Of a stretch of 64,000 nt of DNA, positions 1 to 64,000 are shown piece after piece. Positions within the stretch are counted from its first letter, which is position 1. Each line of letters starts with the position of its first letter. Location of the stretch: contig WIAF01000013.1 in the NCBI GenBank assembly GCA_014055465.1, forward strand, positions 1-64,000. Reading direction: 5' to 3'. The notes beneath the pieces were generated by a model that ran no database searches, was not told the DNA's origin, and saw nothing but the letters and a program-made list of their open reading frames with translations. This stretch comes from Nitrospira sp. CR1.1 (GTDB taxonomy: Bacteria > Nitrospirota > Nitrospiria > Nitrospirales > Nitrospiraceae). The position numbers and the translations under genes are program-made.

Positions 1-36
1 AAAAGTCGCCCCGTGATTCCGTCTCGTTCGTTTCAT
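1..36 (-). CDS. IS3-family transposase OrfA, N-terminal 12 codons (partial)
   Basis: The minus strand from 36 to 1 encodes [12 protein letters not shown] and stays open to the window edge. IS3-family OrfA proteins commonly begin MKRxRRNHsaxF, leading into a helix-turn-helix that binds the element ends. The purine-rich AGAGGAG site about 8 bases upstream supports this start. Nothing can be said about whether the transposase is intact. Confidence 0.5.
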
Positions 37-131
37 TGCCTCGCTCCTCTCGTCTGCCACCTCTCGGTGGTGTGGGTGAAGCCAGGCTTCCACTTAACAC
101 ACTGTCCGAATTTCCGGCGCCCCCTCTGCCA
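1..131 (-). mobile_element. IS3-family insertion sequence, left end only (cut by window edge)
   Basis: Read on the minus strand, this stretch starts with a terminal-repeat-like end near 131 (TGGCAGAGGGGGCGCC), followed by about 95 bases of leader and then a start codon at 36. The start codon is preceded by a strong ribosome binding site (AGAGGAG). The first twelve codons resemble the start of IS3-family OrfA proteins. The rest of the element lies outside the window. The end at 131 is inferred from the TGG...-type terminus alone, because the opposite inverted repeat cannot be seen. Confidence 0.5.
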
Positions 132-200
132 GAGCTCAGGGCAATCACTGCATTGCGATATCAGGGCGGTTAACGGGGAAACAAACTAATCCCTCGTTCA

Positions 201-839
201 TCAGCCTGGGGGAGTCCCGAGACTGGTCCCTTGCTGCATACAGGTCCGGATGCGAGTTTCCCACTCGGCCTGAATTTTGACATTCCGCCCGTGATTGGTC
301 TCATCGTCATACTGCTTAGAGAGCGATTTCGCCCAGGTATCATAGGCCTCATAGAGCCGTGACACGTCCCGCTGCAACTCATCCGTCGTCCCCACCCGTA
401 ACGCACCCAACGCCTTGACCAAGTCACGCGCGACCAACCCGGTGATGTCGAAGTGCTCCTGCTCGTGAGCTAAAAGCGTATCGTTCTTTTGACTCACCAC
501 AACCCAGGAGTTATCGCGAACGACTTTGAGCCGGACTTCAAAATCCCCCAACCGGAAGCGGCCCTGCTCGCGCGCGACTCCCACTCGCTCCGGTTGCGCG
601 GTCTGGGTCTCAATTTGCGCATCCTCGGTCTCGCCGGATGGACGGGTGGCTACATCCTTAAACTCATTCCAGGAAATCTGTCTAGGCCAACCGGTCAGTC
701 GAGGCCCCGTGGTCGCGCCTTCATTCAGGCCGAGCGGACCGGGAGTTCCGAACCCGCCAATCGGGAGATGCGGATCAAAGGACCCGTGCAATGGCCTGGT
801 ATCTGACCCAATTGGTCCTGGTGTGCGTCCGCCGCCCAT
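201..839 (-). CDS. DUF922-type zinc metalloprotease, possible T6SS effector
   Basis: This 212-residue protein has a Gly/Pro-rich N-terminus (about 1-45) and then a segment typical of DUF922 putative metallopeptidases. An ISWNEFK motif lies near 55-61, the zinc-binding motif HEQEH with following FDIT is at 125-133, and a YDDETNHG motif is near 177-184. These match the DUF922 pattern (Ws-F, HEqgHyDI, YD-eT-HG). There is no signal peptide, so it is either cytoplasmic or delivered by another route. A strong AGGAGG site seven bases upstream supports the start. It is the last gene of the minus-strand T6SS locus. A role as a secreted protease effector is inference from position; the family call is fairly firm. 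Confidence 0.6.
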   Translation of the reverse strand: MGGGRTPGPIGSDTRPLHGSFDPHLPIGGFGTPGPLGLNEGATTGPRLTGWPRQISWNEFKDVATRPSGETEDAQIETQTAQPERVGVAREQGRFRLGDFEVRLKVVRDNSWVVVSQKNDTLLAHEQEHFDITGLVARDLVKALGALRVGTTDELQRDVSRLYEAYDTWAKSLSKQYDDETNHGRNVKIQAEWETRIRTCMQQGTSLGTPPG

Positions 840-1007
840 TGACGAACCTCCTATGCAATTGCGGAAGCCGGTGGCCGTGGGATTAAAGATCGGCTAGTCC
901 GGTTGGCGAAGCCCGATAAGGACAAAGCCATGAGAATGTCGCGCCTGCAAAATACGACTCCATCTGCAGGTTACATTTCACAGGGAAACCTGCCGGAGAC
1001 GATGTAT

Positions 1008-1541
1008 TTAGCCTGTCCCCGGCCAGTGATTCGAGATCGGCAAGGGGATGAATTCGAGAAACTTGAGTGCGGATCTAAATAGCGAGCCGTCACGAACAAT
1101 GCCCGGCACATAAAGTTGATAGATTTCATGAATGCTTTGCATGGGCGTCATGGTGGGAAGATCCCGCGAATCCTTGCCAGCACTCCGAACCTGCTTACCT
1201 CTGCCTTTCCAACAGCCCAGTGGTTGAATGACCTCAGCCCGTACGAATCCATTGACCTCGTTGTATTCATAGAGGATGGCTACAAAGAGCCGAGCCGCAT
1301 AGCTCAAGGAATACCCGTGCTGTAGGGCGAATTGTTTGATCTTCATGAAATATTCATACTCCAGCCACCAGGGACCACTGGCGCCACTCTCGGGGCTACC
1401 GGCTGACGTATCGATGAATCGGTAGAGCACCTGGCCGAGGCGTAGTTCCTGTTGCCGAACCATGCTCATCCCTTCCAAAGCTTTGTGGTAGCCCTGGCTC
1501 ATCACTTCTTGATTAGCCCACTTCGCTTGAGAAAAACTCAC
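1008..1541 (-). CDS. Unknown protein at the 3' end of the T6SS locus
   Basis: This 177-residue soluble protein starts at a GTG codon with a GGAG site six bases upstream. I do not recognise its family with certainty. Visible features are an LYRF segment at about 39-42, an aromatic WWLEYEYF segment near 58-65, a hydrophobic helix around 80-95, and a Gly/Lys-rich GCWKGRGKQV stretch near 108-117. The LYRF and acidic-aromatic segments recall ADP-ribosyltransferase or RES-like folds, but the resemblance is too weak for a call. It lies 72 bases downstream of the caspase-like gene's stop codon and on the same strand, so it may be that gene's partner or immunity protein. No signal peptide or membrane segment is visible. 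Confidence 0.5.
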   Translation of the reverse strand: MSFSQAKWANQEVMSQGYHKALEGMSMVRQQELRLGQVLYRFIDTSAGSPESGASGPWWLEYEYFMKIKQFALQHGYSLSYAARLFVAILYEYNEVNGFVRAEVIQPLGCWKGRGKQVRSAGKDSRDLPTMTPMQSIHEIYQLYVPGIVRDGSLFRSALKFLEFIPLPISNHWPGTG

Positions 1542-1613
1542 GCCTTTCTCCCCCCACCCACCTTTGCAGATTCAAACCCAGCAAGGACTAATCGTCGCAA
1601 TGCGACAGTTGAC

Positions 1614-2312
1614 CTACTTCTTTGTGGGAACAAAGCTTCGTTCCGGCATCGGCCTATTCCACAAGACTGTTGGAATTTCGGCGACATTCCCTGAAATCGT
1701 TTCCAATACATCGAGTGCAGCGTTTTGGGGACGATAGAAGGCTTTCAAATAAATTGTCTTATCCTGGGCGCCTATCTCCTCATAGACATACGGACTTTTC
1801 GAAAAATATGCCTTTCCGGTTTGCCCGATGGTAGTGACGCGTTGATGGTCGGCAAAGAGCTTCGCGACAGGCGCTGAGCCAGTTCCACTTAAACAGCCAT
1901 AAATATATAGTTTTGCGGCCGAGGACCAAGGAAGACACGTGAGCTGGTTCATAAGAGAGGGTGTCAGCGTATGATTGTCCAGTCCCTGTGGAGTCAGCAC
2001 GTCCTCGCGATAATGCAGTTCAGCCAAGGTTTTCGGCTTAAACGACGCCATATGAACACCTCGGGAGGTGTCATTGGTGCGCTTCGGAGGAGAGCTGTGA
2101 GCAAACAGCGCCCCTTGATCGTAAGTTTGTTTTGAATCACGTGCGACATTCGCCAGATGGCGAAATGCAGCGACTAATTCGTACACATAGGTGACGGAAA
2201 CCATCTCGCACAACCCTTCGCGCGTACGTGCCCATGTTTCTGCCGCGCGACGAAACGCCTCGTCTTTGTCGGTCGCTATGTTCCTATAGTAAATCGCGAA
2301 ATAGATTCCCAT
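1614..2312 (-). CDS. Caspase-like (clan CD-type) cysteine protease-like protein, possible effector
   Basis: The product is 232 residues from the ATG at 2312, which has a GGAG site seven bases upstream; a GTG 24 bases earlier is the alternative start. The C-terminal two-thirds looks like a CHAT/caspase-like fold. A hydrophobic strand ends in GALFAH with His72. About 68 residues later a second strand reads LYIYGC with Cys140, followed by SG. Further on, FADHQ, TIGQTG and AYFS blocks give a conserved-domain appearance. A strand-His ... strand-Gly-Cys order is the signature of clan CD peptidases. The N-terminal 60 residues are helical. Its place at the T6SS end suggests an effector. Confidence that it is coding is high; the protease call is tentative. 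Confidence 0.5.
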   Translation of the reverse strand: MGIYFAIYYRNIATDKDEAFRRAAETWARTREGLCEMVSVTYVYELVAAFRHLANVARDSKQTYDQGALFAHSSPPKRTNDTSRGVHMASFKPKTLAELHYREDVLTPQGLDNHTLTPSLMNQLTCLPWSSAAKLYIYGCLSGTGSAPVAKLFADHQRVTTIGQTGKAYFSKSPYVYEEIGAQDKTIYLKAFYRPQNAALDVLETISGNVAEIPTVLWNRPMPERSFVPTKK

Positions 2313-2474
2313 CTCGGAGCTCCAGGATTGCCGCACCCATTAAACATCGAAGCTCGCCACACTTTCGGAAAACATTGGCCCCTCAGTGTGATTCATTGAT
2401 CGCAACTTGTTCAGTTCACCGCCGGACTGAGGCACCATATAGTCATATGTCTCTGTTCTCTCCAAGCACCACAA

Positions 2475-2520
2475 TGCTGGCGGAAGCGGGGATGCTGGTG
2501 TTGGAGAGCGGCTTGCCGAT
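2475..2520. repeat. Degenerate copy of the 3' end of the TIGR02270 gene (copy 1)
   Basis: Roughly 45 bases here match the 3' end of the HEAT-repeat gene at 3925-3970 in the same orientation, about four bases in five by hand alignment with one single-base gap. On the minus strand the reading GKPLSNTS matches GQPLFNTS of the intact protein. Similarity stops outside this short stretch. The surrounding gene-free interval 2337-2648 otherwise holds only the upstream region of the YefM-YoeB pair. Confidence 0.5.
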
Positions 2521-2648
2521 CGTGTCTGATGCCAACCAGGCTCGTGGAACCATCACTGAGCCTATGATATGCCCGTGCGCCACCTTGACAATTCGTCACC
2601 TGTCACTTACCTTCTCCGATAAGCCCCACCTATCATGAGGAGAGCCGT

Positions 2649-2891
2649 ATGACCACCGTCCGAGCCGCACAGGCCAAGTCCAAATTACGTCAGCTTATGG
2701 ATCAAACCGCGCGCTCTCACGAACCCATCATCATTACCGATCAACGAACGAATGCCGTGCTGATGTCCGAAGATGATTGGCACGCTATTCAAGAAACAGT
2801 GTATCTTCTCTCCATACCTGGCATGCGGGAATCCATTCGGAAAGGTCTGAAAACGCCCGTTTCTAAATGCGCGAAGGACCTTCGCTGGTGA
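2649..2891 (+). CDS. yefM: YefM/Phd-family antitoxin
   Basis: This 80-residue protein has the layout of YefM/Phd antitoxins. It has an N-terminal DNA-binding half (TTVRAAQAKSKLRQLMDQ), a central EPIIIT strand and VLMSEDDW motif at about 26-39, and a C-terminal helical tail that would wrap the toxin. A GAGGAG site lies just before the ATG. It precedes and overlaps the YoeB-like toxin, the usual order for this type II module. The antitoxin would bind and neutralise the RNase and, with it, repress the shared promoter. It is on the plus strand, opposite to the T6SS genes around it, which points to independent acquisition. Confidence 0.85.
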   Translation: MTTVRAAQAKSKLRQLMDQTARSHEPIIITDQRTNAVLMSEDDWHAIQETVYLLSIPGMRESIRKGLKTPVSKCAKDLRW

Positions 2892-3151
2892 AATGGCAGC
2901 TGGTCTATACCAAGCAAGCCCAACGCGATGCCAAGAAGTTAACCGCCAGCGGACTCCGAAGTAAGGCGGAATCGCTCCTCGCCACAGTGACCGTCAATCC
3001 CTTCAAAAATCCACCTCCCTATGAGAAGCTGGTCGGCGATCTCCAAGGAGCCTATTCTCGCCGCATCAACATCCAACATCGACTCGTCTATCAAGTGATT
3101 GAAAAGGAGCACACAGTGAAAATCCTTCGAATGTGGACGCATTACGAATAG
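2888..3151 (+). CDS. yoeB: YoeB-family mRNA interferase toxin
   Basis: I start this toxin at the GTG at 2888, which overlaps the antitoxin stop codon (GTGA) and gives an 87-residue protein beginning MKWQLVYTKQA, the usual YoeB length. An upstream ATG at 2867 would only add seven residues. The protein carries the RelE/YoeB fold signature: the KAESLL helix, the EKLVGDLQGAYSRRI block, HRLVYQV, and a C-terminal MWTHYE tail. YoeB toxins cut mRNA in the ribosomal A site using Glu, Arg and His residues, and corresponding E, R and H residues are present. Translational coupling with the antitoxin is expected from the overlap. Confidence 0.87.
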   Translation: MKWQLVYTKQAQRDAKKLTASGLRSKAESLLATVTVNPFKNPPPYEKLVGDLQGAYSRRINIQHRLVYQVIEKEHTVKILRMWTHYE

Positions 3152-3224
3152 TGTCCCCTCAAACTTCCTTTCAAGTAAGACCGTGCACCGCTCCTAACAA
3201 GACCTGCCCCCCTATTTCAGCAGC

Positions 3225-3265
3225 GCCTGCTGCCGAACCCGTGAGCGCTGCGGTTGAAGCGCGAA
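3225..3265. repeat. Degenerate copy of the 3' end of the TIGR02270 gene (copy 2)
   Basis: About 40 bases here resemble 3925-3970, the 3' end of the intact HEAT-repeat gene, in the same orientation. Read on the minus strand the segment gives RQQALL followed by a stop codon, as in the intact gene's RQQALL tail. Like copy 1, it sits directly beside a toxin-antitoxin pair, here between YoeB and BrnT. Similarity is lower than for copy 1 and rests on hand alignment. Confidence 0.4.
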
Positions 3266-3337
3266 CAATGATTCCAAACCGGCACCCTTGGCCATGTCCG
3301 TCCCCGTCAATCTGGCACCCGATCTTCCCGGTATGGT

Positions 3338-3643
3338 ATGCTCGGCGCGGTGGAATTCGAATGGGACCTCGAAAAAGAAGTCCAGAACATTCGGAAGCAC
3401 AGAGTAAGTTTTACGGAGGCCGTCGAATCGTTCTTGGACCCTTACGGCGTTCAATTGACCGATATCAAACATTCGGTGCAGGAAAAGCGATTGTACTGGG
3501 TTGGACGCGTCTCCACGGGCCGCATTCTCACAACTCGGTGTACCAAGCGCGGTAATAAAATCCGTATCATCGGCTCCGCCGAATGGAGAAAGTTTCGGAG
3601 GTTTTACCATGAAACAACCCAATCTCAGCCACCTGAAGATTGA
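3338..3643 (+). CDS. brnT: BrnT-family ribonuclease toxin
   Basis: The 101-residue product shows the BrnT pattern: VEFEWDLEKEVQNIRKHRVSF near the N-terminus, then AVESFLDP, a central RLYWVGRVSTGRIL strand pair and the C-terminal IRIIGSAEWRKFRRFY motif. BrnT is a RelE-fold RNase that inhibits translation and is neutralised by BrnA. The start could be the ATG used here or the GTG at 3350, which would begin at VEFEWD and is closer to typical BrnT N-termini. It overlaps the antitoxin gene by 35 bases, in the standard toxin-first order. It is the second toxin-antitoxin pair inserted into this spot. Confidence 0.85.
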   Translation: MLGAVEFEWDLEKEVQNIRKHRVSFTEAVESFLDPYGVQLTDIKHSVQEKRLYWVGRVSTGRILTTRCTKRGNKIRIIGSAEWRKFRRFYHETTQSQPPED

Positions 3644-3887
3644 CCAAGGTGCCACGAAAAAGATCCGCACTGCGCTCTCAAAGAAGAACCGGGTGACCAT
3701 CACAGTCAATCTCGACACGGAAAGCCTCAAGGCGCTGCAGACACTATCGAAAAAAAGTGGAATCCCCTACCAGCGCCTCTTAAACACTGTGCTCACAAGC
3801 AACCTCACACAACAGGAATCGGTCCAGTCCCGTCTAGATCGACTCGAACAGGAACTCCGCAAAATCAAGCGCCGCTTCGCGGCCTAG
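3609..3887 (+). CDS. brnA: BrnA-family antitoxin
   Basis: I use the internal ATG at 3609, giving 92 residues that start MKQPNLSHLKIDQG, because the upstream codons lie inside brnT. The middle of the protein (VTITVNLDTESLKALQTLSKKSGIPYQRLLNTVL) is a ribbon-helix-helix DNA-binding domain of the BrnA/CopG type, with the characteristic IPYQRLLN motif. A C-terminal coiled coil (SRLDRLEQELRKIKRRF) may mediate dimerisation. It overlaps the end of brnT and should repress the operon together with the toxin. Confidence 0.83.
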   Translation: MKQPNLSHLKIDQGATKKIRTALSKKNRVTITVNLDTESLKALQTLSKKSGIPYQRLLNTVLTSNLTQQESVQSRLDRLEQELRKIKRRFAA

Positions 3888-3902
3888 CTCCTCATTCCCC
3901 TC

Positions 3903-5159
3903 TCAACCCTTGAGTCCTAATAGGGCCTGCTGGCGGAAGCCCGGGGCGCTAGTGTTGAAGAGTGGCTGGCCTGGTTGGCGCATGGCGAGTTCGATAGCTG
4001 CGGCGGTGCGTTGGCGCTGCTTGCCGGTTCGGAGGACTTGGTTGAGCGATTCAACTGTCATCGGCTGGCCACAGAGATAACGCGTCCCGTTCGTGAACTG
4101 GACCCGATGGGTGAACCACCACTTTTCGATCAACTGCGGATTGGGCCAAGGCAAGTCTTCGTCCGGATCCATGTCGACGTTTTCATCTTCTGGATTCTCC
4201 GTCGGCCCGGCTTCGAAACCCTCCGGCTTATCGGTATCCAAGTCGTCATAAGCAAGATCGATTCCGGTGATGTAGGTGAACGATTCACCTGCCACCCGAG
4301 CGATAGCAGCATTCTCCATCTGTTGAATGAGCCAGGAACTTTGTGCCGGATCGCCAATGACTCCGGCTGCCTGGACAGCGAGACGGAGTGTCTCTAGACG
4401 GCTCGCTAAGACCTTGAGCCATGCCTGCCCCTCTTCCACCGACATTCGTCGAAGCGCCATCGCACAGGCAATCTCACGCTTGGCATGCCCGCTTTCGGCA
4501 AGCCGCTGTAACACAGGAATCGCCGTCGGCTCCCCTAACAATGCCCCGGACCAAGCCGCCCAATAGCGGCAGTTGATGTCCTCAATGGACAGATTCGATT
4601 TGACCAAGGGAAGGAGATTCGCCTTGCCGAGTTCGCCCACGGCTTTGAGCGCACGCCCTCTCAGTGAGAGGTCTGCCGAGACAAGACTATCCTTCAGCGA
4701 AGGACCTGGATCCTGACGATGGACCGCATAGGCAGCGAGTCCGACCAGCCGTTGAAGAGGCGAGTCAGCCGCCAGCAATCGCTGCGCATGAGGGGCTGCT
4801 TGTTCGAACGGCATCCATCCGAGGGCAGAGATCGAGCCAATGCTCAACTCCGGGGTCTTCTGAACAGCTTCAAAGACGGCCTGGATACGCGGCTCGATGC
4901 CGGACTCGAACGCCATGACCGAGGCAGCAAAGACCTCACCGTTCTCCTCGTTGCCCAGCGCAGCCTTGCACAACTCCCACCCAGCCTCCCCTGCCACCCG
5001 CAATCCATCGAGATGCGCCTCGATACGGTCATCGAGCTTGGCTAGATCCTTCAACGCATAATGCGGCTGCCGGGTGGCGTTCACTCGGAGCAGCCATAGG
5101 AACGCCGCTCCCTCGGCATGTTGAGAGACGATGGACGAGATCACGCCGGAGAATTTCAA
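3903..5159 (-). CDS. TIGR02270-family HEAT-repeat protein (T6SS-associated)
   Basis: The 418-residue protein opens with QHAEGAAFLWLLR and HYALKDLAKLDDRIEAHLDGLRVAG, the hallmark of TIGR02270, a family of unknown function found beside T6SS genes. The body to about residue 280 is a string of HEAT-like helical repeats, for example LRGRALKAVGELG and NCRYWAAWSGALLGEPTAIPVL. An acidic stretch (ENPEDENVDMDPDEDLPWP) near 315-333 precedes a WW-containing C-terminal domain. It probably acts as a scaffold or adaptor for effectors. It follows the DUF4259 gene after 131 bases on the same strand. Its last 45 bases are repeated twice downstream, beside the two toxin-antitoxin pairs. Confidence 0.8.
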   Translation of the reverse strand: MKFSGVISSIVSQHAEGAAFLWLLRVNATRQPHYALKDLAKLDDRIEAHLDGLRVAGEAGWELCKAALGNEENGEVFAASVMAFESGIEPRIQAVFEAVQKTPELSIGSISALGWMPFEQAAPHAQRLLAADSPLQRLVGLAAYAVHRQDPGPSLKDSLVSADLSLRGRALKAVGELGKANLLPLVKSNLSIEDINCRYWAAWSGALLGEPTAIPVLQRLAESGHAKREIACAMALRRMSVEEGQAWLKVLASRLETLRLAVQAAGVIGDPAQSSWLIQQMENAAIARVAGESFTYITGIDLAYDDLDTDKPEGFEAGPTENPEDENVDMDPDEDLPWPNPQLIEKWWFTHRVQFTNGTRYLCGQPMTVESLNQVLRTGKQRQRTAAAIELAMRQPGQPLFNTSAPGFRQQALLGLKG

Positions 5160-5290
5160 ACTGCGCCCTCCCCATCAACTCTTAGCGAACCGAGCAGCCA
5201 TACCCGAGCCTACCAAAATGACTTCAGACTCACTGCCTTGTGAAACAACTCCCCGCGCGCATTGTCGCGAATAAAGTCAGGCCTTGAGGC

Positions 5291-5752
5291 TCAGCCGAGC
5301 CCCTCGATCTGCGGCCTAACAGATTGCAAACGCGTTACTAGCGCCTGCGTCTCTTCCAGCCACTCCTCAGCGCCCGACTCGTCTTCGTCGTACACTTGGC
5401 GCATTTCCGAGTGCTCTGCATCGTGCATCACACGCTGTACCGCTACCAGTGCTTGATCGACGAGTCGCTTCACGACCAGCGGCTCTACGTCTTCTACGAG
5501 ATCCACGAGGGGTAACACCTCGTCTGGCTTTAGGGTCGGATCCTCTGCATGTGCGCCAAGGATTTGAGCCAGTACCTCTGCAGCCACGATGGCGATGCCT
5601 CCTTCTGGAATCTCGATGTACCCGACATGCGCTGGATTCGCAACCTCCAACAAGGCCTCTTCTAAGAGATCAAGACTCGGGGCTTCGAGAAACTCGTTCA
5701 ACCAGTCACTCGCATCATCGTTTTGGCTCGGTTTATGTCCCCAGATACTCAT
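5291..5752 (-). CDS. DUF4259 protein, possible immunity protein
   Basis: This 153-residue acidic protein begins MSIWGHKPSQNDDASDWLNEF, the N-terminal signature of DUF4259 (MGxWGxxpfeNDdAxDWl). The rest is helical, with a GGIAIVAAEVLAQILG segment at about 51-66 and a strongly acidic tail. Its start overlaps the stop codon of the Imm26-like gene by four bases (ATGA), so the two are translationally coupled. DUF4259 proteins are often found in immunity or polymorphic-toxin contexts; a role against the nuclease effector upstream is inferred only from the operon. Confidence 0.65.
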   Translation of the reverse strand: MSIWGHKPSQNDDASDWLNEFLEAPSLDLLEEALLEVANPAHVGYIEIPEGGIAIVAAEVLAQILGAHAEDPTLKPDEVLPLVDLVEDVEPLVVKRLVDQALVAVQRVMHDAEHSEMRQVYDEDESGAEEWLEETQALVTRLQSVRPQIEGLG

Positions 5753-6222
5753 AACCGCACGCGATACTCGGAGTGATCGCCCTTAATTAATCGATCAACT
5801 AGGACATCTATGAACAAATCAGGCTCCGGACAAGCTGAGAATATATCAAGACCAATGAGATCTTCGATCTTGGCCGATTTCATCTTGCCTTTGTAATACA
5901 GCATTGGACTTGGAGTACCGAGATTGTCCTGTGGCAAGTTCCCCGCGGCCTGAGGGGGCGCCCAAGCAGACTCTTCGTTAGGAAAGGGGTCCTCTCCAAC
6001 AATAGGCCATTCCCCCAAGATAACTGCGGAGTGCGTCGCGGACTGAAAGAACGTAATGTCATGCTTGATGATCTTCTCCAATGGCTCAATCTTCTTGGAA
6101 ACAAGAGAGTACACACCAAAAAAGTTGTCGTTAAAAACTTTTGCAAACGCAAATCTTCCGTCGGGAAGCGGAATCGCCACAATGAGGCCAACCTTGCATT
6201 TGTATCTATTCTTCTTTGCCAT
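5749..6222 (-). CDS. Imm26-like immunity protein
   Basis: I start at the ATG at 6222 (157 residues) because AAGGAG lies eight bases upstream and an eleven-base gap then separates it from the effector stop codon. A longer form from 6255 would overlap the effector. The N-terminal region (YKCKVGLIVAIPLPDGRFAFAKV) matches the Imm26 family, whose members neutralise nuclease toxins of polymorphic and T6SS systems. The gene is immediately downstream of the DUF4150-GIY-YIG effector. The expected role is to bind the nuclease domain in the cytoplasm and protect the producer and its kin. Confidence 0.65.
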   Translation of the reverse strand: MAKKNRYKCKVGLIVAIPLPDGRFAFAKVFNDNFFGVYSLVSKKIEPLEKIIKHDITFFQSATHSAVILGEWPIVGEDPFPNEESAWAPPQAAGNLPQDNLGTPSPMLYYKGKMKSAKIEDLIGLDIFSACPEPDLFIDVLVDRLIKGDHSEYRVRL

Positions 6223-6233
6223 AACTTGGCTCC

Positions 6234-7121
6234 TTATGCCCCGCAAGTCTTGCAACTACCGGGGGGATCTCCACACATTGCCTTTGCACATTTCTTATAT
6301 GACCCGTCTCTGCTTCTCTTGTGTTTGGGGCTAAGGGCCCTAATCTGCGGCTTCCCTGCCCGTTTACTTGGTGGCTTTTCCAAGATCTTGTTCGCAGCTG
6401 GGAGATCATCCATATGAGCTTGCTCAGCCGCTCGAACGGCAGCATATCTTGTAGTTACGCAGATAACTGTCGGACGCCCTATATCCGTGCGATGGTGGCC
6501 GCGCCTCCGTTTGTTTGCGATCTGTGATGGGGTCATTGTACTTGGCCCCATGGAGCGCCCTATATAATAGCTTGGGGGCGTAGTCTTCGGTTTACTTTCT
6601 GCTCTATAGACAACATAGGTGTACCCCTTCTTCTTTTTATCGTTGGGATGCTTGCAAGCGTCCTCTATGGCTTTCGCTTGAGCAGCTGCATCTTGATGGG
6701 GCATCGGTGCTGCACCAGTGGCCATGGGACTCCCATGATTGTGTGTGGTCATGTCGAGGTGTCGGACGACATTCTTCCCCTCAAACTTCACATCCATCGA
6801 CCAGCTGATGAAATAGACTTTCCCTTTGTTCGTACTCGAAATTATTCCCTTCTTTGCTGCACAGCCGGCTTCATCGCCCGTTGAGGTCTTAAAATACGAC
6901 TCGTTCTTGAGCATGACCTCCTGCCCTGAAATCTTGACTGTTTTGCTTCCAGATGTGGTGTCTTTGCTAAAAGCCGTATTCGGATAGGGAATGGGCACAC
7001 CAGGAGGAGTGGCGGGACTCTCAGGCGGAGTAAAACAGACATCAGGGAACTCACAAATCGATTTCCCATCTGCCTTTTTACAGGACACTTCTCGCCCATT
7101 GGCGAACACATTGTTCGACAC
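6234..7121 (-). CDS. PAAR-like (DUF4150) effector with C-terminal GIY-YIG/URI nuclease domain
   Basis: The first 130 or so residues are a nearly consensus DUF4150 domain, a PAAR-like tip that caps the VgrG spike: it starts MSNNVFANGREVSCKKADGK, then PDVCFTPPE, GVPIPYPNTAF, STGDEAGCAAKKG, and SWSMDVKFEGKNVVRHLD with THNH. After a linker, residues 165-240 look like a GIY-YIG nuclease: TYVVY at 168-172, YYIGRS at 185-190, a basic RRRGHH block at 205-210 with the likely catalytic Arg, and Glu233 in AAEQAH. The tail has four cysteines (278, 283, 290, 293) that could bind zinc. The gene ends eleven bases before the Imm26-like gene. It would be a DNA-cutting antibacterial effector delivered on the spike. 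Confidence 0.75.
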   Translation of the reverse strand: MSNNVFANGREVSCKKADGKSICEFPDVCFTPPESPATPPGVPIPYPNTAFSKDTTSGSKTVKISGQEVMLKNESYFKTSTGDEAGCAAKKGIISSTNKGKVYFISWSMDVKFEGKNVVRHLDMTTHNHGSPMATGAAPMPHQDAAAQAKAIEDACKHPNDKKKKGYTYVVYRAESKPKTTPPSYYIGRSMGPSTMTPSQIANKRRRGHHRTDIGRPTVICVTTRYAAVRAAEQAHMDDLPAANKILEKPPSKRAGKPQIRALSPKHKRSRDGSYKKCAKAMCGDPPGSCKTCGA

Positions 7122-7134
7122 AAGAACCTCTAAC

Positions 7135-8160
7135 CTATTTCCAGGAGAGGATCATTGAAGCTCTGTTGCCGTCATCGTTCCCCAAATGCGCCAATATTAC
7201 ACTCCCCTTGCTGTACCCTTTTTCGCAAGCCGCCTTCACGACACCGATCATAATAAGGCCAATCGCGGCACCCACTTCGCCAATACACTCTGCTGGATGC
7301 CAGAGGTCAAACTCTTCTCGCTTCGTTCGATCTATGCGACTAAAGGCCAGACTCGCTTCTTTGAAGTAATATTGTTCGCCCGAAAGGTCGGTAACCTTAA
7401 ATCCAAGAACACTTTCCCCGTGCCCCGCCTCTGCCAAAGACGCCTTAATCGCAGCCACCAATCCATTCGCCCGTAACGGTTCATCAGAGGACACATGGGC
7501 CTTTTCCACCCCGAAACCTAACCCACAACAAAACAACTGATTGTCCCTTTTAGCATTACCCGACTCCACCACCAACGCTGCACCCGCCTCACCCGGAATA
7601 AACCCATTCGAATTCGTACTAGTCTTCAAGCGATCATGCTCTTCATAATGTTCCAGCATTGGCCCAACCAGTAAACTATCCGTTGCCGCAATGAGTACAT
7701 GGTGAACACCTAATTCCTGAATCATAAACCGCGCCCGTTCCAACGCTACGGCAACTCCCACATGTCCCCTAGCAATCACGCGAGTTTGTTTATGAAACTT
7801 CATTCCTAGCTCATTCTGTAAATCCCCTAAGAATTGAAAGTCGTCGCCAATGACACGGCCTTTTCGTTCATGCTCAGACAGACACAGCAATAAGGGAGTG
7901 CGCTCAGGATTAATCTGTTTTTTCACTTTTACGCATTCACGAATACTTAGCGCAGCCATCTTGAGTAATTTATCCCTGCTTCTCCAGGGTTGCTCTAACG
8001 GTACTGCACAGCCCATCAGCCATTCCCCGCTACTATCCATAAAACGAGTTTCCTGAACGTTGTCGATGGCACAACGGATGGCAGCACAGGATGCTGGTGC
8101 ATTCAACCCAACCCCCGTCACCATACCAACTCCCGTGATCGCTAAAGGAAATCTGTTCAT
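7135..8160 (-). CDS. Beta-ketoacyl synthase-like (thiolase-fold) protein of T6SS effector operons
   Basis: The 341-residue protein has a thiolase/KAS fold outline: LAITGVGMVTGVGLNAPAS at the N-terminus, a central ATDSLLVGPML strand, the GFIPGEAGAALVVES block near 190 and a Gly-rich EVGAAIGLIMIG segment near 300. In true KAS enzymes the nucleophilic Cys sits in a TACATG-like turn before a helix. The aligned position here reads ARGHVG, so the Cys appears to be missing, and the C-terminal His motifs are not obvious. Genes of this type sit between DUF2169 and DUF4150 genes in many T6SS effector operons. A structural or acyl-binding role in effector loading is more likely than fatty acid synthesis. 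Confidence 0.7.
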   Translation of the reverse strand: MNRFPLAITGVGMVTGVGLNAPASCAAIRCAIDNVQETRFMDSSGEWLMGCAVPLEQPWRSRDKLLKMAALSIRECVKVKKQINPERTPLLLCLSEHERKGRVIGDDFQFLGDLQNELGMKFHKQTRVIARGHVGVAVALERARFMIQELGVHHVLIAATDSLLVGPMLEHYEEHDRLKTSTNSNGFIPGEAGAALVVESGNAKRDNQLFCCGLGFGVEKAHVSSDEPLRANGLVAAIKASLAEAGHGESVLGFKVTDLSGEQYYFKEASLAFSRIDRTKREEFDLWHPAECIGEVGAAIGLIMIGVVKAACEKGYSKGSVILAHLGNDDGNRASMILSWK

Positions 8161-8222
8161 GCGTCTATCCAGACATTGTCCACGGATATAAGAAAGAATT
8201 AGAACAAATGTTCTCTGAACTA

Positions 8223-9344
8223 CTATTCGTCTTCGGCGTCGTTATACCCTGCACTTCTGGCTGCCACCAGAGCACCCAGCGAAGGATAATAGGTCTTCCC
8301 CAATTCTCGAGCCCGATACCAGCCCCTCGGCATCACTCCGACCACCACCTGCACGACGTCAAACATGTTTCGTCTCAGCGGATAGGACTGCCGCCAGGTC
8401 AGCATGAGCTGCCGCTTGTCTGGCTCGATAATGAGCGTATCGATTGCACCCTGCGTTTCTTGCTTCTCGCCTTTTCTCGGGAAAAAGACGACCGGCATGT
8501 CAATCATCGGAATGGCGAATCGTGTTGTGCCTTCCGGCGTGAGATTCGTGAGTGTCACCGGTTCTCCCCCACGCAGATAGGGAAGCTGTTGATCTATCGG
8601 TGCCGCCTGATAGTAGGCCTCTTGGAAATCTGGCGGCAGGAAGGGAAACGTATTGTCGATCCAGTTCTGATCATAGGTGCCGGCGAGTTTGTACCGTGGG
8701 TCCCAATTGCGTCCCACCGGCCCAAAGGCCATCGGGCGATAGGCTCCGCCAGGCTTCTTCACTGGACGGCCTTCTTCTTCGGTATTCGGCAGCGGCATGC
8801 CCTTGACCAGCTTCGAGCTTAGACGATGATGGAACCCGCGCCCAACAGGATTGGCAAGAACAAATTTGTGCTTCTCAGGCTTCTCATGCGACGTATCAGT
8901 CCCCCCGAATGCGTTTCCATACGAAATCGGCATGACGGTAAAGGGCTCCGGCTTCGTGGCTGAAACGCCGAACAAGCCCTTCTTCCAAACCCTATTTCCC
9001 ACCACCGCAAAGGACTTGCGCCAATTCCCTATCTGCAGCGAGACCAACACACGCTTTGTTGGCCGACCACCAGGGGCATAGGCACTCCCGTTCAAGAGGA
9101 TGTCACACTTAGGTTTTCTTGGAGGAAATTCGCTCTCGTAAATCGGTGCAGAAAACCCAGGGTCTCCGGCGAAGGTGTCGGCCATGACGAGGGGAACTTG
9201 TTCGTCAGCGAGGACCGGTTCCTGACTGCCCTTTTCTGGAAGCCGGAATGTCCCCTTCACCACGATCACCAGAGACTCTCGCCCATCTGGCCCCATCCCC
9301 ATGGTATACCCGGCCTGCATCTTAGTGGCGTTGAGCAGTTCCAT
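8223..9344 (-). CDS. DUF2169 protein, T6SS effector adaptor/chaperone
   Basis: The 373-residue protein shows DUF2169 features throughout: VIVVKGTFRLPEKG near 26-39, APIYESEFPPRKPKCDILLNGSAY around 66-89, VSLQIGNWRKSFAVVGNRVW and a Gly-rich YGNAFGG motif. The C-terminus has FDVVQVVVGVMPRGWYRAR. DUF2169 proteins act as adaptors that place PAAR-containing effectors on VgrG. It sits between the DUF6484 gene (eleven-base gap) and the thiolase-like gene (62-base gap), in one operon with vgrG and the DUF4150 nuclease, so that nuclease is the probable cargo. Confidence 0.85.
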   Translation of the reverse strand: MELLNATKMQAGYTMGMGPDGRESLVIVVKGTFRLPEKGSQEPVLADEQVPLVMADTFAGDPGFSAPIYESEFPPRKPKCDILLNGSAYAPGGRPTKRVLVSLQIGNWRKSFAVVGNRVWKKGLFGVSATKPEPFTVMPISYGNAFGGTDTSHEKPEKHKFVLANPVGRGFHHRLSSKLVKGMPLPNTEEEGRPVKKPGGAYRPMAFGPVGRNWDPRYKLAGTYDQNWIDNTFPFLPPDFQEAYYQAAPIDQQLPYLRGGEPVTLTNLTPEGTTRFAIPMIDMPVVFFPRKGEKQETQGAIDTLIIEPDKRQLMLTWRQSYPLRRNMFDVVQVVVGVMPRGWYRARELGKTYYPSLGALVAARSAGYNDAEDE

Positions 9345-9355
9345 GGCGATAGGCC

Positions 9356-9868
9356 CTAGTTAATTTGGACCGACCCGCCTTTGACACGGTTGACTCCGGA
9401 AGACCGACTGAGCAGGTAGGCGCCGCGGATCAACACTTTTCCTGCCCGTGTGAGCGTGATGCTCGCCTTGCCGCACTTCAAGACGATTTCTTTCTTGCCT
9501 TCGATCACAACCTGTTCGCCGTCCACCTTCGCTTCGATCGGAGCAGCCTGAATCTCCGGAGCCTGCTTTTGCTCCCAGAGGAGACCGACGATAAAAGGTA
9601 CCCGTGTCTCGCCTGATTCAAATGCGACAAGGACTTCTCGTCCAACGTCTGCTTGGGTGACCGGCACAGTGGATCGTGTCACCATCGGCTCCAACATGGA
9701 CAGGTGAGGCACCACAATATAGATGCGTCCCGTTGCCTGGTCGAACTCGGAAATCACCCCTCGCATGAGTCCAGTTGGGGAGAGGCCTTGGTTAAGTCGA
9801 GATTCCTTTGCCTCAAGAGATCTGGAAGCCAATAGTTCAAACACATCCTCCGTTCTCGCTTGTTCCAT
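9356..9868 (-). CDS. DUF6484 protein of the vgrG operon
   Basis: This 170-residue protein resembles the DUF6484 family. A short N-terminal region is followed by GVISEFDQATGRIYIVVPHL, then VPVTQADVGREVLVAFESGE and PFIVGLLWEQ near 75-100, which recall the OB-fold of gp5/VgrG-type spike proteins. The second half (about 110-170) is a beta-rich tail with VVIEGKKEIVLKCGKASITL, similar in style to the VgrG needle. It lies thirteen bases after vgrG and eleven before the DUF2169 gene. It may form part of the spike-effector loading complex; no enzymatic motif is visible. Confidence 0.7.
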   Translation of the reverse strand: MEQARTEDVFELLASRSLEAKESRLNQGLSPTGLMRGVISEFDQATGRIYIVVPHLSMLEPMVTRSTVPVTQADVGREVLVAFESGETRVPFIVGLLWEQKQAPEIQAAPIEAKVDGEQVVIEGKKEIVLKCGKASITLTRAGKVLIRGAYLLSRSSGVNRVKGGSVQIN

Positions 9869-9881
9869 CTCCCGCTCCCTC

Positions 9882-12110
9882 CTAGTTCTGCAGGATCTTT
9901 TGGCCCTTCATGACGATGTCGCCGGAGGCCGTCACTGAAATCTTCTTGCCCTCAATCACGATGTCGCCATTCTTCTTCATCTGGATTCTGGCACTCCCCG
10001 TCTGAATCGTGATTTCATCTCCCGCATCAAGCAGCATTTTCTTGCCGGCCTTGATGGTGACGTCTTTGCCCGCAGTCTCGGACATGTTGTCCCCAGCACT
10101 AGCCGAAAAGTTCTTTCCGGCGCTCATCGAAATATCTTTCCCCGCCTTCTCCGAGATATTGCTCGCTGCATCGACAGACTTGTTGGCTCCCACATTCTCG
10201 CTGCTGTTGCCACCGACGTTGACGGATTTGACTGCCCCGATCTCTTCCGCCTTGGCTGCGCCGATGGTCTCGTTCATGGCCGCGCCGACCGTCACCTGAT
10301 AGGCGCCCCCGATGGACAAGGCACGAGCCAATGCAATGGTATGGGCCGAGGCCATCCCAATGGTAATGGCTTCGGCACCGCTGATCGTTTCGGTATGGTT
10401 GCCTCCCACGGTCATCGTCTTGTTCGCACCAATCGCCTCCGTGTGGTTCGTGCCAACCTGGATGGTCTTATTGGAGCCGATGGTTTCGCTTTGATCCACA
10501 CCGACTGTCTTCGTGCGGTTGTTGCCAACGCTCAATGTTTCGTCATGACCAACTGTCTGGTTCTTATCGTTCTCGATGGCAATGGTCCAATCCTTCTGCC
10601 CATGTAGATAGATCTCTTCGCCACCCTTTTTATCTTCAAAGCGCAGTTCATTGGAACCACCGCCGCCTTTGGAACTGTTCGACTTAATCGTGCTTTTGGT
10701 CTGTTCGCCCGGCAGCGGATAGGGCGGCATTTGCTCCGCGTTGTAGACTCGTCCCGTGATGATCGGCCGGTCGGGATCGCCTTCGATAAATTCCACGATG
10801 ACTTCCTGGCCGATACGCGGAAGGAACATGGTCCCCCATTGCTTGCCTGCCCAGTTCTGGGACACGCGAGTCCAGCAGGAGCTGTTCTCGTCGTACTTCC
10901 CTTCCCGATCCCAGTGGAATTGGACTTTCACTCGTCCGTAGTTATCCGTCCAGATCTCCTCGCCCGCCTTTCCCACGACGACCGCCGTTTGCACTCCCTG
11001 GATAATCGGCTTGGGTGTGGCCTGCGGCGGTCGGAAAGGGACCTTGTGGGGAATGCAGGTGAAGGAATTGGTATAGGCCGATTCGTCTTTGCCCACCGTG
11101 GTGGTCGTATAGGTACTACCAACCGTGGCGACATGGTGAACATTGGTTAACAGGTAGGCCCGATTCATGTCTTTGCGCACATAGTCTTTCAAGTCGAAGC
11201 GATAGCCGGACGTAAACGCCCGGCAGGAGCTGGTGCCGCTCACCACGAAGTACTGCGTCTCCTCCTCTTCCATACGGAGCTTGGCGATCGTATCCCCTTC
11301 TTTTTTCTTCGTGTATTCTCCGGGGTAGTCATAGATCTCGAATTTGCTGTTCCCCCCTACTTCGATCGTCGTTTTCATTTCCGCATCGAGGCTGGTGCTC
11401 GGAGTCTCGAAATTATAGTCGGTGACGGCGTACTTGCCCGGCCGGAGCGTCTGTTCCCATTGCCAACTCGTAATGACATCTTCCGCCAGCGCACCGCTGC
11501 CCTGCGCTTCCCATTTGGCTTCCTTCTGCTCGGGGCAGGACTGGTGCGCTGACGGGTCGTTGGCAATGACCAATGTGTGTTTACCCTTTTCGTGCTCAAA
11601 GAAATACAACAGGCCGTACTGTTCCATCAGACGCGACACGAAATTGAAATCGGTTTCGCGATACTGGACACAGTAGTCGCGCGGTTCGAAGCTGCCTTGC
11701 AACTGCAGCTTATAATCCGTGAACCCTAGGTCTTTAAAAATTTGCTCGATGATATCCGGAATGGTTTTCTTCTGAAAGATTCGACAGTCCGAGGTCCGCG
11801 TGAGGAACCAGAGCCAGGGCACCATGGTCGCCCGATAGTTGGCCAGCCCCCGGTCACTCCCGGTCTGCATGAAGCGGCTGATGAACCCGTTGAAGTATCG
11901 CTTCTTGTCCGAGCCGAGGGTGACCCGGAGCGTGACACGCTTGCCGATGATATCCTCGAACTTGATATCGGGATCGTGCGAGAGCAGGTCCAGATCGAAA
12001 TTCGAGAGACGCGAGATGCCCTCCTGCCCGGAAAACCCTCTGAGGAGCAGGATGTCCTTCCCAAGCGGTGTCTCGATTCCAATCAGCCTGGTCTCTTGCG
12101 TGTGCGGCAT
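9882..12110 (-). CDS. vgrG: VgrG spike protein (TssI)
   Basis: The 742-residue protein contains the gp27-like base from about residue 10 to 380, with the SDCRIFQKKTIPDIIEQIF and YCVQYRETDFNFVSRLMEQYGLLYFFEHE motifs. The gp5 OB domain follows (VKVQFHWDREGKYD, SCWTRVSQNWAGKQWG, EVIVEFIEGDPDRPIITGRVYN). From about 500 to 740 a long run of eight-residue repeats of the VGxNxTxT type forms the needle-like beta-helix. No enzymatic C-terminal extension is present, so cargo must attach through the adaptor and PAAR-like proteins encoded next to it. A 192-bp repeat element lies 20 bases upstream of the start, in the leader between this gene and the 217-residue gene. VgrG trimers are fired with the Hcp tube. 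Confidence 0.95.
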   Translation of the reverse strand: MPHTQETRLIGIETPLGKDILLLRGFSGQEGISRLSNFDLDLLSHDPDIKFEDIIGKRVTLRVTLGSDKKRYFNGFISRFMQTGSDRGLANYRATMVPWLWFLTRTSDCRIFQKKTIPDIIEQIFKDLGFTDYKLQLQGSFEPRDYCVQYRETDFNFVSRLMEQYGLLYFFEHEKGKHTLVIANDPSAHQSCPEQKEAKWEAQGSGALAEDVITSWQWEQTLRPGKYAVTDYNFETPSTSLDAEMKTTIEVGGNSKFEIYDYPGEYTKKKEGDTIAKLRMEEEETQYFVVSGTSSCRAFTSGYRFDLKDYVRKDMNRAYLLTNVHHVATVGSTYTTTTVGKDESAYTNSFTCIPHKVPFRPPQATPKPIIQGVQTAVVVGKAGEEIWTDNYGRVKVQFHWDREGKYDENSSCWTRVSQNWAGKQWGTMFLPRIGQEVIVEFIEGDPDRPIITGRVYNAEQMPPYPLPGEQTKSTIKSNSSKGGGGSNELRFEDKKGGEEIYLHGQKDWTIAIENDKNQTVGHDETLSVGNNRTKTVGVDQSETIGSNKTIQVGTNHTEAIGANKTMTVGGNHTETISGAEAITIGMASAHTIALARALSIGGAYQVTVGAAMNETIGAAKAEEIGAVKSVNVGGNSSENVGANKSVDAASNISEKAGKDISMSAGKNFSASAGDNMSETAGKDVTIKAGKKMLLDAGDEITIQTGSARIQMKKNGDIVIEGKKISVTASGDIVMKGQKILQN

Positions 12111-12129
12111 ACCTTCAGCCCCTCACTTT

Positions 12130-12321
12130 GCAGGATGCGGAAAAAGTCCGCCAGCGGCGTTCTCGCATCGCTCAGCGGCTCACCGTACGGCACGAGTACG
12201 CTTCACCCCTAAGACACTGCCGGCTCACCGTCTCGCCGGCGTCCACAGACGTGGCACTCATTCTTCTTCGCGCCGTGGACCTCGCTGCGGCCTTGCTGGA
12301 CGGCCTTTTTGCGCATCCTGC
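12130..12321. repeat. Dispersed inverted-terminal repeat element, copy 1
   Basis: The element begins GCAGGATGCGGAAAAAGTCC and ends with the near reverse complement of the same 20 bases (18 of 20 match). It has no open frame of interest. A second copy in inverted orientation lies at 54251-54440 with its two internal modules in the opposite order. It looks like a miniature inverted-repeat or REP-like element and can fold into a long hairpin. It sits in the vgrG leader. The remaining gene-free bases to 12606 show nothing I can recognise. Confidence 0.75.
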
Positions 12322-12606
12322 ACGCTCTTCTGATCCCAGCAGGCCACATGCGTTGCCCACGGCACGCTGCGCAACAATCGAATTTTTCCGCAATCTGCAA
12401 GTTCATCCGCGATGCGTACACCTTGGATATTCTAATTCTATGGCTGAGCAACGTTCGTGCCTCGTCAGAGTCGCGTCCTGCACCGCTTCTCAGACTCCTT
12501 TTCCCGACAAATCGGCGCTTCCCCTCAGTTGCTATTTTCACCCGTCCATCGCCGTCGTATCCAAACAGATAAGACCTGATACCCCATTGGATAGTCCAAC
12601 GACTCT

Positions 12607-13260
12607 TCAATGGTGCTGGGGCCAGCGGGTCCACATCATTCGCTCCGGCGGCACGAAGGTAAACTTATCGAACGCCATTCCACTGATGAGAATCTGGGAG
12701 GCTCCGCCTGGATACGTACGATGTGCCGTCTGATCCCCTTGCCCGCGATACCGCTTACCGGTCGAGAGATCGAAGGCCATCGGACCGGCCACGCCGAAAT
12801 AGACCGGCACATCTTCCAAGGCAATCAAGGTCGCTCGCCAAGCCGCGCTGTTCCAGATGGACGCCGGCTTGTTTCCCGCCGTCTGATATTCAGGACCGGG
12901 ATTCCGCCACAGGTCAGTATTCTTGACCGCCGCAGACCTGCCATTCATGCGCATGGCTGCTTCCCGCTTGGCTTTTTCCCGTTGGGCTGTTTCCTGTTCC
13001 GTTTCCATGGTCCAGAATGTCGCGTCGAGCAACGCGCACTTTTCCAACGCCTCGTCCGTGAAATGAAACAGGTCCTCTGTAACGTTGACCCATTGGCCTC
13101 GGCTCCATCTCGCTTGGGTCTCCTCGGACCCATAGCGATACACGCGACTGCCTTTTGGCAGCCATCCGACCTGGCAGTGCCGGTCTCGAAACGTGTCCGT
13201 TGCCTCGCCACTCAACGGAAGAAGCGGGACATCGGCGCGCAGAGCTTTACGTATGACCAT
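12607..13260 (-). CDS. Unknown T6SS-linked protein between clpV and vgrG
   Basis: The product is 217 residues from the ATG at 13260, chosen because GAGG lies six bases upstream; an ATG 18 bases earlier is possible. I do not recognise the family. The N-terminal part is compact, with DRHCQVGWLPKGSRVYRYG near 27-45. A charged helix (ETEQETAQREKAKREAAMRM) spans about 86-105. The C-terminal half ends in ASIWNSAAWRATLIALEDVPVYFGVAGPMAFDLSTGKRY and a basic, aromatic tail. There is no signal peptide or membrane segment. Its position between clpV and vgrG, on the same strand, suggests an accessory protein, adaptor or effector of the spike module. Confidence 0.65.
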   Translation of the reverse strand: MVIRKALRADVPLLPLSGEATDTFRDRHCQVGWLPKGSRVYRYGSEETQARWSRGQWVNVTEDLFHFTDEALEKCALLDATFWTMETEQETAQREKAKREAAMRMNGRSAAVKNTDLWRNPGPEYQTAGNKPASIWNSAAWRATLIALEDVPVYFGVAGPMAFDLSTGKRYRGQGDQTAHRTYPGGASQILISGMAFDKFTFVPPERMMWTRWPQHH

Positions 13261-13324
13261 ACTGAACCTCGGCAACATCTATCCACGGAGCATTGACCGA
13301 ACAGCACAACTCCACTCGCAGGCT

Positions 13325-16054
13325 TCACGCCACCTCGTAGCGGAAGTTCCCGCCAGACTCGACCGAGATATGGACCTTGTTGACCAATTCCCCTGCGGCC
13401 ATCCGCGAAAGAAATTCCGTCGAAAGTTCCGGCAACAACGTGCGCGTCAGAATGTGATCCACGTTCCGCGCGCCGCTCTCCACTTCGGTGCAGCGGTCTG
13501 CAATCGCCGTGATCAGGGCTTCATCGTAGGACATCACCGCACGATGGTTCTCCTTGATGCGACTGCGGACCCGGCTGAGCTGCAATTCGATGATGCGCCG
13601 CATGATATCGGGAGAAATCGGATAATATGGCACCACAATGAGTCGTCCCAGAAAGGCCGGCTTGAAGTATTTCAAGAGATCCGGTCGAATGGCATCGGCT
13701 AACGCCTCTGGATCAGGCCTGGTCTCCGGATCGGCGCAGAGCTTCATAAACGTATCCGTCCCGGCGTTGGAGGTCATGATGATGACGGTGTTCTTGAAAT
13801 CGATATCCCGCCCCTCGCCGTCTTTCATCATGCCCTTGTCAAATACCTGATAGAAAATGTCCTGCACACCGGGATGGGCTTTTTCCATCTCATCCAACAG
13901 GATCACGCTGTACGGTTTTCGGCGTACCGCTTCCGTCAAGACCCCTCCCTCGCCATAACCCACGTAGCCAGGAGGCGACCCCATCAACAGCGAGACCTTG
14001 TGCTCTTCCTTGAACTCAGACATATTCAGAGTCGTGATGTTTTGGTCGCTGCCGAACAGCAACTCGGCGAGGGCCAGCCCCGTTTCGGTCTTTCCCACTC
14101 CGCTTGGTCCGACAAACATGAACACTCCGATCGGACGGCGAGGATCTTCCAGTTTGGCACGCGCCGTTCGCAGGCGTTGGCTCAGCGCATCCAGGGCATG
14201 AGATTGTCCGACCACGCGTTTTTCTAAATGCTCCTTGAGCGTCAACACGGTATTAATCTCATCTTTGACCATACGTCCGATGGGAATGCCGGTCCAGGCC
14301 GAAATCACCTGGGCGATGGCCTGCCCGTCCACACAGGGCTGGAGGAGCGGGATCTCTCCCTGGAGTACGGTCAGTTCTTTATTCAGCCTCGCCAAGTCCG
14401 TTTGCAGCGTCTCGATTTCCTGAGCGGTCAGCTTGGCGGGCAGCATTTCAATCGCCTTGGCGGGCGGCGTTTCGGTTGCCTTGTCAGGAGCCTTCTCGGT
14501 TGGCTTGTCCAGCGTTTTTGGTGGCACGGCATGCTGTTCCAACTTTTTCCGGATCCCTGCGATCTCTCCGACCAGCTTCTTTTCCTGCTCCCACCTGGTC
14601 CGGAGCTCGGCCAGACGCTGTTCTTCTGCGGCTTTCTCTCTGCTCAATTCGGCCAGGCGTTCCTGATGGCTTCCACCCGTGATGGCCTCCCGCTCCAGAA
14701 TGTCGACCTCGGTATTAATGAGTGAGATTCGCCGGCGCGCGTCTTCCAGCGCCGGTGGCTCCGCAACCTGTCCCAGGGCCACACGGGCGCAGGCGGTGTC
14801 CAGCACGCTGACCGCTTTGTCCGGCAGTTGTCGGCCGGAAATATACCGATGAGAGAGCCTGACCGCAGCCTCGATCGCCTCATCCAACAACCGCACTTTG
14901 TGATGTTCTTCCAGTGTCCCGGCTAATCCTCGCATCATGTTGATCGCGACGGATTCGGTCGGCTCTTCCACCTTCACCACCTGAAACCGTCTGGTGAGCG
15001 CCGGATCTTTCTCGAAATATTTCTTGTATTCGGCCCAGGTCGTGGCAGCAATCGTCCGCAGCTCTCCCCGGGCCAACGCCGGCTTGAGAATGTTGGCGGC
15101 ATCGCCCTGACCCGCTGCTCCACCCGCCCCGATCAAGGTGTGCGCCTCATCGATAAAGGTAATAATGGGTTTCGGTGAGGCTTTGACTTCGTTGATGACC
15201 GACTTGAGCCGATTTTCGAATTCTCCCTTGACTCCCGCTCCGGCCTGGAGCAACGCAAGGTCGAGCACCCGCAGGGTGACGTTTTGTAACGGCGGGGGGA
15301 CATCGCCCGTGACGATTCTGAGCGCCAATCCTTCCACGACGGCGGTCTTTCCCACTCCGGCCTCCCCGGTCAGAATGGGATTGTTCTGCCGTCGGCGCGT
15401 CAAGATATCCACGACCTGCCTGATCTCGGCATCCCGCCCCAGCACCGGATCGATCTGCCCTTGTTTGGCCCTCGCTGTCAGATCGATGGTGAATTGATCA
15501 AGGGCCGGGGTCCTGGAAGCATGAGGAGCCCCCTGTGTCGTCGGCTGCTCGCTCCCTCCCGTCTGGACCTCTTCCAGATCCTCTGCAGAACCAGAGACGA
15601 TCTCCCCTAGCCGGCGGTGTAGATCTTCGGCCGAGATCTTCTGCGTTTCGGGCGAGAGCTCGCGCATCATGCGGGCAAAATCGGCTTCGACGAGCAAGGC
15701 CAGCATCAGATGGCCGGATCGCACACGATTGACTCCGTACTCAATGGAGGCCAATGACCAGGCTTCATTGATGAGGCGCGGAACTTGAGGCGCCAAGGTC
15801 GGCGTCCTGGCGTTGCCCGTCTTGAACTGGTCGAGCGATCGCGTGAGGTCCCTAGCCAACCGCGAATGATCGATTCCATAGTGATGGCAAATCTTGTGGA
15901 TATCCGTATTCGACATCTCAAGCAATTTGCTGAGAAGATGCTCGATGTCCACGTCATAATGGGTCCGGCTCAGACACAGCCCTGCCGCGCCCTCCAGTGC
16001 GCGACGACAGGTGTCATCGAGCTTGCCGATGAGTCCCTTCAAATTGATATTCAT
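13325..16054 (-). CDS. clpV: ClpV AAA+ ATPase (TssH), sheath recycling
   Basis: The 909-residue protein has the ClpV layout: an N-domain (1-160) that binds the contracted TssB/C sheath, a first AAA module with Walker A GEAGVGKT at 230-237 and Walker B ITFIDEAH at 298-305, a middle coiled coil at about 440-580, and a second AAA module with GPSGVGKT at 649-656. ClpV disassembles spent sheaths after firing. The middle region carries an unusual Pro/Lys/Thr-rich insertion at about 509-541 (PPKTLDKPTEKAPDK and similar) that interrupts the coiled coil. The gene follows tssG by 24 bases in the minus-strand operon. Confidence 0.96.
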   Translation of the reverse strand: MNINLKGLIGKLDDTCRRALEGAAGLCLSRTHYDVDIEHLLSKLLEMSNTDIHKICHHYGIDHSRLARDLTRSLDQFKTGNARTPTLAPQVPRLINEAWSLASIEYGVNRVRSGHLMLALLVEADFARMMRELSPETQKISAEDLHRRLGEIVSGSAEDLEEVQTGGSEQPTTQGAPHASRTPALDQFTIDLTARAKQGQIDPVLGRDAEIRQVVDILTRRRQNNPILTGEAGVGKTAVVEGLALRIVTGDVPPPLQNVTLRVLDLALLQAGAGVKGEFENRLKSVINEVKASPKPIITFIDEAHTLIGAGGAAGQGDAANILKPALARGELRTIAATTWAEYKKYFEKDPALTRRFQVVKVEEPTESVAINMMRGLAGTLEEHHKVRLLDEAIEAAVRLSHRYISGRQLPDKAVSVLDTACARVALGQVAEPPALEDARRRISLINTEVDILEREAITGGSHQERLAELSREKAAEEQRLAELRTRWEQEKKLVGEIAGIRKKLEQHAVPPKTLDKPTEKAPDKATETPPAKAIEMLPAKLTAQEIETLQTDLARLNKELTVLQGEIPLLQPCVDGQAIAQVISAWTGIPIGRMVKDEINTVLTLKEHLEKRVVGQSHALDALSQRLRTARAKLEDPRRPIGVFMFVGPSGVGKTETGLALAELLFGSDQNITTLNMSEFKEEHKVSLLMGSPPGYVGYGEGGVLTEAVRRKPYSVILLDEMEKAHPGVQDIFYQVFDKGMMKDGEGRDIDFKNTVIIMTSNAGTDTFMKLCADPETRPDPEALADAIRPDLLKYFKPAFLGRLIVVPYYPISPDIMRRIIELQLSRVRSRIKENHRAVMSYDEALITAIADRCTEVESGARNVDHILTRTLLPELSTEFLSRMAAGELVNKVHISVESGGNFRYEVA

Positions 16055-16078
16055 GCGTATCCTCTCAGCGATGGGTCA

Positions 16079-17143
16079 TTACGCCGTCGCAGCCTGTGTC
16101 GTCATCGTGGAACCGGAGAACCTGACTTCGTCCGCGTGACGCTCAAACTGTTTGGTCTTCAACCACGTCGTCCAGCCCAGTCTCGGGGCATAGCTCTCTG
16201 TCGACTCGAGTCTTGTAGCCGGCACTTCGTCGGCGCGCAACAGGAGCTGCACGTCGAAATCCAGCTCCGGCCCGGCAAATAACTTCGTCAGCTGCACAAG
16301 CGTCGGATAGGCCCGGCCGGAGGGCAACAATCTGTTGAACTGTTCAAATTCCAACGGGCCCAGCTCCACCTTAAACCCTGCCTGCTGATCCCAGATCTTG
16401 GTTCCGGCCAGCGCGGAATGACCCAGAAGATTGTTGCTGCCCGTCACCCCAATCGTGGTCCAATCTGCTTCCTCCAAATTCAGCCAGGCTCCGACGAATT
16501 GTTTCACGCGCACCGGCACCTCAAAATAGTCTTTCAGGCAACGCTCCAAGGATTCAGCGGACCGCGGACGTTGTCCCAGCAGGCCGACATAGCGCAGAAC
16601 CGATCGATCGTCGATGGTTAATCGATCCCGCAGCCCGCTCGTGCCGAGTCCGGCGAAGGCGAACAGACAACGGGCAAAGCGATCTTCTTTGCCTTTTAAC
16701 AGCCACTGTTCAAACCCCACCGCGCAATGATGTTTTTCCCAGGCTCGAAAAAACAGCGAGATCATCCGATGGTTGAACGTGTCGAAGAAATCACGCAGCG
16801 TCTGGTCCTTGGCCTGTAGCCGCTCCAACATCAGTTCTGTGTAATAGAGAGGGAGAACTCCTTGAGGACCGGTCAGCCCCATGAACGCCACGGTCATTTC
16901 AGCCGGTCGTCGCTCATCGTGATCCTGGCGTACCTGAGCAATGGCGCTAGGAGGAAAGGCGAGGGATTGATGAGCACGGAAGCGAACGACTTCCTTCGAG
17001 GGGCTTGCGCTGTCGCCGACCACCTGCCGCTCAGGATAGATGCGAGCAAGCAGCCGGACCGCCTGAAAAAAATCAAAGCGGAAGCCTTGCTCAAGAAGTT
17101 CCTGTTTTAGATGAGAATCTGCTCCCCTGCTCTGGGCGGCCAT
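16079..17143 (-). CDS. tssG: TssG baseplate component
   Basis: The 354-residue protein has the TssG N-terminal signature GFRFDFFQAVRLLARIYPER (about 21-40), followed by VRFRAHQSLAFPPSAI and the MGLTGPQGVLPLYYTELML block near 88-106. DFFDTFNHRMISLFFRAWEKH lies around 118-138. TssG pairs with TssF and TssK to make the baseplate wedge. Its start overlaps the end of tssF by 37 bases, so translation is coupled. Length is normal for the family. Confidence 0.95.
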   Translation of the reverse strand: MAAQSRGADSHLKQELLEQGFRFDFFQAVRLLARIYPERQVVGDSASPSKEVVRFRAHQSLAFPPSAIAQVRQDHDERRPAEMTVAFMGLTGPQGVLPLYYTELMLERLQAKDQTLRDFFDTFNHRMISLFFRAWEKHHCAVGFEQWLLKGKEDRFARCLFAFAGLGTSGLRDRLTIDDRSVLRYVGLLGQRPRSAESLERCLKDYFEVPVRVKQFVGAWLNLEEADWTTIGVTGSNNLLGHSALAGTKIWDQQAGFKVELGPLEFEQFNRLLPSGRAYPTLVQLTKLFAGPELDFDVQLLLRADEVPATRLESTESYAPRLGWTTWLKTKQFERHADEVRFSGSTMTTQAATA

Positions 17144-18921
17144 TGTTTCAGCGGCCTTTCTCGCTGTTCCGTACGGGCGACGAACTGGGTGAACGAATTG
17201 AGCGACGCATAGAGCGCAAAAAACTTCTCCAGCACGCTCGCGAAGAGATAGACGCTACTCCCCACATACTTGTTCTCGTCGAACTCAAGGGTGACTTCCA
17301 TTCCGCGACAGAAACCGCTCCACCCCAGCGACGTCGGCCGACGCGTCACCCGGCGGGAGGAGACTTTCGTAATTCCATCGATTTGTTGGTGAACCACGCT
17401 GGAATCAGAAAAGTCGTACAGCCGCAGGATTTCTTGTAAGGCATGGGGACCTCCCTCGGTCAACGAGAGGTAATTCAACGAGAGATGGGAAATGAATCTC
17501 CATTGCAGATCGCCTCCCAGCGGCGGCTGGATCGGCTGCGTTGGTTTCACCAGCGCTCGTATGCGCGCAACCGGCGCAGCCTTCTCCAGCTCAAAATCAC
17601 CTCGGGGATCGTCCATTGGCAGCCGACCGGTGAGCCCCCTATTGGTGCAGGTCGTAGACAGCATGAGCGTATCGCCGGCGGGCACCGTGGGATTCAAGGC
17701 CAGATCCACGAGAGAGACATACACCTCGGTGCCGGCATCGCCCTTTCGATCTGACGGCCTGCGGGTGTGATACCAGAACGCGCTCTGGTCGCGATCTGTG
17801 CGCGTATGTTTCAACGAATAGATCGGTTGCACCGGCCTCACGGTTTGCGTCTCCCCGGACATGAGAGACACGGCATCAATGGAATAAATTTCGCTCGCCA
17901 GCGGTCGCCTCACCTCGGGGATGACTCGGTATTCGTGCTGTGTCTGGTCCAGTCGAATCGGTTCAGCCGTGTGCGAGAACAAATTCACCACCGGCGCACA
18001 GCCGAGTCGAAACGTCTCCACCGTCGGCATGTAATCCGACCGCGGCGACTGATCCAGGATGATCTCGATTTCCAGCTTATTCCCTACCCCTGCCTTGACC
18101 GCTCGCTGCAATCCACTCAGTTCCACGAACAGAAATTTCTGCGGGAAGGTAAAGTATTCGTGCAAGAGTCTATAGCCCAGCAAGGCCTGCGGAGGATATG
18201 GCAGCAACCCTTCGTCCTTCTCGAATCCAACCGAACGCAAGCAACCCGGCGGGAGCACGACCGGTTTCTCGCCCGGCTTCGCCCCAACCGCCCGGCAACG
18301 GACCTCATACGTGTGATTCAAGAGCAACTCATACAGGGCGTAGGCCAGCGGAGCCTCCCCGTTCAGATAGAAACGGAGTGCATCGACCTGCAGATCTTTG
18401 AACGTGTGACCGCCCAGCGAATGGAGTTCCAATTTGAGGGCCGTTCCCGGCTTTCCTCCAGGTAGGGCACGGTCAGCCGGCTGCACTTTGACGGAAGCCA
18501 GCGTGATCGGCCAAAGGGTCGTGGCATAGCATGTCCGGAATCGACATTGGGTGCCATCGATGGGGCGGGAATATAACTGCGTGCCTGCCGGCATGACATA
18601 CCCACTCGTCAGTTTTCCCTGCTCCGGATCCAGAACGAATTCGACGACCGACATAGAGGGGATGGGAGCCAGGTAATGTGGATACAGCATCCCGAGCAGC
18701 GCATCGGTAATCTGAGGGAACTCCTCGTCGATCTTGAGATGGACCCTCGCGGCGAGGAATGCGAAAGCCTGGATCAGGCGCTCAACGTGCGGATCTTCGC
18801 ATTTGTTGGGTTCAAGAAGGAGCCGGCCCGCTACCTTGGGATAGGCCTGAGCGAACTCTTGGCCCAATTGCCGGATAGCCGAGAGTTCCCGCTCATAGTA
18901 TTCCAGCAATGTCTCCTGCAC
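17107..18921 (-). CDS. tssF: TssF baseplate component
   Basis: The 604-residue protein begins MQETLLEYYERELSAIRQLG and continues with FAQAYPKVAGRLLLEPNKCEDPHVERLIQAFAFLAARVH, the classic TssF/VasA N-terminus. EFPQITDALLGMLYPHYLAPIPSM follows. TssF is a wedge protein of the T6SS baseplate, two copies joining TssG, TssE and TssK. Translation starts at a GTG that overlaps the tssE stop codon by one base (TAGTG). Normal length, no oddities seen. Confidence 0.95.
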   Translation of the reverse strand: MQETLLEYYERELSAIRQLGQEFAQAYPKVAGRLLLEPNKCEDPHVERLIQAFAFLAARVHLKIDEEFPQITDALLGMLYPHYLAPIPSMSVVEFVLDPEQGKLTSGYVMPAGTQLYSRPIDGTQCRFRTCYATTLWPITLASVKVQPADRALPGGKPGTALKLELHSLGGHTFKDLQVDALRFYLNGEAPLAYALYELLLNHTYEVRCRAVGAKPGEKPVVLPPGCLRSVGFEKDEGLLPYPPQALLGYRLLHEYFTFPQKFLFVELSGLQRAVKAGVGNKLEIEIILDQSPRSDYMPTVETFRLGCAPVVNLFSHTAEPIRLDQTQHEYRVIPEVRRPLASEIYSIDAVSLMSGETQTVRPVQPIYSLKHTRTDRDQSAFWYHTRRPSDRKGDAGTEVYVSLVDLALNPTVPAGDTLMLSTTCTNRGLTGRLPMDDPRGDFELEKAAPVARIRALVKPTQPIQPPLGGDLQWRFISHLSLNYLSLTEGGPHALQEILRLYDFSDSSVVHQQIDGITKVSSRRVTRRPTSLGWSGFCRGMEVTLEFDENKYVGSSVYLFASVLEKFFALYASLNSFTQFVARTEQRERPLKQWPPRAGEQILI

Positions 18922-19775
18922 TAGACTTCTCCTCGCACGCTGTAAGACGACGTCCCTAGCTGCAGGGCTGCATCGAAGGTGACCGGTTCCGGCGCCGGAT
19001 CCAGACGCAGCAGCGCATCGATACGGAAATGAAGCGCTGCATCGAACTTGCGCGGCGGTTCCAGCGTCACCTGCACGGATTTCAGCCGAGGCTCGAACTT
19101 GGTCAAGGCCTCCTCGACGGACCGGCGGATCAACTTTCGGTGTTCAGGGTTCAACAGGCTGTAGCTGGTGAAATCCGGCAAGCCGAACATCAAGAGCGAA
19201 TTATTGACTTCTTTGTACTCAGAGGGTGCGCCGTCCAGGAGTTCACGCCTGGTATTCAGCAAGGCCTCAATATCCCGGGAAATCGATTTCTTCAGCTCGC
19301 GGATGTTCGTTGAGGAGGGGACAGGCTTCCGCATCTTGTATAGTTCGCCGGGGAAGATCTCATCCAGCAACCTACGATTCAGCAGCGCCACATGAGATGT
19401 TTTCCGGCTCTCTTCCATGAGACGCACCGTATCCTGGGAAAGTTTGACTCCTTCGAATCTCTTTCGCTCGTACAGCAGGGGTCCTCTGATAATGCGATTG
19501 AGCCCCTCGGTCAGGGCAAGCAGGAGGTCATTGGCCACAGCCCCTTCCCGATCCACGACCTCTCGCTCCTCCTGACCAAGCTGGTCCCGCAAGAACCGCG
19601 TCACAGAGTCCTGAGGATTCCGCAATTTCGCCGTCAGCTTCGAGGCATCCTTGAGATCCAGCGTGTCCAGATAGGGATCGCCTGCCCGAGGATCGTCATC
19701 GAGGAGACGGTCGAGAATTGAAGCAGTTAAACCCATTTCGCTCTGTGGCTTGCTCACTGACGATACCCAACCCAT
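18921..19775 (-). CDS. tssE: TssE baseplate component with large internal insertion
   Basis: TssE (gp25-like) proteins are usually about 140-180 residues; this one is 284. The conserved opening ILDRLLDDDP is at 20-29, and the conserved RELKKSISRDIEALLNTR core is at 159-176, with LLMFGLPDFTS at 194-204 and a C-terminal region near 230-265. The 120 or so residues between the two conserved parts (about 30-155) are an extra helical, charged insertion containing GQEEREVVDREG and LTEGLNRIIRG. TssE initiates sheath assembly at the baseplate. The start could instead be the ATG at 19736. The stop overlaps the tssF GTG start. The next gene upstream in the transcript is the lipoprotein, 98 bases away. 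Confidence 0.88.
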   Translation of the reverse strand: MGWVSSVSKPQSEMGLTASILDRLLDDDPRAGDPYLDTLDLKDASKLTAKLRNPQDSVTRFLRDQLGQEEREVVDREGAVANDLLLALTEGLNRIIRGPLLYERKRFEGVKLSQDTVRLMEESRKTSHVALLNRRLLDEIFPGELYKMRKPVPSSTNIRELKKSISRDIEALLNTRRELLDGAPSEYKEVNNSLLMFGLPDFTSYSLLNPEHRKLIRRSVEEALTKFEPRLKSVQVTLEPPRKFDAALHFRIDALLRLDPAPEPVTFDAALQLGTSSYSVRGEV

Positions 19776-19873
19776 CGTCCCCGAAGTGTTTGCGTTCTTG
19801 GGATCAACTGCAGTTCCTTACAATCGACTAGTTCTCAGGTTGAACCGTTTCTATATCCCTATTTATATTGATG

Positions 19874-20542
19874 TCATCTGAGAAACCGTGGTGGAGTCGT
19901 TCTTCCAAATTCCACAAAATTCTCTACCCTGTAGGGGCTCGTCTGTTGTGTGTCTTTTCCAAAATGGAAATAACGAACCAGTACAGGACCAACATTGGGA
20001 GCATAAAAGAACTCAATACGACGACCTTGAATCAAATCAATTAGTTCAATGGCGAGACACTCATGAATATTCCTTCCACCAACATGCACTGTTGCATCTG
20101 TTGAAGTTATCCTATACCTCGCCGTCGTCTCCTCCTGTCCAGCAGGCCATTCATTTCCTATAGCTATCGGCCCTTTCAATAAAAAACCTCCACACTTCAG
20201 GCAATAGATCCCCTCTGTGCTCCTAACCTCATAACTCACAGGCTCATCAATTCGATTTTCGGGAGGGAGCGACTCGTCCAAGACAGAGAGGAGATAACTC
20301 TGCCTCTCAGAATTTTTTACACCCAATGACCCGCTGACAAGTACCTGCATACTAGCAGGCTCATCTTTACCCTCGATGTGTACCTCATAGACCCATGCCG
20401 CCCCAACATCTAAAGGATAATAATCGACTACGGAGGAAGAGGAGTCTTGCGCCCCCCGAGCGACGACCCCTGTAGAGGAGCAGCCGCACGCGGCCACTAT
20501 GAGCAGCGCAGAAACGAGCAAGCGACATACCATCCATCTCAC
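19874..20542 (-). CDS. Lipoprotein, probable periplasmic immunity partner of the M15 peptidase
   Basis: The 222-residue protein starts with a lipoprotein signal peptide (LLIVAAC, lipid-modified Cys19), so it is exported and anchored in a membrane facing the periplasm. The mature part is beta-rich: a YYPLDVGAAWVYEVHIEG segment near 41-58 and an IYCLKCGGFLLKGPIAIG block with a CxxC pair. Its start overlaps the stop of the M15 peptidase gene by four bases (ATGA). Peptidoglycan-cleaving T6SS effectors are usually paired with periplasmic or lipoprotein immunity proteins, and this placement fits that. The family itself is not recognised, so the immunity role is inference. Confidence 0.65.
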   Translation of the reverse strand: MRWMVCRLLVSALLIVAACGCSSTGVVARGAQDSSSSVVDYYPLDVGAAWVYEVHIEGKDEPASMQVLVSGSLGVKNSERQSYLLSVLDESLPPENRIDEPVSYEVRSTEGIYCLKCGGFLLKGPIAIGNEWPAGQEETTARYRITSTDATVHVGGRNIHECLAIELIDLIQGRRIEFFYAPNVGPVLVRYFHFGKDTQQTSPYRVENFVEFGRTTPPRFLR

Positions 20543-20937
20543 CCCGCTGAATACACACCCTTACCCGTCGCCTCCAGACCTTCTACTAGCCAACCAACTC
20601 CCACGCCCTCACTAAAGCGGCCAACATGGAGGTGTGGACCACCTGTAGCAGTATGCGTTCCGTGGTGTATAACCTCATACTTCTTATCGTTATCGAATAT
20701 TTCTTTTTCGTGAGCCTTTAACTGCGCGAATGCGCTCCCGAGAGAGAAACCCGAAACTGAGAAGTCCGCTGCGCGCTTTCCTATATGAAGACTTGTCTGA
20801 CTGCCTCCCTGTGGAACGTAATTACGGTCACCACTGGTCACAGACACATCGCCACCCAATCTTGTGGCAATGCGACCGAGAACGGTTTTTATATTTTCAT
20901 CTGACACCGTCTTGCCGTTATAGTTAACCTGAGGCAT
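20539..20937 (-). CDS. Small M15/VanY-type peptidoglycan peptidase, probable T6SS effector
   Basis: The 132-residue protein has the zinc-binding pattern of M15 D,D-peptidases: VTSGDRN at 33-39, SLHIGKRAADF at 49-59 (SxHxxGxAxD, His51 and Asp58) and PHLH at 101-104 (His104), with Glu88 as a candidate general base. There is no signal peptide, which suits delivery by T6SS rather than by Sec. It lies between hcp and tssE and directly before a lipoprotein gene that it overlaps. The short length would allow transport inside the Hcp tube. It would cut peptide stems of the cell wall in target cells. Confidence 0.75.
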   Translation of the reverse strand: MPQVNYNGKTVSDENIKTVLGRIATRLGGDVSVTSGDRNYVPQGGSQTSLHIGKRAADFSVSGFSLGSAFAQLKAHEKEIFDNDKKYEVIHHGTHTATGGPHLHVGRFSEGVGVGWLVEGLEATGKGVYSAG

Positions 20938-21201
20938 CGCTCAACGTCCTCCCATCAATCTGGGTCTGGACATCAGAGTTTGAAGTCGCGAACTATTTCC
21001 CCTCTGAATCCTTGCCCTCAAGCAAACCTACGTCGCCAACTCTCAATCAGCTGTCCATTCAGAGTGAACCCGTCTTGAAGGACGTACCTACTCAGCAGCC
21101 CTATCACAGTCACCCTCTCTATCTACCCATTGAAATTTCATAAGTAGCCCCCGCTGTTTTTTTCAGGATCTGTGGCTGGCTTACTGAGCACGTATCCTGC
21201 T

Positions 21202-21657
21202 CTACTTCTTCACGCCCTTGCGCAGATCATATCCGGCCTTCGAGGTACCCCACTCCCACATGGCAGCGCGATATCGCAAGGCAATCGTTTCCGTGGGCCT
21301 GGCCTCTGCGCTATGAAACCCGACCGATACGTTGCTCACAATGACGTCATCCAGGGTCACCTTGCACATGACATCCTTACCCGAAATCAGTGTAATTTCC
21401 GCCTTGGGGATCTGTTCCTTCACCGCACAAGCCTTGGCGAGGGAAGGACTGGCCGCATCCATCTCTTTCACGATCACGAAGTCGGCAAAGGTCGTAATAT
21501 TGCCGGACAACCGGTCGCCTTCTTCCCACTCGCCGGCTTGATTCACTCCATAGGACATCGATTGAAAGACGATCTGGTCTTTGAACTTATCGGTGGTCGC
21601 TTTACCTTTGATATCACCTAACTTTAAAAATGCGTTCTCCTGCCTCACCTCTGCCAT
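21202..21657 (-). CDS. hcp: Hcp tube protein (TssD)
   Basis: The 151-residue protein has the Hcp outline: an N-terminal AFLKLGDIKGKATTDKFKDQIVFQSMSYGV segment, then SGNITTFADFVIVKEMDAASPSL, and a C-terminal HSAEARPTETIALRYRAAMWEW part. Hcp rings stack to form the inner tube that is thrown out by sheath contraction. A strong TTAGGAGG ribosome binding site precedes the ATG by five bases, in keeping with high expression. The gene has 470 upstream and 264 downstream gene-free bases, so it may have its own promoter within the cluster. Confidence 0.93.
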   Translation of the reverse strand: MAEVRQENAFLKLGDIKGKATTDKFKDQIVFQSMSYGVNQAGEWEEGDRLSGNITTFADFVIVKEMDAASPSLAKACAVKEQIPKAEITLISGKDVMCKVTLDDVIVSNVSVGFHSAEARPTETIALRYRAAMWEWGTSKAGYDLRKGVKK

Positions 21658-22127
21658 GATGACCTCCTAATATGAGTCTGATTGACGGCCGTACAACTGT
21701 CCGTTTTGTGAACGATGTCTTGCCTATCACCAAAAGCAACAGACATGCCCGCCGAAGGTCCACTTATCGGCAGTTGAGAATCTCTCCTGAGCCCCTAAAT
21801 CATCGGGAAGAACAATCATTCCGAGTCGCAACCAGACCAGGACGGGCACGGCCAGACTCGCTGCTTTATCCAAAGAGATACGCGATCGACACAATCGGAT
21901 ACGTAAGGCACCAGAAGGCTGTACGCAACGAGGCAGAGGTGAGGCAATCATCGACACTATGAAGCGGGAATAGATTGACCTGACGGACAGAGGCAATATT
22001 CAACTCGCGTACCGTTGCCATATCCTAGCTTTCACTCACGTCCGCCGGGATCGACACACCACCCGTGACAAAGCCGCACCAGCCGGCACTTGCAGTCATC
22101 CATATTGATGCTACGCCCCTCGTCTAG
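21658..22127. other. Gene-free interval upstream of hcp
   Basis: About 470 bases between tssC and hcp hold no open frame that resembles a protein. Apart from the strong ribosome binding site immediately before hcp, I see no recognisable motif. It probably contains the hcp promoter and leader, but no -35/-10 pair is convincing. Confidence 0.4.
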
Positions 22128-23621
22128 CTATCGCTTGGCCGGCGGCGGCAACTCAGCCACTAACCTGAGGGACAGCGTCAGTTCATCCAACTGGAAGTGA
22201 GGCTTCAAAAACGCAATGGCTCTGTAGACACCGGGCTTGCCCGCCACCTCTGCCACCTCCACCCGGGCCTCCTTCAGAGGAAACTTGGCTTTGATCTCCT
22301 GCCCGGCATCCTCCGTGCTCACAACATACTTGCTGATCCAGCGATTCAGGAAATCCTCACAATCTTTGCGTGTCATGAAGCTTCCGATTTTGTCCCGCAT
22401 GATCGACTTGAGATAATGCGCGAAGCGTGACATCGCCAGAAGATATTGAAGTTGCGTTGAGAGCCGCGCATTGGCGTTCGCCGCATCCGTGTCATACTTC
22501 TTGGCTTTCTGGCAGGATTGGGCCCCGAAGAAGGCGGCAAAGTCTGTCCCCTTGCAATGGACGAGTGGAATAAACCCGAGATCCGATAGTTCCTTCTCGC
22601 GCCGGTCGGTAATCGCAATCTCTGTCGGACACTTCAGCGCGATCTCACCTTCATCAGTACGGAACGTATGGGTCGGCAGCCCATCCACGCGCCCTCCCCC
22701 CTCCACCCCGCGAATGGCCGCGGTCCAGCCATACTTTGCAAAGGCATCGGTGAGACGAGCCCCCATCGCATAAGCGGCATTTCCCCACAGATACTTGCTG
22801 TGATCCGTGCCATCGACGTCTTCTTTGAAATTGAAGCTTTCCACCGGCACCGTATCCGGCCCGTACGGCAGACGCATCAGCACATGGGGCAAGGTCAAAC
22901 CCACATAACGCGAATCCTCCGATTCACGGAATGACTTCCACTTGGCGTAATCCGGCGTTTCAAACTTCTTGGCGAGATCACGAGGATTCGGCAGATCTGT
23001 GAAACTCTCAAGCCCGAGCAGACCGGGCGCCGCCGCCGAGAGAAAGGGCGCATGTGCCGCAGCGGCCACATTCGAGACCTTCTCGAGTAGAGCCAAATCC
23101 TGAGGATGCCGCCCGAACTCAAAGTCTCCAATCAAGGCCCCGTAGGGCGCTCCACCGAAGGTCCCGTACTCCTCCTCATACACTTTCTTGAAGAGTGCGC
23201 TTTGGTCGAATTCGACCGCTTTCTCGAGATCCTTGCGCAGTTCGTCCTTGCTGATATTCAGCACACGAATTTTCAGCATGGTGCTGGTTTCGCTTTGCAT
23301 CACCAGATAGTGCAGTCCGCGCCAGGCCCCTTCGAGCTTCTGAAATTCCGGCGCATGCATGATGGCATTGAGTTGAGCGGAGAGGACCTTGTCGATGTCC
23401 GCGATGCGCGCGTTGATCGTCGCCTCGAGGTCTTTCGACACACGGAGGGTGCCTTTCATGACCTCATCAACGAGCGTCGCTATCTGCCGGCGAGACTGGT
23501 CCCGCTCCCAATCGTCCTTTCCGATGCGGGTCTCATTGATAATCTGATCCAAAAATCCGCTTTCTTCCGCTCCCGCGACCGCCGCTCCCTGAGGCTGCGC
23601 TTGTTTCGCTTCATCCGCCAT
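22128..23621 (-). CDS. tssC: TssC sheath large subunit
   Basis: The 497-residue protein matches TssC/VipB along its whole length: FQKLEGAWRGLHYLV near 94-108, FGGAPYGALIGDFEFGRHPQDL around 154-175, LSAAAPGLLGLESFTDLPNPRDL, RYVGLTLPHVLMRLPYG and the HYLKSIMRDKIGSF helix near 398-411. With TssB it builds the contractile sheath. The gene starts two bases after the tssB stop codon. The first 25 residues are Ala/Gln-rich and variable. Confidence 0.96.
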   Translation of the reverse strand: MADEAKQAQPQGAAVAGAEESGFLDQIINETRIGKDDWERDQSRRQIATLVDEVMKGTLRVSKDLEATINARIADIDKVLSAQLNAIMHAPEFQKLEGAWRGLHYLVMQSETSTMLKIRVLNISKDELRKDLEKAVEFDQSALFKKVYEEEYGTFGGAPYGALIGDFEFGRHPQDLALLEKVSNVAAAAHAPFLSAAAPGLLGLESFTDLPNPRDLAKKFETPDYAKWKSFRESEDSRYVGLTLPHVLMRLPYGPDTVPVESFNFKEDVDGTDHSKYLWGNAAYAMGARLTDAFAKYGWTAAIRGVEGGGRVDGLPTHTFRTDEGEIALKCPTEIAITDRREKELSDLGFIPLVHCKGTDFAAFFGAQSCQKAKKYDTDAANANARLSTQLQYLLAMSRFAHYLKSIMRDKIGSFMTRKDCEDFLNRWISKYVVSTEDAGQEIKAKFPLKEARVEVAEVAGKPGVYRAIAFLKPHFQLDELTLSLRLVAELPPPAKR

Positions 23622-23623
23622 GA

Positions 23624-24157
23624 CTACCCCTCCTTCTGGGAACCACCCTCAGTTCCCAGCCCCGCCTCTTTTCCAATTTTTTGTTGCAACTCGGTATTGC
23701 CGATAATCTCCTGCAATTTTTCGGCAAGCTTGTCATTCCCATCTGTTTTGGCAAGCAGCGCAGAGAGTTGCTTCCTCACTTCCACAAGTTTTTTCAATGG
23801 CTCGACTTGTTCGGCCACCTGCTCGGGACTGAAGTCATCGATGTTGTTGAAGCGGATTTCCACGCCGATCTTGGTATCGTCATTGGTCAGCTTGTTATCC
23901 ACTTTATAGGCGAGACGCGGCCCGATCCCTTTCATCACGTCATTAAAGTTATCCCGATCTGTTTCCACAAATTTGCGTTTGGGCTCCTTCAAGTTCGGGA
24001 GGGGCTGAGCCGGCTTTCCGGCCAAGTCCGCCATGACACCCACGACGAACGGCAACTCTTTCATCTCAATCGCGCCTCCGGTCTCCACGTCATAGGTAAT
24101 CTGCACACGCGGCGGCCGAACCCGGTCCAACTTATGTTGAGTGCTTTCACGTGCCAT
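23624..24157 (-). CDS. tssB: TssB sheath small subunit
   Basis: The 177-residue protein carries the TssB/VipA motifs RVRPPRVQITYDVETGGAIE near 13-32, ELPFVVGVMADLAG and FVETDRDNFNDVMKGIGPRL around 68-87, then an EIRFNNIDDFSPEQVAEQV block. TssB pairs with TssC in the sheath and presents the helix recognised by ClpV. The gene lies 23 bases after tssA and is followed at once by tssC. Confidence 0.95.
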   Translation of the reverse strand: MARESTQHKLDRVRPPRVQITYDVETGGAIEMKELPFVVGVMADLAGKPAQPLPNLKEPKRKFVETDRDNFNDVMKGIGPRLAYKVDNKLTNDDTKIGVEIRFNNIDDFSPEQVAEQVEPLKKLVEVRKQLSALLAKTDGNDKLAEKLQEIIGNTELQQKIGKEAGLGTEGGSQKEG

Positions 24158-24180
24158 GGGAATCCTCCGTACGTTGATTG

Positions 24181-25299
24181 CTAAGAAGTTTGCTCATTCG
24201 TTGGCCGGCTCTGTGTCAGTCCCAGCGTTTCACGAACGTTGCCGAGCACATCGTCGCTCTTGATGACCTCCTGCAGCCATTCTTCCAAGGGCATTTCTCC
24301 CCACCGCGCTGCGCGCTGGACGAGATAGGCCACAGGACTATGCGGTTCCGTCCGACGGAAGAACTCAGCCACGGCCCCCAGCCGCCGTAGGGCATCCGTG
24401 CGATCAACCGGCATAATGCCCGATCCGCTCGCCGTCATCTGTACCACTGGTGCCATATCGCCCTCCCGAGAGGCTGTGTCGAGTTGACTTTCCGTGGATG
24501 CCCCAACGCCCCCCTTTTTCCGAACAATTCCATTCATCAGAGACCGACATTCGGTTACGGCCTCCTTAATGGATCGCAAACTTGGCGCCTCCGGGCGATA
24601 GTTTTCATCCACGATTCGCTCAAACTGTTCGAATTCATCCCAACATTGGTTCAGGTTCTCAAGAATTGTTGAGCAATGGGTCAGAGGTGTCATTGCCACG
24701 GCCTTCTCGAACTTGTCACCTTCGAGCTTTCCTTCCTCCAACGCTTCAGCAAGTGCACGCTTCTTATCCCCATCCGTCGAGGCCCCGCGACGCAGGTTCT
24801 CAACCTCTTGGGACTCTTGATACTGCCAGTAGCTGTACGCCGGCCCGCCGGGTGGATGAATCAGAGGCATGTTGAGGACAGCGATCGGCAGGGTCTTGTT
24901 CAGTGCGTCGAGTCGCCCACCCCGAAAATCCAGATCACCGTCTTCGATCGCAGGGTAAAAATGATCCCAATACTGTTCATGTAATCCACGCAGAATCTTG
25001 AGGCCATCCCGGAGTCCAGCCGAGCCGTGCTTCTTGACTAATCCCTCAGTCAGCCAGGCCGCCACCTGAAGGTCCTTGCCCTCAGTCGACAGAATCTTTG
25101 TCGCGATTTGGATGGCCTTCTGCCAATCAGCGACCTTCACATCTCGCTTCCAGTCCCCCTGGCTTGCGGTATCCTCCTCCCGACGAGCTTCCTTCAGCAG
25201 ATCAAAAGACACGCCATCGCGAGGATCGACTCCACAGGGCTTGTCGCCCGAAATCGGTTTAAGAATCGCATCGATATCGACTGTCGCTACGGAAGCCAT
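24181..25299 (-). CDS. tssA: TssA (ImpA-type) cap/baseplate-associated protein
   Basis: The 372-residue protein begins with an ImpA_N domain (KPISGDKPCGVDPRDG near 16-31, then DWQKAIQIATKILSTEGKDLQVAAWLTEGL at 58-87 and YWDHFYPAIEDGDLDFRGGRLDALN). The C-terminus has AVAEFFRRTEPHSPVAYLVQRAARW followed by MPLEEWL, the conserved tail of the short TssA class. TssA primes and caps the growing sheath-tube. Gap of 15 bases after tagJ. Length is typical of the short form. Confidence 0.92.
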   Translation of the reverse strand: MASVATVDIDAILKPISGDKPCGVDPRDGVSFDLLKEARREEDTASQGDWKRDVKVADWQKAIQIATKILSTEGKDLQVAAWLTEGLVKKHGSAGLRDGLKILRGLHEQYWDHFYPAIEDGDLDFRGGRLDALNKTLPIAVLNMPLIHPPGGPAYSYWQYQESQEVENLRRGASTDGDKKRALAEALEEGKLEGDKFEKAVAMTPLTHCSTILENLNQCWDEFEQFERIVDENYRPEAPSLRSIKEAVTECRSLMNGIVRKKGGVGASTESQLDTASREGDMAPVVQMTASGSGIMPVDRTDALRRLGAVAEFFRRTEPHSPVAYLVQRAARWGEMPLEEWLQEVIKSDDVLGNVRETLGLTQSRPTNEQTS

Positions 25300-25314
25300 G
25301 GTCTCCTTTGCGTA

Positions 25315-26115
25315 TCACACCGCCGCCAGCACCTCGAACTCCACTTCCCCGATCTCCAGAATCGATACTTCACGGTCGTCCACGAGAAACGTCTTTTGAC
25401 CGACTCCTCCTGCCAATCCTACGCCAAGATCAACCCATTCGGTGATCCGGCCGAGACGCACCTGATCATCCGGGTCTAACTCCGAACCGGCATAGAGCAC
25501 CGGAAGAAATACATCACCCACCGGTCCGTCCTCGATTTCCAACGACGCCGGCGCCCACAATAAATCTCGCAAGTGCTTTGGCTGCGGGATGACAACTTTG
25601 CGAATCCGCTCGAATGGCACCCAGATGTATGAGTCACGTACGATGACTTCCAGAATGCCCGCCGTGCGGTCGTCGGTGTCGCGAAAAGACGTAAAGGGAT
25701 GGCCCTTTATCCTGCCACGTATTTCGGGCCGTTCACGCTGAGCCCGCTCATACAGCGCCTTGGCTTCGGCCACGTGATGCTCGCGCAGCTGGTTATGCGC
25801 ATCCATCGAGCGCACGACATGTTCAGGAGGATCAAACAGAAAGCCCGGCTTGATTCCCTCGGCAAACATTCGCCGCCGGATGCTTTCCGCACGGAGAATA
25901 TTCTTGTAGATCTCCACACCGATGCCGACTTTTTCGTTTTGATGTCCGATGACGTCAAGCTGACGGTGAGCACGTTCATAGTCGCCGGCGAAGCACAGAA
26001 GTTCAAAGAGAAAGGTTCGCAGTCGGGCGTCCGTCGGATGCCGTTTGATATCCTGATTGAGTTCGCTAATTGCGGCGGAAAGGTGATGTTGATCGAGTAA
26101 CTCCTTAGCTCCCAT
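25315..26115 (-). CDS. tagJ: TagJ/ImpE (SciE-like) accessory protein
   Basis: I start at the ATG at 26115 (266 residues) because GGAGGTG lies five bases upstream; a longer reading from 26163 has no such site. The N-terminal part is a TPR-like helical domain (LSAAISELNQDIKRHPTDARLRTFLFELLCFAGDYERAHRQL), and the C-terminal part contains IWVPFERIRKVVIPQPKHLRDLLWAPA and IEDGPVGDVFLPVLYAGS, diagnostic of the ImpE/SciE family. TagJ binds TssB and modulates sheath interaction with ClpV in systems that have it. Its presence is typical of one T6SS lineage. Confidence 0.9.
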   Translation of the reverse strand: MGAKELLDQHHLSAAISELNQDIKRHPTDARLRTFLFELLCFAGDYERAHRQLDVIGHQNEKVGIGVEIYKNILRAESIRRRMFAEGIKPGFLFDPPEHVVRSMDAHNQLREHHVAEAKALYERAQRERPEIRGRIKGHPFTSFRDTDDRTAGILEVIVRDSYIWVPFERIRKVVIPQPKHLRDLLWAPASLEIEDGPVGDVFLPVLYAGSELDPDDQVRLGRITEWVDLGVGLAGGVGQKTFLVDDREVSILEIGEVEFEVLAAV

Positions 26116-26298
26116 ACAAACACCTCCGCTAGGCTGGAAGGGGTTCAATCCTAGTGAAATCACAGGAAAAGCGCAAGGCTATCCTGCGGCAAATACGTGT
26201 ATTCCACGGTCTTTCCATCTCCCCATCGAAACTCGTGGGACCGGCGGTACGCTATGCAGCGCTGCCTTCGGCACAGAGAATTGACTTCTGCGCATCCC

Positions 26299-27258
26299 TT
26301 ATGCCCTGAGTCCGGACACCCGTTGCAGGAACGCCTCCAATGTCACCTCGCCTTCCTCAAGAAGCGCGCGTCCCGGGTGGGACAATTCTTCCCCATCTGT
26401 GCCCGCACCGGGCGGCTCATTCTCCCAACTTTCCGGATGGATGAGATATAGCAACAATTGAGGGGTCGGGCATTCCAGCGACACAAACAACACGGGCTTG
26501 CCACTGGTAAGCCACCGATTCCAGAAGAGGAGCCCGGCATCGAGTCTGTGGTTGGACGCATGAGATACCACGTCCATCCAAAACGGCAGGTCATAGGTCT
26601 CCTCCTTGCTGGTAGACAACAGAGGCAATTTTGCCAGCCACTGGAGTGGAGTCGACGAATTGCATCCTGCTCCCCAGCGTAACAACGACTGCAGTGCCCG
26701 GCGTTTCCGGGAATTTTCAAACCCGCCAAATAGATCAGTCCAGTGATCACGCAGCCGGTGACGGAGCAGTTCTGCGTGGTATCGCGACTCGACAGAAGAC
26801 GTCTCAGGCCCTTCCACCGGTGTCAGCGCCTGTAAGCGAAATTGCAACCGAGCCAGATCAGACTCGGCACCGACATCCGCCAACACACGGTGACTTTGCG
26901 CGAAGAACTCCTTGAAATGCATCGGCGCACACCAGGGGAGCTCATGAAACTCTTCCCTCTCCAACAGCAGATACACCAGGAATGGGAACTCCCGTCCCGC
27001 CTTATCCTGACTCGGCTTGAGGAGCCCGATCAGGAATCGCTTCCCGTGACGAGGCACGTATAAAAACCCCCATGGGTCCCCTTGTGTAAAATCCCTGGAC
27101 CAGGAGGATCCCAGGTGCGATTTCGCGTGGTACATCCCTTCGCGAAGCCATCGGTCCAAGTCATCAATTTCGGCACCTGAGGCCTGACACCGGATAAATT
27201 CTGCGGACAGCGGGAGCTTTCCGTAATACCCAAGGGTAGAGCTATACATCTGAGTCAC
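26299..27258 (-). CDS. tagF: TagF-type T6SS regulator
   Basis: The 319-residue protein has the TagF (BMA_A0400) domain at its N-terminus: LGYYGKLPLSAEFIRCQ near 9-25, DLDRWLREGM around 33-42, GFLYVPRHGKRFLIGLLKPSQDKAGREFPFLVYL at about 64-97. TagF represses assembly post-translationally, acting with the threonine phosphorylation pathway and FHA proteins. No phosphatase domain is fused to it. Its start overlaps the tssM stop codon by four bases (ATGA). A 183-base gap with no gene separates its end from tagJ. Confidence 0.9.
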   Translation of the reverse strand: MTQMYSSTLGYYGKLPLSAEFIRCQASGAEIDDLDRWLREGMYHAKSHLGSSWSRDFTQGDPWGFLYVPRHGKRFLIGLLKPSQDKAGREFPFLVYLLLEREEFHELPWCAPMHFKEFFAQSHRVLADVGAESDLARLQFRLQALTPVEGPETSSVESRYHAELLRHRLRDHWTDLFGGFENSRKRRALQSLLRWGAGCNSSTPLQWLAKLPLLSTSKEETYDLPFWMDVVSHASNHRLDAGLLFWNRWLTSGKPVLFVSLECPTPQLLLYLIHPESWENEPPGAGTDGEELSHPGRALLEEGEVTLEAFLQRVSGLRA

Positions 27259-30200
27259 ATGAGGTGCTGCGCGCAGTTGAACTGCTCAAAAAATCCGGAA
27301 CGGAATGGATTCCTGGCACTCCGGCCCTTCACGTCATACCGAACTTGTAATGGCTTTGTATCCGGGGACTGCAGTTCCCATCGGACCTTGACCATGACGT
27401 CGCTATGATCGGCCGTCTCAACCAACCCGGCATTCATAAGTTTGAAGAGTCCCCAGACATCTTTGTACTCCTTTGTGACCCAGGCGTTGCCCACCTGGAC
27501 AAGAAGCGTGGCTCCGACTGCAGGTGTGGGCCCCGGCCATTTCATCTCCCACCATTCCTGCGGTTCCATGCGATAACGGAGCGGTTGACCGCCCACATCC
27601 AGTCGGACCTCGGTGACAGTTCGACCGGCAAATCCCTGTGGCGGGTATGGATAGACCTCTAGAACCGTTCCCAGATCGGGAGAGCCTTTGGTAAAGAGAC
27701 CATCTGAAATAAATTTGGCCCTCTCCATCGACTCCAAAAACGCATCCGAGAAAGTCATTCCGACTCCGTTCCAAGCCTTGCGAACCAGCCGTTCACCACT
27801 CTCCTCCATAAACGCCTTCAGTTCTGCCTGGTAAAAGCGCCACAGAGTGCCATTGGAGGGGTGAAAGAAATCCACGACGTCGGCAACCACCGCATCCTCG
27901 CCCGACGGACGAAACGGGAACCTCCCTTCAATCGTCCGTTGACAGGCCTGAAAGACGTCGGCGCCCCAGCGCCGATCGATATCCGATCGGGTTCGCTCCA
28001 GCACACCTCGCATGGTCATCAACCATGGTTCGGACAACACCGCCAACATCGACTCACGCAATTCAGCATCCAGCTTCTGGAGCAACGCGTCCGTTTTAAT
28101 GATTCCTTGCAGAAGGTCATTGGACTCTCCCGCCACGATACTCCTCGCAAGGGCTTTCGTGTCCGGACCTACGGTCTCCGAGCGGAGAACTGGCCGAAAC
28201 ACCTGATGCGCCTTTCGTAACTCTGCCAGATATTGGGTAAAGGGAGCCTCCTCTTTCGCATCCTTCGGGACCGCGATCAGGTTATGCATGGCGAGAAAGT
28301 GTATGGTCACTCCGCCGGGAAATTCCGCGGAATCCGGGTCCCTTTTTGTCTTCTCAAATTTCTTGCCGACAGATTCCAACCCCAACTTCTCTTTGACCTT
28401 TCCCAGCAGACCGGCGGCCGTATCCTGGAGTTTTGCGATACCCTCTGGCTCAGGCACGGTATGATGGTCCACCGCTTCCAATATTCTCAGGAACGGCGAA
28501 TCTGTCTGGCTCAGCGTTGAGAGCAATTCCTCCATATTCGCCGGAGTCACGGCCGGGCCAAGTTTCAGTGACTTCAGGAACGCGCGCCAATGAAGCACAT
28601 AATCCTGGAAATAGAGCTTCTTCATGCCCCGCTCGAGATCGATCTGTTGCGTATCAGACTCACCAATGACCCAGGCTTCGTTTCCGAGACCTTCGAGCAC
28701 CCGCGTCATGGCGCTCTGAAACGGTCCCTTCCACCCCTCATGGGTAAACACACCTGGGACACTATAGTCGCTCAGCAGACTGCCCTGATGACTGCCTTGA
28801 AGCGCTGTTTCGACGGAAAAGGGGCGCAGCGATTCGTCTATTTCACGAAGAGCGAGGCCATAGAGGCGTTCCACAATGGGAATATCACGCAGTTGCTCCT
28901 GCGCGCTTGCCACGAGATGCTTGTTTAATTCGACGCGTCCCTGCCGCACACGAGCCAGATACCTGGCGTAGAGGGTCATGTGCCGCCTGATACTTGATTG
29001 CACCCAGTCGGGAACAGCATAGGTCGCATACAGGCGGCTCAGTTGCTCGCTCCAGTGCGCACTCAGCCACCGCTCTAGATAGGCAGTGCTCACGCGCTTG
29101 GGCTCACCCAGCATGATGTAGGCCTTGAGCATGGCATAATAGTAATCACTCGAATGCCCTGCCGTTCGCGGGACATCCCCTGCCGTAAACCGATATAACT
29201 CGTCTTCCATGTAGCGCTTGGTTGGAATGAGGAAGATCTTTTCGAACTGTCTCGCATAGACCTCCTGAAGATCATCGAGAAGCCGTTCGCCACGATAAAA
29301 ACCCCATAGACGCGGAGGCGCGCCGTTCTGGGTATAGGACAGAAGCTCGTCGAAACGATCGCCCAGCTTATCAAGGTACTCCGTGTTCCTTTCAAGACTT
29401 GCCGCATCCGTCAATGCGACGTCCGGCGCATTCAACGCTGCGGACAAGGTACCGCTGACCAGCGCCTTGTTCCCGATGTAGGACCATGCGAGCGCGACAA
29501 CGGAAACGGCGATAAACACCGTCGCCGCGGCAAAGGAGGCAACGCGCAGGAAACCACGTTGCTTGTGGATGGTCGTCGTAGGCCCGGCCAGAAAGTGATC
29601 GGGAAAGATCACATCAGTAAAGAGATCCTTCAGGAAGTAGCTCTTCGTCTCTGCCGGCGAGAGCATTGAGGCGACCATCTCGCCAAGTCCGGAAGCCCTG
29701 CTGATGGCCCCCAAGATCCGATCGATCGGTGCGCCCTCCTGTGTCCCGCTCGTCAAATAGAATCCCCGGAACATCGGATTCTCCTGATACGGATTTGCTT
29801 GAAACAACACATCCACAAAATGGGTCAATTTGTCGGTCGCAGACGCCAGCTGGAGAGGAAACGTGAAAATATTGAGCTTGTACGGTCCCCGCGCGTTCAC
29901 GAGGCGCACGAGCCGCCGGGATCTCACGGAGGTGAGCAACTGATCAAATTCGGCCTGAAAGCGTACATGCGCCGGTTCCTTGGCGGAGCTCTTGGAGAAC
30001 GTGCAGCCCCAGACTTTCTCCCGTTCACTCTTCGTCAGCTCTTCAAAAAATTCAACAAAACCCCTTACCAAGTCGCACTTGGTAAAAATGAGATAGATGG
30101 GAAAGGTAATCCCGAGATGTGTCATCAATTCATCGACTCGGCTGCGGATTTTCTTGGCATGAGCCTCTAACTCTTCTTCACCGGCCTGCATCAGATCAGC

Positions 30201-30884
30201 AATACTGATCGCCACGAGGATTCCGTTGATGGGTTTCTCCTTCCGACATCGCTTCAACAGATCGAGAAAGCCCAGCCATTCTTTCTGATCTTCCTCATGC
30301 GTGACATAACGACCGGCCGTATCAAGCAGCACCGCGTCATTGGTAAACCACCAGTCGCAGTTTCTCGTTCCTCCCATACCCTGCAGTCCCTTACCCGACT
30401 CGCCGAGATAGGGAAACTGCAAACCAGAATGGCGCAGAGCTGTGGTCTTTCCCGACGCAGGCGGGCCGATAAACATATACCAGGGCAACGCGTAGAGAGC
30501 GGCTTTCCCCTTGAGCCCTTTCCCGATATTGGACTCTTTCAACGCCGCCACGCCCTTGTCGAACTGGCGACGCAACGCTTCCAGCTCTTCCTTATGATCT
30601 GCTCTGGCCGCCGCCACCTGTACCTGCGCTTGCTGTTGAAGCGATGCTTCCAATTGGGTTGCACGGCGCTGCGAGACCAGATGGTGAACGATATAAAAGA
30701 TGAACCGAAGTAGGCCGATGAGGATGATCACCTGCACTCGGCTTTCGACTGATTCCAGCCCCATCTGAGGTCCGATCAACCACACCAGCCAGATCAGACA
30801 GACCACTCCGAACTCGATCACCAAGCGCGGATGCCGCAGTATGGCCACCACGAGCGATTTGAGCTTTGAGAATAACGCCATCAT
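27255..30884 (-). CDS. tssM: TssM (IcmF-type) inner-membrane complex protein
   Basis: The 1209-residue protein has two N-terminal membrane helices (about 22-38 and 50-70), a cytoplasmic NTPase-like domain with Walker A GPPASGKT at 140-147 and LLDTAGRY near 186-193, and a third membrane helix around 430-455 (VASFAAATVFIAVSVVALAW). The remainder is the periplasmic arm that contacts TssJ. TssM, TssL and TssJ form the trans-envelope complex that docks the baseplate. A ribosome binding site GGAGGTG precedes the start. The gene overlaps tssL upstream and tagF downstream by four bases each, which indicates coupled translation. The Walker A motif is intact. Confidence 0.96.
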   Translation of the reverse strand: MMALFSKLKSLVVAILRHPRLVIEFGVVCLIWLVWLIGPQMGLESVESRVQVIILIGLLRFIFYIVHHLVSQRRATQLEASLQQQAQVQVAAARADHKEELEALRRQFDKGVAALKESNIGKGLKGKAALYALPWYMFIGPPASGKTTALRHSGLQFPYLGESGKGLQGMGGTRNCDWWFTNDAVLLDTAGRYVTHEEDQKEWLGFLDLLKRCRKEKPINGILVAISIADLMQAGEEELEAHAKKIRSRVDELMTHLGITFPIYLIFTKCDLVRGFVEFFEELTKSEREKVWGCTFSKSSAKEPAHVRFQAEFDQLLTSVRSRRLVRLVNARGPYKLNIFTFPLQLASATDKLTHFVDVLFQANPYQENPMFRGFYLTSGTQEGAPIDRILGAISRASGLGEMVASMLSPAETKSYFLKDLFTDVIFPDHFLAGPTTTIHKQRGFLRVASFAAATVFIAVSVVALAWSYIGNKALVSGTLSAALNAPDVALTDAASLERNTEYLDKLGDRFDELLSYTQNGAPPRLWGFYRGERLLDDLQEVYARQFEKIFLIPTKRYMEDELYRFTAGDVPRTAGHSSDYYYAMLKAYIMLGEPKRVSTAYLERWLSAHWSEQLSRLYATYAVPDWVQSSIRRHMTLYARYLARVRQGRVELNKHLVASAQEQLRDIPIVERLYGLALREIDESLRPFSVETALQGSHQGSLLSDYSVPGVFTHEGWKGPFQSAMTRVLEGLGNEAWVIGESDTQQIDLERGMKKLYFQDYVLHWRAFLKSLKLGPAVTPANMEELLSTLSQTDSPFLRILEAVDHHTVPEPEGIAKLQDTAAGLLGKVKEKLGLESVGKKFEKTKRDPDSAEFPGGVTIHFLAMHNLIAVPKDAKEEAPFTQYLAELRKAHQVFRPVLRSETVGPDTKALARSIVAGESNDLLQGIIKTDALLQKLDAELRESMLAVLSEPWLMTMRGVLERTRSDIDRRWGADVFQACQRTIEGRFPFRPSGEDAVVADVVDFFHPSNGTLWRFYQAELKAFMEESGERLVRKAWNGVGMTFSDAFLESMERAKFISDGLFTKGSPDLGTVLEVYPYPPQGFAGRTVTEVRLDVGGQPLRYRMEPQEWWEMKWPGPTPAVGATLLVQVGNAWVTKEYKDVWGLFKLMNAGLVETADHSDVMVKVRWELQSPDTKPLQVRYDVKGRSARNPFRSGFFEQFNCAQHLM

Positions 30885-31579
30885 CCCCGCACCTCCTGCA
30901 GGAGGCGCTTCAATTCATGGTTCACATAATCGACGTCTTGTCCGATCAAGAATGACAATCCGATGTAGAACAAGAGCACCAAGGAAGCACTGGTCACCAC
31001 AATGACCCACACAGGGAGTTCACGCTTGACCATCTCAAGCAACTCTTCCGGACGCCGCCCCCGCGGCGACAGCGGTGGGATCTCCCCGCGTTTTCCTTGA
31101 ATTTGGCGTGTCACATCTTCAACCAGACCACGTAGTCGTTCACGATTTTCCAGCTTGTACTGCCCCTCGAACCCGAGCATCAGACAATAGGTATAGAGTT
31201 CCAGCAGATCGGCGTTGACCGGAATTCCCCCGCGAATATTCTCCACGCGTTTGAAAAACCCTTCCCCCGCAACAAATTCGCCGAAAAATTCATATTGCAG
31301 TGGCCGTGCCGCCCATTCGTCCTTGTGCGGCCAGCGCGAGTTGATGAGCATCTCGTCGATAAATGCGGCGACGGCATAGCGCGCTTGAGCCAACGTCTCT
31401 TGAGAGAGGCCAGCCGCGCGCCCACTTTCCTCTGCCGATTGAAACAATTGATGAAGCCGGGCTCGCAGGCTCTCAACGCTTCCTGGATTGGTCGCGTCAC
31501 GTAGTTGTACGCCCAGGACCAAGAGGTCATTGAACACATCGCTCAGCGCACTCGTCTTCTCAGCCTGAACGGTAGCCAT
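30881..31579 (-). CDS. tssL: TssL (DotU-type) inner-membrane complex protein
   Basis: The 232-residue protein has the DotU domain: AVAAFIDEMLINSRWPHKDEWAARPLQYEFFGEFVAGEGFFKRVE near 70-115 and LLELYTYCLMLGFEGQYKL around 125-143. A single C-terminal membrane helix (VWVIVVTSASLVLLFYIGL) lies at about 190-210. There is no peptidoglycan-binding OmpA extension. It anchors the baseplate to the membrane complex. It begins six bases after tssK and overlaps tssM by four bases. Confidence 0.95.
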   Translation of the reverse strand: MATVQAEKTSALSDVFNDLLVLGVQLRDATNPGSVESLRARLHQLFQSAEESGRAAGLSQETLAQARYAVAAFIDEMLINSRWPHKDEWAARPLQYEFFGEFVAGEGFFKRVENIRGGIPVNADLLELYTYCLMLGFEGQYKLENRERLRGLVEDVTRQIQGKRGEIPPLSPRGRRPEELLEMVKRELPVWVIVVTSASLVLLFYIGLSFLIGQDVDYVNHELKRLLQEVRG

Positions 31580-31585
31580 GGTTGT

Positions 31586-32941
31586 TCACTCCTTCGTCGC
31601 CAGCAGCTGCAGCCGAAGCGATTGCAAGCTTTGGGGAACATGCAGGGCCACAATCTGGGACCTTTTGATCTCTTCCCAGAACACGCCTCGATCGTCCAGG
31701 CGAAAGTATTGCTGGCCGACCCGGACCGGCAATGTGGCCGGCGGCCGCGGAGTATGGTACAGACGGACGCCCGGCATGGCGGCAGCCACAATCTCTTTCA
31801 GCTTCGTCGGCGAGCCAATCCTGATGAATTGCGGCACCTGCTGGCGAATCTGGTCCTCGCTCAAATCTCCGGCCACCACCAAGAAGAACTGAGACGATGC
31901 GAACGGGCGGCTTTCCGGTACTCGCCCGACCCATACATTGTCCCCGCTTGCCTCGAGTGGGATGGTCAGATAGTGCGTCGGCTGGAATCGGTCTAGGATG
32001 GCACGAATACGATGATCCAGCTCTTCGAACGTTGCCGACAGATTGTCATGGCGATAAGGAGGCACCTCCAGCGTCTCCATCGGACCCGCCAGCATCGTGA
32101 GCGCGCCAGCCAGCCGGGCAAGGACGAGGTAAAGATGTTCCGGATGCACCTTTTCGACGAGACTCATGTGCTGCAGGGTGGGCAACGTGGCCACGAGGGC
32201 GGCGATGAGGTGATATTTACCTAAATCCATCCCGATGGCTTCCAGTATCCCGCGCTGGGCGTTGCCATACGATCCGATTTGAGCAGCTAGGAGTTCAATG
32301 AGGCCGCGGAGCAGTCGCAGCAGGTACGGAGAAGCGGAAATCCACACGCATGACGGGATATAGGTCTCTTTCAGAGCGATGGCACCGGCCGGAGTTCTGA
32401 GCAACTCGCCGAGCTTCAGGACCACCATGTCGGTTGTCGGTTCACCAGAAAATAAAATACGGAGGGTTTTTTTTGCGACCAGGATCTCACGCGAATTTCC
32501 GCCCGTCGTGGTGTCCTTCCGTTCTATGTATGCAGAAGAATATCGAGCGGCTCGAGATCCCGAATCGCCCTCCAGCGCGCAGTTGATGCCTTCCGTCTGT
32601 TCAACCGGAACTGCCAGAAACACATCCAGATGATCGACCGAGGCCGGAAACATATCGCCGATGAGACGCGTTTGGGGGGCCGAATCATCTTCCGGAATCT
32701 TTACGATGAGTCCGTCCGGCAATACCCCATGAAAGCCGAGCAAGGTAACTCGCCCGTTCGACAACCCGTCATGATCGAAGTCCAGACGCAGCGCTCCAGA
32801 GCCAAAGGCAATCAACGCATGGAAACGCTCATTCAGCTGCCACTCGTAAGATTGGTCCCACTGTTGAAATAACTGCGGCGTGAGGAGCATCCCCTCACTC
32901 CAGACGACTCGTTGGTTGTTCTCCATTGTGATGTCCGGCAC
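31586..32941 (-). CDS. tssK: TssK baseplate-membrane linker
   Basis: The 451-residue protein opens with RVVWSEGMLLTPQLFQQWDQSYEWQL, the family signature (V.WsEGmlL.PqhFQq...y). GALRLDFDHDGLSNGRVTL and the FPLSVD-like PASVDHLDVFLAVP follow. TssK trimers connect baseplate wedges to TssL and TssM. Length and ends are normal. The gene lies nine bases after tssJ and six before tssL. Confidence 0.95.
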   Translation of the reverse strand: MPDITMENNQRVVWSEGMLLTPQLFQQWDQSYEWQLNERFHALIAFGSGALRLDFDHDGLSNGRVTLLGFHGVLPDGLIVKIPEDDSAPQTRLIGDMFPASVDHLDVFLAVPVEQTEGINCALEGDSGSRAARYSSAYIERKDTTTGGNSREILVAKKTLRILFSGEPTTDMVVLKLGELLRTPAGAIALKETYIPSCVWISASPYLLRLLRGLIELLAAQIGSYGNAQRGILEAIGMDLGKYHLIAALVATLPTLQHMSLVEKVHPEHLYLVLARLAGALTMLAGPMETLEVPPYRHDNLSATFEELDHRIRAILDRFQPTHYLTIPLEASGDNVWVGRVPESRPFASSQFFLVVAGDLSEDQIRQQVPQFIRIGSPTKLKEIVAAAMPGVRLYHTPRPPATLPVRVGQQYFRLDDRGVFWEEIKRSQIVALHVPQSLQSLRLQLLATKE

Positions 32942-32950
32942 CCTTCCTGG

Positions 32951-33442
32951 TTAGTCCTTCAATGTCAGCTTGTGTTCATCCAAGATGAATTTGACTCTCG
33001 GAGTCCTGAACGGAACCCACGAGGACACGTCTGAAGATGTGATCTGTCGCCACAACTCCCCTTCCGGTTTGCGGAATAACGCCATGATTCCCAAAAACTG
33101 AACGCCCTTTTTCTGATCCACCTGCAACTCGACAGAGGTCTTGGTTTCAGGATAGACCGTGACTTCCTGACGTTCGAGAAGATCGCCCTCCAGCACTTTC
33201 TCATCATTCTTCCAAAGCGCTCGGAAATCAGCCCGCTCAAAACGCTCTCTGTTTTTCAGTTGATAGACGCGCACGACGACGGACAAGGGAGCGCCAGATT
33301 CATCTGGATTCAGTCGGTGGGTCGGCAGGAGCGTCACGCGGACATCTTTCACCCCGCTTCCGCAGCCGACTGTGATCCCTCCCATGAGGAGCATGAGCAG
33401 GCAGACAGAAAGGTTAAAGATCGCGTTTCGTCTTCTGTACAT
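32951..33442 (-). CDS. tssJ: TssJ outer-membrane lipoprotein
   Basis: I start at the ATG at 33442 (163 residues), which has AAGGGG eight bases upstream; a longer reading from 33484 lacks such a site. The signal peptide ends in ITVGC with the lipid-modified Cys27. The mature part has the TssJ fold motifs: LSVVVRVYQLKNRERFERADF near 54-74, LWKNDEKVLEGDLLERQEVTVYP and FLGIMALFRKPEGELWR. TssJ anchors TssM to the outer membrane. It overlaps the end of tagH by 29 bases. Confidence 0.92.
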   Translation of the reverse strand: MYRRRNAIFNLSVCLLMLLMGGITVGCGSGVKDVRVTLLPTHRLNPDESGAPLSVVVRVYQLKNRERFERADFRALWKNDEKVLEGDLLERQEVTVYPETKTSVELQVDQKKGVQFLGIMALFRKPEGELWRQITSSDVSSWVPFRTPRVKFILDEHKLTLKD

Positions 33443-34667
33443 CCAAATACCCCTTCGCAAAATGTGGTGCCAATATTTGTTCAAAGATCCTGACCTCTTC
33501 CTCTGTAAATCGTCGATGTTTCTGCTTGAACTGCTTCCAGACGCCCCACTTTTTAAAGAGACGAAAGGACGGAGGAAGACGCAGCGGCCCGATTTTCACA
33601 GGAGCGAGTGCGAGGTCGGCTTCAATGACCGCAGGATCGAACTCTCTCAGCACGGCCCGAAGACTCTCTTCAAACCCTTTGATCAACCCGACCTGATGAA
33701 GGGCTAAATCTCGGAAGACTCGCTCGAGATCCTCCATAACCGCTTCTACCTCATTGGGATTGGACCCAGCGTCGAGGAGATAGGCCCCCACCTGTTGTTC
33801 GTTTTCTGACTGCTTGATCTGATTAGGGGCCCAATTGAGGATACGAGTCGCCTCCACCTCCAATTCACGGGCAAACTGACGCCGACCTCGCATGGACTCG
33901 ACCAAATTGCCGAAGGTGATGTGGAGCACTCGATCGATTCGCCCGGCGAACTGACTCAGAAATTCAGCGCTCATCGGCGAGGGAACCCTCCGGCAATACT
34001 TCTGCGCAATAGCCAGGAGCCCTCGATACGCGGCCTCGTTGACAGTTGGAGGCGTACGCGCTGGTGGTTCATAGCTCACCTTCATGGGGGGCACATTCGC
34101 GGGCTGACCGAGGCGTAGAGATAACGCAGCACAAATTCTTTCGATTAGAGATCTACTGTCTGGTCCATTCTGTCGTCTCAACGCCCGGCGCAGCATATCT
34201 GACAATTCCGCTTCCCGCTCCAGCGGAGCGGCTCCACTTAATTCCGCGTAACGCCGACACAACTCATACGCAACCGCATCTGCATCTCCGCGCTGAGTCG
34301 CCGTGTGAGCTTCCTCCACCACACGATGCGCGGTGCCATTGGCTTCCGGCTTCTGCAAAGAAAAGAGAATGGTGAAATCACCAATGACAATCTGATCGCC
34401 TTCCTTCAACGGATATTCACGCTGCGGCACCAACTGCTGCTCGTTCATACAAGTGCCGTTGGTACTCCCGACATCCACCAGCACGCAGGCATGATCCTTT
34501 CGCCGGATTTCGGCATGACGCGAGGACACCATCCTCTGGGGATCCTGCAACGCCACATCGTTCGAGCAGGCCCGTCCGATGGTCACCTCCCCTTGATCAA
34601 AGACATGCACCCCTGTTTGGCCACCGCCAAGATCCTTGCGCGGCTGAATTTCCAATCGAATAGCCAT
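33414..34667 (-). CDS. tagH: TagH, FHA-domain T6SS regulator
   Basis: The 417-residue protein has an N-terminal FHA domain (about 1-100) with the phosphothreonine-binding residues in place: GR at 31-32, SSRH at 48-51 and STNGT at 68-72. A linker of about 100 residues follows, then the C-terminal TagH domain beginning near 215 (YRGLLAIAQKYCRRVPSPMSAEFLSQFAGRIDRVL). Such FHA proteins read threonine phosphorylation by PpkA-type kinases and switch on assembly. No kinase gene is visible in the window. It lies eight bases after the 436-residue gene and overlaps tssJ. Confidence 0.9.
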   Translation of the reverse strand: MAIRLEIQPRKDLGGGQTGVHVFDQGEVTIGRACSNDVALQDPQRMVSSRHAEIRRKDHACVLVDVGSTNGTCMNEQQLVPQREYPLKEGDQIVIGDFTILFSLQKPEANGTAHRVVEEAHTATQRGDADAVAYELCRRYAELSGAAPLEREAELSDMLRRALRRQNGPDSRSLIERICAALSLRLGQPANVPPMKVSYEPPARTPPTVNEAAYRGLLAIAQKYCRRVPSPMSAEFLSQFAGRIDRVLHITFGNLVESMRGRRQFARELEVEATRILNWAPNQIKQSENEQQVGAYLLDAGSNPNEVEAVMEDLERVFRDLALHQVGLIKGFEESLRAVLREFDPAVIEADLALAPVKIGPLRLPPSFRLFKKWGVWKQFKQKHRRFTEEEVRIFEQILAPHFAKGYLDVQKTKRDL

Positions 34668-34675
34668 CGAGCAAA

Positions 34676-35986
34676 CTACATCCGCTCAGCCAACACGAGA
34701 TCGCAGATTCGCAGGAGATCGCGATGACGGGTCGCGGCTTCAAACAGATCTATCCTCGCCTGTTCGGCCAAATGCTTCGCAGCCCGTACTGCGCCATCTA
34801 CCGCTTCGGGCACAGATTTCTCATCTGTCCCACCCGTATTGTCACAGAAGCTGAAGCCCGGGATGCATGAGACCAGCCGCAATCCACAGATCAACGCGTC
34901 GTACCAGACGAATTCAGACATACAGACGGAGGGTGGAGTAAAGATTCCTCGCTGTTCTTCTAGTCGTCCGCTGACGCGCTTGAAGAGCGTCCAGTGATCA
35001 TCCGGGTTCAGGCCCTGAACGAGCGGCTCCAATCTCTCAAGCACCGCACTCAGCTCGTGTTGCACGTGCTCGAATGGACGAGATGAATTCACAAGGAGGC
35101 ATCGAAACAACAACATCCCCAAACTATGGAAATCGCATGCATGATTGAAGGCACGATAGATTTCTGTCCGGACGTCCGAAAACACCTGTTGTTTGGCCCG
35201 TTCCAATTGCGCCCAAGCGGCCTGTGAAATTGCATCTGTCACACCGCTGACGACCACCCCCCGTTCCGCCTCCTCTACTTTTCTTGCCCACAGTGAAATC
35301 GGTGTCATTCCACTTCCTGGCAGCCTCAGGGCTAGGCAAAATACATCGTGTTCGGAAAAATCAGCGAACGACACCGCATCGGAAAACACATGGGCTCGTA
35401 TGAGGCCGCGTGAGGCTTGCTCATCCGCATCATAGGGAATTCGCTCAACTGAACGAAGCAGGACGGTGACCGGGACTTCACGCCCCATCGGCCATTGCTT
35501 GATGGCAGGCGCAGCATAGACGGCATCAACCTCTCCAGACGGAACAACAATTTCGCGAGCCATTTCCTTCGGCATGGTTTCATGAACCAAGGATCGAGCC
35601 CCTTCCGCCACATCCAACTTCACCGCGAATGACCATCGAGCCGGCAGCCACGTAAACGTAGAGTCGCTTGCAAGCGCACTGATATGGTGGGGCGCCAGCG
35701 ACAAGTGAGGACGTTGATGCTGTTGATAGAATTCGGCTACAGAACGGCAGAGGCAGGCAAATCCGCTGAGCTTCAACCACAAAAACTCAAGTGGAAGCCG
35801 ATTCGCATCGTCTTGGAAGAGAAACTGTCGACCTGATGAAAATTTGGTTTCTAGAGGCGGGCAGGAATGAATCGGCTCGGGGACCGTCGACCAGTCAGCG
35901 CCTCCTAGGAGATCACAGGCCATGTCCCATCGAAGGCAAGGAACAGCAGCTCCAGATTCGGGAATCTGTGGCGCAGGATCAGGCAT
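34676..35986 (-). CDS. Unknown protein, first gene of the T6SS operon
   Basis: The 436-residue protein has no family I recognise. It is soluble with no signal peptide. The N-terminal part (1-230) is beta-rich, with LPARWSFAVKLDVAEGARSLV near 114-134 and PVTVLLRSVERIPYD near 172-186. The C-terminal part is helical, with HACDFHSLGMLLFRCLLVNSSRPFEHVQHELSAVLERLEPLV around 290-331 and two segments with several cysteines and tryptophans. The helical part, with its F-SLGMLLFRCLLVN stretch, faintly resembles the C-lobe of a degenerate protein kinase, which would be of interest because no PpkA kinase is seen elsewhere; that is speculative. AAGGTGA seven bases upstream supports the start. It probably leads the T6SS transcript. 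Confidence 0.6.
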   Translation of the reverse strand: MPDPAPQIPESGAAVPCLRWDMACDLLGGADWSTVPEPIHSCPPLETKFSSGRQFLFQDDANRLPLEFLWLKLSGFACLCRSVAEFYQQHQRPHLSLAPHHISALASDSTFTWLPARWSFAVKLDVAEGARSLVHETMPKEMAREIVVPSGEVDAVYAAPAIKQWPMGREVPVTVLLRSVERIPYDADEQASRGLIRAHVFSDAVSFADFSEHDVFCLALRLPGSGMTPISLWARKVEEAERGVVVSGVTDAISQAAWAQLERAKQQVFSDVRTEIYRAFNHACDFHSLGMLLFRCLLVNSSRPFEHVQHELSAVLERLEPLVQGLNPDDHWTLFKRVSGRLEEQRGIFTPPSVCMSEFVWYDALICGLRLVSCIPGFSFCDNTGGTDEKSVPEAVDGAVRAAKHLAEQARIDLFEAATRHRDLLRICDLVLAERM

Positions 35987-36369
35987 AGAGCTTTCACCTT
36001 ACAGAACAAAATCCCACACGACCGGTGCAGATGACTGGGTGCGTCTGTGACGGATCGGAAGGTAGTCCTTTCACCGAAACAAATCAAGCACATAGATAGT
36101 GGAATGGAAGTATTTCGCACTTCCTCGATCTACTTGCGGAGATGTCGTGACGGAGGACGTTGTTATGAAAGTGACGTGCATCAACGGCCTTGCTTCCCTT
36201 TGTCCCGGTGGACCAATTTTTCGCCTGACCAGAACCGGAATGTACGGATCACTCTGACAAATCGCTGCCCCATCAGACGATTGCGGACAAATCGCCGCCT
36301 GACGCTTGAAATTCGTACGGATAGAACAAATGGGAATAGGTATAGATTCTGCTTTGACACCAAAACACG
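35987..36369. other. Divergent intergenic region, likely T6SS promoter zone
   Basis: This 383-base stretch separates the first T6SS gene (minus) from the HELHH lipoprotein gene (plus), so it must hold outward promoters for both. The only local repeat I see is ACAAATCGC, which occurs twice about 35 bases apart near 36258 and 36293. No sigma-54 or strong sigma-70 pair is convincing. Short frames here are not protein-like. Confidence 0.4.
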
Positions 36370-36714
36370 ATGGCGTCACACCTTGTAATCAGACCCCTCC
36401 AGCTGGCCCTGCTCGGAGTCTTCTTTCTGCAAGGTTGTGCTACTCCGGCGGGAAACTATCAGGAGCGGCACACAATCAAAAACCTGACGGTTGTGTTTCT
36501 GGATGAGGAAAGTCTTCACCGTGAATGGCAAGCGATGAGCGGACGCCAGCCGGTTATATTCGGTTCACAGTCAGGTACCGGGATCCCCACGCTGAAAACC
36601 TTACGAGGATTTTATGATTGGCCCTCCAATACCCTCTACTGTCCGAAGTGGAACTTTGAAGTATGTGGGCACGAACTGCACCATGCGGTTCTTGGACAGT
36701 TTCATTCGGATTAG
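36370..36714 (+). CDS. Small lipoprotein with HELHH metal-binding motif
   Basis: The 114-residue protein has a lipoprotein signal peptide ending LQGC (Cys23). The mature part has two short beta segments (LTVVFLDEESL and PVIFGSQSG) and ends with CGHELHHAVLGQFH, where H101-E102-x-x-H105 is a zincin-type HExxH motif and H112 could be the third ligand. The motif lies nine residues from the C-terminus, which is unusually short for a metalloprotease and could mean a minimal or metal-storage domain. It is a single gene on the plus strand beside the T6SS promoter region. Its family is not recognised. Confidence 0.6.
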   Translation: MASHLVIRPLQLALLGVFFLQGCATPAGNYQERHTIKNLTVVFLDEESLHREWQAMSGRQPVIFGSQSGTGIPTLKTLRGFYDWPSNTLYCPKWNFEVCGHELHHAVLGQFHSD

Positions 36715-36771
36715 CCTGCTTGGCAGCCCAGACATCAGCAATCCGCACCAAACACCCCGCGTATCTGACCT

Positions 36772-37227
36772 CTACTCTTTCAGATAGGGTCTTAGATCGG
36801 ATGCCACGTCTCGCAAGACCTGGCTATCTCGTTCCCATGCCTCCATAAATAGCGCAAAGCGCGTTTTGTCATACAGCCCCGGCATCCAGGCACTCATAAA
36901 TAAATGCCCCTCCGTCGTCCATACGGCTCGCGACACTTGTGTCCGTAGATTGACGCCGTTCGCCACTGCATGGCGCTTGGGCACATCTTCCTCAGCGCTC
37001 TTTCCTGGAAAGGCTGTCTGAACCAGAATCCCGCCCTTTTGATATGACACGATGATGTGTAGCTTGGAGAAATGTCGAGCCCGCACACCCTGTTCAACCA
37101 CGTCACTCTGATATCCAAGGAAGTCGAGATGCGAAATAATTGGATCGTAGGCAGAATCAGCCCACGCCAGCGAACTTGCCCACATCGTCATGGCCGCAAG
37201 AAGGACGATGCAGAGACCAATTCGCAT
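36772..37227 (-). CDS. Secreted protein, possibly YbjN-like
   Basis: I start at the ATG at 37227 (151 residues) because it opens with a clear signal peptide (IGLCIVLLAAMTMWASSLAWA, cut before DSAYD) and has GGAGG just upstream; a longer frame from 37275 would bury it. The mature part alternates strands and helices, with LHIIVSYQKGGILVQTAF and VWTTEGHLFMSAWMPG, and ends with a helical FMEAWERDSQVLRDVASDLRPYL. The shape recalls YbjN-like/type III chaperone-like folds, but this is tentative. It lies 66 bases after the large FecR gene on the same strand and is likely co-transcribed with it. Confidence 0.6.
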   Translation of the reverse strand: MRIGLCIVLLAAMTMWASSLAWADSAYDPIISHLDFLGYQSDVVEQGVRARHFSKLHIIVSYQKGGILVQTAFPGKSAEEDVPKRHAVANGVNLRTQVSRAVWTTEGHLFMSAWMPGLYDKTRFALFMEAWERDSQVLRDVASDLRPYLKE

Positions 37228-37293
37228 GGTCCTCCAGAGTGCAGTCCCTACATCCTTGCATTCATCCTGCTTCATACGCTAACAATCTCCGAA

Positions 37294-40200
37294 TTATTTT
37301 TTCGCAACCGGTACACTGATGCGTAATTCGGAGCCGGGCTCGATCCGCAAGAGCGCCGCATGTTCATCCAATACCACGGTTGAAGTCGTCCCCGCAGGTG
37401 CGCGAAATGGCGTGAACCCCTGCGGAAGTTGTATATTAGTTTTGCTCCCTGCCACTTGGATGGCTTTGCCATTGGACGATTGGAACGGCGCATTAAGATG
37501 GTCGGTCAGGAGCCCGCATTCCCCGCTCGCGCACAAGGTATTTGTAAGCCTTAGCGTGTTGGCGGTTTGATCGAAAATCCCGAACGCATCACTGTTCAAT
37601 CGAAAGACAGAGTTTCCAGTAAGGCTCAAGAGCGTACCGCCGATGTTTAAGGTGCCGGCATTCGCCAAAGAGAACAGGTAGCCGTTCACGGTCGCACCTG
37701 TCCTCGCCAGATTTAGGAAATTACCCGCGACATCCATGGTCTTCCCGTTCAGCCGGACCAAAGCGTCACCCGGGACGAGATTGGCCCGCAGCAATTCTTT
37801 GCTCGGCCCCGTCCCTGCCAGATCGATCAGATGCCCGGTGGCAGTGAATTGACTATTCGTCACCGTCAGAATGGGAGAGCTGGCGTCCAGCAAGGCACGA
37901 TCCAGCACAAATCGTCCAATTCCCGATTCCGTAGCCCTGACGACGGCAGCAGACGAAACTTTAACCGTGGAGTCATTGACCTCCAGCAGCGGGGGGATTT
38001 CTCCCTTCGCCCGGTTGGGAATCAATTGTCCGCTTTCAAGTCGACCTGTGCCTGTGGAAAAATCCTCGATTTGAGTGGCACCAACTAGCGACGAGGTCGA
38101 GGAGTTCGGCCCTCTTAACTGACTGTCCAGCACACTTACCAGTGATATCCTAAGTTCTTCATTATTCACAATGTCTGGTCTGATAGAGCTGCCGCTTAGA
38201 ACAGCGACGATCCTATCTTCGACTTCCACAAAAGCTGGTCTTTCTCCAACAGCAACGATAGCTGCCACCGAACCTTGCAATTCAGGCCTAGCGCTCTGAT
38301 GCTCAAAATAACTCAATGTTCCACTAGGTGCCGGAAGAGGTTCAGGGTCACCGAAATGATAAGGATACGCGCCTCTCGTGATGGCATTCGTGACCGTAAC
38401 GTCAGTGGCATCAGCTAGTACTATACCTCCTGATAGCTTAACGGGAGACAAGGGATCGGAATCACTTCTCGCCGTGAGTCTCGCGTCCACGAAGCTGAAG
38501 GGTGAAGTCCCAATCCCCTGGGATCGAGGCTCAAAAAATCCATTAGCCGTGGAAAACGAGTCACAATTGGCACACACTTTCCTGTCCGAACGGGAGCTGA
38601 AATCTCCCAAAATAGCGCCCTCAGCTGGGCCGGGGAAATTCGTGCTGAGAGAATCATTGACAACTGGCCTATTGTCAGTCGGAGAGCGCGCAATGATGGT
38701 CGGTAGTTTTCCAAGTGAGCCATCACTGAGCAGGGGATCAATGAATCCCCTATAGTCTTGGCTAATATTGACCCCAATATTTCCGTTTACCTCAATAGGC
38801 TTAGCGGTGATGCTAGAGACTGAGAGCCGCTGTCCTATTGATATTGATTGATTTTTCCCATCTAAACTAAACCGCAATTCTAAACCATCAAACTCGAGAA
38901 ACGCGGTCGCACTGCCAATTCGTTGGGGTTCTCTTCCAAAATCAAGTAAAGAAGCAAAAATATTTGTTCGGAGTATACTTTTTTGATTCGTACCAATATT
39001 GGTTAATTCAAACACTCCTTGAGGTGATTCAGTGCTCGTACCAGGAGTTAAGGACAGAATTCGAATTTCGTAAGGTTGAAAAGTCAGCAACTTGGTATCG
39101 ACGATCCGGATTGGTTCGGCGTCGAGCTGAATCTCTGTCAGCCCGGACGGGACAAACGTACTCACCTTCGGCAATTGAAACTGCAATCTATCTCTAATCC
39201 CTCGAGATACCAAACTACTTAAAGGAGCTAGGCCTCCATGTGGCGCAAATTCCCGTGCACCACTGTCTATAAAGACCAACTCTGTTCCCTTAAATTGACT
39301 GCGAGTTCCGTCCGCTCCTTTCGTGATTGAAACTAGCCCGAATCCACCTGGAACCGTGATTTCTGATGTAAGCGCCCTTGCATTTAGACTTGTATTAGAA
39401 TCATTGCCGTCATCTCCAATCCCTGTCCCTGCCCGATTGATCGCCGAGAGTAGGGCGGCGGTGTAGGGGTTCCCAGTGCCGAACAAACTCGCCGTGGGAT
39501 TGTTGGAATTCGATGAATTACTTGTTTGGGTCGGGTTGGTTCCAAACAGGGTCGAGATAATCGTGCCGCTTTGACTTTCTTTGCCTTCGACTGTCGTATC
39601 AGGGTCCCCATAGAGAGCCTGCTGCAGGGCACTAACCTGTTGCATTTGCCGCTCCGAGACCAGATCGAGTCCCGCCTGCGGGGTCGCGGCATGGTGCGTT
39701 GCCGCAAGCAACATCGGTCCAGTCCCGGCTAAGGCGCCCTCGATCCCACTCGGCGTTCCCAGTGTCCCGCCGGTCACCTGTACCGACTGGCCGGACTCGA
39801 CAACGAATGGCGTTGCGCCTACGGCCCGAGTTCCAATCGTCGCCGGCCCTTCATAAACTTCAAAACGTTCGTTAAGGATCGCCTCCGTCTGCACTGGGTA
39901 GACCGGAGTATACGAGACCAGCAGTGCCCGTCCCTCTGGCTCCTGCTTCCGTTCGGTTTGCTGAGGCTCCGTGCCGACCGTGGCTTTGAGAAGACCGCCC
40001 CGGGTCGCGAGCTGCGCACCGGGCGTTTCCACGATCACCGTCTGCCCATCCCGTAAGGCACTGGCTGCGGCTGACACCAAGACGCTCCCTTTCGTGAGAT
40101 GCACGACGGTATGGCCCTCTCGCTCTTCTAACATGACATCGGACTCGCTCAACAGGGTCACAACAGCGTGATTGTTGATCAAAACCTCAGCAGAACTGTC

Positions 40201-40434
40201 ACGGGCCGTTCGCACCTGTTCGCCAAATAGAATCTGTTCACTGAACCGCACTGGTCTGGCCGTCTCCCCTGCCGATACCGTGAGATCGCTTCCGCGAATA
40301 CCTGACACGACTGCCTGGTTGTGGCGCCGCACCTCCACCCCCCGTTGCTCCATGGCCCAGATAAATCCAGGCCCCGCGAATTGCAGTGCTGTCAGGGTCA
40401 CCACAAGTAAACGGAAGAAGGGAGATGCCGGCAT
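37294..40434 (-). CDS. Exported FecR-domain protein with long beta-solenoid C-terminus
   Basis: I start at the ATG at 40434 (1046 residues), which has GAGGAGG six bases upstream and begins with a signal peptide (FFRLLVVTLTALQFAGPGFIWA). A FecR domain lies at about 45-150 (SEQILFGEQVRTARDSSAEV, then VVTLLSESDVMLEE and TPGAQLATRGG). The rest is Ser/Thr/Gly/Asn-rich and low in Cys. Near the C-terminus are short repeats of the GxLLxLxxTGT type (LNLARTGATVNG, FSLANAGTLNIGG, LSLTGNSVF), typical of a beta-solenoid. There is no FecA or sigma factor nearby, so it is not a classical iron regulator. It is divergent from the TPR-barrel gene and may be a surface or periplasmic scaffold. Confidence 0.75.
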   Translation of the reverse strand: MPASPFFRLLVVTLTALQFAGPGFIWAMEQRGVEVRRHNQAVVSGIRGSDLTVSAGETARPVRFSEQILFGEQVRTARDSSAEVLINNHAVVTLLSESDVMLEEREGHTVVHLTKGSVLVSAAASALRDGQTVIVETPGAQLATRGGLLKATVGTEPQQTERKQEPEGRALLVSYTPVYPVQTEAILNERFEVYEGPATIGTRAVGATPFVVESGQSVQVTGGTLGTPSGIEGALAGTGPMLLAATHHAATPQAGLDLVSERQMQQVSALQQALYGDPDTTVEGKESQSGTIISTLFGTNPTQTSNSSNSNNPTASLFGTGNPYTAALLSAINRAGTGIGDDGNDSNTSLNARALTSEITVPGGFGLVSITKGADGTRSQFKGTELVFIDSGAREFAPHGGLAPLSSLVSRGIRDRLQFQLPKVSTFVPSGLTEIQLDAEPIRIVDTKLLTFQPYEIRILSLTPGTSTESPQGVFELTNIGTNQKSILRTNIFASLLDFGREPQRIGSATAFLEFDGLELRFSLDGKNQSISIGQRLSVSSITAKPIEVNGNIGVNISQDYRGFIDPLLSDGSLGKLPTIIARSPTDNRPVVNDSLSTNFPGPAEGAILGDFSSRSDRKVCANCDSFSTANGFFEPRSQGIGTSPFSFVDARLTARSDSDPLSPVKLSGGIVLADATDVTVTNAITRGAYPYHFGDPEPLPAPSGTLSYFEHQSARPELQGSVAAIVAVGERPAFVEVEDRIVAVLSGSSIRPDIVNNEELRISLVSVLDSQLRGPNSSTSSLVGATQIEDFSTGTGRLESGQLIPNRAKGEIPPLLEVNDSTVKVSSAAVVRATESGIGRFVLDRALLDASSPILTVTNSQFTATGHLIDLAGTGPSKELLRANLVPGDALVRLNGKTMDVAGNFLNLARTGATVNGYLFSLANAGTLNIGGTLLSLTGNSVFRLNSDAFGIFDQTANTLRLTNTLCASGECGLLTDHLNAPFQSSNGKAIQVAGSKTNIQLPQGFTPFRAPAGTTSTVVLDEHAALLRIEPGSELRISVPVAKK

Positions 40435-40594
40435 GATCGTCCTCCTCGCGTGAGAAATTGACTCGCATTCACAGCACGAATCTCTGCTTGACAGGCCTAG
40501 GTGACTTCTATACAAGGGCAACGGCTGCCAGTGAAATCACCACGGTATAGTACGTAGCAACGTTCCCTACAGATGGCGGAAGGAGGCTACAGTA

Positions 40595-42262
40595 ATGGCT
40601 TTACAAGGTCAAGTGGCTCACCAGAAGAAAAGAATAAATGCGTGTATTTCGGGACTGCTCCTGTTCATTACGGTTATGGGAGTACACGTATTGTTTCTCC
40701 ATCCTGCTCTTGCGCAGCCCTCAGAAGGGAACGTCTTAGTGGCACAGGCAGTCCTCGCGTACGAGGCGAAGCGATATGATGAAGCGCTGAATCTCTTGAC
40801 CCGTGCCCGCACCCATGATCCGCACAATGCGCGTGGACTCTACTATCTGGGATTGACCCAATTGGCTCTTCAGCACCCGGATGACGCAATCGAGCCGCTT
40901 GAGGCAGCCAGGCAACTGCAGCCAACCGATGTGAATGTCCAGTATCAACTCGGCGTGGCTTATCTCGCAGCGAATCGCTATGACGAAGCCGCCCCTCTCT
41001 TTGAGCAGGTCTATCAGCAGGAACCGAATATGGATAATCTTAGTTATTATGTCGGATTAACCCGCTATAGAAGGAAAGAGTACAAGCCGGCGGTTGAAGC
41101 CTTTGACCAGGGCACTGTCACCGATCCCAATCTCCAACGCCTGGCAACCTTCTATCGAGGACTCGCCTTAGGCGTATCGGGAATGACACAGGAAGCTACG
41201 GCCGCCTTCCAGGATCTACAACGTAGCCGGGCAGTTGATCCGTTGACGCAGACAGCGATCAGGCTCAGTGAAAGTCTGGCCGCTCGGCAGGGGGTTCAAC
41301 GAGAAGAAAAGCGCCTCCGCGCCAGCATCAGCGTGGGCGGCTACTATGATGACAACGTGGCCATCAATCCGGACCGTTGCGACCGCTGTAACCCGGCGGT
41401 GAGATCATTGGTTGACCAGTTCAGGGAGCGCCGAACCAATTCCCCGGGCGCCATCGCGACGGTGAATGCAGAATATTCTTTCCTCCGTCACGAAGGCTTT
41501 GAGAGTTCTGTGAGCTATTCGTTTCTGCAGACCTCCAACTATGCCGGGAATTTGGATCGGTTCAACATTCAGAGTCATCAACCCGGACTCCATAGTTACT
41601 ATCGAACGACGCTGGCTGACATGCCCTTCCAATTGGGATTGGATTATACCTACGACTATGTGTTTCTCGATTTTAACGGATTTCTATCCCGGCACAGCCC
41701 GACCCTATCCGCGACGATTGTGGAACCGAACACAACTGTGCCTTTGTTAGGCAGTGTCGGTCATATGACCACCACGCTGGGCCGATACCAGAAGAAGAAC
41801 TTCTTTGGCGAATTCGATCCACGATTTCCTTCCGAGCAACGCGACGGCTATAACACGATGGTCGGCCTGTTTCATTCGTTCCGTTTCGCAAGTGATCGGA
41901 CCATCCTGCGCGTCGGATACGAATATGATATTGAACGCACAGAAGGGACCGCCTTCTCCTACAATGGCCATCGATTGGAGGCCGGACTCCAAGTGCGCCT
42001 TCCCTGGGATATGCATGCAGGTTATACTTTTAGCCTGCATTTCCGGGACTATCAAAATCCTCAGACGCTGTTTCTGGACAAAGACGCCGCTCTATCCAAA
42101 CGCAAGGACACGCAATACGACCATTTGATCCAGCTGACCAAAGCATTGAGCGAACACTGGCTGATCACGGCCCAATTCTCCCATACCACCGCCGTGTCGA
42201 ATGTTGCCATTTATGATTACTCAAAGAATGTGGCGACCGGCTTAGTAACCTGGGTTTATTAA
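40595..42262 (+). CDS. Exported TPR protein with C-terminal outer-membrane beta-barrel
   Basis: The 555-residue protein has a signal peptide (about 1-42, cut after ALAQ), then a TPR array at 45-215 (repeats such as AYEAKRYDEALNLLTRARTHDPHNARGLYYLGLTQLAL). The second half (about 245-555) is a beta-barrel: alternating aromatic strands, GGYYDDNVAINP at the first strand, and a final aromatic residue (TWVY). This layout resembles SLAM-like and other TPR-barrel proteins that act at the outer membrane. A CDRC pair lies in the first loop. It is followed after 63 bases by the CHAT gene and is probably co-transcribed. Confidence 0.78.
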   Translation: MALQGQVAHQKKRINACISGLLLFITVMGVHVLFLHPALAQPSEGNVLVAQAVLAYEAKRYDEALNLLTRARTHDPHNARGLYYLGLTQLALQHPDDAIEPLEAARQLQPTDVNVQYQLGVAYLAANRYDEAAPLFEQVYQQEPNMDNLSYYVGLTRYRRKEYKPAVEAFDQGTVTDPNLQRLATFYRGLALGVSGMTQEATAAFQDLQRSRAVDPLTQTAIRLSESLAARQGVQREEKRLRASISVGGYYDDNVAINPDRCDRCNPAVRSLVDQFRERRTNSPGAIATVNAEYSFLRHEGFESSVSYSFLQTSNYAGNLDRFNIQSHQPGLHSYYRTTLADMPFQLGLDYTYDYVFLDFNGFLSRHSPTLSATIVEPNTTVPLLGSVGHMTTTLGRYQKKNFFGEFDPRFPSEQRDGYNTMVGLFHSFRFASDRTILRVGYEYDIERTEGTAFSYNGHRLEAGLQVRLPWDMHAGYTFSLHFRDYQNPQTLFLDKDAALSKRKDTQYDHLIQLTKALSEHWLITAQFSHTTAVSNVAIYDYSKNVATGLVTWVY

Positions 42263-42325
42263 TGTATTAGGCTCCAACCCATTCTATCGACAAAGAGGTT
42301 GTTCGAATAACGGACGGATCGAACC

Positions 42326-45300
42326 ATGTGGTTCAAGCTCCGATCGGTTCACGCTTCCGCTATCGCCACGGTCCTCGTGGGCTCAGCGGCTTTTTCGATT
42401 TATCCAGCATGGGGCGCCGCCCACGGATCTCCTGTATCCAATTCTCCGCCTGCCGAAGCAGAGTCGCTCGCGCGTGCCGATGAGCTGAACCGGCAAGCGC
42501 TCACGCTCCACCACTCCGGTAGATTTGCGGACGCGCTGCCTCTTGCGAAAGAGGCCCTAACGCTTCGAGAGGCGGCTCTCGTCCCCAAGGATCTGCTCAT
42601 TGCGGAGAGTCTAAATACCCTAGGAATTGTCCTCCAAGAATCTGACTATAAAGCTGCTCGTCCTTTACTTGATCGCGCCCTCAAAATTCGCCAAGAAGCG
42701 TTCCCTTCGGATCCTCTCGCCATCGCAGAAAGCCTGACCAACCTTTCCCGTACGCTATACGCTGCAGGCCAATTCGCCCAAGCCCGGCCGATGCTTGACC
42801 AAGCGGTCCACATCAGAGAAACGTCCCTCGGGCCCACTGCACCACAAGTCGCGGTGAGCCTCGTTCATCTTTCGATTGTTGTAAGTCAACATGGTGACCT
42901 CCAGCATTCCCGCTCACTGATGGAAAGGGCCCTTTCCATTCTGAATCCTCTGGAACATGACCATTCGCTTGAACTTGCCATGGGGCTCAACTATTACGGC
43001 AACATTTTGCGTCGCCAGGGCGAATTCGCGGAGGCTCGTGTTCCCCTCGAACGTTCGCTCTCGATTCGGGAGCGAATTCTCGGTCCCTCACATCCCCATG
43101 TCGCGCGAACGTTATCCCGAATGGGCCAGCTCGAGGCAGTGACGGGGAATTATCAAGCAGCACTGCCCCTGTTCCAACGCGCTTTGCGAATCAATGAAGA
43201 ATCTCTTGGCGCCACTCACGCTGAAATCGCCGGCGATTTGAACGAAATCGGTTCAGTGCATCGAGCACTGGGAAACTTTGCAGAGGCGAAGCGGTCCTTT
43301 GAGCGAGCACTTCGCATCCAGAAAGCCACTGTAGGCCCGCAGCATCCGTTCGTCGCCGTGACATTGAATGCCCTGGGACAGCTGGCAGCTCAAGTGAATA
43401 AGCCGGACGAAGCCAAGTCCTTGTTTCAAGAAGCGCTCGCGATCCAAGACCATGCACTGGGACATGGGCATATCTTCTCCACCGAAACCTTAACGGCCCT
43501 TGGCTATCTGGATGTTCAGCGTGGTGCCCTGAAAGAAGCAACGGATTACTTTGAACGTGCCAGTCGAATCAGGGAGTCGCTGCTAGGTTCGACTCATCCT
43601 GATGTGGCAGCCAGCTTATTCGATCTAGCTCGGGGTCTTCATGCGCAAGGCAAACTCAAGGCAGCACGTGAGCACTATGAACGCGCGCGCCGTAGCACCC
43701 TCATGCATATTTCTGCAAACCAGAATTTAGAGGAGGCCTCCCAGACTCGGGTATGGGCACAACAGTTAAAAGGCTTGTATGACTATGAATTACTCTTAGC
43801 CACCGTGGCGAACAAGCCTTCACTGGATACAACTCCGCCAACTGCTATGGCCGACAGCTTCCTCGTAGCCGAGCAAGCCCGCGGCTGGATGATTCAATCC
43901 GCCATAGCGAGAGCCATGGCAAGACAGTCTCTTGAAGGAGACACGCATCAGCTGGTGCTCAAGCTTGATAATTTGAGACGTCAGCGGCAGGCAGTGTGGG
44001 GCAAGCTGACCGAGCTATACTCACAATCCGTTGAACAGCGGAACGAAACCGACCTAGCCAATGTGCAGAGGGAACTTGAGACTGTTCAGGCGACAATCTT
44101 GTCAGATGAGAAAGATCTAGAACATGAATCTCCTCGTTACGCCGAATTTGCCTTGCCAAAGCCCGCAACAATATCTGGCACACAATCGCTGCTTACCCCA
44201 AATGAAGCGCTCATCAGCTGGCTAACACTTTCCGACCGTATCTGTATCTGGCTGGTACGATCAGGGCAGCCCCCGCTCTACCGGGAGAATTTCATCCCCC
44301 GGTCTAAATTGGCGGATTTGGTCAATCAAGTCAGAACAAGTCTGACACCTGCATTCACGTCGTCTCCCGATGTGGCAGGCCTTCCACCATTTGCCATTGA
44401 TGCCTCACGCGAACTCTATCGGCTACTTATTGAGCCCGTCTCCTCCCAGCTTGATAAAATTGAGCATCTCGTCCTCATTCCTGATTCAGTGCTTATGCCC
44501 CTCCCACTCGCTGCATTGCTACATGACCAAACAAACCGATGGCCCAACGGACTAGCAGACTTTGCTCGGACAGGGGGAATCGTGCCTGTCAAAGATCTGG
44601 TCCGCTATAAAGATCTTCCGTGGCTCGGATCTGCCTACACCCTCACCGTCATTCCTTCCGCCTCAGCACTAAAACTACTGAGAGAAAGCACCAGTCTTAA
44701 GAATGGTCGTCGGGAACAATTTATCGGATTCGGCGATCCAGTACTCCAAGGAACCGGAATTTCTCGAGGTGGAGCTTTGCCGAAGCATCGAGGCGCGCGA
44801 GTGCTCCGCAGCGAGCTCGAGTTGCTGAATCGACTACCCGGTACCCGCGAAGAATTGCTTGCCGTTGCTGCCGCCATGAACGTGCCACCGGAAGGGCATG
44901 TTTTCCTCTCTGAGCAAGCTACGGAAACCCAAGTCACTCAACTCAATCGATCCGGCCGCCTCGGCTCTGCTAATGTGCTGTCGTTTGCTACTCATGGGCT
45001 TCTCTCTGGCGAACTTCTGGGCTTGAAACAGCCGGCATTGGTGTTGACCCCTCCGCCCTTCCCCACAGACGAAGATGATGGTCTGCTTTCGCTGGACGAC
45101 ATTCTTCATTTGAACCTTGCACGGACGAATTGGGTCATTCTCTCAGCCTGTAATACTGCAGGGGGTGACGGTAGCGGAGATAACCTGACAGGTTTGGCAC
45201 GAGCGTTTTTCTTTGCCGGGGCGAAGGCCCTGTTGGTTTCTCAATGGAGCGTCGACGATCGAGCCACGCAGTTTCTCATGACAGAGACGTTTAAATACTA

Positions 45301-45451
45301 TGGCGGGAATACTTCACATACCCCGGCGCAAGCTCTTCGTCGAGGGATGTTGGCTGTCATGGCCGAAGCAAACTCGAATCCGAAGCATGTCTACTTTGCC
45401 CATCCCTTCGCCTGGGCTGCGTTTTTCTTGGTAGGCGAGGGCCACTTGTAG
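42326..45451 (+). CDS. Exported TPR-CHAT protease-like protein
   Basis: The 1041-residue protein begins with a signal peptide (ATVLVGSAAFSIYPAWG, cut before AAHG). Residues 50-460 are a long kinesin-light-chain-type TPR array with the recurrent pattern RALRIQKATVGPQHPFVAVTLNALG. A helical linker leads to a C-terminal CHAT domain (about 620-1041). The caspase-like catalytic pair is intact: His890 in SFATHG and Cys942 in LSACNTA, followed by LARAFFFAGAKALLVSQWSVDD. CHAT proteins are clan CD proteases or signalling scaffolds; this one should work in the periplasm. It ends seven bases before the convergent FecR gene. Confidence 0.88.
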   Translation: MWFKLRSVHASAIATVLVGSAAFSIYPAWGAAHGSPVSNSPPAEAESLARADELNRQALTLHHSGRFADALPLAKEALTLREAALVPKDLLIAESLNTLGIVLQESDYKAARPLLDRALKIRQEAFPSDPLAIAESLTNLSRTLYAAGQFAQARPMLDQAVHIRETSLGPTAPQVAVSLVHLSIVVSQHGDLQHSRSLMERALSILNPLEHDHSLELAMGLNYYGNILRRQGEFAEARVPLERSLSIRERILGPSHPHVARTLSRMGQLEAVTGNYQAALPLFQRALRINEESLGATHAEIAGDLNEIGSVHRALGNFAEAKRSFERALRIQKATVGPQHPFVAVTLNALGQLAAQVNKPDEAKSLFQEALAIQDHALGHGHIFSTETLTALGYLDVQRGALKEATDYFERASRIRESLLGSTHPDVAASLFDLARGLHAQGKLKAAREHYERARRSTLMHISANQNLEEASQTRVWAQQLKGLYDYELLLATVANKPSLDTTPPTAMADSFLVAEQARGWMIQSAIARAMARQSLEGDTHQLVLKLDNLRRQRQAVWGKLTELYSQSVEQRNETDLANVQRELETVQATILSDEKDLEHESPRYAEFALPKPATISGTQSLLTPNEALISWLTLSDRICIWLVRSGQPPLYRENFIPRSKLADLVNQVRTSLTPAFTSSPDVAGLPPFAIDASRELYRLLIEPVSSQLDKIEHLVLIPDSVLMPLPLAALLHDQTNRWPNGLADFARTGGIVPVKDLVRYKDLPWLGSAYTLTVIPSASALKLLRESTSLKNGRREQFIGFGDPVLQGTGISRGGALPKHRGARVLRSELELLNRLPGTREELLAVAAAMNVPPEGHVFLSEQATETQVTQLNRSGRLGSANVLSFATHGLLSGELLGLKQPALVLTPPPFPTDEDDGLLSLDDILHLNLARTNWVILSACNTAGGDGSGDNLTGLARAFFFAGAKALLVSQWSVDDRATQFLMTETFKYYGGNTSHTPAQALRRGMLAVMAEANSNPKHVYFAHPFAWAAFFLVGEGHL

Positions 45452-45458
45452 GATAATC

Positions 45459-46124
45459 CTATTTCTTCACGAGATCCTTTGCCCAGTCCAGGGCTGCGGC
45501 GTACTCCTCCTCCTTCGGTTTGGTGCATTTTTTACCTCGAACACCGTAACTGATGGTGCCCGTGCGGATGGGACAGGTGCCGAAAGCGGTTCCGAACTCG
45601 ACCACTCCTTCCAGCACTCGCAACGTCGTCTCGCCATCCTCCTGCACCTTGATGTCGAATTCGGTTTGTTTCACTCGCGCACTAGCTACCGGCGTTTCGA
45701 CTTCCAATGGCTTGGGCCCTTCTGCGATCCTGACGAGTAACTCGCCTTTCTTGACTCGTAGAATTCTGATCAGGGGACGATGCTTCTCCCATCGAGAGAG
45801 CACCATCACCTCCGTCCCTTCGTTCAAATAGACTTGTATCGCGCCGTCCACGAGAATCTCTGCCTGGTTGCCCGGCTCTGTCTTCAGCACATCGAACTCA
45901 TAGAGGGGCACCGCCCCCTTACCGCGCAGGGCCTCTTGAATTCCATCTTTTCTCACAATGAGAAGCGACCCGACGGCGTTTTGCGCCATTCCAGCCGCTT
46001 GTGACTGAGCCGACGCGTCTTCGTCCATGAGAAGCATCGCTCCCAAGGGCACCATGATTGCGAGACCAACGACTGCAAGAACGCGAACCAACCGAGCATC
46101 TGGCCTAGATGAGACATTGCGCAT
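45459..46124 (-). CDS. Second exported FecR-domain protein
   Basis: I start at the ATG at 46124 (221 residues), with GGAG nine bases upstream; a TTG 15 bases earlier is weaker. The N-terminus has a membrane segment or signal peptide (VRVLAVVGLAIMVPLGAMLLM). The rest is a FecR domain: GSLLIVRKDG near 52-61, VPLYEFDVLKTEPGNQAEILVDG and EGTEVMVLSRWEKH, then RVKKGELLVRI and TPVASARVKQTEFDIKV. Two cysteines (CPIRTG, KKCTKP) follow. It is convergent with the CHAT gene and close to the beta-propeller gene on the same strand (82 bases), so the last two may be an operon. No partner sigma factor is seen. Confidence 0.8.
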   Translation of the reverse strand: MRNVSSRPDARLVRVLAVVGLAIMVPLGAMLLMDEDASAQSQAAGMAQNAVGSLLIVRKDGIQEALRGKGAVPLYEFDVLKTEPGNQAEILVDGAIQVYLNEGTEVMVLSRWEKHRPLIRILRVKKGELLVRIAEGPKPLEVETPVASARVKQTEFDIKVQEDGETTLRVLEGVVEFGTAFGTCPIRTGTISYGVRGKKCTKPKEEEYAAALDWAKDLVKK

Positions 46125-46206
46125 AATGCTGTTCTCCAAGAGCGGTTCGAATGTTGGTCAAATCCATGATCAGCGCTGGCTCTTGCTGATTGCCTCCATT
46201 CTGATT

Positions 46207-47220
46207 CTATCGAGAGACCACGACGCGAATCGGTTTCCGACCTAACGGCACGGTCGCGATGACCTGACTTGTCGCCGTATCGATCACCCGGAGATCGTTT
46301 GATTTCGAATGTGCGACGTAGACAAGCGAGCCCAGAGGATTCGACCAAATCCCATTGGGTTCCTCTCCGACATCAATCTGATCTCGAATCTTGAGATTTT
46401 TAGGGTCTGCCAATGTGGTCACGACTTTGTTGAGTCCTCCGACGGATATATAGGCCAATGGACCAGTCGTGCCTTTGTAACCGAAGGTGATTTGCTGTGG
46501 AGCCTGACCGACGTCCAACGTCCCCACAACCTTATTCTCTTTCGGATCAATCACAAACACATCGTTCTGCCCCGTATTCGTGCCCCAGATATACCCGTTC
46601 GGAGCGAGCACGAGAAAATGCGGGTTCGTGCCGACCGGAATTGTCTCGATAACCTGATGGGCCGCCACATCCACAACTGAGACGGTTTTGTTCATACTGC
46701 TGACATACGCGAATTGCCCATCCTGGGAAAACGTGATGCCCATTGCCTGTGGAATGGGAATAACGCCGAGGACCCGGTATCCGACTGTTTCAACGATGGA
46801 AACAGTTCCATCCGCAATGTTCGCAACCCAGGCATGTTTGCCATCGTTGGTGATGGCGACCACATGACTTCGCTTTCCCGTATATATCGAGGCAACAGTC
46901 TGTAAGGTGGGAGTGTCGATGACCGAGACGGCGCCTGAAGCAAGATTCGTTGCAAACAACTTTCGACCATCACGGGTCAAGGCCAGATCGTGGGTGGCAT
47001 GATTGAGGGTTTCGATCTCCCCCACCGGCTTGAAGGTGTCGCCGTCAATAACCGACACCGTATTCGAGCTCTCATTGGCCACATAAATTCTCGTCGCATC
47101 ACGCGGTGGCATGACATTGGAAACCGGTGGCGTCTCCGCACAGCCCACACTAAGACCTGTCAGAAGTATTGGCCACAACATGAACGAAAAGAGTGGCGAA
47201 GCTCTTGTGATCCGTTGCAT
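46207..47220 (-). CDS. YVTN/YncE-like beta-propeller lipoprotein
   Basis: The 337-residue protein has a lipobox ending SVGC (Cys27) and then seven roughly 40-residue beta-propeller repeats with YVTN-family motifs, such as RIYVANESSNTVSVIDGDTFKPVGEI and HAWVANIADGTVSIVETVGYRVLGVI. Such proteins bind surface or periplasmic ligands or act as scaffolds; no catalytic motif is visible. GGGAGG is five bases before the start. It lies upstream of the second FecR gene in the same direction. Function in this locus is unknown. Confidence 0.85.
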   Translation of the reverse strand: MQRITRASPLFSFMLWPILLTGLSVGCAETPPVSNVMPPRDATRIYVANESSNTVSVIDGDTFKPVGEIETLNHATHDLALTRDGRKLFATNLASGAVSVIDTPTLQTVASIYTGKRSHVVAITNDGKHAWVANIADGTVSIVETVGYRVLGVIPIPQAMGITFSQDGQFAYVSSMNKTVSVVDVAAHQVIETIPVGTNPHFLVLAPNGYIWGTNTGQNDVFVIDPKENKVVGTLDVGQAPQQITFGYKGTTGPLAYISVGGLNKVVTTLADPKNLKIRDQIDVGEEPNGIWSNPLGSLVYVAHSKSNDLRVIDTATSQVIATVPLGRKPIRVVVSR

Positions 47221-47505
47221 CTTGGCCTCCCTGCCGGATAGCGGCTGGTGACATCAGCCCTATGATGGCTCCCCTGCGGCAATGAAGCTACTGGTACGCC
47301 TCACACTCAAAAAATTCAACCACTATTCCTCAATTCCTCCGAAGAAATAATTACACGTATTTCTCGGCCCTCCCTGGCAAGTCCTCATTGAGAAACGAAC
47401 CTACTTGCGGTAGCTTATGAGCATTGTTCTTGCTGCCGGCCAAATCGTCCCAACAGGCAGGCGCAAGGATCCGAACGGATAGTTTCCCAGCCTTACTTGA
47501 ACTAA

Positions 47506-48294
47506 ATGATTCCTCATTCAGAGAACGCTCATCTTCCATGGCACGGTGCAGGGCTGAGTGATGTCGGCTTACTCCGCTCGTCCAATCAAGACGCGTTCGT
47601 CGTGGACAATGACCTAGGCGTATGGGTGGTGGCCGACGGCATGGGGGGGCGAGCCGGCGGCGACGTCGCCAGCAGGCTGACCGTCAAGGCGCTTATCGAT
47701 CACTTCCAGCAGCACCAAGAAAGCGGCCGACCAGCTATCGTCAATGGAAACGATGGTGAGACATCAGTTCAATTGCGTAAAGCGATTCAACGGGCCGACG
47801 AGGCCATTCGAGGGAAAGCGCGTGAAGAACCGGCCTTGTCCGGCATGGGCACCACCATCGTCGCGGTGGTGGTGTCATCCTTATCCCCATTACAACTCGT
47901 GATCGGCCATGTCGGAGATAGTCGGGCGTATCTGTACCGCGATCAGGAGCTTCGACTTTTGACCCGCGATCATTCGTTGGTCGAGGATCTCCTTGCACGC
48001 GGTCACATTTCACCGGAGGAAGTTCCTTCTCATCCTCAGCGTCATATTCTTGTGCGTGCATTGGGCGTAGAGGGGCAGACAGACCCTGATATAGCCAGTC
48101 AGGCGGTCCAACCAGGGGATATCCTGCTGCTCTGCACCGACGGCATTACAAAAATGTTGAGCGATCAGCAAATCAGCGGCCATTTGAACCACGCCAGTCA
48201 TTCACCACATGAGGCATGCAATAGGCTGGTCTCAGAAGCCAATGCAGAGGGAGGAAAGGACAATGCAACAGCTGTTGTTGTACGCTTCTCCTAA
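47506..48294 (+). CDS. PP2C-type serine/threonine phosphatase
   Basis: The 262-residue protein shows all PP2C motifs: GLSDVGLLRSSNQDAFVVD near 16-34, VVADGMGGRAGGDVAS around 41-56, SGMGTTIVAVVV, the VGDSRAYLYRDQELRLLTRDHSL block, LLLCTDGITKML, and GGKDNATAVVVRF at the end. The metal-binding Asp residues are present. It is a soluble Stp1/PppA-like enzyme that removes phosphate from serine or threonine. Next to it is an FHA-containing cyclase gene on the same strand, and T6SS FHA proteins are encoded 13 kb away, so it might reverse T6SS threonine phosphorylation; no kinase is seen. The start has no clear ribosome binding site. Confidence 0.9.
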   Translation: MIPHSENAHLPWHGAGLSDVGLLRSSNQDAFVVDNDLGVWVVADGMGGRAGGDVASRLTVKALIDHFQQHQESGRPAIVNGNDGETSVQLRKAIQRADEAIRGKAREEPALSGMGTTIVAVVVSSLSPLQLVIGHVGDSRAYLYRDQELRLLTRDHSLVEDLLARGHISPEEVPSHPQRHILVRALGVEGQTDPDIASQAVQPGDILLLCTDGITKMLSDQQISGHLNHASHSPHEACNRLVSEANAEGGKDNATAVVVRFS

Positions 48295-48373
48295 CAACCT
48301 GGAACCAACATCTTGCTCCCGATAAGACACACTACCCGACAGCGAAGATGCCGGCGCATCGCAGCGTAACATT

Positions 48374-49351
48374 ATGACATTTGATTTCGAATCCCTCAAT
48401 TTAACCGAAATCATTCGGCTTCAAAATCAACTGTCGGAGTTGCTTGCCCGGCGTTTTGAAAGGACTCTCGCGCTTGCCTTCAGCGACGTGACCGGCTCGA
48501 CGGCGTATTTTGCCCGCTTCGGAAATGAGGCGGGGCGCAGACTCCAGCAGCGCCATGTCGACCTCATCGTCAAGAGCCTGGATGGATCATCCGGCCGCAT
48601 TGTGGATACAGTCGGCGATGGCGTGTTTCTCTGCTTCCCCCGCGTCGAGGCGGCGATAGAAGTGTTGGAACGTTTCCAGTCCCTGCGACTGCAGGAGAAT
48701 TCTCATATTCCCCCTGAGCATCAGATGACAACGAGAATCGGCATCCACTGTGGCACCGTCTTGACGGATGGGGTCATCGTCACGGGCGACCCGGTCAACC
48801 TCTGCGCGAAACTCGCCGCTACCGCGCAACCAGGCGAGATTCGCATCACGAAACAGGCATTTCTCGAACTGACTGTCCAACGGCGGCTTCGCTGCCGGTC
48901 TATTGGCCCGGTAAAACTCGCCGGGGTAAACGAGCCGATGGACCTGTTCGCATACGCCTGGGCTGATCCCGTCCGCTTTCCCGTTGCCGTGCTCATTGCG
49001 GAAACAGGAGAACAGATCCCTCTGCCGCCACAGCCGATCATTACCTTCGGCCGGTTACGCGAACTGAACGGCACCCATGCGAATGATATTGTGCTCACCC
49101 ACAAAGATCCGACTCGGGCGCAGCACATCAGCCGGTGGCATTTCGAAGTACGGCGGGCTCCGGAAGGACTGATTCTGCGCTCAGTTTCGACTCAACCGAC
49201 CGAGGTGAATGGAAGGGCTATCTGCAAAGGAGAAGAAACAAGCGTCTCGGCAGGGACTATCGTTCGCTTATCAGATGTCCTGACCCTACAGTTTATTTCC
49301 AGCGCATCAGACGAGGCATCTGAAGACAACGCCGTGACCACCATTTCTTAG
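48374..49351 (+). CDS. Class III nucleotide cyclase fused to FHA domain
   Basis: The 325-residue protein has a class III adenylate/guanylate cyclase domain at about 32-200, with metal-binding Asp38 in SDVTGST and Asp82 in VDTVGDG, then RIGIHCGTVLTDGVIVTGDPVNLCAKLAA. An FHA-like C-terminal domain (about 220-305) has ITFGRLRE, RAQHISRWHFEV and QPTEVNG. It would make cAMP or cGMP and bind a phosphothreonine partner. It follows the PP2C gene by 79 bases, which suggests linked phospho- and cyclic-nucleotide signalling. Catalytic residues for base recognition were not examined individually. Confidence 0.85.
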   Translation: MTFDFESLNLTEIIRLQNQLSELLARRFERTLALAFSDVTGSTAYFARFGNEAGRRLQQRHVDLIVKSLDGSSGRIVDTVGDGVFLCFPRVEAAIEVLERFQSLRLQENSHIPPEHQMTTRIGIHCGTVLTDGVIVTGDPVNLCAKLAATAQPGEIRITKQAFLELTVQRRLRCRSIGPVKLAGVNEPMDLFAYAWADPVRFPVAVLIAETGEQIPLPPQPIITFGRLRELNGTHANDIVLTHKDPTRAQHISRWHFEVRRAPEGLILRSVSTQPTEVNGRAICKGEETSVSAGTIVRLSDVLTLQFISSASDEASEDNAVTTIS

Positions 49352-49354
49352 GGT

Positions 49355-49399
49355 TCCCGCACGGCCCTGTGAGCATCGTGCCTTGCCCCTGTTGCGGGA
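49355..49399. terminator. Possible bidirectional terminator between convergent genes
   Basis: TCCCGCA at 49355-49361 pairs with TGCGGGA at 49393-49399, and an inner CACG/CGTG pair can extend the structure. It lies in the 56-base gap between the convergent cyclase-FHA and DUF4384 genes, where a shared terminator is expected. There is no long T run, so the call is weak. Confidence 0.3.
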
Positions 49400-49407
49400 G
49401 AGTCCAA

Positions 49408-50352
49408 CTACTTATCCAATGGAACTCCTCTCCGTTGCTTGCTGTAGGTATCGACTGTCTTGCTCGTTGTGAGTAGCGGCACGGAACGATCCACCCCGGT
49501 TAACTTCGCGCCTCGACGCCCCTTCCTGATGTCGGACTCCAGGCGTTGGAGGTAGTCTCGGCTTTCGTCGCACCCACGTCCGGCACTATCACCGCCCTCC
49601 TCGATCGGCACCGCACTCAACATCGCCTTAATGGTTTCAGCGCCAAACGGGTGCGTGATGAGGATATGTTCCGGATCTGCATCACCCCCGAACGAATAGG
49701 TCCGCCCACCATGAATCAGCGCCTGGCCGCGATACACATTCGGCGCCAAATGCACCACACAACCATCAGCCATGAAATAGTCAAGTTTGAGATAGGCATC
49801 GCGATCAGACTGCACGTACACGATCAGACGATCCCCCTCGATGTAATGGCCATCGGCCTTATCGACCCACACCCTCAACCCAAACCCTTGCGATTGCGGC
49901 ATCAACGGAGTTTGCGCCTCTTGCGCAACCTGTTTGGCGTTTGCTCGTTGCTTGATCAAATCCTCGAATGAAACCGGGCTCAGTTTGGCGCTCACCGTAA
50001 TACAAATTTCCTGCCCCTTCTTTTCTTCTTTTTCCACCCTGATCTGTTCCAACATTCCGGCGCTCACCGTTTGAATCAGGTCGTCTTCAAGCTTCAACTT
50101 CCTCACGGTGGAAGTGGATTCCACCAACACACGATGACTGCGAACGGCTTGCTCCTGCGCAATGGTCATTGCGGCCCTTTTGGCCTGAGCCGGTGTTTCG
50201 TTATCGCCGTAGGAATAACAGCCCTCGCCACGAACAGTCTCCAGCTCGTGACTCGCTGCCTTTGTGCCCGCAAGGACGATTGGGGAATCGAAAATCGACA
50301 AGACTACGCAGAGCGCAAGCGGTGCAGAGGACCATGGATGCAGCTTATTCAT
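49408..50352 (-). CDS. Exported DUF4384 protein
   Basis: The 314-residue protein has a signal peptide (APLALCVVLSIFDSPIVLAG). An N-terminal LPP20/PrsW-like segment (GEGCYSYGDNETPAQAKRAAMTIAQEQAVRSHRVLVES at about 42-79) is followed by a DUF4384 domain near 155-265: LRVWVDKADGHYIEGDRLIVYVQSDRDAYLKLDYFMADGCVVHLAPN, and HILITHPFGAETIKAMLS. DUF4384 domains are commonly found with caspase-type peptidases. Here two CHAT genes flank it within 5 kb. It is divergent from the second CHAT gene. Confidence 0.78.
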   Translation of the reverse strand: MNKLHPWSSAPLALCVVLSIFDSPIVLAGTKAASHELETVRGEGCYSYGDNETPAQAKRAAMTIAQEQAVRSHRVLVESTSTVRKLKLEDDLIQTVSAGMLEQIRVEKEEKKGQEICITVSAKLSPVSFEDLIKQRANAKQVAQEAQTPLMPQSQGFGLRVWVDKADGHYIEGDRLIVYVQSDRDAYLKLDYFMADGCVVHLAPNVYRGQALIHGGRTYSFGGDADPEHILITHPFGAETIKAMLSAVPIEEGGDSAGRGCDESRDYLQRLESDIRKGRRGAKLTGVDRSVPLLTTSKTVDTYSKQRRGVPLDK

Positions 50353-50642
50353 AGGTCACCCGTTACCCTGTCAATCAGCAATGAAGGTTATGGTTCTCAC
50401 GCCGCCAAGGGAGTTCAGAAAATATAGACAATTGTGCCCCCCTTGTCGAGGAATGCCTCACGAGAAATACACGTATAGCGGCCGGAGTTTCCTCTTATTC
50501 ATCGGCAATGTCCATTGCAGCAGTCCTGGCTTCCCGATACAATCATATCGGGCATCCAAGTGTTGCTCTTCCTATGGCATCCTGCAATAGGGAGCACCTA
50601 CGCGCGATGCCGTCGATCAGCCGGGAAAGAAGGAGGTGCGTC

Positions 50643-53183
50643 ATGGCCACGGTGCTTGCCCCTCCAACCATTCACAACAAACCCCTGCCGACGCCCTCTC
50701 ACGGCCCGGCATCTTACGTGATCCCCGACATGAAAACTCTGACGCTTCTTGCGGTCTTCTTTGTCTGCATCGTCGTTGCCGGTCAGGACTGGGCACCAGA
50801 CGCGCTCGCACAAGAGACCAGCTCTCCTGAGACGCTGATGGAACAAGGGCAATCCGCCTATCAGCAAGGGGCCTTCACCCAAGCGATGCAATATTGGACC
50901 GAGGCCGGCCTTCGTTATGAACGGGAGGGCAAAACACGAGAGCAAATCAAGGCGCAAGTGAATCTCTCGCAAGCGCTCTATCAAACCGGGCACTATAAGG
51001 AAGCGGGATCGATCTTGGTTGATTCGGGAAAACAAGTGGATCGAATTGGAGATCCCCTCCTTAAAGCCATTGTGCAGGGGCGGCTGGGCTCTGTCCTCTT
51101 TGCGCTAGGTGATAATAAAGAGGCGTTACGTGCAATCGAAGAGGGTCTCGCCTCGGCCAGAGCACTCGACAATTCGGCCCTTGCCGCGACCATGCTGAAC
51201 GATCAGGGCAACATTCTCACGGCCGACGGACGATACTCTTCTGCGGTGGCTGCCTACACCGAATCGTCTATCCTGGCCAAAGCCTCTCGTCAACCATCGC
51301 TGACCACCATCGCCCTGATCAATGCCGGCCGAGCCACAATCCAAGAGGGGTCGCTCGACACAGCCAAGGCGCGCTTAGACCTCGCCGCGCAGGAAATCGC
51401 CTCGATGTCGGATTCGTTCGACAAGGCCAATGCCTGGCTCAGCCTTGGGGACGCCTATGAAGAAATCGTCCAGCCCCGCATCGGCGACGTCTCTTCGAGA
51501 AATGTCGTGCAACGGACGCTTCTTGCGGCCAAGAGTTCACGGGGTGTTGAACTACAGCCGGGGACACCTCCGACGCAGGGGCCGGGTGCGACCACACCTC
51601 CACCTGATACACAACCCCCTCCCAAAAAGCCTAGCCCTCTACCCACACTTCGCCAGGCGGCGGACGCCTACTGGAATGCGATCCAGGTCGCGACCAGGAT
51701 CGGGGATGCACGAAACGAATCCTACGGGTGGGGCTACCTGGGTCACTTGTATGAAACGCAGCATCGCACGGATGAAGCGCTGGACCTGACCCGACGAGCC
51801 CTGCTCGCCGCTCAACAGGTCAGCTCTCCGGAGTCCCAATACCGGTGGCACTGGCAGACTGCACGTCTGCTGCGGTCCAAAGGCCAGATCAACGAGGCGA
51901 TGGCTGCCTATCAGCGAGCGATTGAAACCTTGCAACCCATCAGGTCGGAGTTTACGGTGGGAGGCCACAACCGCCGGTTTTCCTTTCGCGAGACGACCGG
52001 CAATCTGTTCTTTGAGCTGTCAGATCTGTTACTGCAACGCGCAGCCTCAACACCAGACCTAGCGGCCCGCCAGCGTCTCCTCGGACAGGCGCAGGACACG
52101 GTTGAACTCTACAAGGCGGCGGAGCTGCAAGACTATTTCAGAGATGAGTGTGTCGCGACCGCCCGATCGACGAGCACGGCGGTCGCCCAGGAATCCAAGT
52201 CCACGGCTATCGTCTATCCCATTATCCTGGCAGACCGCATGGAGCTGCTCGTGAGCATGCCGGCCGGACTGAAACAGTTCATTGTGCCGGTGACCGGCGA
52301 GCAGCTGACGGAAGAAATACGCGCCTTCAGACTCGGCCTCGAAGATCGTTCCAACAACGCCTATCGTCCCCATGCCCAGAAGCTCTATCAGTGGTTGATT
52401 CGCCCCATGGAGGCAGACCTGACCAATGCGCACATCACCACCCTGGTTTTTGTACCGGACGGACCGCTACGGACGATTCCGATGGGGCCCTTGCATGACG
52501 GCACGAAGTTTTTGATTGAGCGCTATGCGGTGGCGACCACGCCGGGATTGACACTCACGGATCCGCGACCGCTCAACCGGAAGCAGATCCGCTTGTTCTC
52601 CATGGGGCTGACCGAGGCGGTGCAGGGCTTTTCGGCCTTGCCCTATGTCGGCAATGAATTAAAGGCGGTTCAGGCGATTTACGGTGGGAAACAGGTGCTG
52701 AATGAAGAGTTTCGCGCCGGGAAGGTCGAACGTGACCTTAATGAACAGCCATACAACATGATCCACATTGCCTCCCACGGCAAGGTTGAAAGTGATGTCA
52801 CCAAGAGTTTTGTACTCACGTTTGACGACCGCATCACGATGGATCGCCTGAGCCATCTCGTGGGATTGTTCGAGATGCGCACGGTGCCTCTCGAATTGTT
52901 GACACTGAGCGCCTGCGAAACAGCCGCCGGGGACGATCGCGCGGCCTTAGGTTTGGCAGGAATGGCGATCAAGGCCGGCGCGAAAAGCGCCCTTGCGACC
53001 CTCTGGTTTATCGATGACGAAGCCACGGCCGAACTCATCACCGAGTTCTACAAGAATCTCCAGGACCCAGCCACATCCAAAGCGATGGCGTTGCAACAGG
53101 CTCAGCTCACGCTGCTGAAAAACCCCGAGCGAGCCCATCCCGGCTTGTGGGCGCCTTTCTTGTTGATTAACAATTGGTTGTAA
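50643..53183 (+). CDS. Second exported TPR-CHAT protease-like protein
   Basis: I start at the ATG at 50643 (846 residues), which has GGAGGTG four bases upstream; a longer frame from 50508 has no comparable site. Residues 30-60 form a signal peptide (LTLLAVFFVCIVVAGQ, likely cut after ALAQ) preceded by a short hydrophilic stretch. TPRs run from about 65 to 250 and again from 345 to 420, separated by a Pro-rich spacer (TPPPDTQPPPKKPSPLP). The C-terminal CHAT domain (about 510-846) has His712 in IASHGK and Cys758 in LSACETAAGD. It should act outside the cytoplasm. It lies downstream of a divergent DUF4384 gene. Confidence 0.87.
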   Translation: MATVLAPPTIHNKPLPTPSHGPASYVIPDMKTLTLLAVFFVCIVVAGQDWAPDALAQETSSPETLMEQGQSAYQQGAFTQAMQYWTEAGLRYEREGKTREQIKAQVNLSQALYQTGHYKEAGSILVDSGKQVDRIGDPLLKAIVQGRLGSVLFALGDNKEALRAIEEGLASARALDNSALAATMLNDQGNILTADGRYSSAVAAYTESSILAKASRQPSLTTIALINAGRATIQEGSLDTAKARLDLAAQEIASMSDSFDKANAWLSLGDAYEEIVQPRIGDVSSRNVVQRTLLAAKSSRGVELQPGTPPTQGPGATTPPPDTQPPPKKPSPLPTLRQAADAYWNAIQVATRIGDARNESYGWGYLGHLYETQHRTDEALDLTRRALLAAQQVSSPESQYRWHWQTARLLRSKGQINEAMAAYQRAIETLQPIRSEFTVGGHNRRFSFRETTGNLFFELSDLLLQRAASTPDLAARQRLLGQAQDTVELYKAAELQDYFRDECVATARSTSTAVAQESKSTAIVYPIILADRMELLVSMPAGLKQFIVPVTGEQLTEEIRAFRLGLEDRSNNAYRPHAQKLYQWLIRPMEADLTNAHITTLVFVPDGPLRTIPMGPLHDGTKFLIERYAVATTPGLTLTDPRPLNRKQIRLFSMGLTEAVQGFSALPYVGNELKAVQAIYGGKQVLNEEFRAGKVERDLNEQPYNMIHIASHGKVESDVTKSFVLTFDDRITMDRLSHLVGLFEMRTVPLELLTLSACETAAGDDRAALGLAGMAIKAGAKSALATLWFIDDEATAELITEFYKNLQDPATSKAMALQQAQLTLLKNPERAHPGLWAPFLLINNWL

Positions 53184-53321
53184 GCTCGACTGCACGACCA
53201 GACCTCCTGCATCTACGTCCTGTCTCATCCTGATGCTCCTTCACGAGCAGAGCGGAACTCTTCGCCCCCGGTCCCCCTTCCTAGCCAGCTGAAAATCCCC
53301 TGCTATAGTTGATGGAGAGCA

Positions 53322-54221
53322 ATGCTGCCTGCGTGGCACGTGATCTCTCCTGCCGTCGAGCATGCCGCTTCACGGATTCTAATGAGCAATTCCTTTTCTA
53401 TTCCCATGCCTGCCTTCCGCATCTCTATCTTGATTGCTCTGTTCGTTCTGTCGAACTCCATCAGTGAGGCCGGTTTTTATACCGGAACAGAGAGCCTCAC
53501 GGAAGTGTCGTCAACAACCGTCTCCTCCACCTGGCCTTCCCTTACGGATCTTTCAGCAAAAGAACGAGTCAAACCAAATCTCACCGGTGAAGAGTTCGGA
53601 TACTTTTCACGGGTCGAAACAGGCTTTCTCGTGGCGACGGTAGAGGACAGTCCCATAGCCGGCACGAGAGCGGCCTCTGTCAGGCTTGCCCGCACGCAGG
53701 CCGTCCTTCATTCAGGAACCGGAACCACCGTACTCGGCGACCTCTACCTTGCCGACGATCATCCCATCGTGGCGGCAGAAGCGGCACAACTCCTGGCCTC
53801 GACAGCCCTGCTCCTTGATCGAGATCCAGGAACGCATCTGACGCTGGAAGCCTATTGTGATGAACGTGGGACAGAGGCCTATAGTTTCGTCATCGGCCAG
53901 GCCTGGGTATCAGATGTGAGCCGTCGATTGCAGGAGATGCGAGTAGGAGAGACGCAGGTCACGACAGTCAGTTACGGTCTACAACAACCAGCTTGCCAAC
54001 AAAAGTCGACGACCTGTTGGGAAGACAATCTGCGTATGAAATGGTCCATCCGCCTGCTCTCTCCCGTCGAGTCCCAACAGGGCTGTCTAGTCCGCCTCAA
54101 ACTTGCGACCAATGCTCCGCTCGGTGAGAATGCAATGGTCGCGGCCGGTCACCCCTACCTGCGTCGCATCCAACAGGGAGAACCCTATTCCGCCAAGGCT
54201 CCCGCCCCTAGCCCCCGATAA
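53322..54221 (+). CDS. Exported OmpA/Pal-like protein
   Basis: The 299-residue product has a signal peptide at about residues 29-50 (FRISILIALFVLSNSISEAG); the ATG at 53322 follows GGAG, but starts at 53382 or 53406 are also possible. The region 125-235 resembles the OmpA-C/Pal peptidoglycan-binding domain: LTLEAYCDERGTEAYSFVIGQAWVSDVSRRL near 167-197 and VTTVSYGLQQPACQQ, then CWEDNLRMKW in place of the usual NRR motif. The change at the NRR-like position suggests altered or lost peptidoglycan binding. The C-terminal 60 residues are unique and end in Pro-rich sequence. Confidence 0.65.
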   Translation: MLPAWHVISPAVEHAASRILMSNSFSIPMPAFRISILIALFVLSNSISEAGFYTGTESLTEVSSTTVSSTWPSLTDLSAKERVKPNLTGEEFGYFSRVETGFLVATVEDSPIAGTRAASVRLARTQAVLHSGTGTTVLGDLYLADDHPIVAAEAAQLLASTALLLDRDPGTHLTLEAYCDERGTEAYSFVIGQAWVSDVSRRLQEMRVGETQVTTVSYGLQQPACQQKSTTCWEDNLRMKWSIRLLSPVESQQGCLVRLKLATNAPLGENAMVAAGHPYLRRIQQGEPYSAKAPAPSPR

Positions 54222-54250
54222 GCACACAGCAAGCTTTTCAGAAACAGCCC

Positions 54251-54440
54251 GCAGGATGCGCAAAAGGGCCATCCAGCAAGGCCACAGCGAGCGAAGAGGC
54301 GAATCGTACTCGTGCCGTACGGTGAGACTCTGAGGTTCACGACGCGCGGAATAACGCGCGTCACGTTTGTGAACGCCGCCGAGCCGGTGAGGCGGCAGTG
54401 TCTTGCGAGAGCGCCGCTGGCGAATTTTTCCGCATCCTGC
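54251..54440. repeat. Dispersed inverted-terminal repeat element, copy 2
   Basis: This 190-base element starts GCAGGATGCGCAAAAGGGCC and ends TTTTTCCGCATCCTGC, giving near inverted termini. It is the inverted-orientation relative of the copy at 12130-12321, but the two internal blocks (one with CGTACTCGTGCCGTACGG, one with ACGCC...GGCAGTGTCTT) are in the opposite order. It also contains a perfect GACGCGCG/CGCGCGTC hairpin. Its last base overlaps the tpsB stop codon. Confidence 0.72.
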
Positions 54441-56293
54441 TAGAGGATGTTGAGCACAAACTGGATATGCACCCCCTCATCCTGCAGACCGTTATGAGGG
54501 TTCGAGACATTATTCGTCACGAGACGCCGTCCCCAATACACATTGAGGTTTGCCACCGTGCTGATATTGAACCGGAGTCCGGCCCCCACGCTCGCCAACG
54601 TTTGCGGATCGCCGCTCACGCCCTTGGCCGACCAGGAATGGCCAACATCCGCGAAGGGACAGAACTGCACGTAAGGGAATCCTTCGCTTGAACTCCACAG
54701 AGGAAAGCGGGTCTCAAACTGATACACGAAGGCGTTGTCCCGAAGCAGGGTGTTTTCGCGATAGCCCCGCACGCTGTAGCGTCCCCCTACCGCCATTTGT
54801 TCGAGAGGAAACAGATGGTCATTGGCGAGCTGCATATTGAGAAAGTTTAATATTTCGATACGCGATTCAAAACGCTTCAACCATTCCGCCTGCCCGAGCC
54901 AGGAAAAAAACTGACCTTCCGCCGCTCCCGACGCTCCGTTGACCGTAGCCCCCAGGACATCGACCCCCGTGGAAAAGCGGGAGCGCACCGAAAATACGGA
55001 CTCCGTGGTCCGATGGGTCCATTCCTGGATGAAGCGGAGCGCGGCGACATTCCCAAAGCCGTTCTTCATGCCAGTGACGAAGTCGAACGGCGTGCCAAGG
55101 AGACTATTGGCATTCTGCTCGTATTCGCCCACGAGCGCGATCGTAACCTCGTCGTTCAGGGTGCGATAGACCGGCTGGCGCAGCGACAGGGTGAAGATCT
55201 GTGTCTCGCTCTTGATATCCAGCGGCCGAAACGGATCTTCCACCACCTTGAACTTGAAATACCGGTAGCCCGCAAACAAAGTGGTGTCGTATCGGTTGAG
55301 GGGAATCGCATAGGAGGCATCCACCGCCGGGAACACGCCTATCTTAGCGGGGGAAGCCTGACCCGAAGCCCCGAAACTCATACTCAACACATCGCCACGG
55401 CCCGTGAGGTTGCGATGGGCCATCGTCCCGCGCAGCTGATTTTCGCCGACCGTGGGGTTGATGTAGTTGTTATACTCAACAAAAGCCCTGACGGGATTCG
55501 CCTCCTGCACCGCGACATCCAATATAGCTTCACCGGGAACTGTGCCCGGTTTGAGTTCGGCATTCAAGCGCTCCAGCCGGTCGTCCTGCAAAAGCAGCTG
55601 CAGCCGGTCCCGGAGCGGGTTCATGTTAAAGGGGGGCCCTGCGCTCAGCTCAATACGGTCGCGGAGGTAGGAGGGCCGAAACCATTTCGTGCCTTGAATT
55701 CTGACATCACTGAGCCTTCCTTCAATCACCTGCAGCGTGATCGTGCCATCGACCACCGCTTGATCAGGCAGCACCGCGCCTGAATTGGGATAGCCCTTGT
55801 CGATATAGGCCAGCGTAATGCGCCTTCGCAATTCCTCCAAATCTTCGGTCGTCACCTCCCGGTTTTCGTAGAGAGCGGTGAGTTGGGTCAACTCCTCCTG
55901 TGACAGTACGGTGCTGCCGACCACCTGGATCTGTCTGACAAAAACCCGCAATAGCGGGCCCTTCTGGCGGAGATCTCTCGGCGAAGGTTGGACCGGAGGA
56001 AGAATCTCCGTGGGAGGCTGCTCCGGACGCAAGGGCTGCTTCTGTTCCACCGGAGGTGGAAGGCCGGATCGGCCGGAAGGATCGATCACAGGGGGCAGGC
56101 CGACCTGCGCATAGTCAAGCTCAGGCATCAACAGACTGCAGGCAACCAGCATCAAGAGTTGGAAGAAGACGTTCCGGGAACAACCGCTCCACCCTCTCTG
56201 CATGCTGTTCGGCTGCGAGGAAGGCATAGGCTGATGCTCGGTGGCGTAATGGATGGTCCCCTCCTCCTGGCTCTTGACGATCAGGTGCCCCAC
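54440..56293 (-). CDS. tpsB: TpsB two-partner secretion transporter (ShlB/FhaC family)
   Basis: The product is up to 617 residues from a GTG at 56293; ATG starts at 56227 or 56203 are possible and the ribosome binding site is unclear. After a hydrophobic segment (FFQLLMLVACSLLM) comes a Pro-rich linker, then the POTRA region (VFVRQIQVVGSTVLSQEELTQL near 114-135, ITLAYIDKGYPNSGAVLPDQ, VIEGRLSDVRIQG). The barrel follows from about 255, with the VRGY loop-6 motif (GGRYSVRGYREN) near 530. TpsB exports its TpsA partner across the outer membrane. The partner gene ends nine bases upstream. The last residue is Leu rather than the usual Phe, and the stop codon abuts a repeat element. Confidence 0.88.
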   Translation of the reverse strand: MGHLIVKSQEEGTIHYATEHQPMPSSQPNSMQRGWSGCSRNVFFQLLMLVACSLLMPELDYAQVGLPPVIDPSGRSGLPPPVEQKQPLRPEQPPTEILPPVQPSPRDLRQKGPLLRVFVRQIQVVGSTVLSQEELTQLTALYENREVTTEDLEELRRRITLAYIDKGYPNSGAVLPDQAVVDGTITLQVIEGRLSDVRIQGTKWFRPSYLRDRIELSAGPPFNMNPLRDRLQLLLQDDRLERLNAELKPGTVPGEAILDVAVQEANPVRAFVEYNNYINPTVGENQLRGTMAHRNLTGRGDVLSMSFGASGQASPAKIGVFPAVDASYAIPLNRYDTTLFAGYRYFKFKVVEDPFRPLDIKSETQIFTLSLRQPVYRTLNDEVTIALVGEYEQNANSLLGTPFDFVTGMKNGFGNVAALRFIQEWTHRTTESVFSVRSRFSTGVDVLGATVNGASGAAEGQFFSWLGQAEWLKRFESRIEILNFLNMQLANDHLFPLEQMAVGGRYSVRGYRENTLLRDNAFVYQFETRFPLWSSSEGFPYVQFCPFADVGHSWSAKGVSGDPQTLASVGAGLRFNISTVANLNVYWGRRLVTNNVSNPHNGLQDEGVHIQFVLNIL

Positions 56294-56302
56294 CTTGCCG
56301 CC

Positions 56303-59071
56303 TTACGATCGACAGCCGACAAAGACTGTCAGGCTGCTGCGAGACGACTGCTCGAAATCAGGCAATCCGAGACGGATCGCTGACAGCTTTGATGGGGACT
56401 GTAGGCTACGGCTCAACGGAACCTCATCCAACTCCAGCAGCAACGGGCTCGGAATCAGATCCCCTGGCTGCGGCGGCACGCCGTCCCGCGCCCCTTGCAC
56501 GAAGCTGCTGAATTGCCCGCCCTTCTCCGCAGCACAACGCTGGCCATAGAGATTGGTTGCGACCGCAAAGGCTTGCGGCAACGGCGCAATGGCACCGGCA
56601 AGTTGCTGGAGAGGTGCTTGAATGTTGACGGTACCATTGAGTGCCTGATTTCCAGAGTCGGCATTGATCACGCTTGCAGGGTCAGCCAACAGGACCCCAG
56701 CAACGATGGAAATCGCTCCGCCCTTCCCCTGAGTTGCCTGGGCAAGAATTTGGCTATTCTGAAGAACCACAAATTGTGGGTCAATCGTGATGTTACCACC
56801 ACCACCCGTTCCAGCAGTTACCGAGGTGGTGATCTGGCTACTACGAAGGCGCACCAGATTCGGCGCAGTGAGGGTAATATTGCCGCCAGACGCTTCAGCC
56901 GCCGAGGTCGTCACCATACTATTCGCGATAGAGATACTACCACCTGAATTAAGAGTGATATCGCCGGCCTTTCCATCCCCAGTTGAGGAGGTGTTTATCG
57001 TGGAATGATCAGCCAGAACTATATTAGTTCCGGCGATTACAATGTTTCCTCCACTTGCTGCTGGATAAAGTTGACTGACACCTTGAGGGGAAGGAGCTAT
57101 CCTATCGAGACCGGTTGTGGTTGCTTCCAGACTCGAGTTATTTGCGAATAATAAATTGTTGCCACGTATAGATATTCTTCCACCACCGCCTATACCTGCA
57201 TGACTCACTGCCGCGTGTCCCGCATCGAAGACGACAGAATCGCCCTTTACACTGATGGAACCTGCAAATCCAAAACTATTATCAGAAGGGCCACTGCTCG
57301 ATATCTTACTGTCATTCAGGACTTGAATGGTTTTGGCACCGACACCGTCTTCGACACCTGAAATAGTGATTGTGCCGGCAGCTCCTCCGCCATTCAACGG
57401 ATCTGAGCCGGAATTCTTTGTGCTGATGACAGAATCATCAAAGACAACAATATCCCTAGCACGAATATCGATGTCACCCGCACTGCCGAGTGATCCACCG
57501 TCCGCAGATATCTTTGTCGCCCTAAAGGATAAAGTGGGGGCGGCAATGAGGATATTGTCTGGTGAAAAATGTGCCGAATGAATACTAGCGTGTTCAACAG
57601 CAGCCACGATGTCTCCTGCTGTCAGGGAAATAGACTCGCCAGCTTTCAATACGATGCCTTTGTGATCGGAAACATTTGCAGTGAATCCGAAGTCATTTTG
57701 AATCAGGTTCTGGCCACCGCTCCGGATGGTTCTTGCCGCCTCCAGCCTTATAGACCCTTGATTCGTCAGTACCTGGCTATTCGACATATCTATGTCGATT
57801 GCTTGAATACTGATCTGTCCGCCCTGTCTACCTCCCCCAACATCAAGAAACCATCCCTCGGTATCAAGCACGGTTTGGTTCCGCAGTAAGACATGATTTG
57901 AAAAGGAGTCGGTTCCCCCCAAACCTTGGACACGTATGTGCCCAGCACGATTCATATTCGGCCCTGGTACGTTGTACCCATCAGTAACAATCTGGGCGTG
58001 ATCCAGCGCCACTTCGTTTGAACTAATGGTAACATCCCCCTGATTGTTCGTATAAATCGTTCTTCCTGAACTTCCCCCAGCACTTCCTTTCAACGAGACC
58101 GAGGCAGCAACAAGGTCGACTATTCCGCCTTTGCAGCAAGTCATAACAGTAAAAGTAGAGTCAAACTGACTAGAGGCGGTCGTAATTGCTTCAAGGCTTG
58201 CATTTTCCGACACTAACTGCCCTCCACGAACAAAAACCTGGCCAGCATCGCCTTTGCTAGAACTCGTTCTCAAGATCGCCCCTTCTGTGAGTTGAATCGT
58301 ACCTTGTTTGGACACGTTGGCGAGACCAAGAGATGGCGTCTCACCTAGCTGATCGGGAATTACCTCGCCGGCTCCTGCCACACTCGCCAGGTCTAGCTGT
58401 CCACCCGGTGCGAAAACAGTTCGTCCAATTATCGAAATATCCCCGCCTATCAGCGAAATCGCCTTTCCTTCACCAACGGCAAGCGGCGATCCGGCTTGCA
58501 CGGTAATGGGACCTGCCAAGCGCTCACCTAAAAATCCAAACGCCGTCACTGGTGCGCTCGTCAGTTGGCTTGTTTTGCCCAAATCCGCATAGAAGCGATC
58601 ATTGCCGCTGCCAAGCCGCAAATAGTCGGCCGTGCTGAAATGCACCGAACCGCCGACATTCAGCGAGGCCGAGGGGCCAAAGACGATGCCGGCCGGATTA
58701 ATCAGCCACAAGGCCGCCGTTCCAAACCCCGCCGTCTGAATGTTCCCATAGATGTTCGAGGTCTGGCCCCCCGTCACCCGACTCAGAATATTCGTCGTCG
58801 CAAGTCCGGAGTCATTTTGAAACAGAGCGCGGTCATGCGTGCCGACACTGAAGTCGCCAAAGCTATGGAAAAGGTTCGTGCCATTGCCCGGTCTCGTGCC
58901 GCCGGTAATGTTGTACGTCGGCACTGGCGCATTGGGGCTAAGGGCCACATTGGTGTTCAGCCCGGAAGACGTAATTGACGTGGTTTGCCCCTCGCTGCCC
59001 GTCACGGAGAACAAACTCATCATCACCGTCAGAACAAAAACTGCTCGAAATATTCCTGGGCTCCCGTCCAT
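56303..59071 (-). CDS. tpsA: TpsA filamentous-haemagglutinin-like exoprotein
   Basis: The 922-residue protein has a signal peptide (1-29) and a TPS domain at about 30-190, with SNIYGNI at 105-111 and the NPNGI-type motif NPAGI at 125-129 followed by VFGPSASLNVGGSVHFSTADYL. The remainder is a beta-helix of short Gly/Ser/Thr/Asn-rich repeats. The C-terminus has QRCAAEKGGQFSSFVQGARDG followed by VPPQPGDL, which resembles the SSF...GRGGLPP tail of cyanobacterial haemagglutinin-like proteins. It is exported by the adjacent TpsB and is probably surface-bound or released. GGGGAG precedes the start. Confidence 0.87.
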   Translation of the reverse strand: MDGSPGIFRAVFVLTVMMSLFSVTGSEGQTTSITSSGLNTNVALSPNAPVPTYNITGGTRPGNGTNLFHSFGDFSVGTHDRALFQNDSGLATTNILSRVTGGQTSNIYGNIQTAGFGTAALWLINPAGIVFGPSASLNVGGSVHFSTADYLRLGSGNDRFYADLGKTSQLTSAPVTAFGFLGERLAGPITVQAGSPLAVGEGKAISLIGGDISIIGRTVFAPGGQLDLASVAGAGEVIPDQLGETPSLGLANVSKQGTIQLTEGAILRTSSSKGDAGQVFVRGGQLVSENASLEAITTASSQFDSTFTVMTCCKGGIVDLVAASVSLKGSAGGSSGRTIYTNNQGDVTISSNEVALDHAQIVTDGYNVPGPNMNRAGHIRVQGLGGTDSFSNHVLLRNQTVLDTEGWFLDVGGGRQGGQISIQAIDIDMSNSQVLTNQGSIRLEAARTIRSGGQNLIQNDFGFTANVSDHKGIVLKAGESISLTAGDIVAAVEHASIHSAHFSPDNILIAAPTLSFRATKISADGGSLGSAGDIDIRARDIVVFDDSVISTKNSGSDPLNGGGAAGTITISGVEDGVGAKTIQVLNDSKISSSGPSDNSFGFAGSISVKGDSVVFDAGHAAVSHAGIGGGGRISIRGNNLLFANNSSLEATTTGLDRIAPSPQGVSQLYPAASGGNIVIAGTNIVLADHSTINTSSTGDGKAGDITLNSGGSISIANSMVTTSAAEASGGNITLTAPNLVRLRSSQITTSVTAGTGGGGNITIDPQFVVLQNSQILAQATQGKGGAISIVAGVLLADPASVINADSGNQALNGTVNIQAPLQQLAGAIAPLPQAFAVATNLYGQRCAAEKGGQFSSFVQGARDGVPPQPGDLIPSPLLLELDEVPLSRSLQSPSKLSAIRLGLPDFEQSSRSSLTVFVGCRS

Positions 59072-59701
59072 GGGAACTCCCCTTTCTCACTGAAGAAGCA
59101 TGCGACACGGGATCATGCCCTGCGGTTCACACCACATGGCAACCCGTCATATCCTACTTGCCTCCCGTTCCCGCGCCGCAGCTTGCGTTGACGCTGCTCC
59201 TTGGCTTCCGATGGCAGATGGCGCGCCTCCCAACACCCGGCACGCCCTATTCAGAGGCCGACTTCTACCTCAGGTCTCCTGCAATTTGACAGAGCAATCC
59301 TTGTACCTCAGAAGAGCAGAGTCAGCAGGGCAAAGTACACCGGTTACACGGACGATTGCGGACTTTTCCGAGAGAAGAGCGGGAGCGACTGAGGGCAAGA
59401 TGCTACAGATGAGGAATAATGCTCTGAGGCAGGAAGGGACAGGCCATTCCTGTGGATTTGGCTAACGATTCATCACCTCCTACCGCCAAGGATTATTCGT
59501 AGTGGCATTTTTTCGGTTTGGTAATTGCCGACGTTCAAAGGAAACGATCTTTAGAACCTCCCTAGTAACTTGGAGACAAGGTGTCTTCTTTAGAATTGAC
59601 TCTGGTGTGGGCCTTGTATCCAGCTAGTCTTTACACAACGTATGAAAACCCATGAATCAATATCAGGCATATACCCATTCAGATTTGATACGGCTACGGA
59701 G
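59072..59701. other. Gene-free interval upstream of tpsA
   Basis: About 630 bases between the tpsA start and the IS3 remnant hold several short frames with no family resemblance, which I take as noise. The region must contain the tpsA promoter on the minus strand, but I see no clear -35/-10 pair. No RNA gene or attachment site is apparent. Confidence 0.4.
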
Positions 59702-60067
59702 TGGCCTGCTGCCGGTTTCAAAGACACCGAGTGAGGGATATGAAGGAAAGCGGAGGTGGGAATGGAACGACGCACACGAGAGCGTGTAGGCTGGAGGCGG
59801 TGAAACTCGGTCGAGAACGAGGCGTGACGGTGGCACAAGCGGCTCGGGATTTAACCGTGGAGGCCACCATGGTACGCCGATCGGTATGGGAGTGTGCAGC
59901 CGATGCGCAGCAGGCTTCCTCGGCCAGGGACAAATCAGCTGGAGATCGAACGCCTCCGTCGTGAGGTCACCAAGCTCAAAGCCGAGCGGAACAATCTAAA
60001 AAGGCCGCAGCCTACTTCGCGAGGGTGCCGCCGTGACGTGCGGCTTCATCGTGAAGCACCGGGGAGC
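59702..60067 (+). pseudogene. IS3-family element remnant, left part (OrfA and start of OrfB)
   Basis: The remnant starts near TGGCCTGCTGCCGG. OrfA can be followed in pieces: RLEAVKLGRERGVTVAQAARDL near 59790-59860, then NQLEIERLRREVTKLKAERN after a frameshift near 59930, then KKAAAYFAR in a third frame. The OrfB start GFIVKHRG is at about 60042-60065. At least three frameshifts make it a pseudogene. It is interrupted by the IS21 element right after this point; the OrfB sequence continues at 62220. Confidence 0.78.
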
Positions 60068-60138
60068 TGTCAGCGCCGATGCTATAAGTCCTACGATCAC
60101 CGAACTGAAAAGTCCTCTGAACACCGATCACAATGTCC
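60068..60138 (+). repeat. IS21 left terminal region with three transposase-binding repeats
   Basis: GTCC motifs lie at 60088, 60112 and 60135, and CACCGA motifs at 60098 and 60122, giving a 24- then 23-base spacing. The same spacing occurs in the right end, so these are probably the sites bound by the transposase. Confidence 0.75.
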
Positions 60139-60170
60139 CTTCACCGATTATCCAAGCGGAGGAGGGACGG

Positions 60171-61349
60171 ATGCTGCGAAGGGAGGACTTCATGGTGATT
60201 GATGCCTTGGCACAACGGGGCCTCTATGTGTGTGACATCGCGAAACAGGTCGGCGTGCATCCCCGGACCATCCGCCGGGCGCTCGCCCGTGGTGGAGCGC
60301 CGGCTCCACGGCCCAGCCGGCGGAGCAGTCGGCTGGATCCCTATCGGGCCGACATCGACCGGCTGTTAGCTGAGGGGGTCTGGAACGCCGTGGTGATCTT
60401 TCGGGAGTTGCAGACCAAGGGCTATCCGGGCCGGCTCTCGATCCTCCGGGACTATATCCGACCGAAGCGAGTGCTGCGCGTCCGCCGGGCGACCGTACGG
60501 TTTGAGACGGCTCCGGGGCGGCAGCTGCAGAGCGATTGGGCCGAGCACCGGACGCGGATTGCCGGAGCGGAGACCACGGTCCACGTGATCGTCAACACGC
60601 TGGGATTCTCGCGGCGGTTCCATTTTTGGTGCACAGACGGCGCGGATGCGGAACATACCTATGACGGGCTGATCCGGAGCTTCGACTGGTTCGGCGGCGT
60701 CCCGGGGGAGGTCCTGGTGGATAATCAGAAGGCAGCGGTCCTGGAGCATCCCGTGGGCGGGCCCGTCCGGTTCCATCCGAGGTTTGTGGATCTCGCGGGC
60801 CACTATGGGTTTGTGCCGCGCGCCTGTCGGCCTGCACGGGCGCAGACCAAGGGCAAAGATGAGCGGATGGTCGGCTACGTCAAGCACCACTTCTTCGTGC
60901 GCTACCGCGCCTTCGAGAGCTGGGCCCATCTCAATCAGCTCGCCGAACAGTGGCTGCGGGAGGAGGCCGACCAACGGCGACATGGGACGGTCCAGGAGAT
61001 TGTCGCCGACCGGTTTGCCCGCGAGGCCTCGACGCTGCGACCCTTGCCAGCCACACGTTACGACACGGCCTACCGAGAAATCCGGCAGGTCAGCTGGGAC
61101 GCCTACATCGACGTCCGCGGCCGCCGCTACAGCGTGCCCGCCCACTTGGCCGGCCGCCCGGTCCAGATCCGGCTCACGCTCGACGGGGAGTTGGCCGTCT
61201 ACGAGGGGGAGCACCTTGTGGCGAGCCATCGCGTGGTCCCCGGGGAGCGGGACTGGGTCACGGTCCCGGCGCATCATGCCGCCCTGTGGGCGAACATCTT
61301 CGAGGTTGAACGGCGTCCCTTGGCCGTCTACGAGGAGGTGGCGCCATGA
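60171..61349 (+). CDS. istA: IS21 transposase IstA (DDE)
   Basis: I start at the ATG at 60171 (392 residues), with GGAGG just upstream; a longer frame would run through the IS end. An N-terminal helix-turn-helix (LRREDFMVIDALAQRGLYVCDIAKQVGVHPRTIRRALARG) is followed by a DDE catalytic core: Asp in LQSDWAE near 122, Asp in VLVDNQKAA near 186 and Glu in KGKDERMVGYVK near 230. A C-terminal DNA-binding domain (YSVPAHLAGRPVQIR) follows. The protein cuts and joins DNA together with IstB. The stop codon overlaps the istB start (ATGA). Confidence 0.94.
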   Translation: MLRREDFMVIDALAQRGLYVCDIAKQVGVHPRTIRRALARGGAPAPRPSRRSSRLDPYRADIDRLLAEGVWNAVVIFRELQTKGYPGRLSILRDYIRPKRVLRVRRATVRFETAPGRQLQSDWAEHRTRIAGAETTVHVIVNTLGFSRRFHFWCTDGADAEHTYDGLIRSFDWFGGVPGEVLVDNQKAAVLEHPVGGPVRFHPRFVDLAGHYGFVPRACRPARAQTKGKDERMVGYVKHHFFVRYRAFESWAHLNQLAEQWLREEADQRRHGTVQEIVADRFAREASTLRPLPATRYDTAYREIRQVSWDAYIDVRGRRYSVPAHLAGRPVQIRLTLDGELAVYEGEHLVASHRVVPGERDWVTVPAHHAALWANIFEVERRPLAVYEEVAP

Positions 61350-62137
61350 TGGAACTGAGTGTGCTCCTCGAACGCTTGAAGATGGAGCATCTGCTCACCC
61401 AGCTCGACGGCGTCTGTGAGCAGGCGGCCAAGGGCGATCTCGACTATCAAGGGTTCCTGGCCCAGGCGCTGGAAGCGGAATGGCGGGGGCGGCACCAGCG
61501 CGGGATCGACAGTCGCCTGCGGCTCGCCCGGTTCCCGTGGATCAAAACCCTCGACCAGTTCGACTTCGAGTTTCAGCCCTCACTCGACCGCAAAGTCGTG
61601 CGCGAGTTGGCGGGGGTGAGCTTTGTCGAACGCACCGAGAACGTGGTCCTCTTGGGGCCACCCGGCGTGGGCAAAACCCATCTCGCCATTGCCCTGGGGA
61701 TCAAAGCCGTGGAAGCGGGCTACTCAGTGCTCTTCCCGACCTTCGAGAGTCTGATGGGCCGGTTAGTCCAGGCGCGGCACGAGAACCGACTGGAGCGGAC
61801 GCTCCAACAGCTCGCCTACCCTCGGCTGCTGATCCTTGATGAATTGGGCTACCTGCCGCTCACGCGGGAAGAAGCCAGTCTCTTCTTCCGGCTCCTGGTT
61901 CGCCGCTACGAGCGAGGCAGCCTGATGGTGACCAGCAATAAGAGCTTTGCGGATTGGGGGGAGGTCTTCAACGATCACGTGCTCGCCACCGCGATCCTGG
62001 ACCGGCTCCTGCATCACGCGACCACGTTGAACATCAAAGGCGAGAGTTATCGGCTGCGGGAGAAGAAGAAGGCCGGGCTCTTCGGCCGACGGCCACCCAC
62101 CGAGCCGGGAGAGGTGACGACCGATGGGGCGATTTGA
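61346..62137 (+). CDS. istB: IS21 helper ATPase IstB
   Basis: The 263-residue protein has the IstB/DnaC-like AAA+ layout: an N-terminal helical domain (LLTQLDGVCEQAAKGDLDYQGFLAQALEAEWRGR), Walker A LGPPGVGKTHLAIALG near 104-119, Walker B LLILDELGYLPL near 161-172, and sensor motifs with VTSNKSFADWG near 194-204. IstB assembles on DNA and selects the target for IstA. It overlaps istA by four bases, so translation is coupled. It ends 82 bases before the element's right tip. Confidence 0.94.
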   Translation: MMELSVLLERLKMEHLLTQLDGVCEQAAKGDLDYQGFLAQALEAEWRGRHQRGIDSRLRLARFPWIKTLDQFDFEFQPSLDRKVVRELAGVSFVERTENVVLLGPPGVGKTHLAIALGIKAVEAGYSVLFPTFESLMGRLVQARHENRLERTLQQLAYPRLLILDELGYLPLTREEASLFFRLLVRRYERGSLMVTSNKSFADWGEVFNDHVLATAILDRLLHHATTLNIKGESYRLREKKKAGLFGRRPPTEPGEVTTDGAI

Positions 62138-62148
62138 GTCAGTGGACT

Positions 62149-62219
62149 GGACAATCTCAACGGTGAAAAGTGGACATCTCACATCGGTGATTTGCGGACA
62201 ACCAGCTTCGGTCTTGACA
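62149..62219 (-). repeat. IS21 right terminal region with matching transposase-binding repeats
   Basis: Read inward from 62219 on the minus strand, GTCC occurs at positions 21, 45 and 68, and CACCG at 31 and 55, exactly as in the left end. The remaining bases differ, so the repeats rather than the full termini are conserved. Confidence 0.75.
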
Positions 62220-62822
62220 GGAGCTGGCCGACGATGTGGCGATACGAGGCGCTCGGTGTCTCGCGAGGTGGGTTCTCTGCATGGCTGACGCGGCCACGCA
62301 GTCAGCGCGTATATCGCGACGAGATGTGGGGCGACAAGATTCTGGCGAGTTTCCTGCAGAATCCCCGGACCTACGGCACGAGACATGTGCGCCACGACCT
62401 CCTGGCCGAGGGAGATGGATGCGGCATGCCTCGGATCGAGCAGCTGATGCGGCGACAGGCCTGGCGGGCGCATTCCAGACAGCGTCAGATGCCTGTCGAT
62501 GCCGGCCCGCAATCGCCGCGCGCGGTGACACCGAATGTGCGCAATCGTCAGGTTGACGCCACGGCTCCAAACCGGGTGACTGACTTCACGTCTCACCTGA
62601 ACGGCCGAAGGGAGGCTCTCCCTCGCGGCGGTCGTGGATCGCTTCCCCCGACGAGTGGCGGCTGGTCCATGAATGCGACGATGACGGCCCAATGAGTCAC
62701 CCATGCGTTGGTAATGGCGATCTGGCGGCAAGGCAAACCGGAGGCCGTGTTGCATCACTCCGATGGGGCAGCCGTACACCAGCGAGCCGTTCCAACAATT
62801 GCTGGCCGACCCAGGTCTGGCT
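62220..62822 (+). pseudogene. IS3-family element remnant, right part (rest of OrfB)
   Basis: Right after the IS21 element, the OrfB reading resumes with WPTMWRYEALGVSRGGFSAWL and continues through YGTRHVRHDLLAEGDGCGMPRIEQLMRRQ. Farther on, MAIWRQGKPEAVLHHSD near 62712-62765 and, after a frameshift, YTSEPFQQLLAD match the integrase core. Large stretches between are degraded. The 3' terminus of the element is not recognisable. With the left part at 59702-60067 it forms a decayed IS3 split by IS21. Confidence 0.75.
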
Positions 62823-63161
62823 TTCACACTTTTTCACAGAAGAATCCGAAGAGTTCCTCACCATCACGATCCGTTCTCGTGACTCCCATTCCTGACTTGG
62901 CAACAGACGTAATCTACTTTTATCCAATGCATTGCTCCCGACAGCATCGTTCAGCGCGGCTTCTAAAACTCCACACTCTCGCGCTCTGCATCTGTTCATC
63001 CGACGACACACTCGCACCGGCGTTGTGCTTGCCGGGAACACTCCCGTTCTTAAGCGGAGACGACTCCCGCATGGTTGTGTTCTCCGGCGCCAGATATGCT
63101 GTTTTGTCCAAGTCCAGTGAGAATTCCGCCTTTGTCGCCTGCTTCAGAGACATGGCTGCCC
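62823..63161. other. Gene-free interval between IS remnant and cusA
   Basis: About 340 bases have no convincing coding frame. A minus-strand frame of 77 codons from 63153 just downstream of cusA has no recognisable family and was not called. The region is the 3' flank of the CusA-type gene; no clear terminator was found. Confidence 0.35.
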
Positions 63162-64000
63162 CTATGACTCCTGCTGTTGCCTCCACCACCGCCACATGAC
63201 ATAGACCGGCGGAATGACAAACAACGTGAGCAGCATGGCGGAAAAAACCCCGCCAACTTGAGGCGCTGCGATGCGTTTCATCACATCGGCGCCAGTTCCA
63301 GTCGCCCACATCACAGGGATCAACCCAATCACATCCACAAGGCCGATCATCATCATGGGTCGAATCCGCTCCACCGCGCCGAATTGCACCGTCTCAATCA
63401 CATCCTGAAGTGTCGTCAGTCGACCGGCCGCTTTGCGTCGCGAGCAGGCCTCATCCAGATAGGCCAACATGACGGCACTGGTCTCCGCCGCCGTCCCTAC
63501 GACGGTGATAAGTCCTACCCACACCGCGATGCTCATGTTGTACCCTAGAAGCGACAGATACCAGATCGCGCCCACGAGGGAGAGCGGGACCCCAACCATG
63601 ACCATGCAGGTTTGTGCGACCGACCGGAAGGCGAAATAGAATGTGACGAAAATGAAGATGAGCGTCAGCGGGACGACTAGCTTCAGCCGTTCTTTCACAC
63701 GTTCCATAAATTCATACTGGCCTGACCAGACGATCGTATAGCCAGCCGGCAACACCACCTTTTCGGCCACAACTCTTTTGAGATCTTCCACATAGCCGCC
63801 GACATCTCGCCCTGCCATGTCGAGGAAGACGTATCCCGCAAGAATCCCATTTTCGTCCCGAATCATGGGAGGACCATGGACGAATCGAAGCGTCGCAAGC
63901 TGGGCGAGCGGCACTTGCGTACCAGTCGGCGTATCAACGAACACCCGCTCCAGCTTTTCCGGATCATCCCGCAATTCACGGAAATAGCGAACGTTGATGG
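63162..64000 (-). CDS. cusA: CusA/CzcA-type heavy-metal RND efflux pump, C-terminal part (partial)
   Basis: The visible 279 residues are the C-terminal end of an RND inner-membrane pump; the gene runs off the window at 64000. The frame stays open to the edge with INVRYFRELRDDPEK. Motifs include TPTGTQVPLAQLATLRF, GPPMIRDENGILAGYVFLDMAGRDVGGYV, typical of the CusA (Cu/Ag) branch, then five membrane segments and ERIRPMMMIGLVDVIGLIPVMWATGTGADVMKRIAAPQVGG. It drives proton-coupled efflux of monovalent metal ions through a CusB/CusC-type tripartite complex. It ends beside an IS3 remnant. Confidence 0.93.
   Translation of the reverse strand, partial: INVRYFRELRDDPEKLERVFVDTPTGTQVPLAQLATLRFVHGPPMIRDENGILAGYVFLDMAGRDVGGYVEDLKRVVAEKVVLPAGYTIVWSGQYEFMERVKERLKLVVPLTLIFIFVTFYFAFRSVAQTCMVMVGVPLSLVGAIWYLSLLGYNMSIAVWVGLITVVGTAAETSAVMLAYLDEACSRRKAAGRLTTLQDVIETVQFGAVERIRPMMMIGLVDVIGLIPVMWATGTGADVMKRIAAPQVGGVFSAMLLTLFVIPPVYVMWRWWRQQQES

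Follow-up and report, generated by a model that had tools for sequence, protein, structure and literature searches.

The C-terminal tails of several exoproteins of two-partner secretion (TPS, type Vb) systems have assigned roles. Those of HMW1 and HxuA, which are closed by disulfides, serve as periplasmic anchors, and that of CdrA is cut by the protease LapG (PMC5422565). The genes for TPS maturation proteases are apparently not part of TPS operons, and the described proteases SphB1 and LapG are encoded away from the TPS locus (PMC5422565). Here we analyse a window of 64,000 nucleotides, part of a 95-kb contig from a genome of nitrite-oxidizing Nitrospira, wherein a TPS gene pair is accompanied by a gene for a CHAT protein and adjoins a type VI secretion system (T6SS).

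The left part of the window encodes a complete T6SS on the minus strand (9356..35986), recognized by Pfam and syntenic in five relatives. Its genes specify DUF6484, VgrG, ClpV, TssG, TssF, TssE, an M15 peptidase, Hcp, TssC, TssB, TssA, ImpE, TagF, TssM, TssL, TssK, TssJ, Fha, and a protein of unknown kind (34676–35986). An effector and immunity end on the same strand (5749..9344; Pfam) comprises DUF2169, g7135, a PAAR-like toxin (6234–7121), and an Imm26 immunity protein (5749–6255). The core components TssA–C, TssE–M, Hcp, VgrG, and PAAR are all present in the window. A preliminary description of the adjoining genes left out this T6SS (9.4–36 kb), which lies directly to their left, as well as three genes within its own range (46.2–49.4 kb), all recognized by Pfam and synteny. 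These encode a YncE-like beta-propeller (46207–47220, minus strand), a PP2C phosphatase (47506–48294, plus strand), and a protein with a class III cyclase domain (Guanylate_cyc) and an FHA-like C-terminus, the latter read from the sequence (48374–49351, plus strand). PP2C and Fha are the usual partners in the T6SS threonine phosphorylation pathway, and both are present at this locus.

The cluster to the right of the T6SS had been proposed to form a single proteolytic system. It is instead composed of two separable modules, because one of them is missing in one relative and is inverted and ~47% identical in another, while the other module stays. The first, M1, includes FecR1, a TPR/SlipAM barrel protein, and CHAT1. 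FecR1 (37294..40521, minus strand) is an exported protein of 1075 aa, assigned by Pfam and orthologues, with an N-terminal FecR domain scoring barely above the cut-off (25.1 bits versus 24); a sequence search against solved structures gave no relative. The next protein (40595..42262, plus strand) combines TPR with a SlipAM-like C-terminal barrel (26.2 bits, cut-off 22). CHAT1 (42326..45451, plus strand; 177 bits) is an exported TPR-CHAT protein. A fuller gene list for M1 adds a small lipoprotein-like gene (36370–36714, plus strand) and that of the exported protein g36772 (up to 37275, minus strand), both of which are kept with M1 in the relatives G014, G023, and G024. FecR2 follows (45459–46139, minus strand; Pfam, 53.8 bits; synteny). 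As the preliminary description claimed, the FecR genes lack a sigma factor partner: neither a sigma factor nor a TonB receptor was seen beside them among the annotated genes from 34.7 to 62 kb.

The second module, M2, includes an exported DUF4384 protein with a FlgT_N-like part (49408..50352, minus strand; 67.7 bits; synteny), CHAT2 (50643..53183, plus strand; 186 bits), TpsB (54440..56293, minus strand), and TpsA (56303..59071, minus strand). Its fuller list adds the PP2C and cyclase-FHA genes and that of an OmpA-like exported protein (53322..54221, plus strand), which is syntenic and scores 26.7 bits, slightly below the cut-off of 27.2. With this one qualification, Pfam identified every gene that had been listed earlier. 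An IS21-type IstA/IstB insertion sequence (60033..62137, plus strand; Pfam) is located at the cluster border. TpsA carries a TPS domain near its N-terminus (PF05860, 132.8 bits, residues 52–278), and alignment places a C-terminal module between two invariant Cys residues. The adjacent TpsB has POTRA_2 and ShlB barrel domains and matches the structures of CdiB and FhaC. Judged by its domains, the pair is a TPS system. CHAT2 is convergent to TpsB and lies outside the TpsB operon.

Each CHAT protein begins with a signal-peptide-like segment and retains its His/Cys pair, in agreement with the preliminary description. The dyad of CHAT2 (His684 and Cys730 in A2 numbering) is invariant in the 30 proteins aligned for its family. 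The more likely start of CHAT2 is the ATG at 50643 rather than the position 50508 of the ORF list, because a strong Shine-Dalgarno sequence (AAGGAGG) precedes this ATG and because the start and its frame, but not the frame upstream, are kept in three orthologues. When the AlphaFold2 model of CHAT2 (pLDDT 83) was used in a fold search, the best solved matches were the TPR-CHAT protease Csx29 (Z ~31) and separase, and the transmembrane anti-sigma factor DdvA was also matched (Z 21.5). The CHAT match came from this fold comparison, as a sequence search against solved structures gave TPR matches only. Only CHAT and TPR families were recovered when CHAT1 and CHAT2 were scanned with Pfam, and neither protein has a LapG-family domain. 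With a CHAT domain that carries a His/Cys dyad and follows TPR, CHAT2 is by sequence and model a candidate cysteine protease.

The preliminary description held that an exported CHAT protease acting on surface adhesins or their export machinery would be new. Exported CHATs are common, so export by itself is not what is new; the fold search also matched DdvA, which is transmembrane. Most CHAT proteins found here, whether TPS-linked or unlinked, have signal-peptide-like N-termini according to a lenient home-made test that gives clear false positives on cytoplasmic proteins. Export as a mark of TPS-linked CHATs was therefore rejected. A role in anti-phage defence was also rejected, as there was no meaningful PADLOC match (BovA, at 18 bits only).

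The neighbourhood was followed through the genus of Ca. Nitrospira defluvii, to which the window genome and the relatives G001–G028 belong. The preliminary description had named a lack of conservation in related genomes as the outcome that would speak against it, and the neighbourhood proved to be conserved. Searches with all window proteins (tblastn) revealed the T6SS and the cluster in synteny in G014, G023, and G024, partially in G005, and as pieces in the fragmented genome G028. Ca. Nitrospira defluvii is among these five relatives, and within the genus, the sheath protein of this T6SS type was found only in them and in the window genome. M1 is absent from G005 and is the inverted, divergent version in G024, although M2 is present in both; in G028, CHAT1 is also the divergent version. 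Most M2 genes are 71–96% identical in the relatives, with TpsA lower. The neighbourhood is therefore maintained, with conservation far beyond chance, although in these six genomes one assembly event may underlie it. Additional DUF4384-TpsB-TpsA-CHAT clusters are present on the other side of the T6SS region in N. defluvii and on a different contig in the window genome, and DUF4384 also stands beside TpsB-TpsA-CHAT at loci other than M2.

The linkage of CHAT to TPS is real and much wider than the preliminary description said. Within the genus, a CHAT gene lies within 8 kb of 51 of the 60 TpsB genes (0.85 expected), involving 27 of 29 genomes. In the order outside the genus, CHAT and TpsB share genomes (p = 9e-5). 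By hand count in a phylum-wide sample of cyanobacteria, CHAT is encoded in all 26 genomes with strong TPS hits, versus 6 of the 17 genomes of at least 3 Mb that lack TPS. Where a TpsA locus has no nearby CHAT gene, the genome encodes CHAT elsewhere in 16 of 17 cases. Seven control TPS loci, from proteobacteria or Selenomonas, have no CHAT gene within ~12 kb, where sequence allows. TPS sampling was largely query-biased. The CHAT domain is itself a broad one, and TPS genes are missing from the surroundings of many CHATs. In some cyanobacteria, a TPS domain at the N-terminus and a CHAT domain at the C-terminus are joined in one polypeptide, and the His and Cys motifs are present in 10 of 10 such fusions examined. 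These polypeptides provide a Rosetta-stone link between TPS and CHAT. Cyanobacteria also have three fusions of TpsA to TpsB, and a CHAT gene comes after each of them.

In a tree built from 81 CHAT domains, CHAT2 belongs to a clade of 60 (support 95/90) that spans four phyla: Nitrospirota, Cyanobacteria, Myxococcota, and Proteobacteria. All members but one, which is on a short contig, are TPS-linked or TPS-fused, and over the whole tree, TPS linkage requires 5 label changes versus 24 in shuffles. The linkage within this clade is partly by design, because many members were found through TPS. The Burkholderiales sequences were collected via CHAT and not via TPS; those in the clade are TPS-linked in 7 of 7 cases, and those outside it are unlinked except for one Caballeronia-type lineage of Burkholderiaceae. 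Members of this lineage lie beside TpsB-TpsA in 16 of 16 genomes and on three plasmids, and the tree places them among unlinked CHATs. The TPS association thus has at least two origins. CHAT1 falls outside the TPS-linked clade, on a long branch whose placement is unsure.

The two C-terminal Cys residues of TpsA are invariant in all 43 C-termini compared, and a conserved stretch follows the first. The candidate motif is C..SSF...GRD.LP..PG, wherein Arg is present in 37 of 43 sequences. An AlphaFold2 model of this region, at low confidence (pLDDT 67), has the end of a beta-helix followed by an unstructured tail. The motif does not significantly predict local CHAT linkage (p = 0.11), and the CHAT-linked TpsAs of the Caballeronia type are without it. 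An Arg-specific cut by CHAT at GR[DG]G was considered. This proposal was weakened by several CHAT-linked TpsAs with S, A, G, or another residue in place of Arg, and further by Nitrospirales TpsAs, which carry an SKSD stretch there. Because Arg is variable, we keep the proposed cut site only as somewhere within the TpsA tail.

The genes present, their conserved linkage, the fusions, an invariant dyad, an invariant Cys pair, the clades of the CHAT tree, and a T6SS alongside in two phyla are observed; from these we infer that CHAT2 is active as a protease, that TpsA is its substrate, that the tail is cleaved, and that the T6SS tie is functional. TpsA would leave through TpsB, and its tail, closed by the conserved Cys pair, would stay behind as an anchor. 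CHAT2, either periplasmic or positioned at the outer membrane, would cut TpsA, most likely in or near the tail, once its TPR part is engaged, and this cut would decide between a retained and a released adhesin. Given the CHAT-TPS linkage, the tail Cys pair, and the precedent of LapG and CdrA, TpsA release by a CHAT2 cut in the tail is the simplest synthesis. We regard as plausible, if slightly short of probable, that M2 is a TPS with a dedicated third partner, the exported TPR-CHAT protease CHAT2, which sets adhesin retention or release by cutting TpsA. Speaking against it are the convergent placement of CHAT2 outside the TpsB operon, the breadth of the CHAT domain, the query bias of the TPS sampling, the loose tie of the tail motif to CHAT, and the low confidence of the tail model. 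M1 (CHAT1, the SlipAM-like barrel, and FecR1) may in parallel pair CHAT with an outer-membrane exporter, though the case is weaker than for M2.

The same linkage data would also fit a stress or quality-control protease, whose TPR part would sense a jammed TpsA/TpsB or misfolded periplasmic TpsA and which would then degrade it or signal, leaving mature TpsA unshaped. The TPR sensor architecture of CHAT proteins agrees with this explanation, as do DdvA, a transmembrane anti-sigma factor that has a TPR-CHAT-like fold, and the degradation of stalled TpsA by DegP in other systems (PMC5422565). We nevertheless judge it unlikely, at perhaps one chance in four, as the TPS-CHAT fusions place CHAT on the exoprotein, which is better suited to processing or surface action than to periplasmic clearance. 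The same fusions, which keep their dyads, would be the most direct form of a surface or injected weapon against neighbours or predators that is delivered by TPS and, at T6SS loci, is part of a contact-dependent killing locus. That T6SS genes adjoin in both Nitrospira and Burkholderiaceae, and that this island carries a PAAR toxin with Imm26, would suit such a role. Yet the CHAT of Nitrospira and Burkholderiaceae is a separate protein without a TPS domain and with its own signal-peptide-like start, so export by TpsB is not expected. Moreover, no immunity gene was recognized beside CHAT, and CHAT does not vary as polymorphic toxins do but is strongly conserved. A weapon is thus quite improbable.

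A different question is whether the T6SS has any part in this, because an ancestral island built by chance and inherited en bloc could hold TPS-CHAT and T6SS genes that are unrelated in function, even if CHAT2 cuts TpsA. The association within Nitrospira comes from only six closely syntenic genomes, and a T6SS is missing from the vicinity of most TPS-CHAT loci, which indicates that the tie is optional. However, M1 stays at the same site in Nitrospira though divergent and inverted, and the independent CHAT-TPS lineage is found in or beside T6SS clusters of Caballeronia and Paraburkholderia. In two Caballeronia genomes, those of C. grimmiae and of Caballeronia sp. M1242, CHAT-TpsB-TpsA lies between kinase-tagF-tssM-tssL-tssK-tssJ and tssA, and in M1242 tssA is followed by tssB-tssC-PP2C-tagH-tssH; the arrangement in Paraburkholderia PGU19 is similar. 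Among the 16 Burkholderiaceae loci sampled, four lie within 10 kb of several T6SS genes and a fifth of a single one. The T6SS-linked CHATs of Nitrospira and Burkholderiaceae are ~28% identical and belong to different clades, which argues for convergence and not only hitch-hiking. We consider a purely passive association nearly, but not quite, an even prospect. If the tie is functional, M2 could supply the cell contact that the antibacterial T6SS needs. The broadest form of our proposal, in which CHAT proteases serve TPS widely as a dedicated third partner for maturation or release within the locus, were gained independently two times or more, and became part of T6SS loci in two phyla as an adhesion-plus-killing apparatus, is offered as a rather doubtful extension.

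With a CHAT gene accompanying TpsB/TpsA in several phyla, one can directly test which proteases process TPS adhesins or release them. If the proposal is true, exported CHAT proteins gain a role beyond CRISPR and cell death. The window also provides a concrete surface-adhesion and T6SS locus in Nitrospira, which is central to nitrification and to wastewater biofilms. A search of papers available without subscription returned nothing relevant that joins CHAT with TPS, with hemagglutinin, or with type VI secretion and Nitrospira, nor anything relevant on Paraburkholderia T6SS clusters that carry filamentous hemagglutinin. The individual parts are of known kinds, and their CHAT-TPS partnership and T6SS attachment appear to be undescribed.

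M2 shares with TPS systems such as FhaB/FhaC and HMW1A/B the TPS domain, the POTRA/ShlB transporter, and the adjacency of the two genes, and differs in its conserved CHAT protease gene neighbour. Its TpsA resembles the HMW1/HxuA-type anchors in its C-terminal Cys pair, which may likewise form a disulfide. The proposed logic of CHAT2 would be like that of LapG acting on CdrA, but through an unrelated protease. Unlike LapG/LapD, which release CdrA or LapA, CHAT2 has a caspase/separase fold and a TPR sensor in place of LapD, and no c-di-GMP receptor was seen among the listed genes. Csx29 (Craspase) is the closest solved fold, with TPR followed by CHAT at ~12% identity, but it is cytoplasmic and is the partner of an RNA-guided complex, with no TPS. 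DdvA resembles the CHAT2 model in its TPR-CHAT-like region and adds transmembrane and anti-sigma parts; we know of no link between DdvA and TPS. Finally, the locus is like T6SS clusters with kinase, PP2C, and Fha in its complete core, PP2C, and Fha, and unlike them in its attached TPS-CHAT modules.

Adjoining Fha, the window encodes a 436-aa protein (34676-35986) that is kept in relatives at the border between the T6SS island and the FecR1-barrel-CHAT1 module, and for which no match was obtained in Pfam, NCBIfam or PADLOC. Beside the T6SS island, Ca. Nitrospira defluvii encodes a TssB-TssC-like sheath protein as a single fusion of 523 aa (L024:7107-8678), wherein the VipA part precedes the VipB part. 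Further copies are located at G014:C156 62233-63690 and G005:C42 18574-20017, the latter with an internal stop. Genes next to the fused one encode a protein that combines Sel1 with caspase C14, and another that has an autotransporter beta-domain.

Tandem TpsA genes and orphan TpsA C-terminal modules occur at loci L004 and L031 (G023:C1 1843312-1854300; G028:C510 3269-3514), a pattern that looks as if TpsA C-termini were swapped as cassettes. N. defluvii also carries two FecR1 copies in tandem, L022 and L005 (G023:C1 1869931-1876313).

In the product of the gene at window positions 48374-49351, an FHA-like region lies C-terminal to a class III nucleotide cyclase domain. Judged by eye, a Lys apparently occupies the position of the transition-state Arg, and the cyclase may therefore have low activity. 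A second CHAT in the window's genome (L001; G000:C3:196554-197351) has possibly been inactivated recently, because it carries Arg in place of the catalytic His (HVASRTV), whereas the orthologues seen keep this His (HVASHTV).
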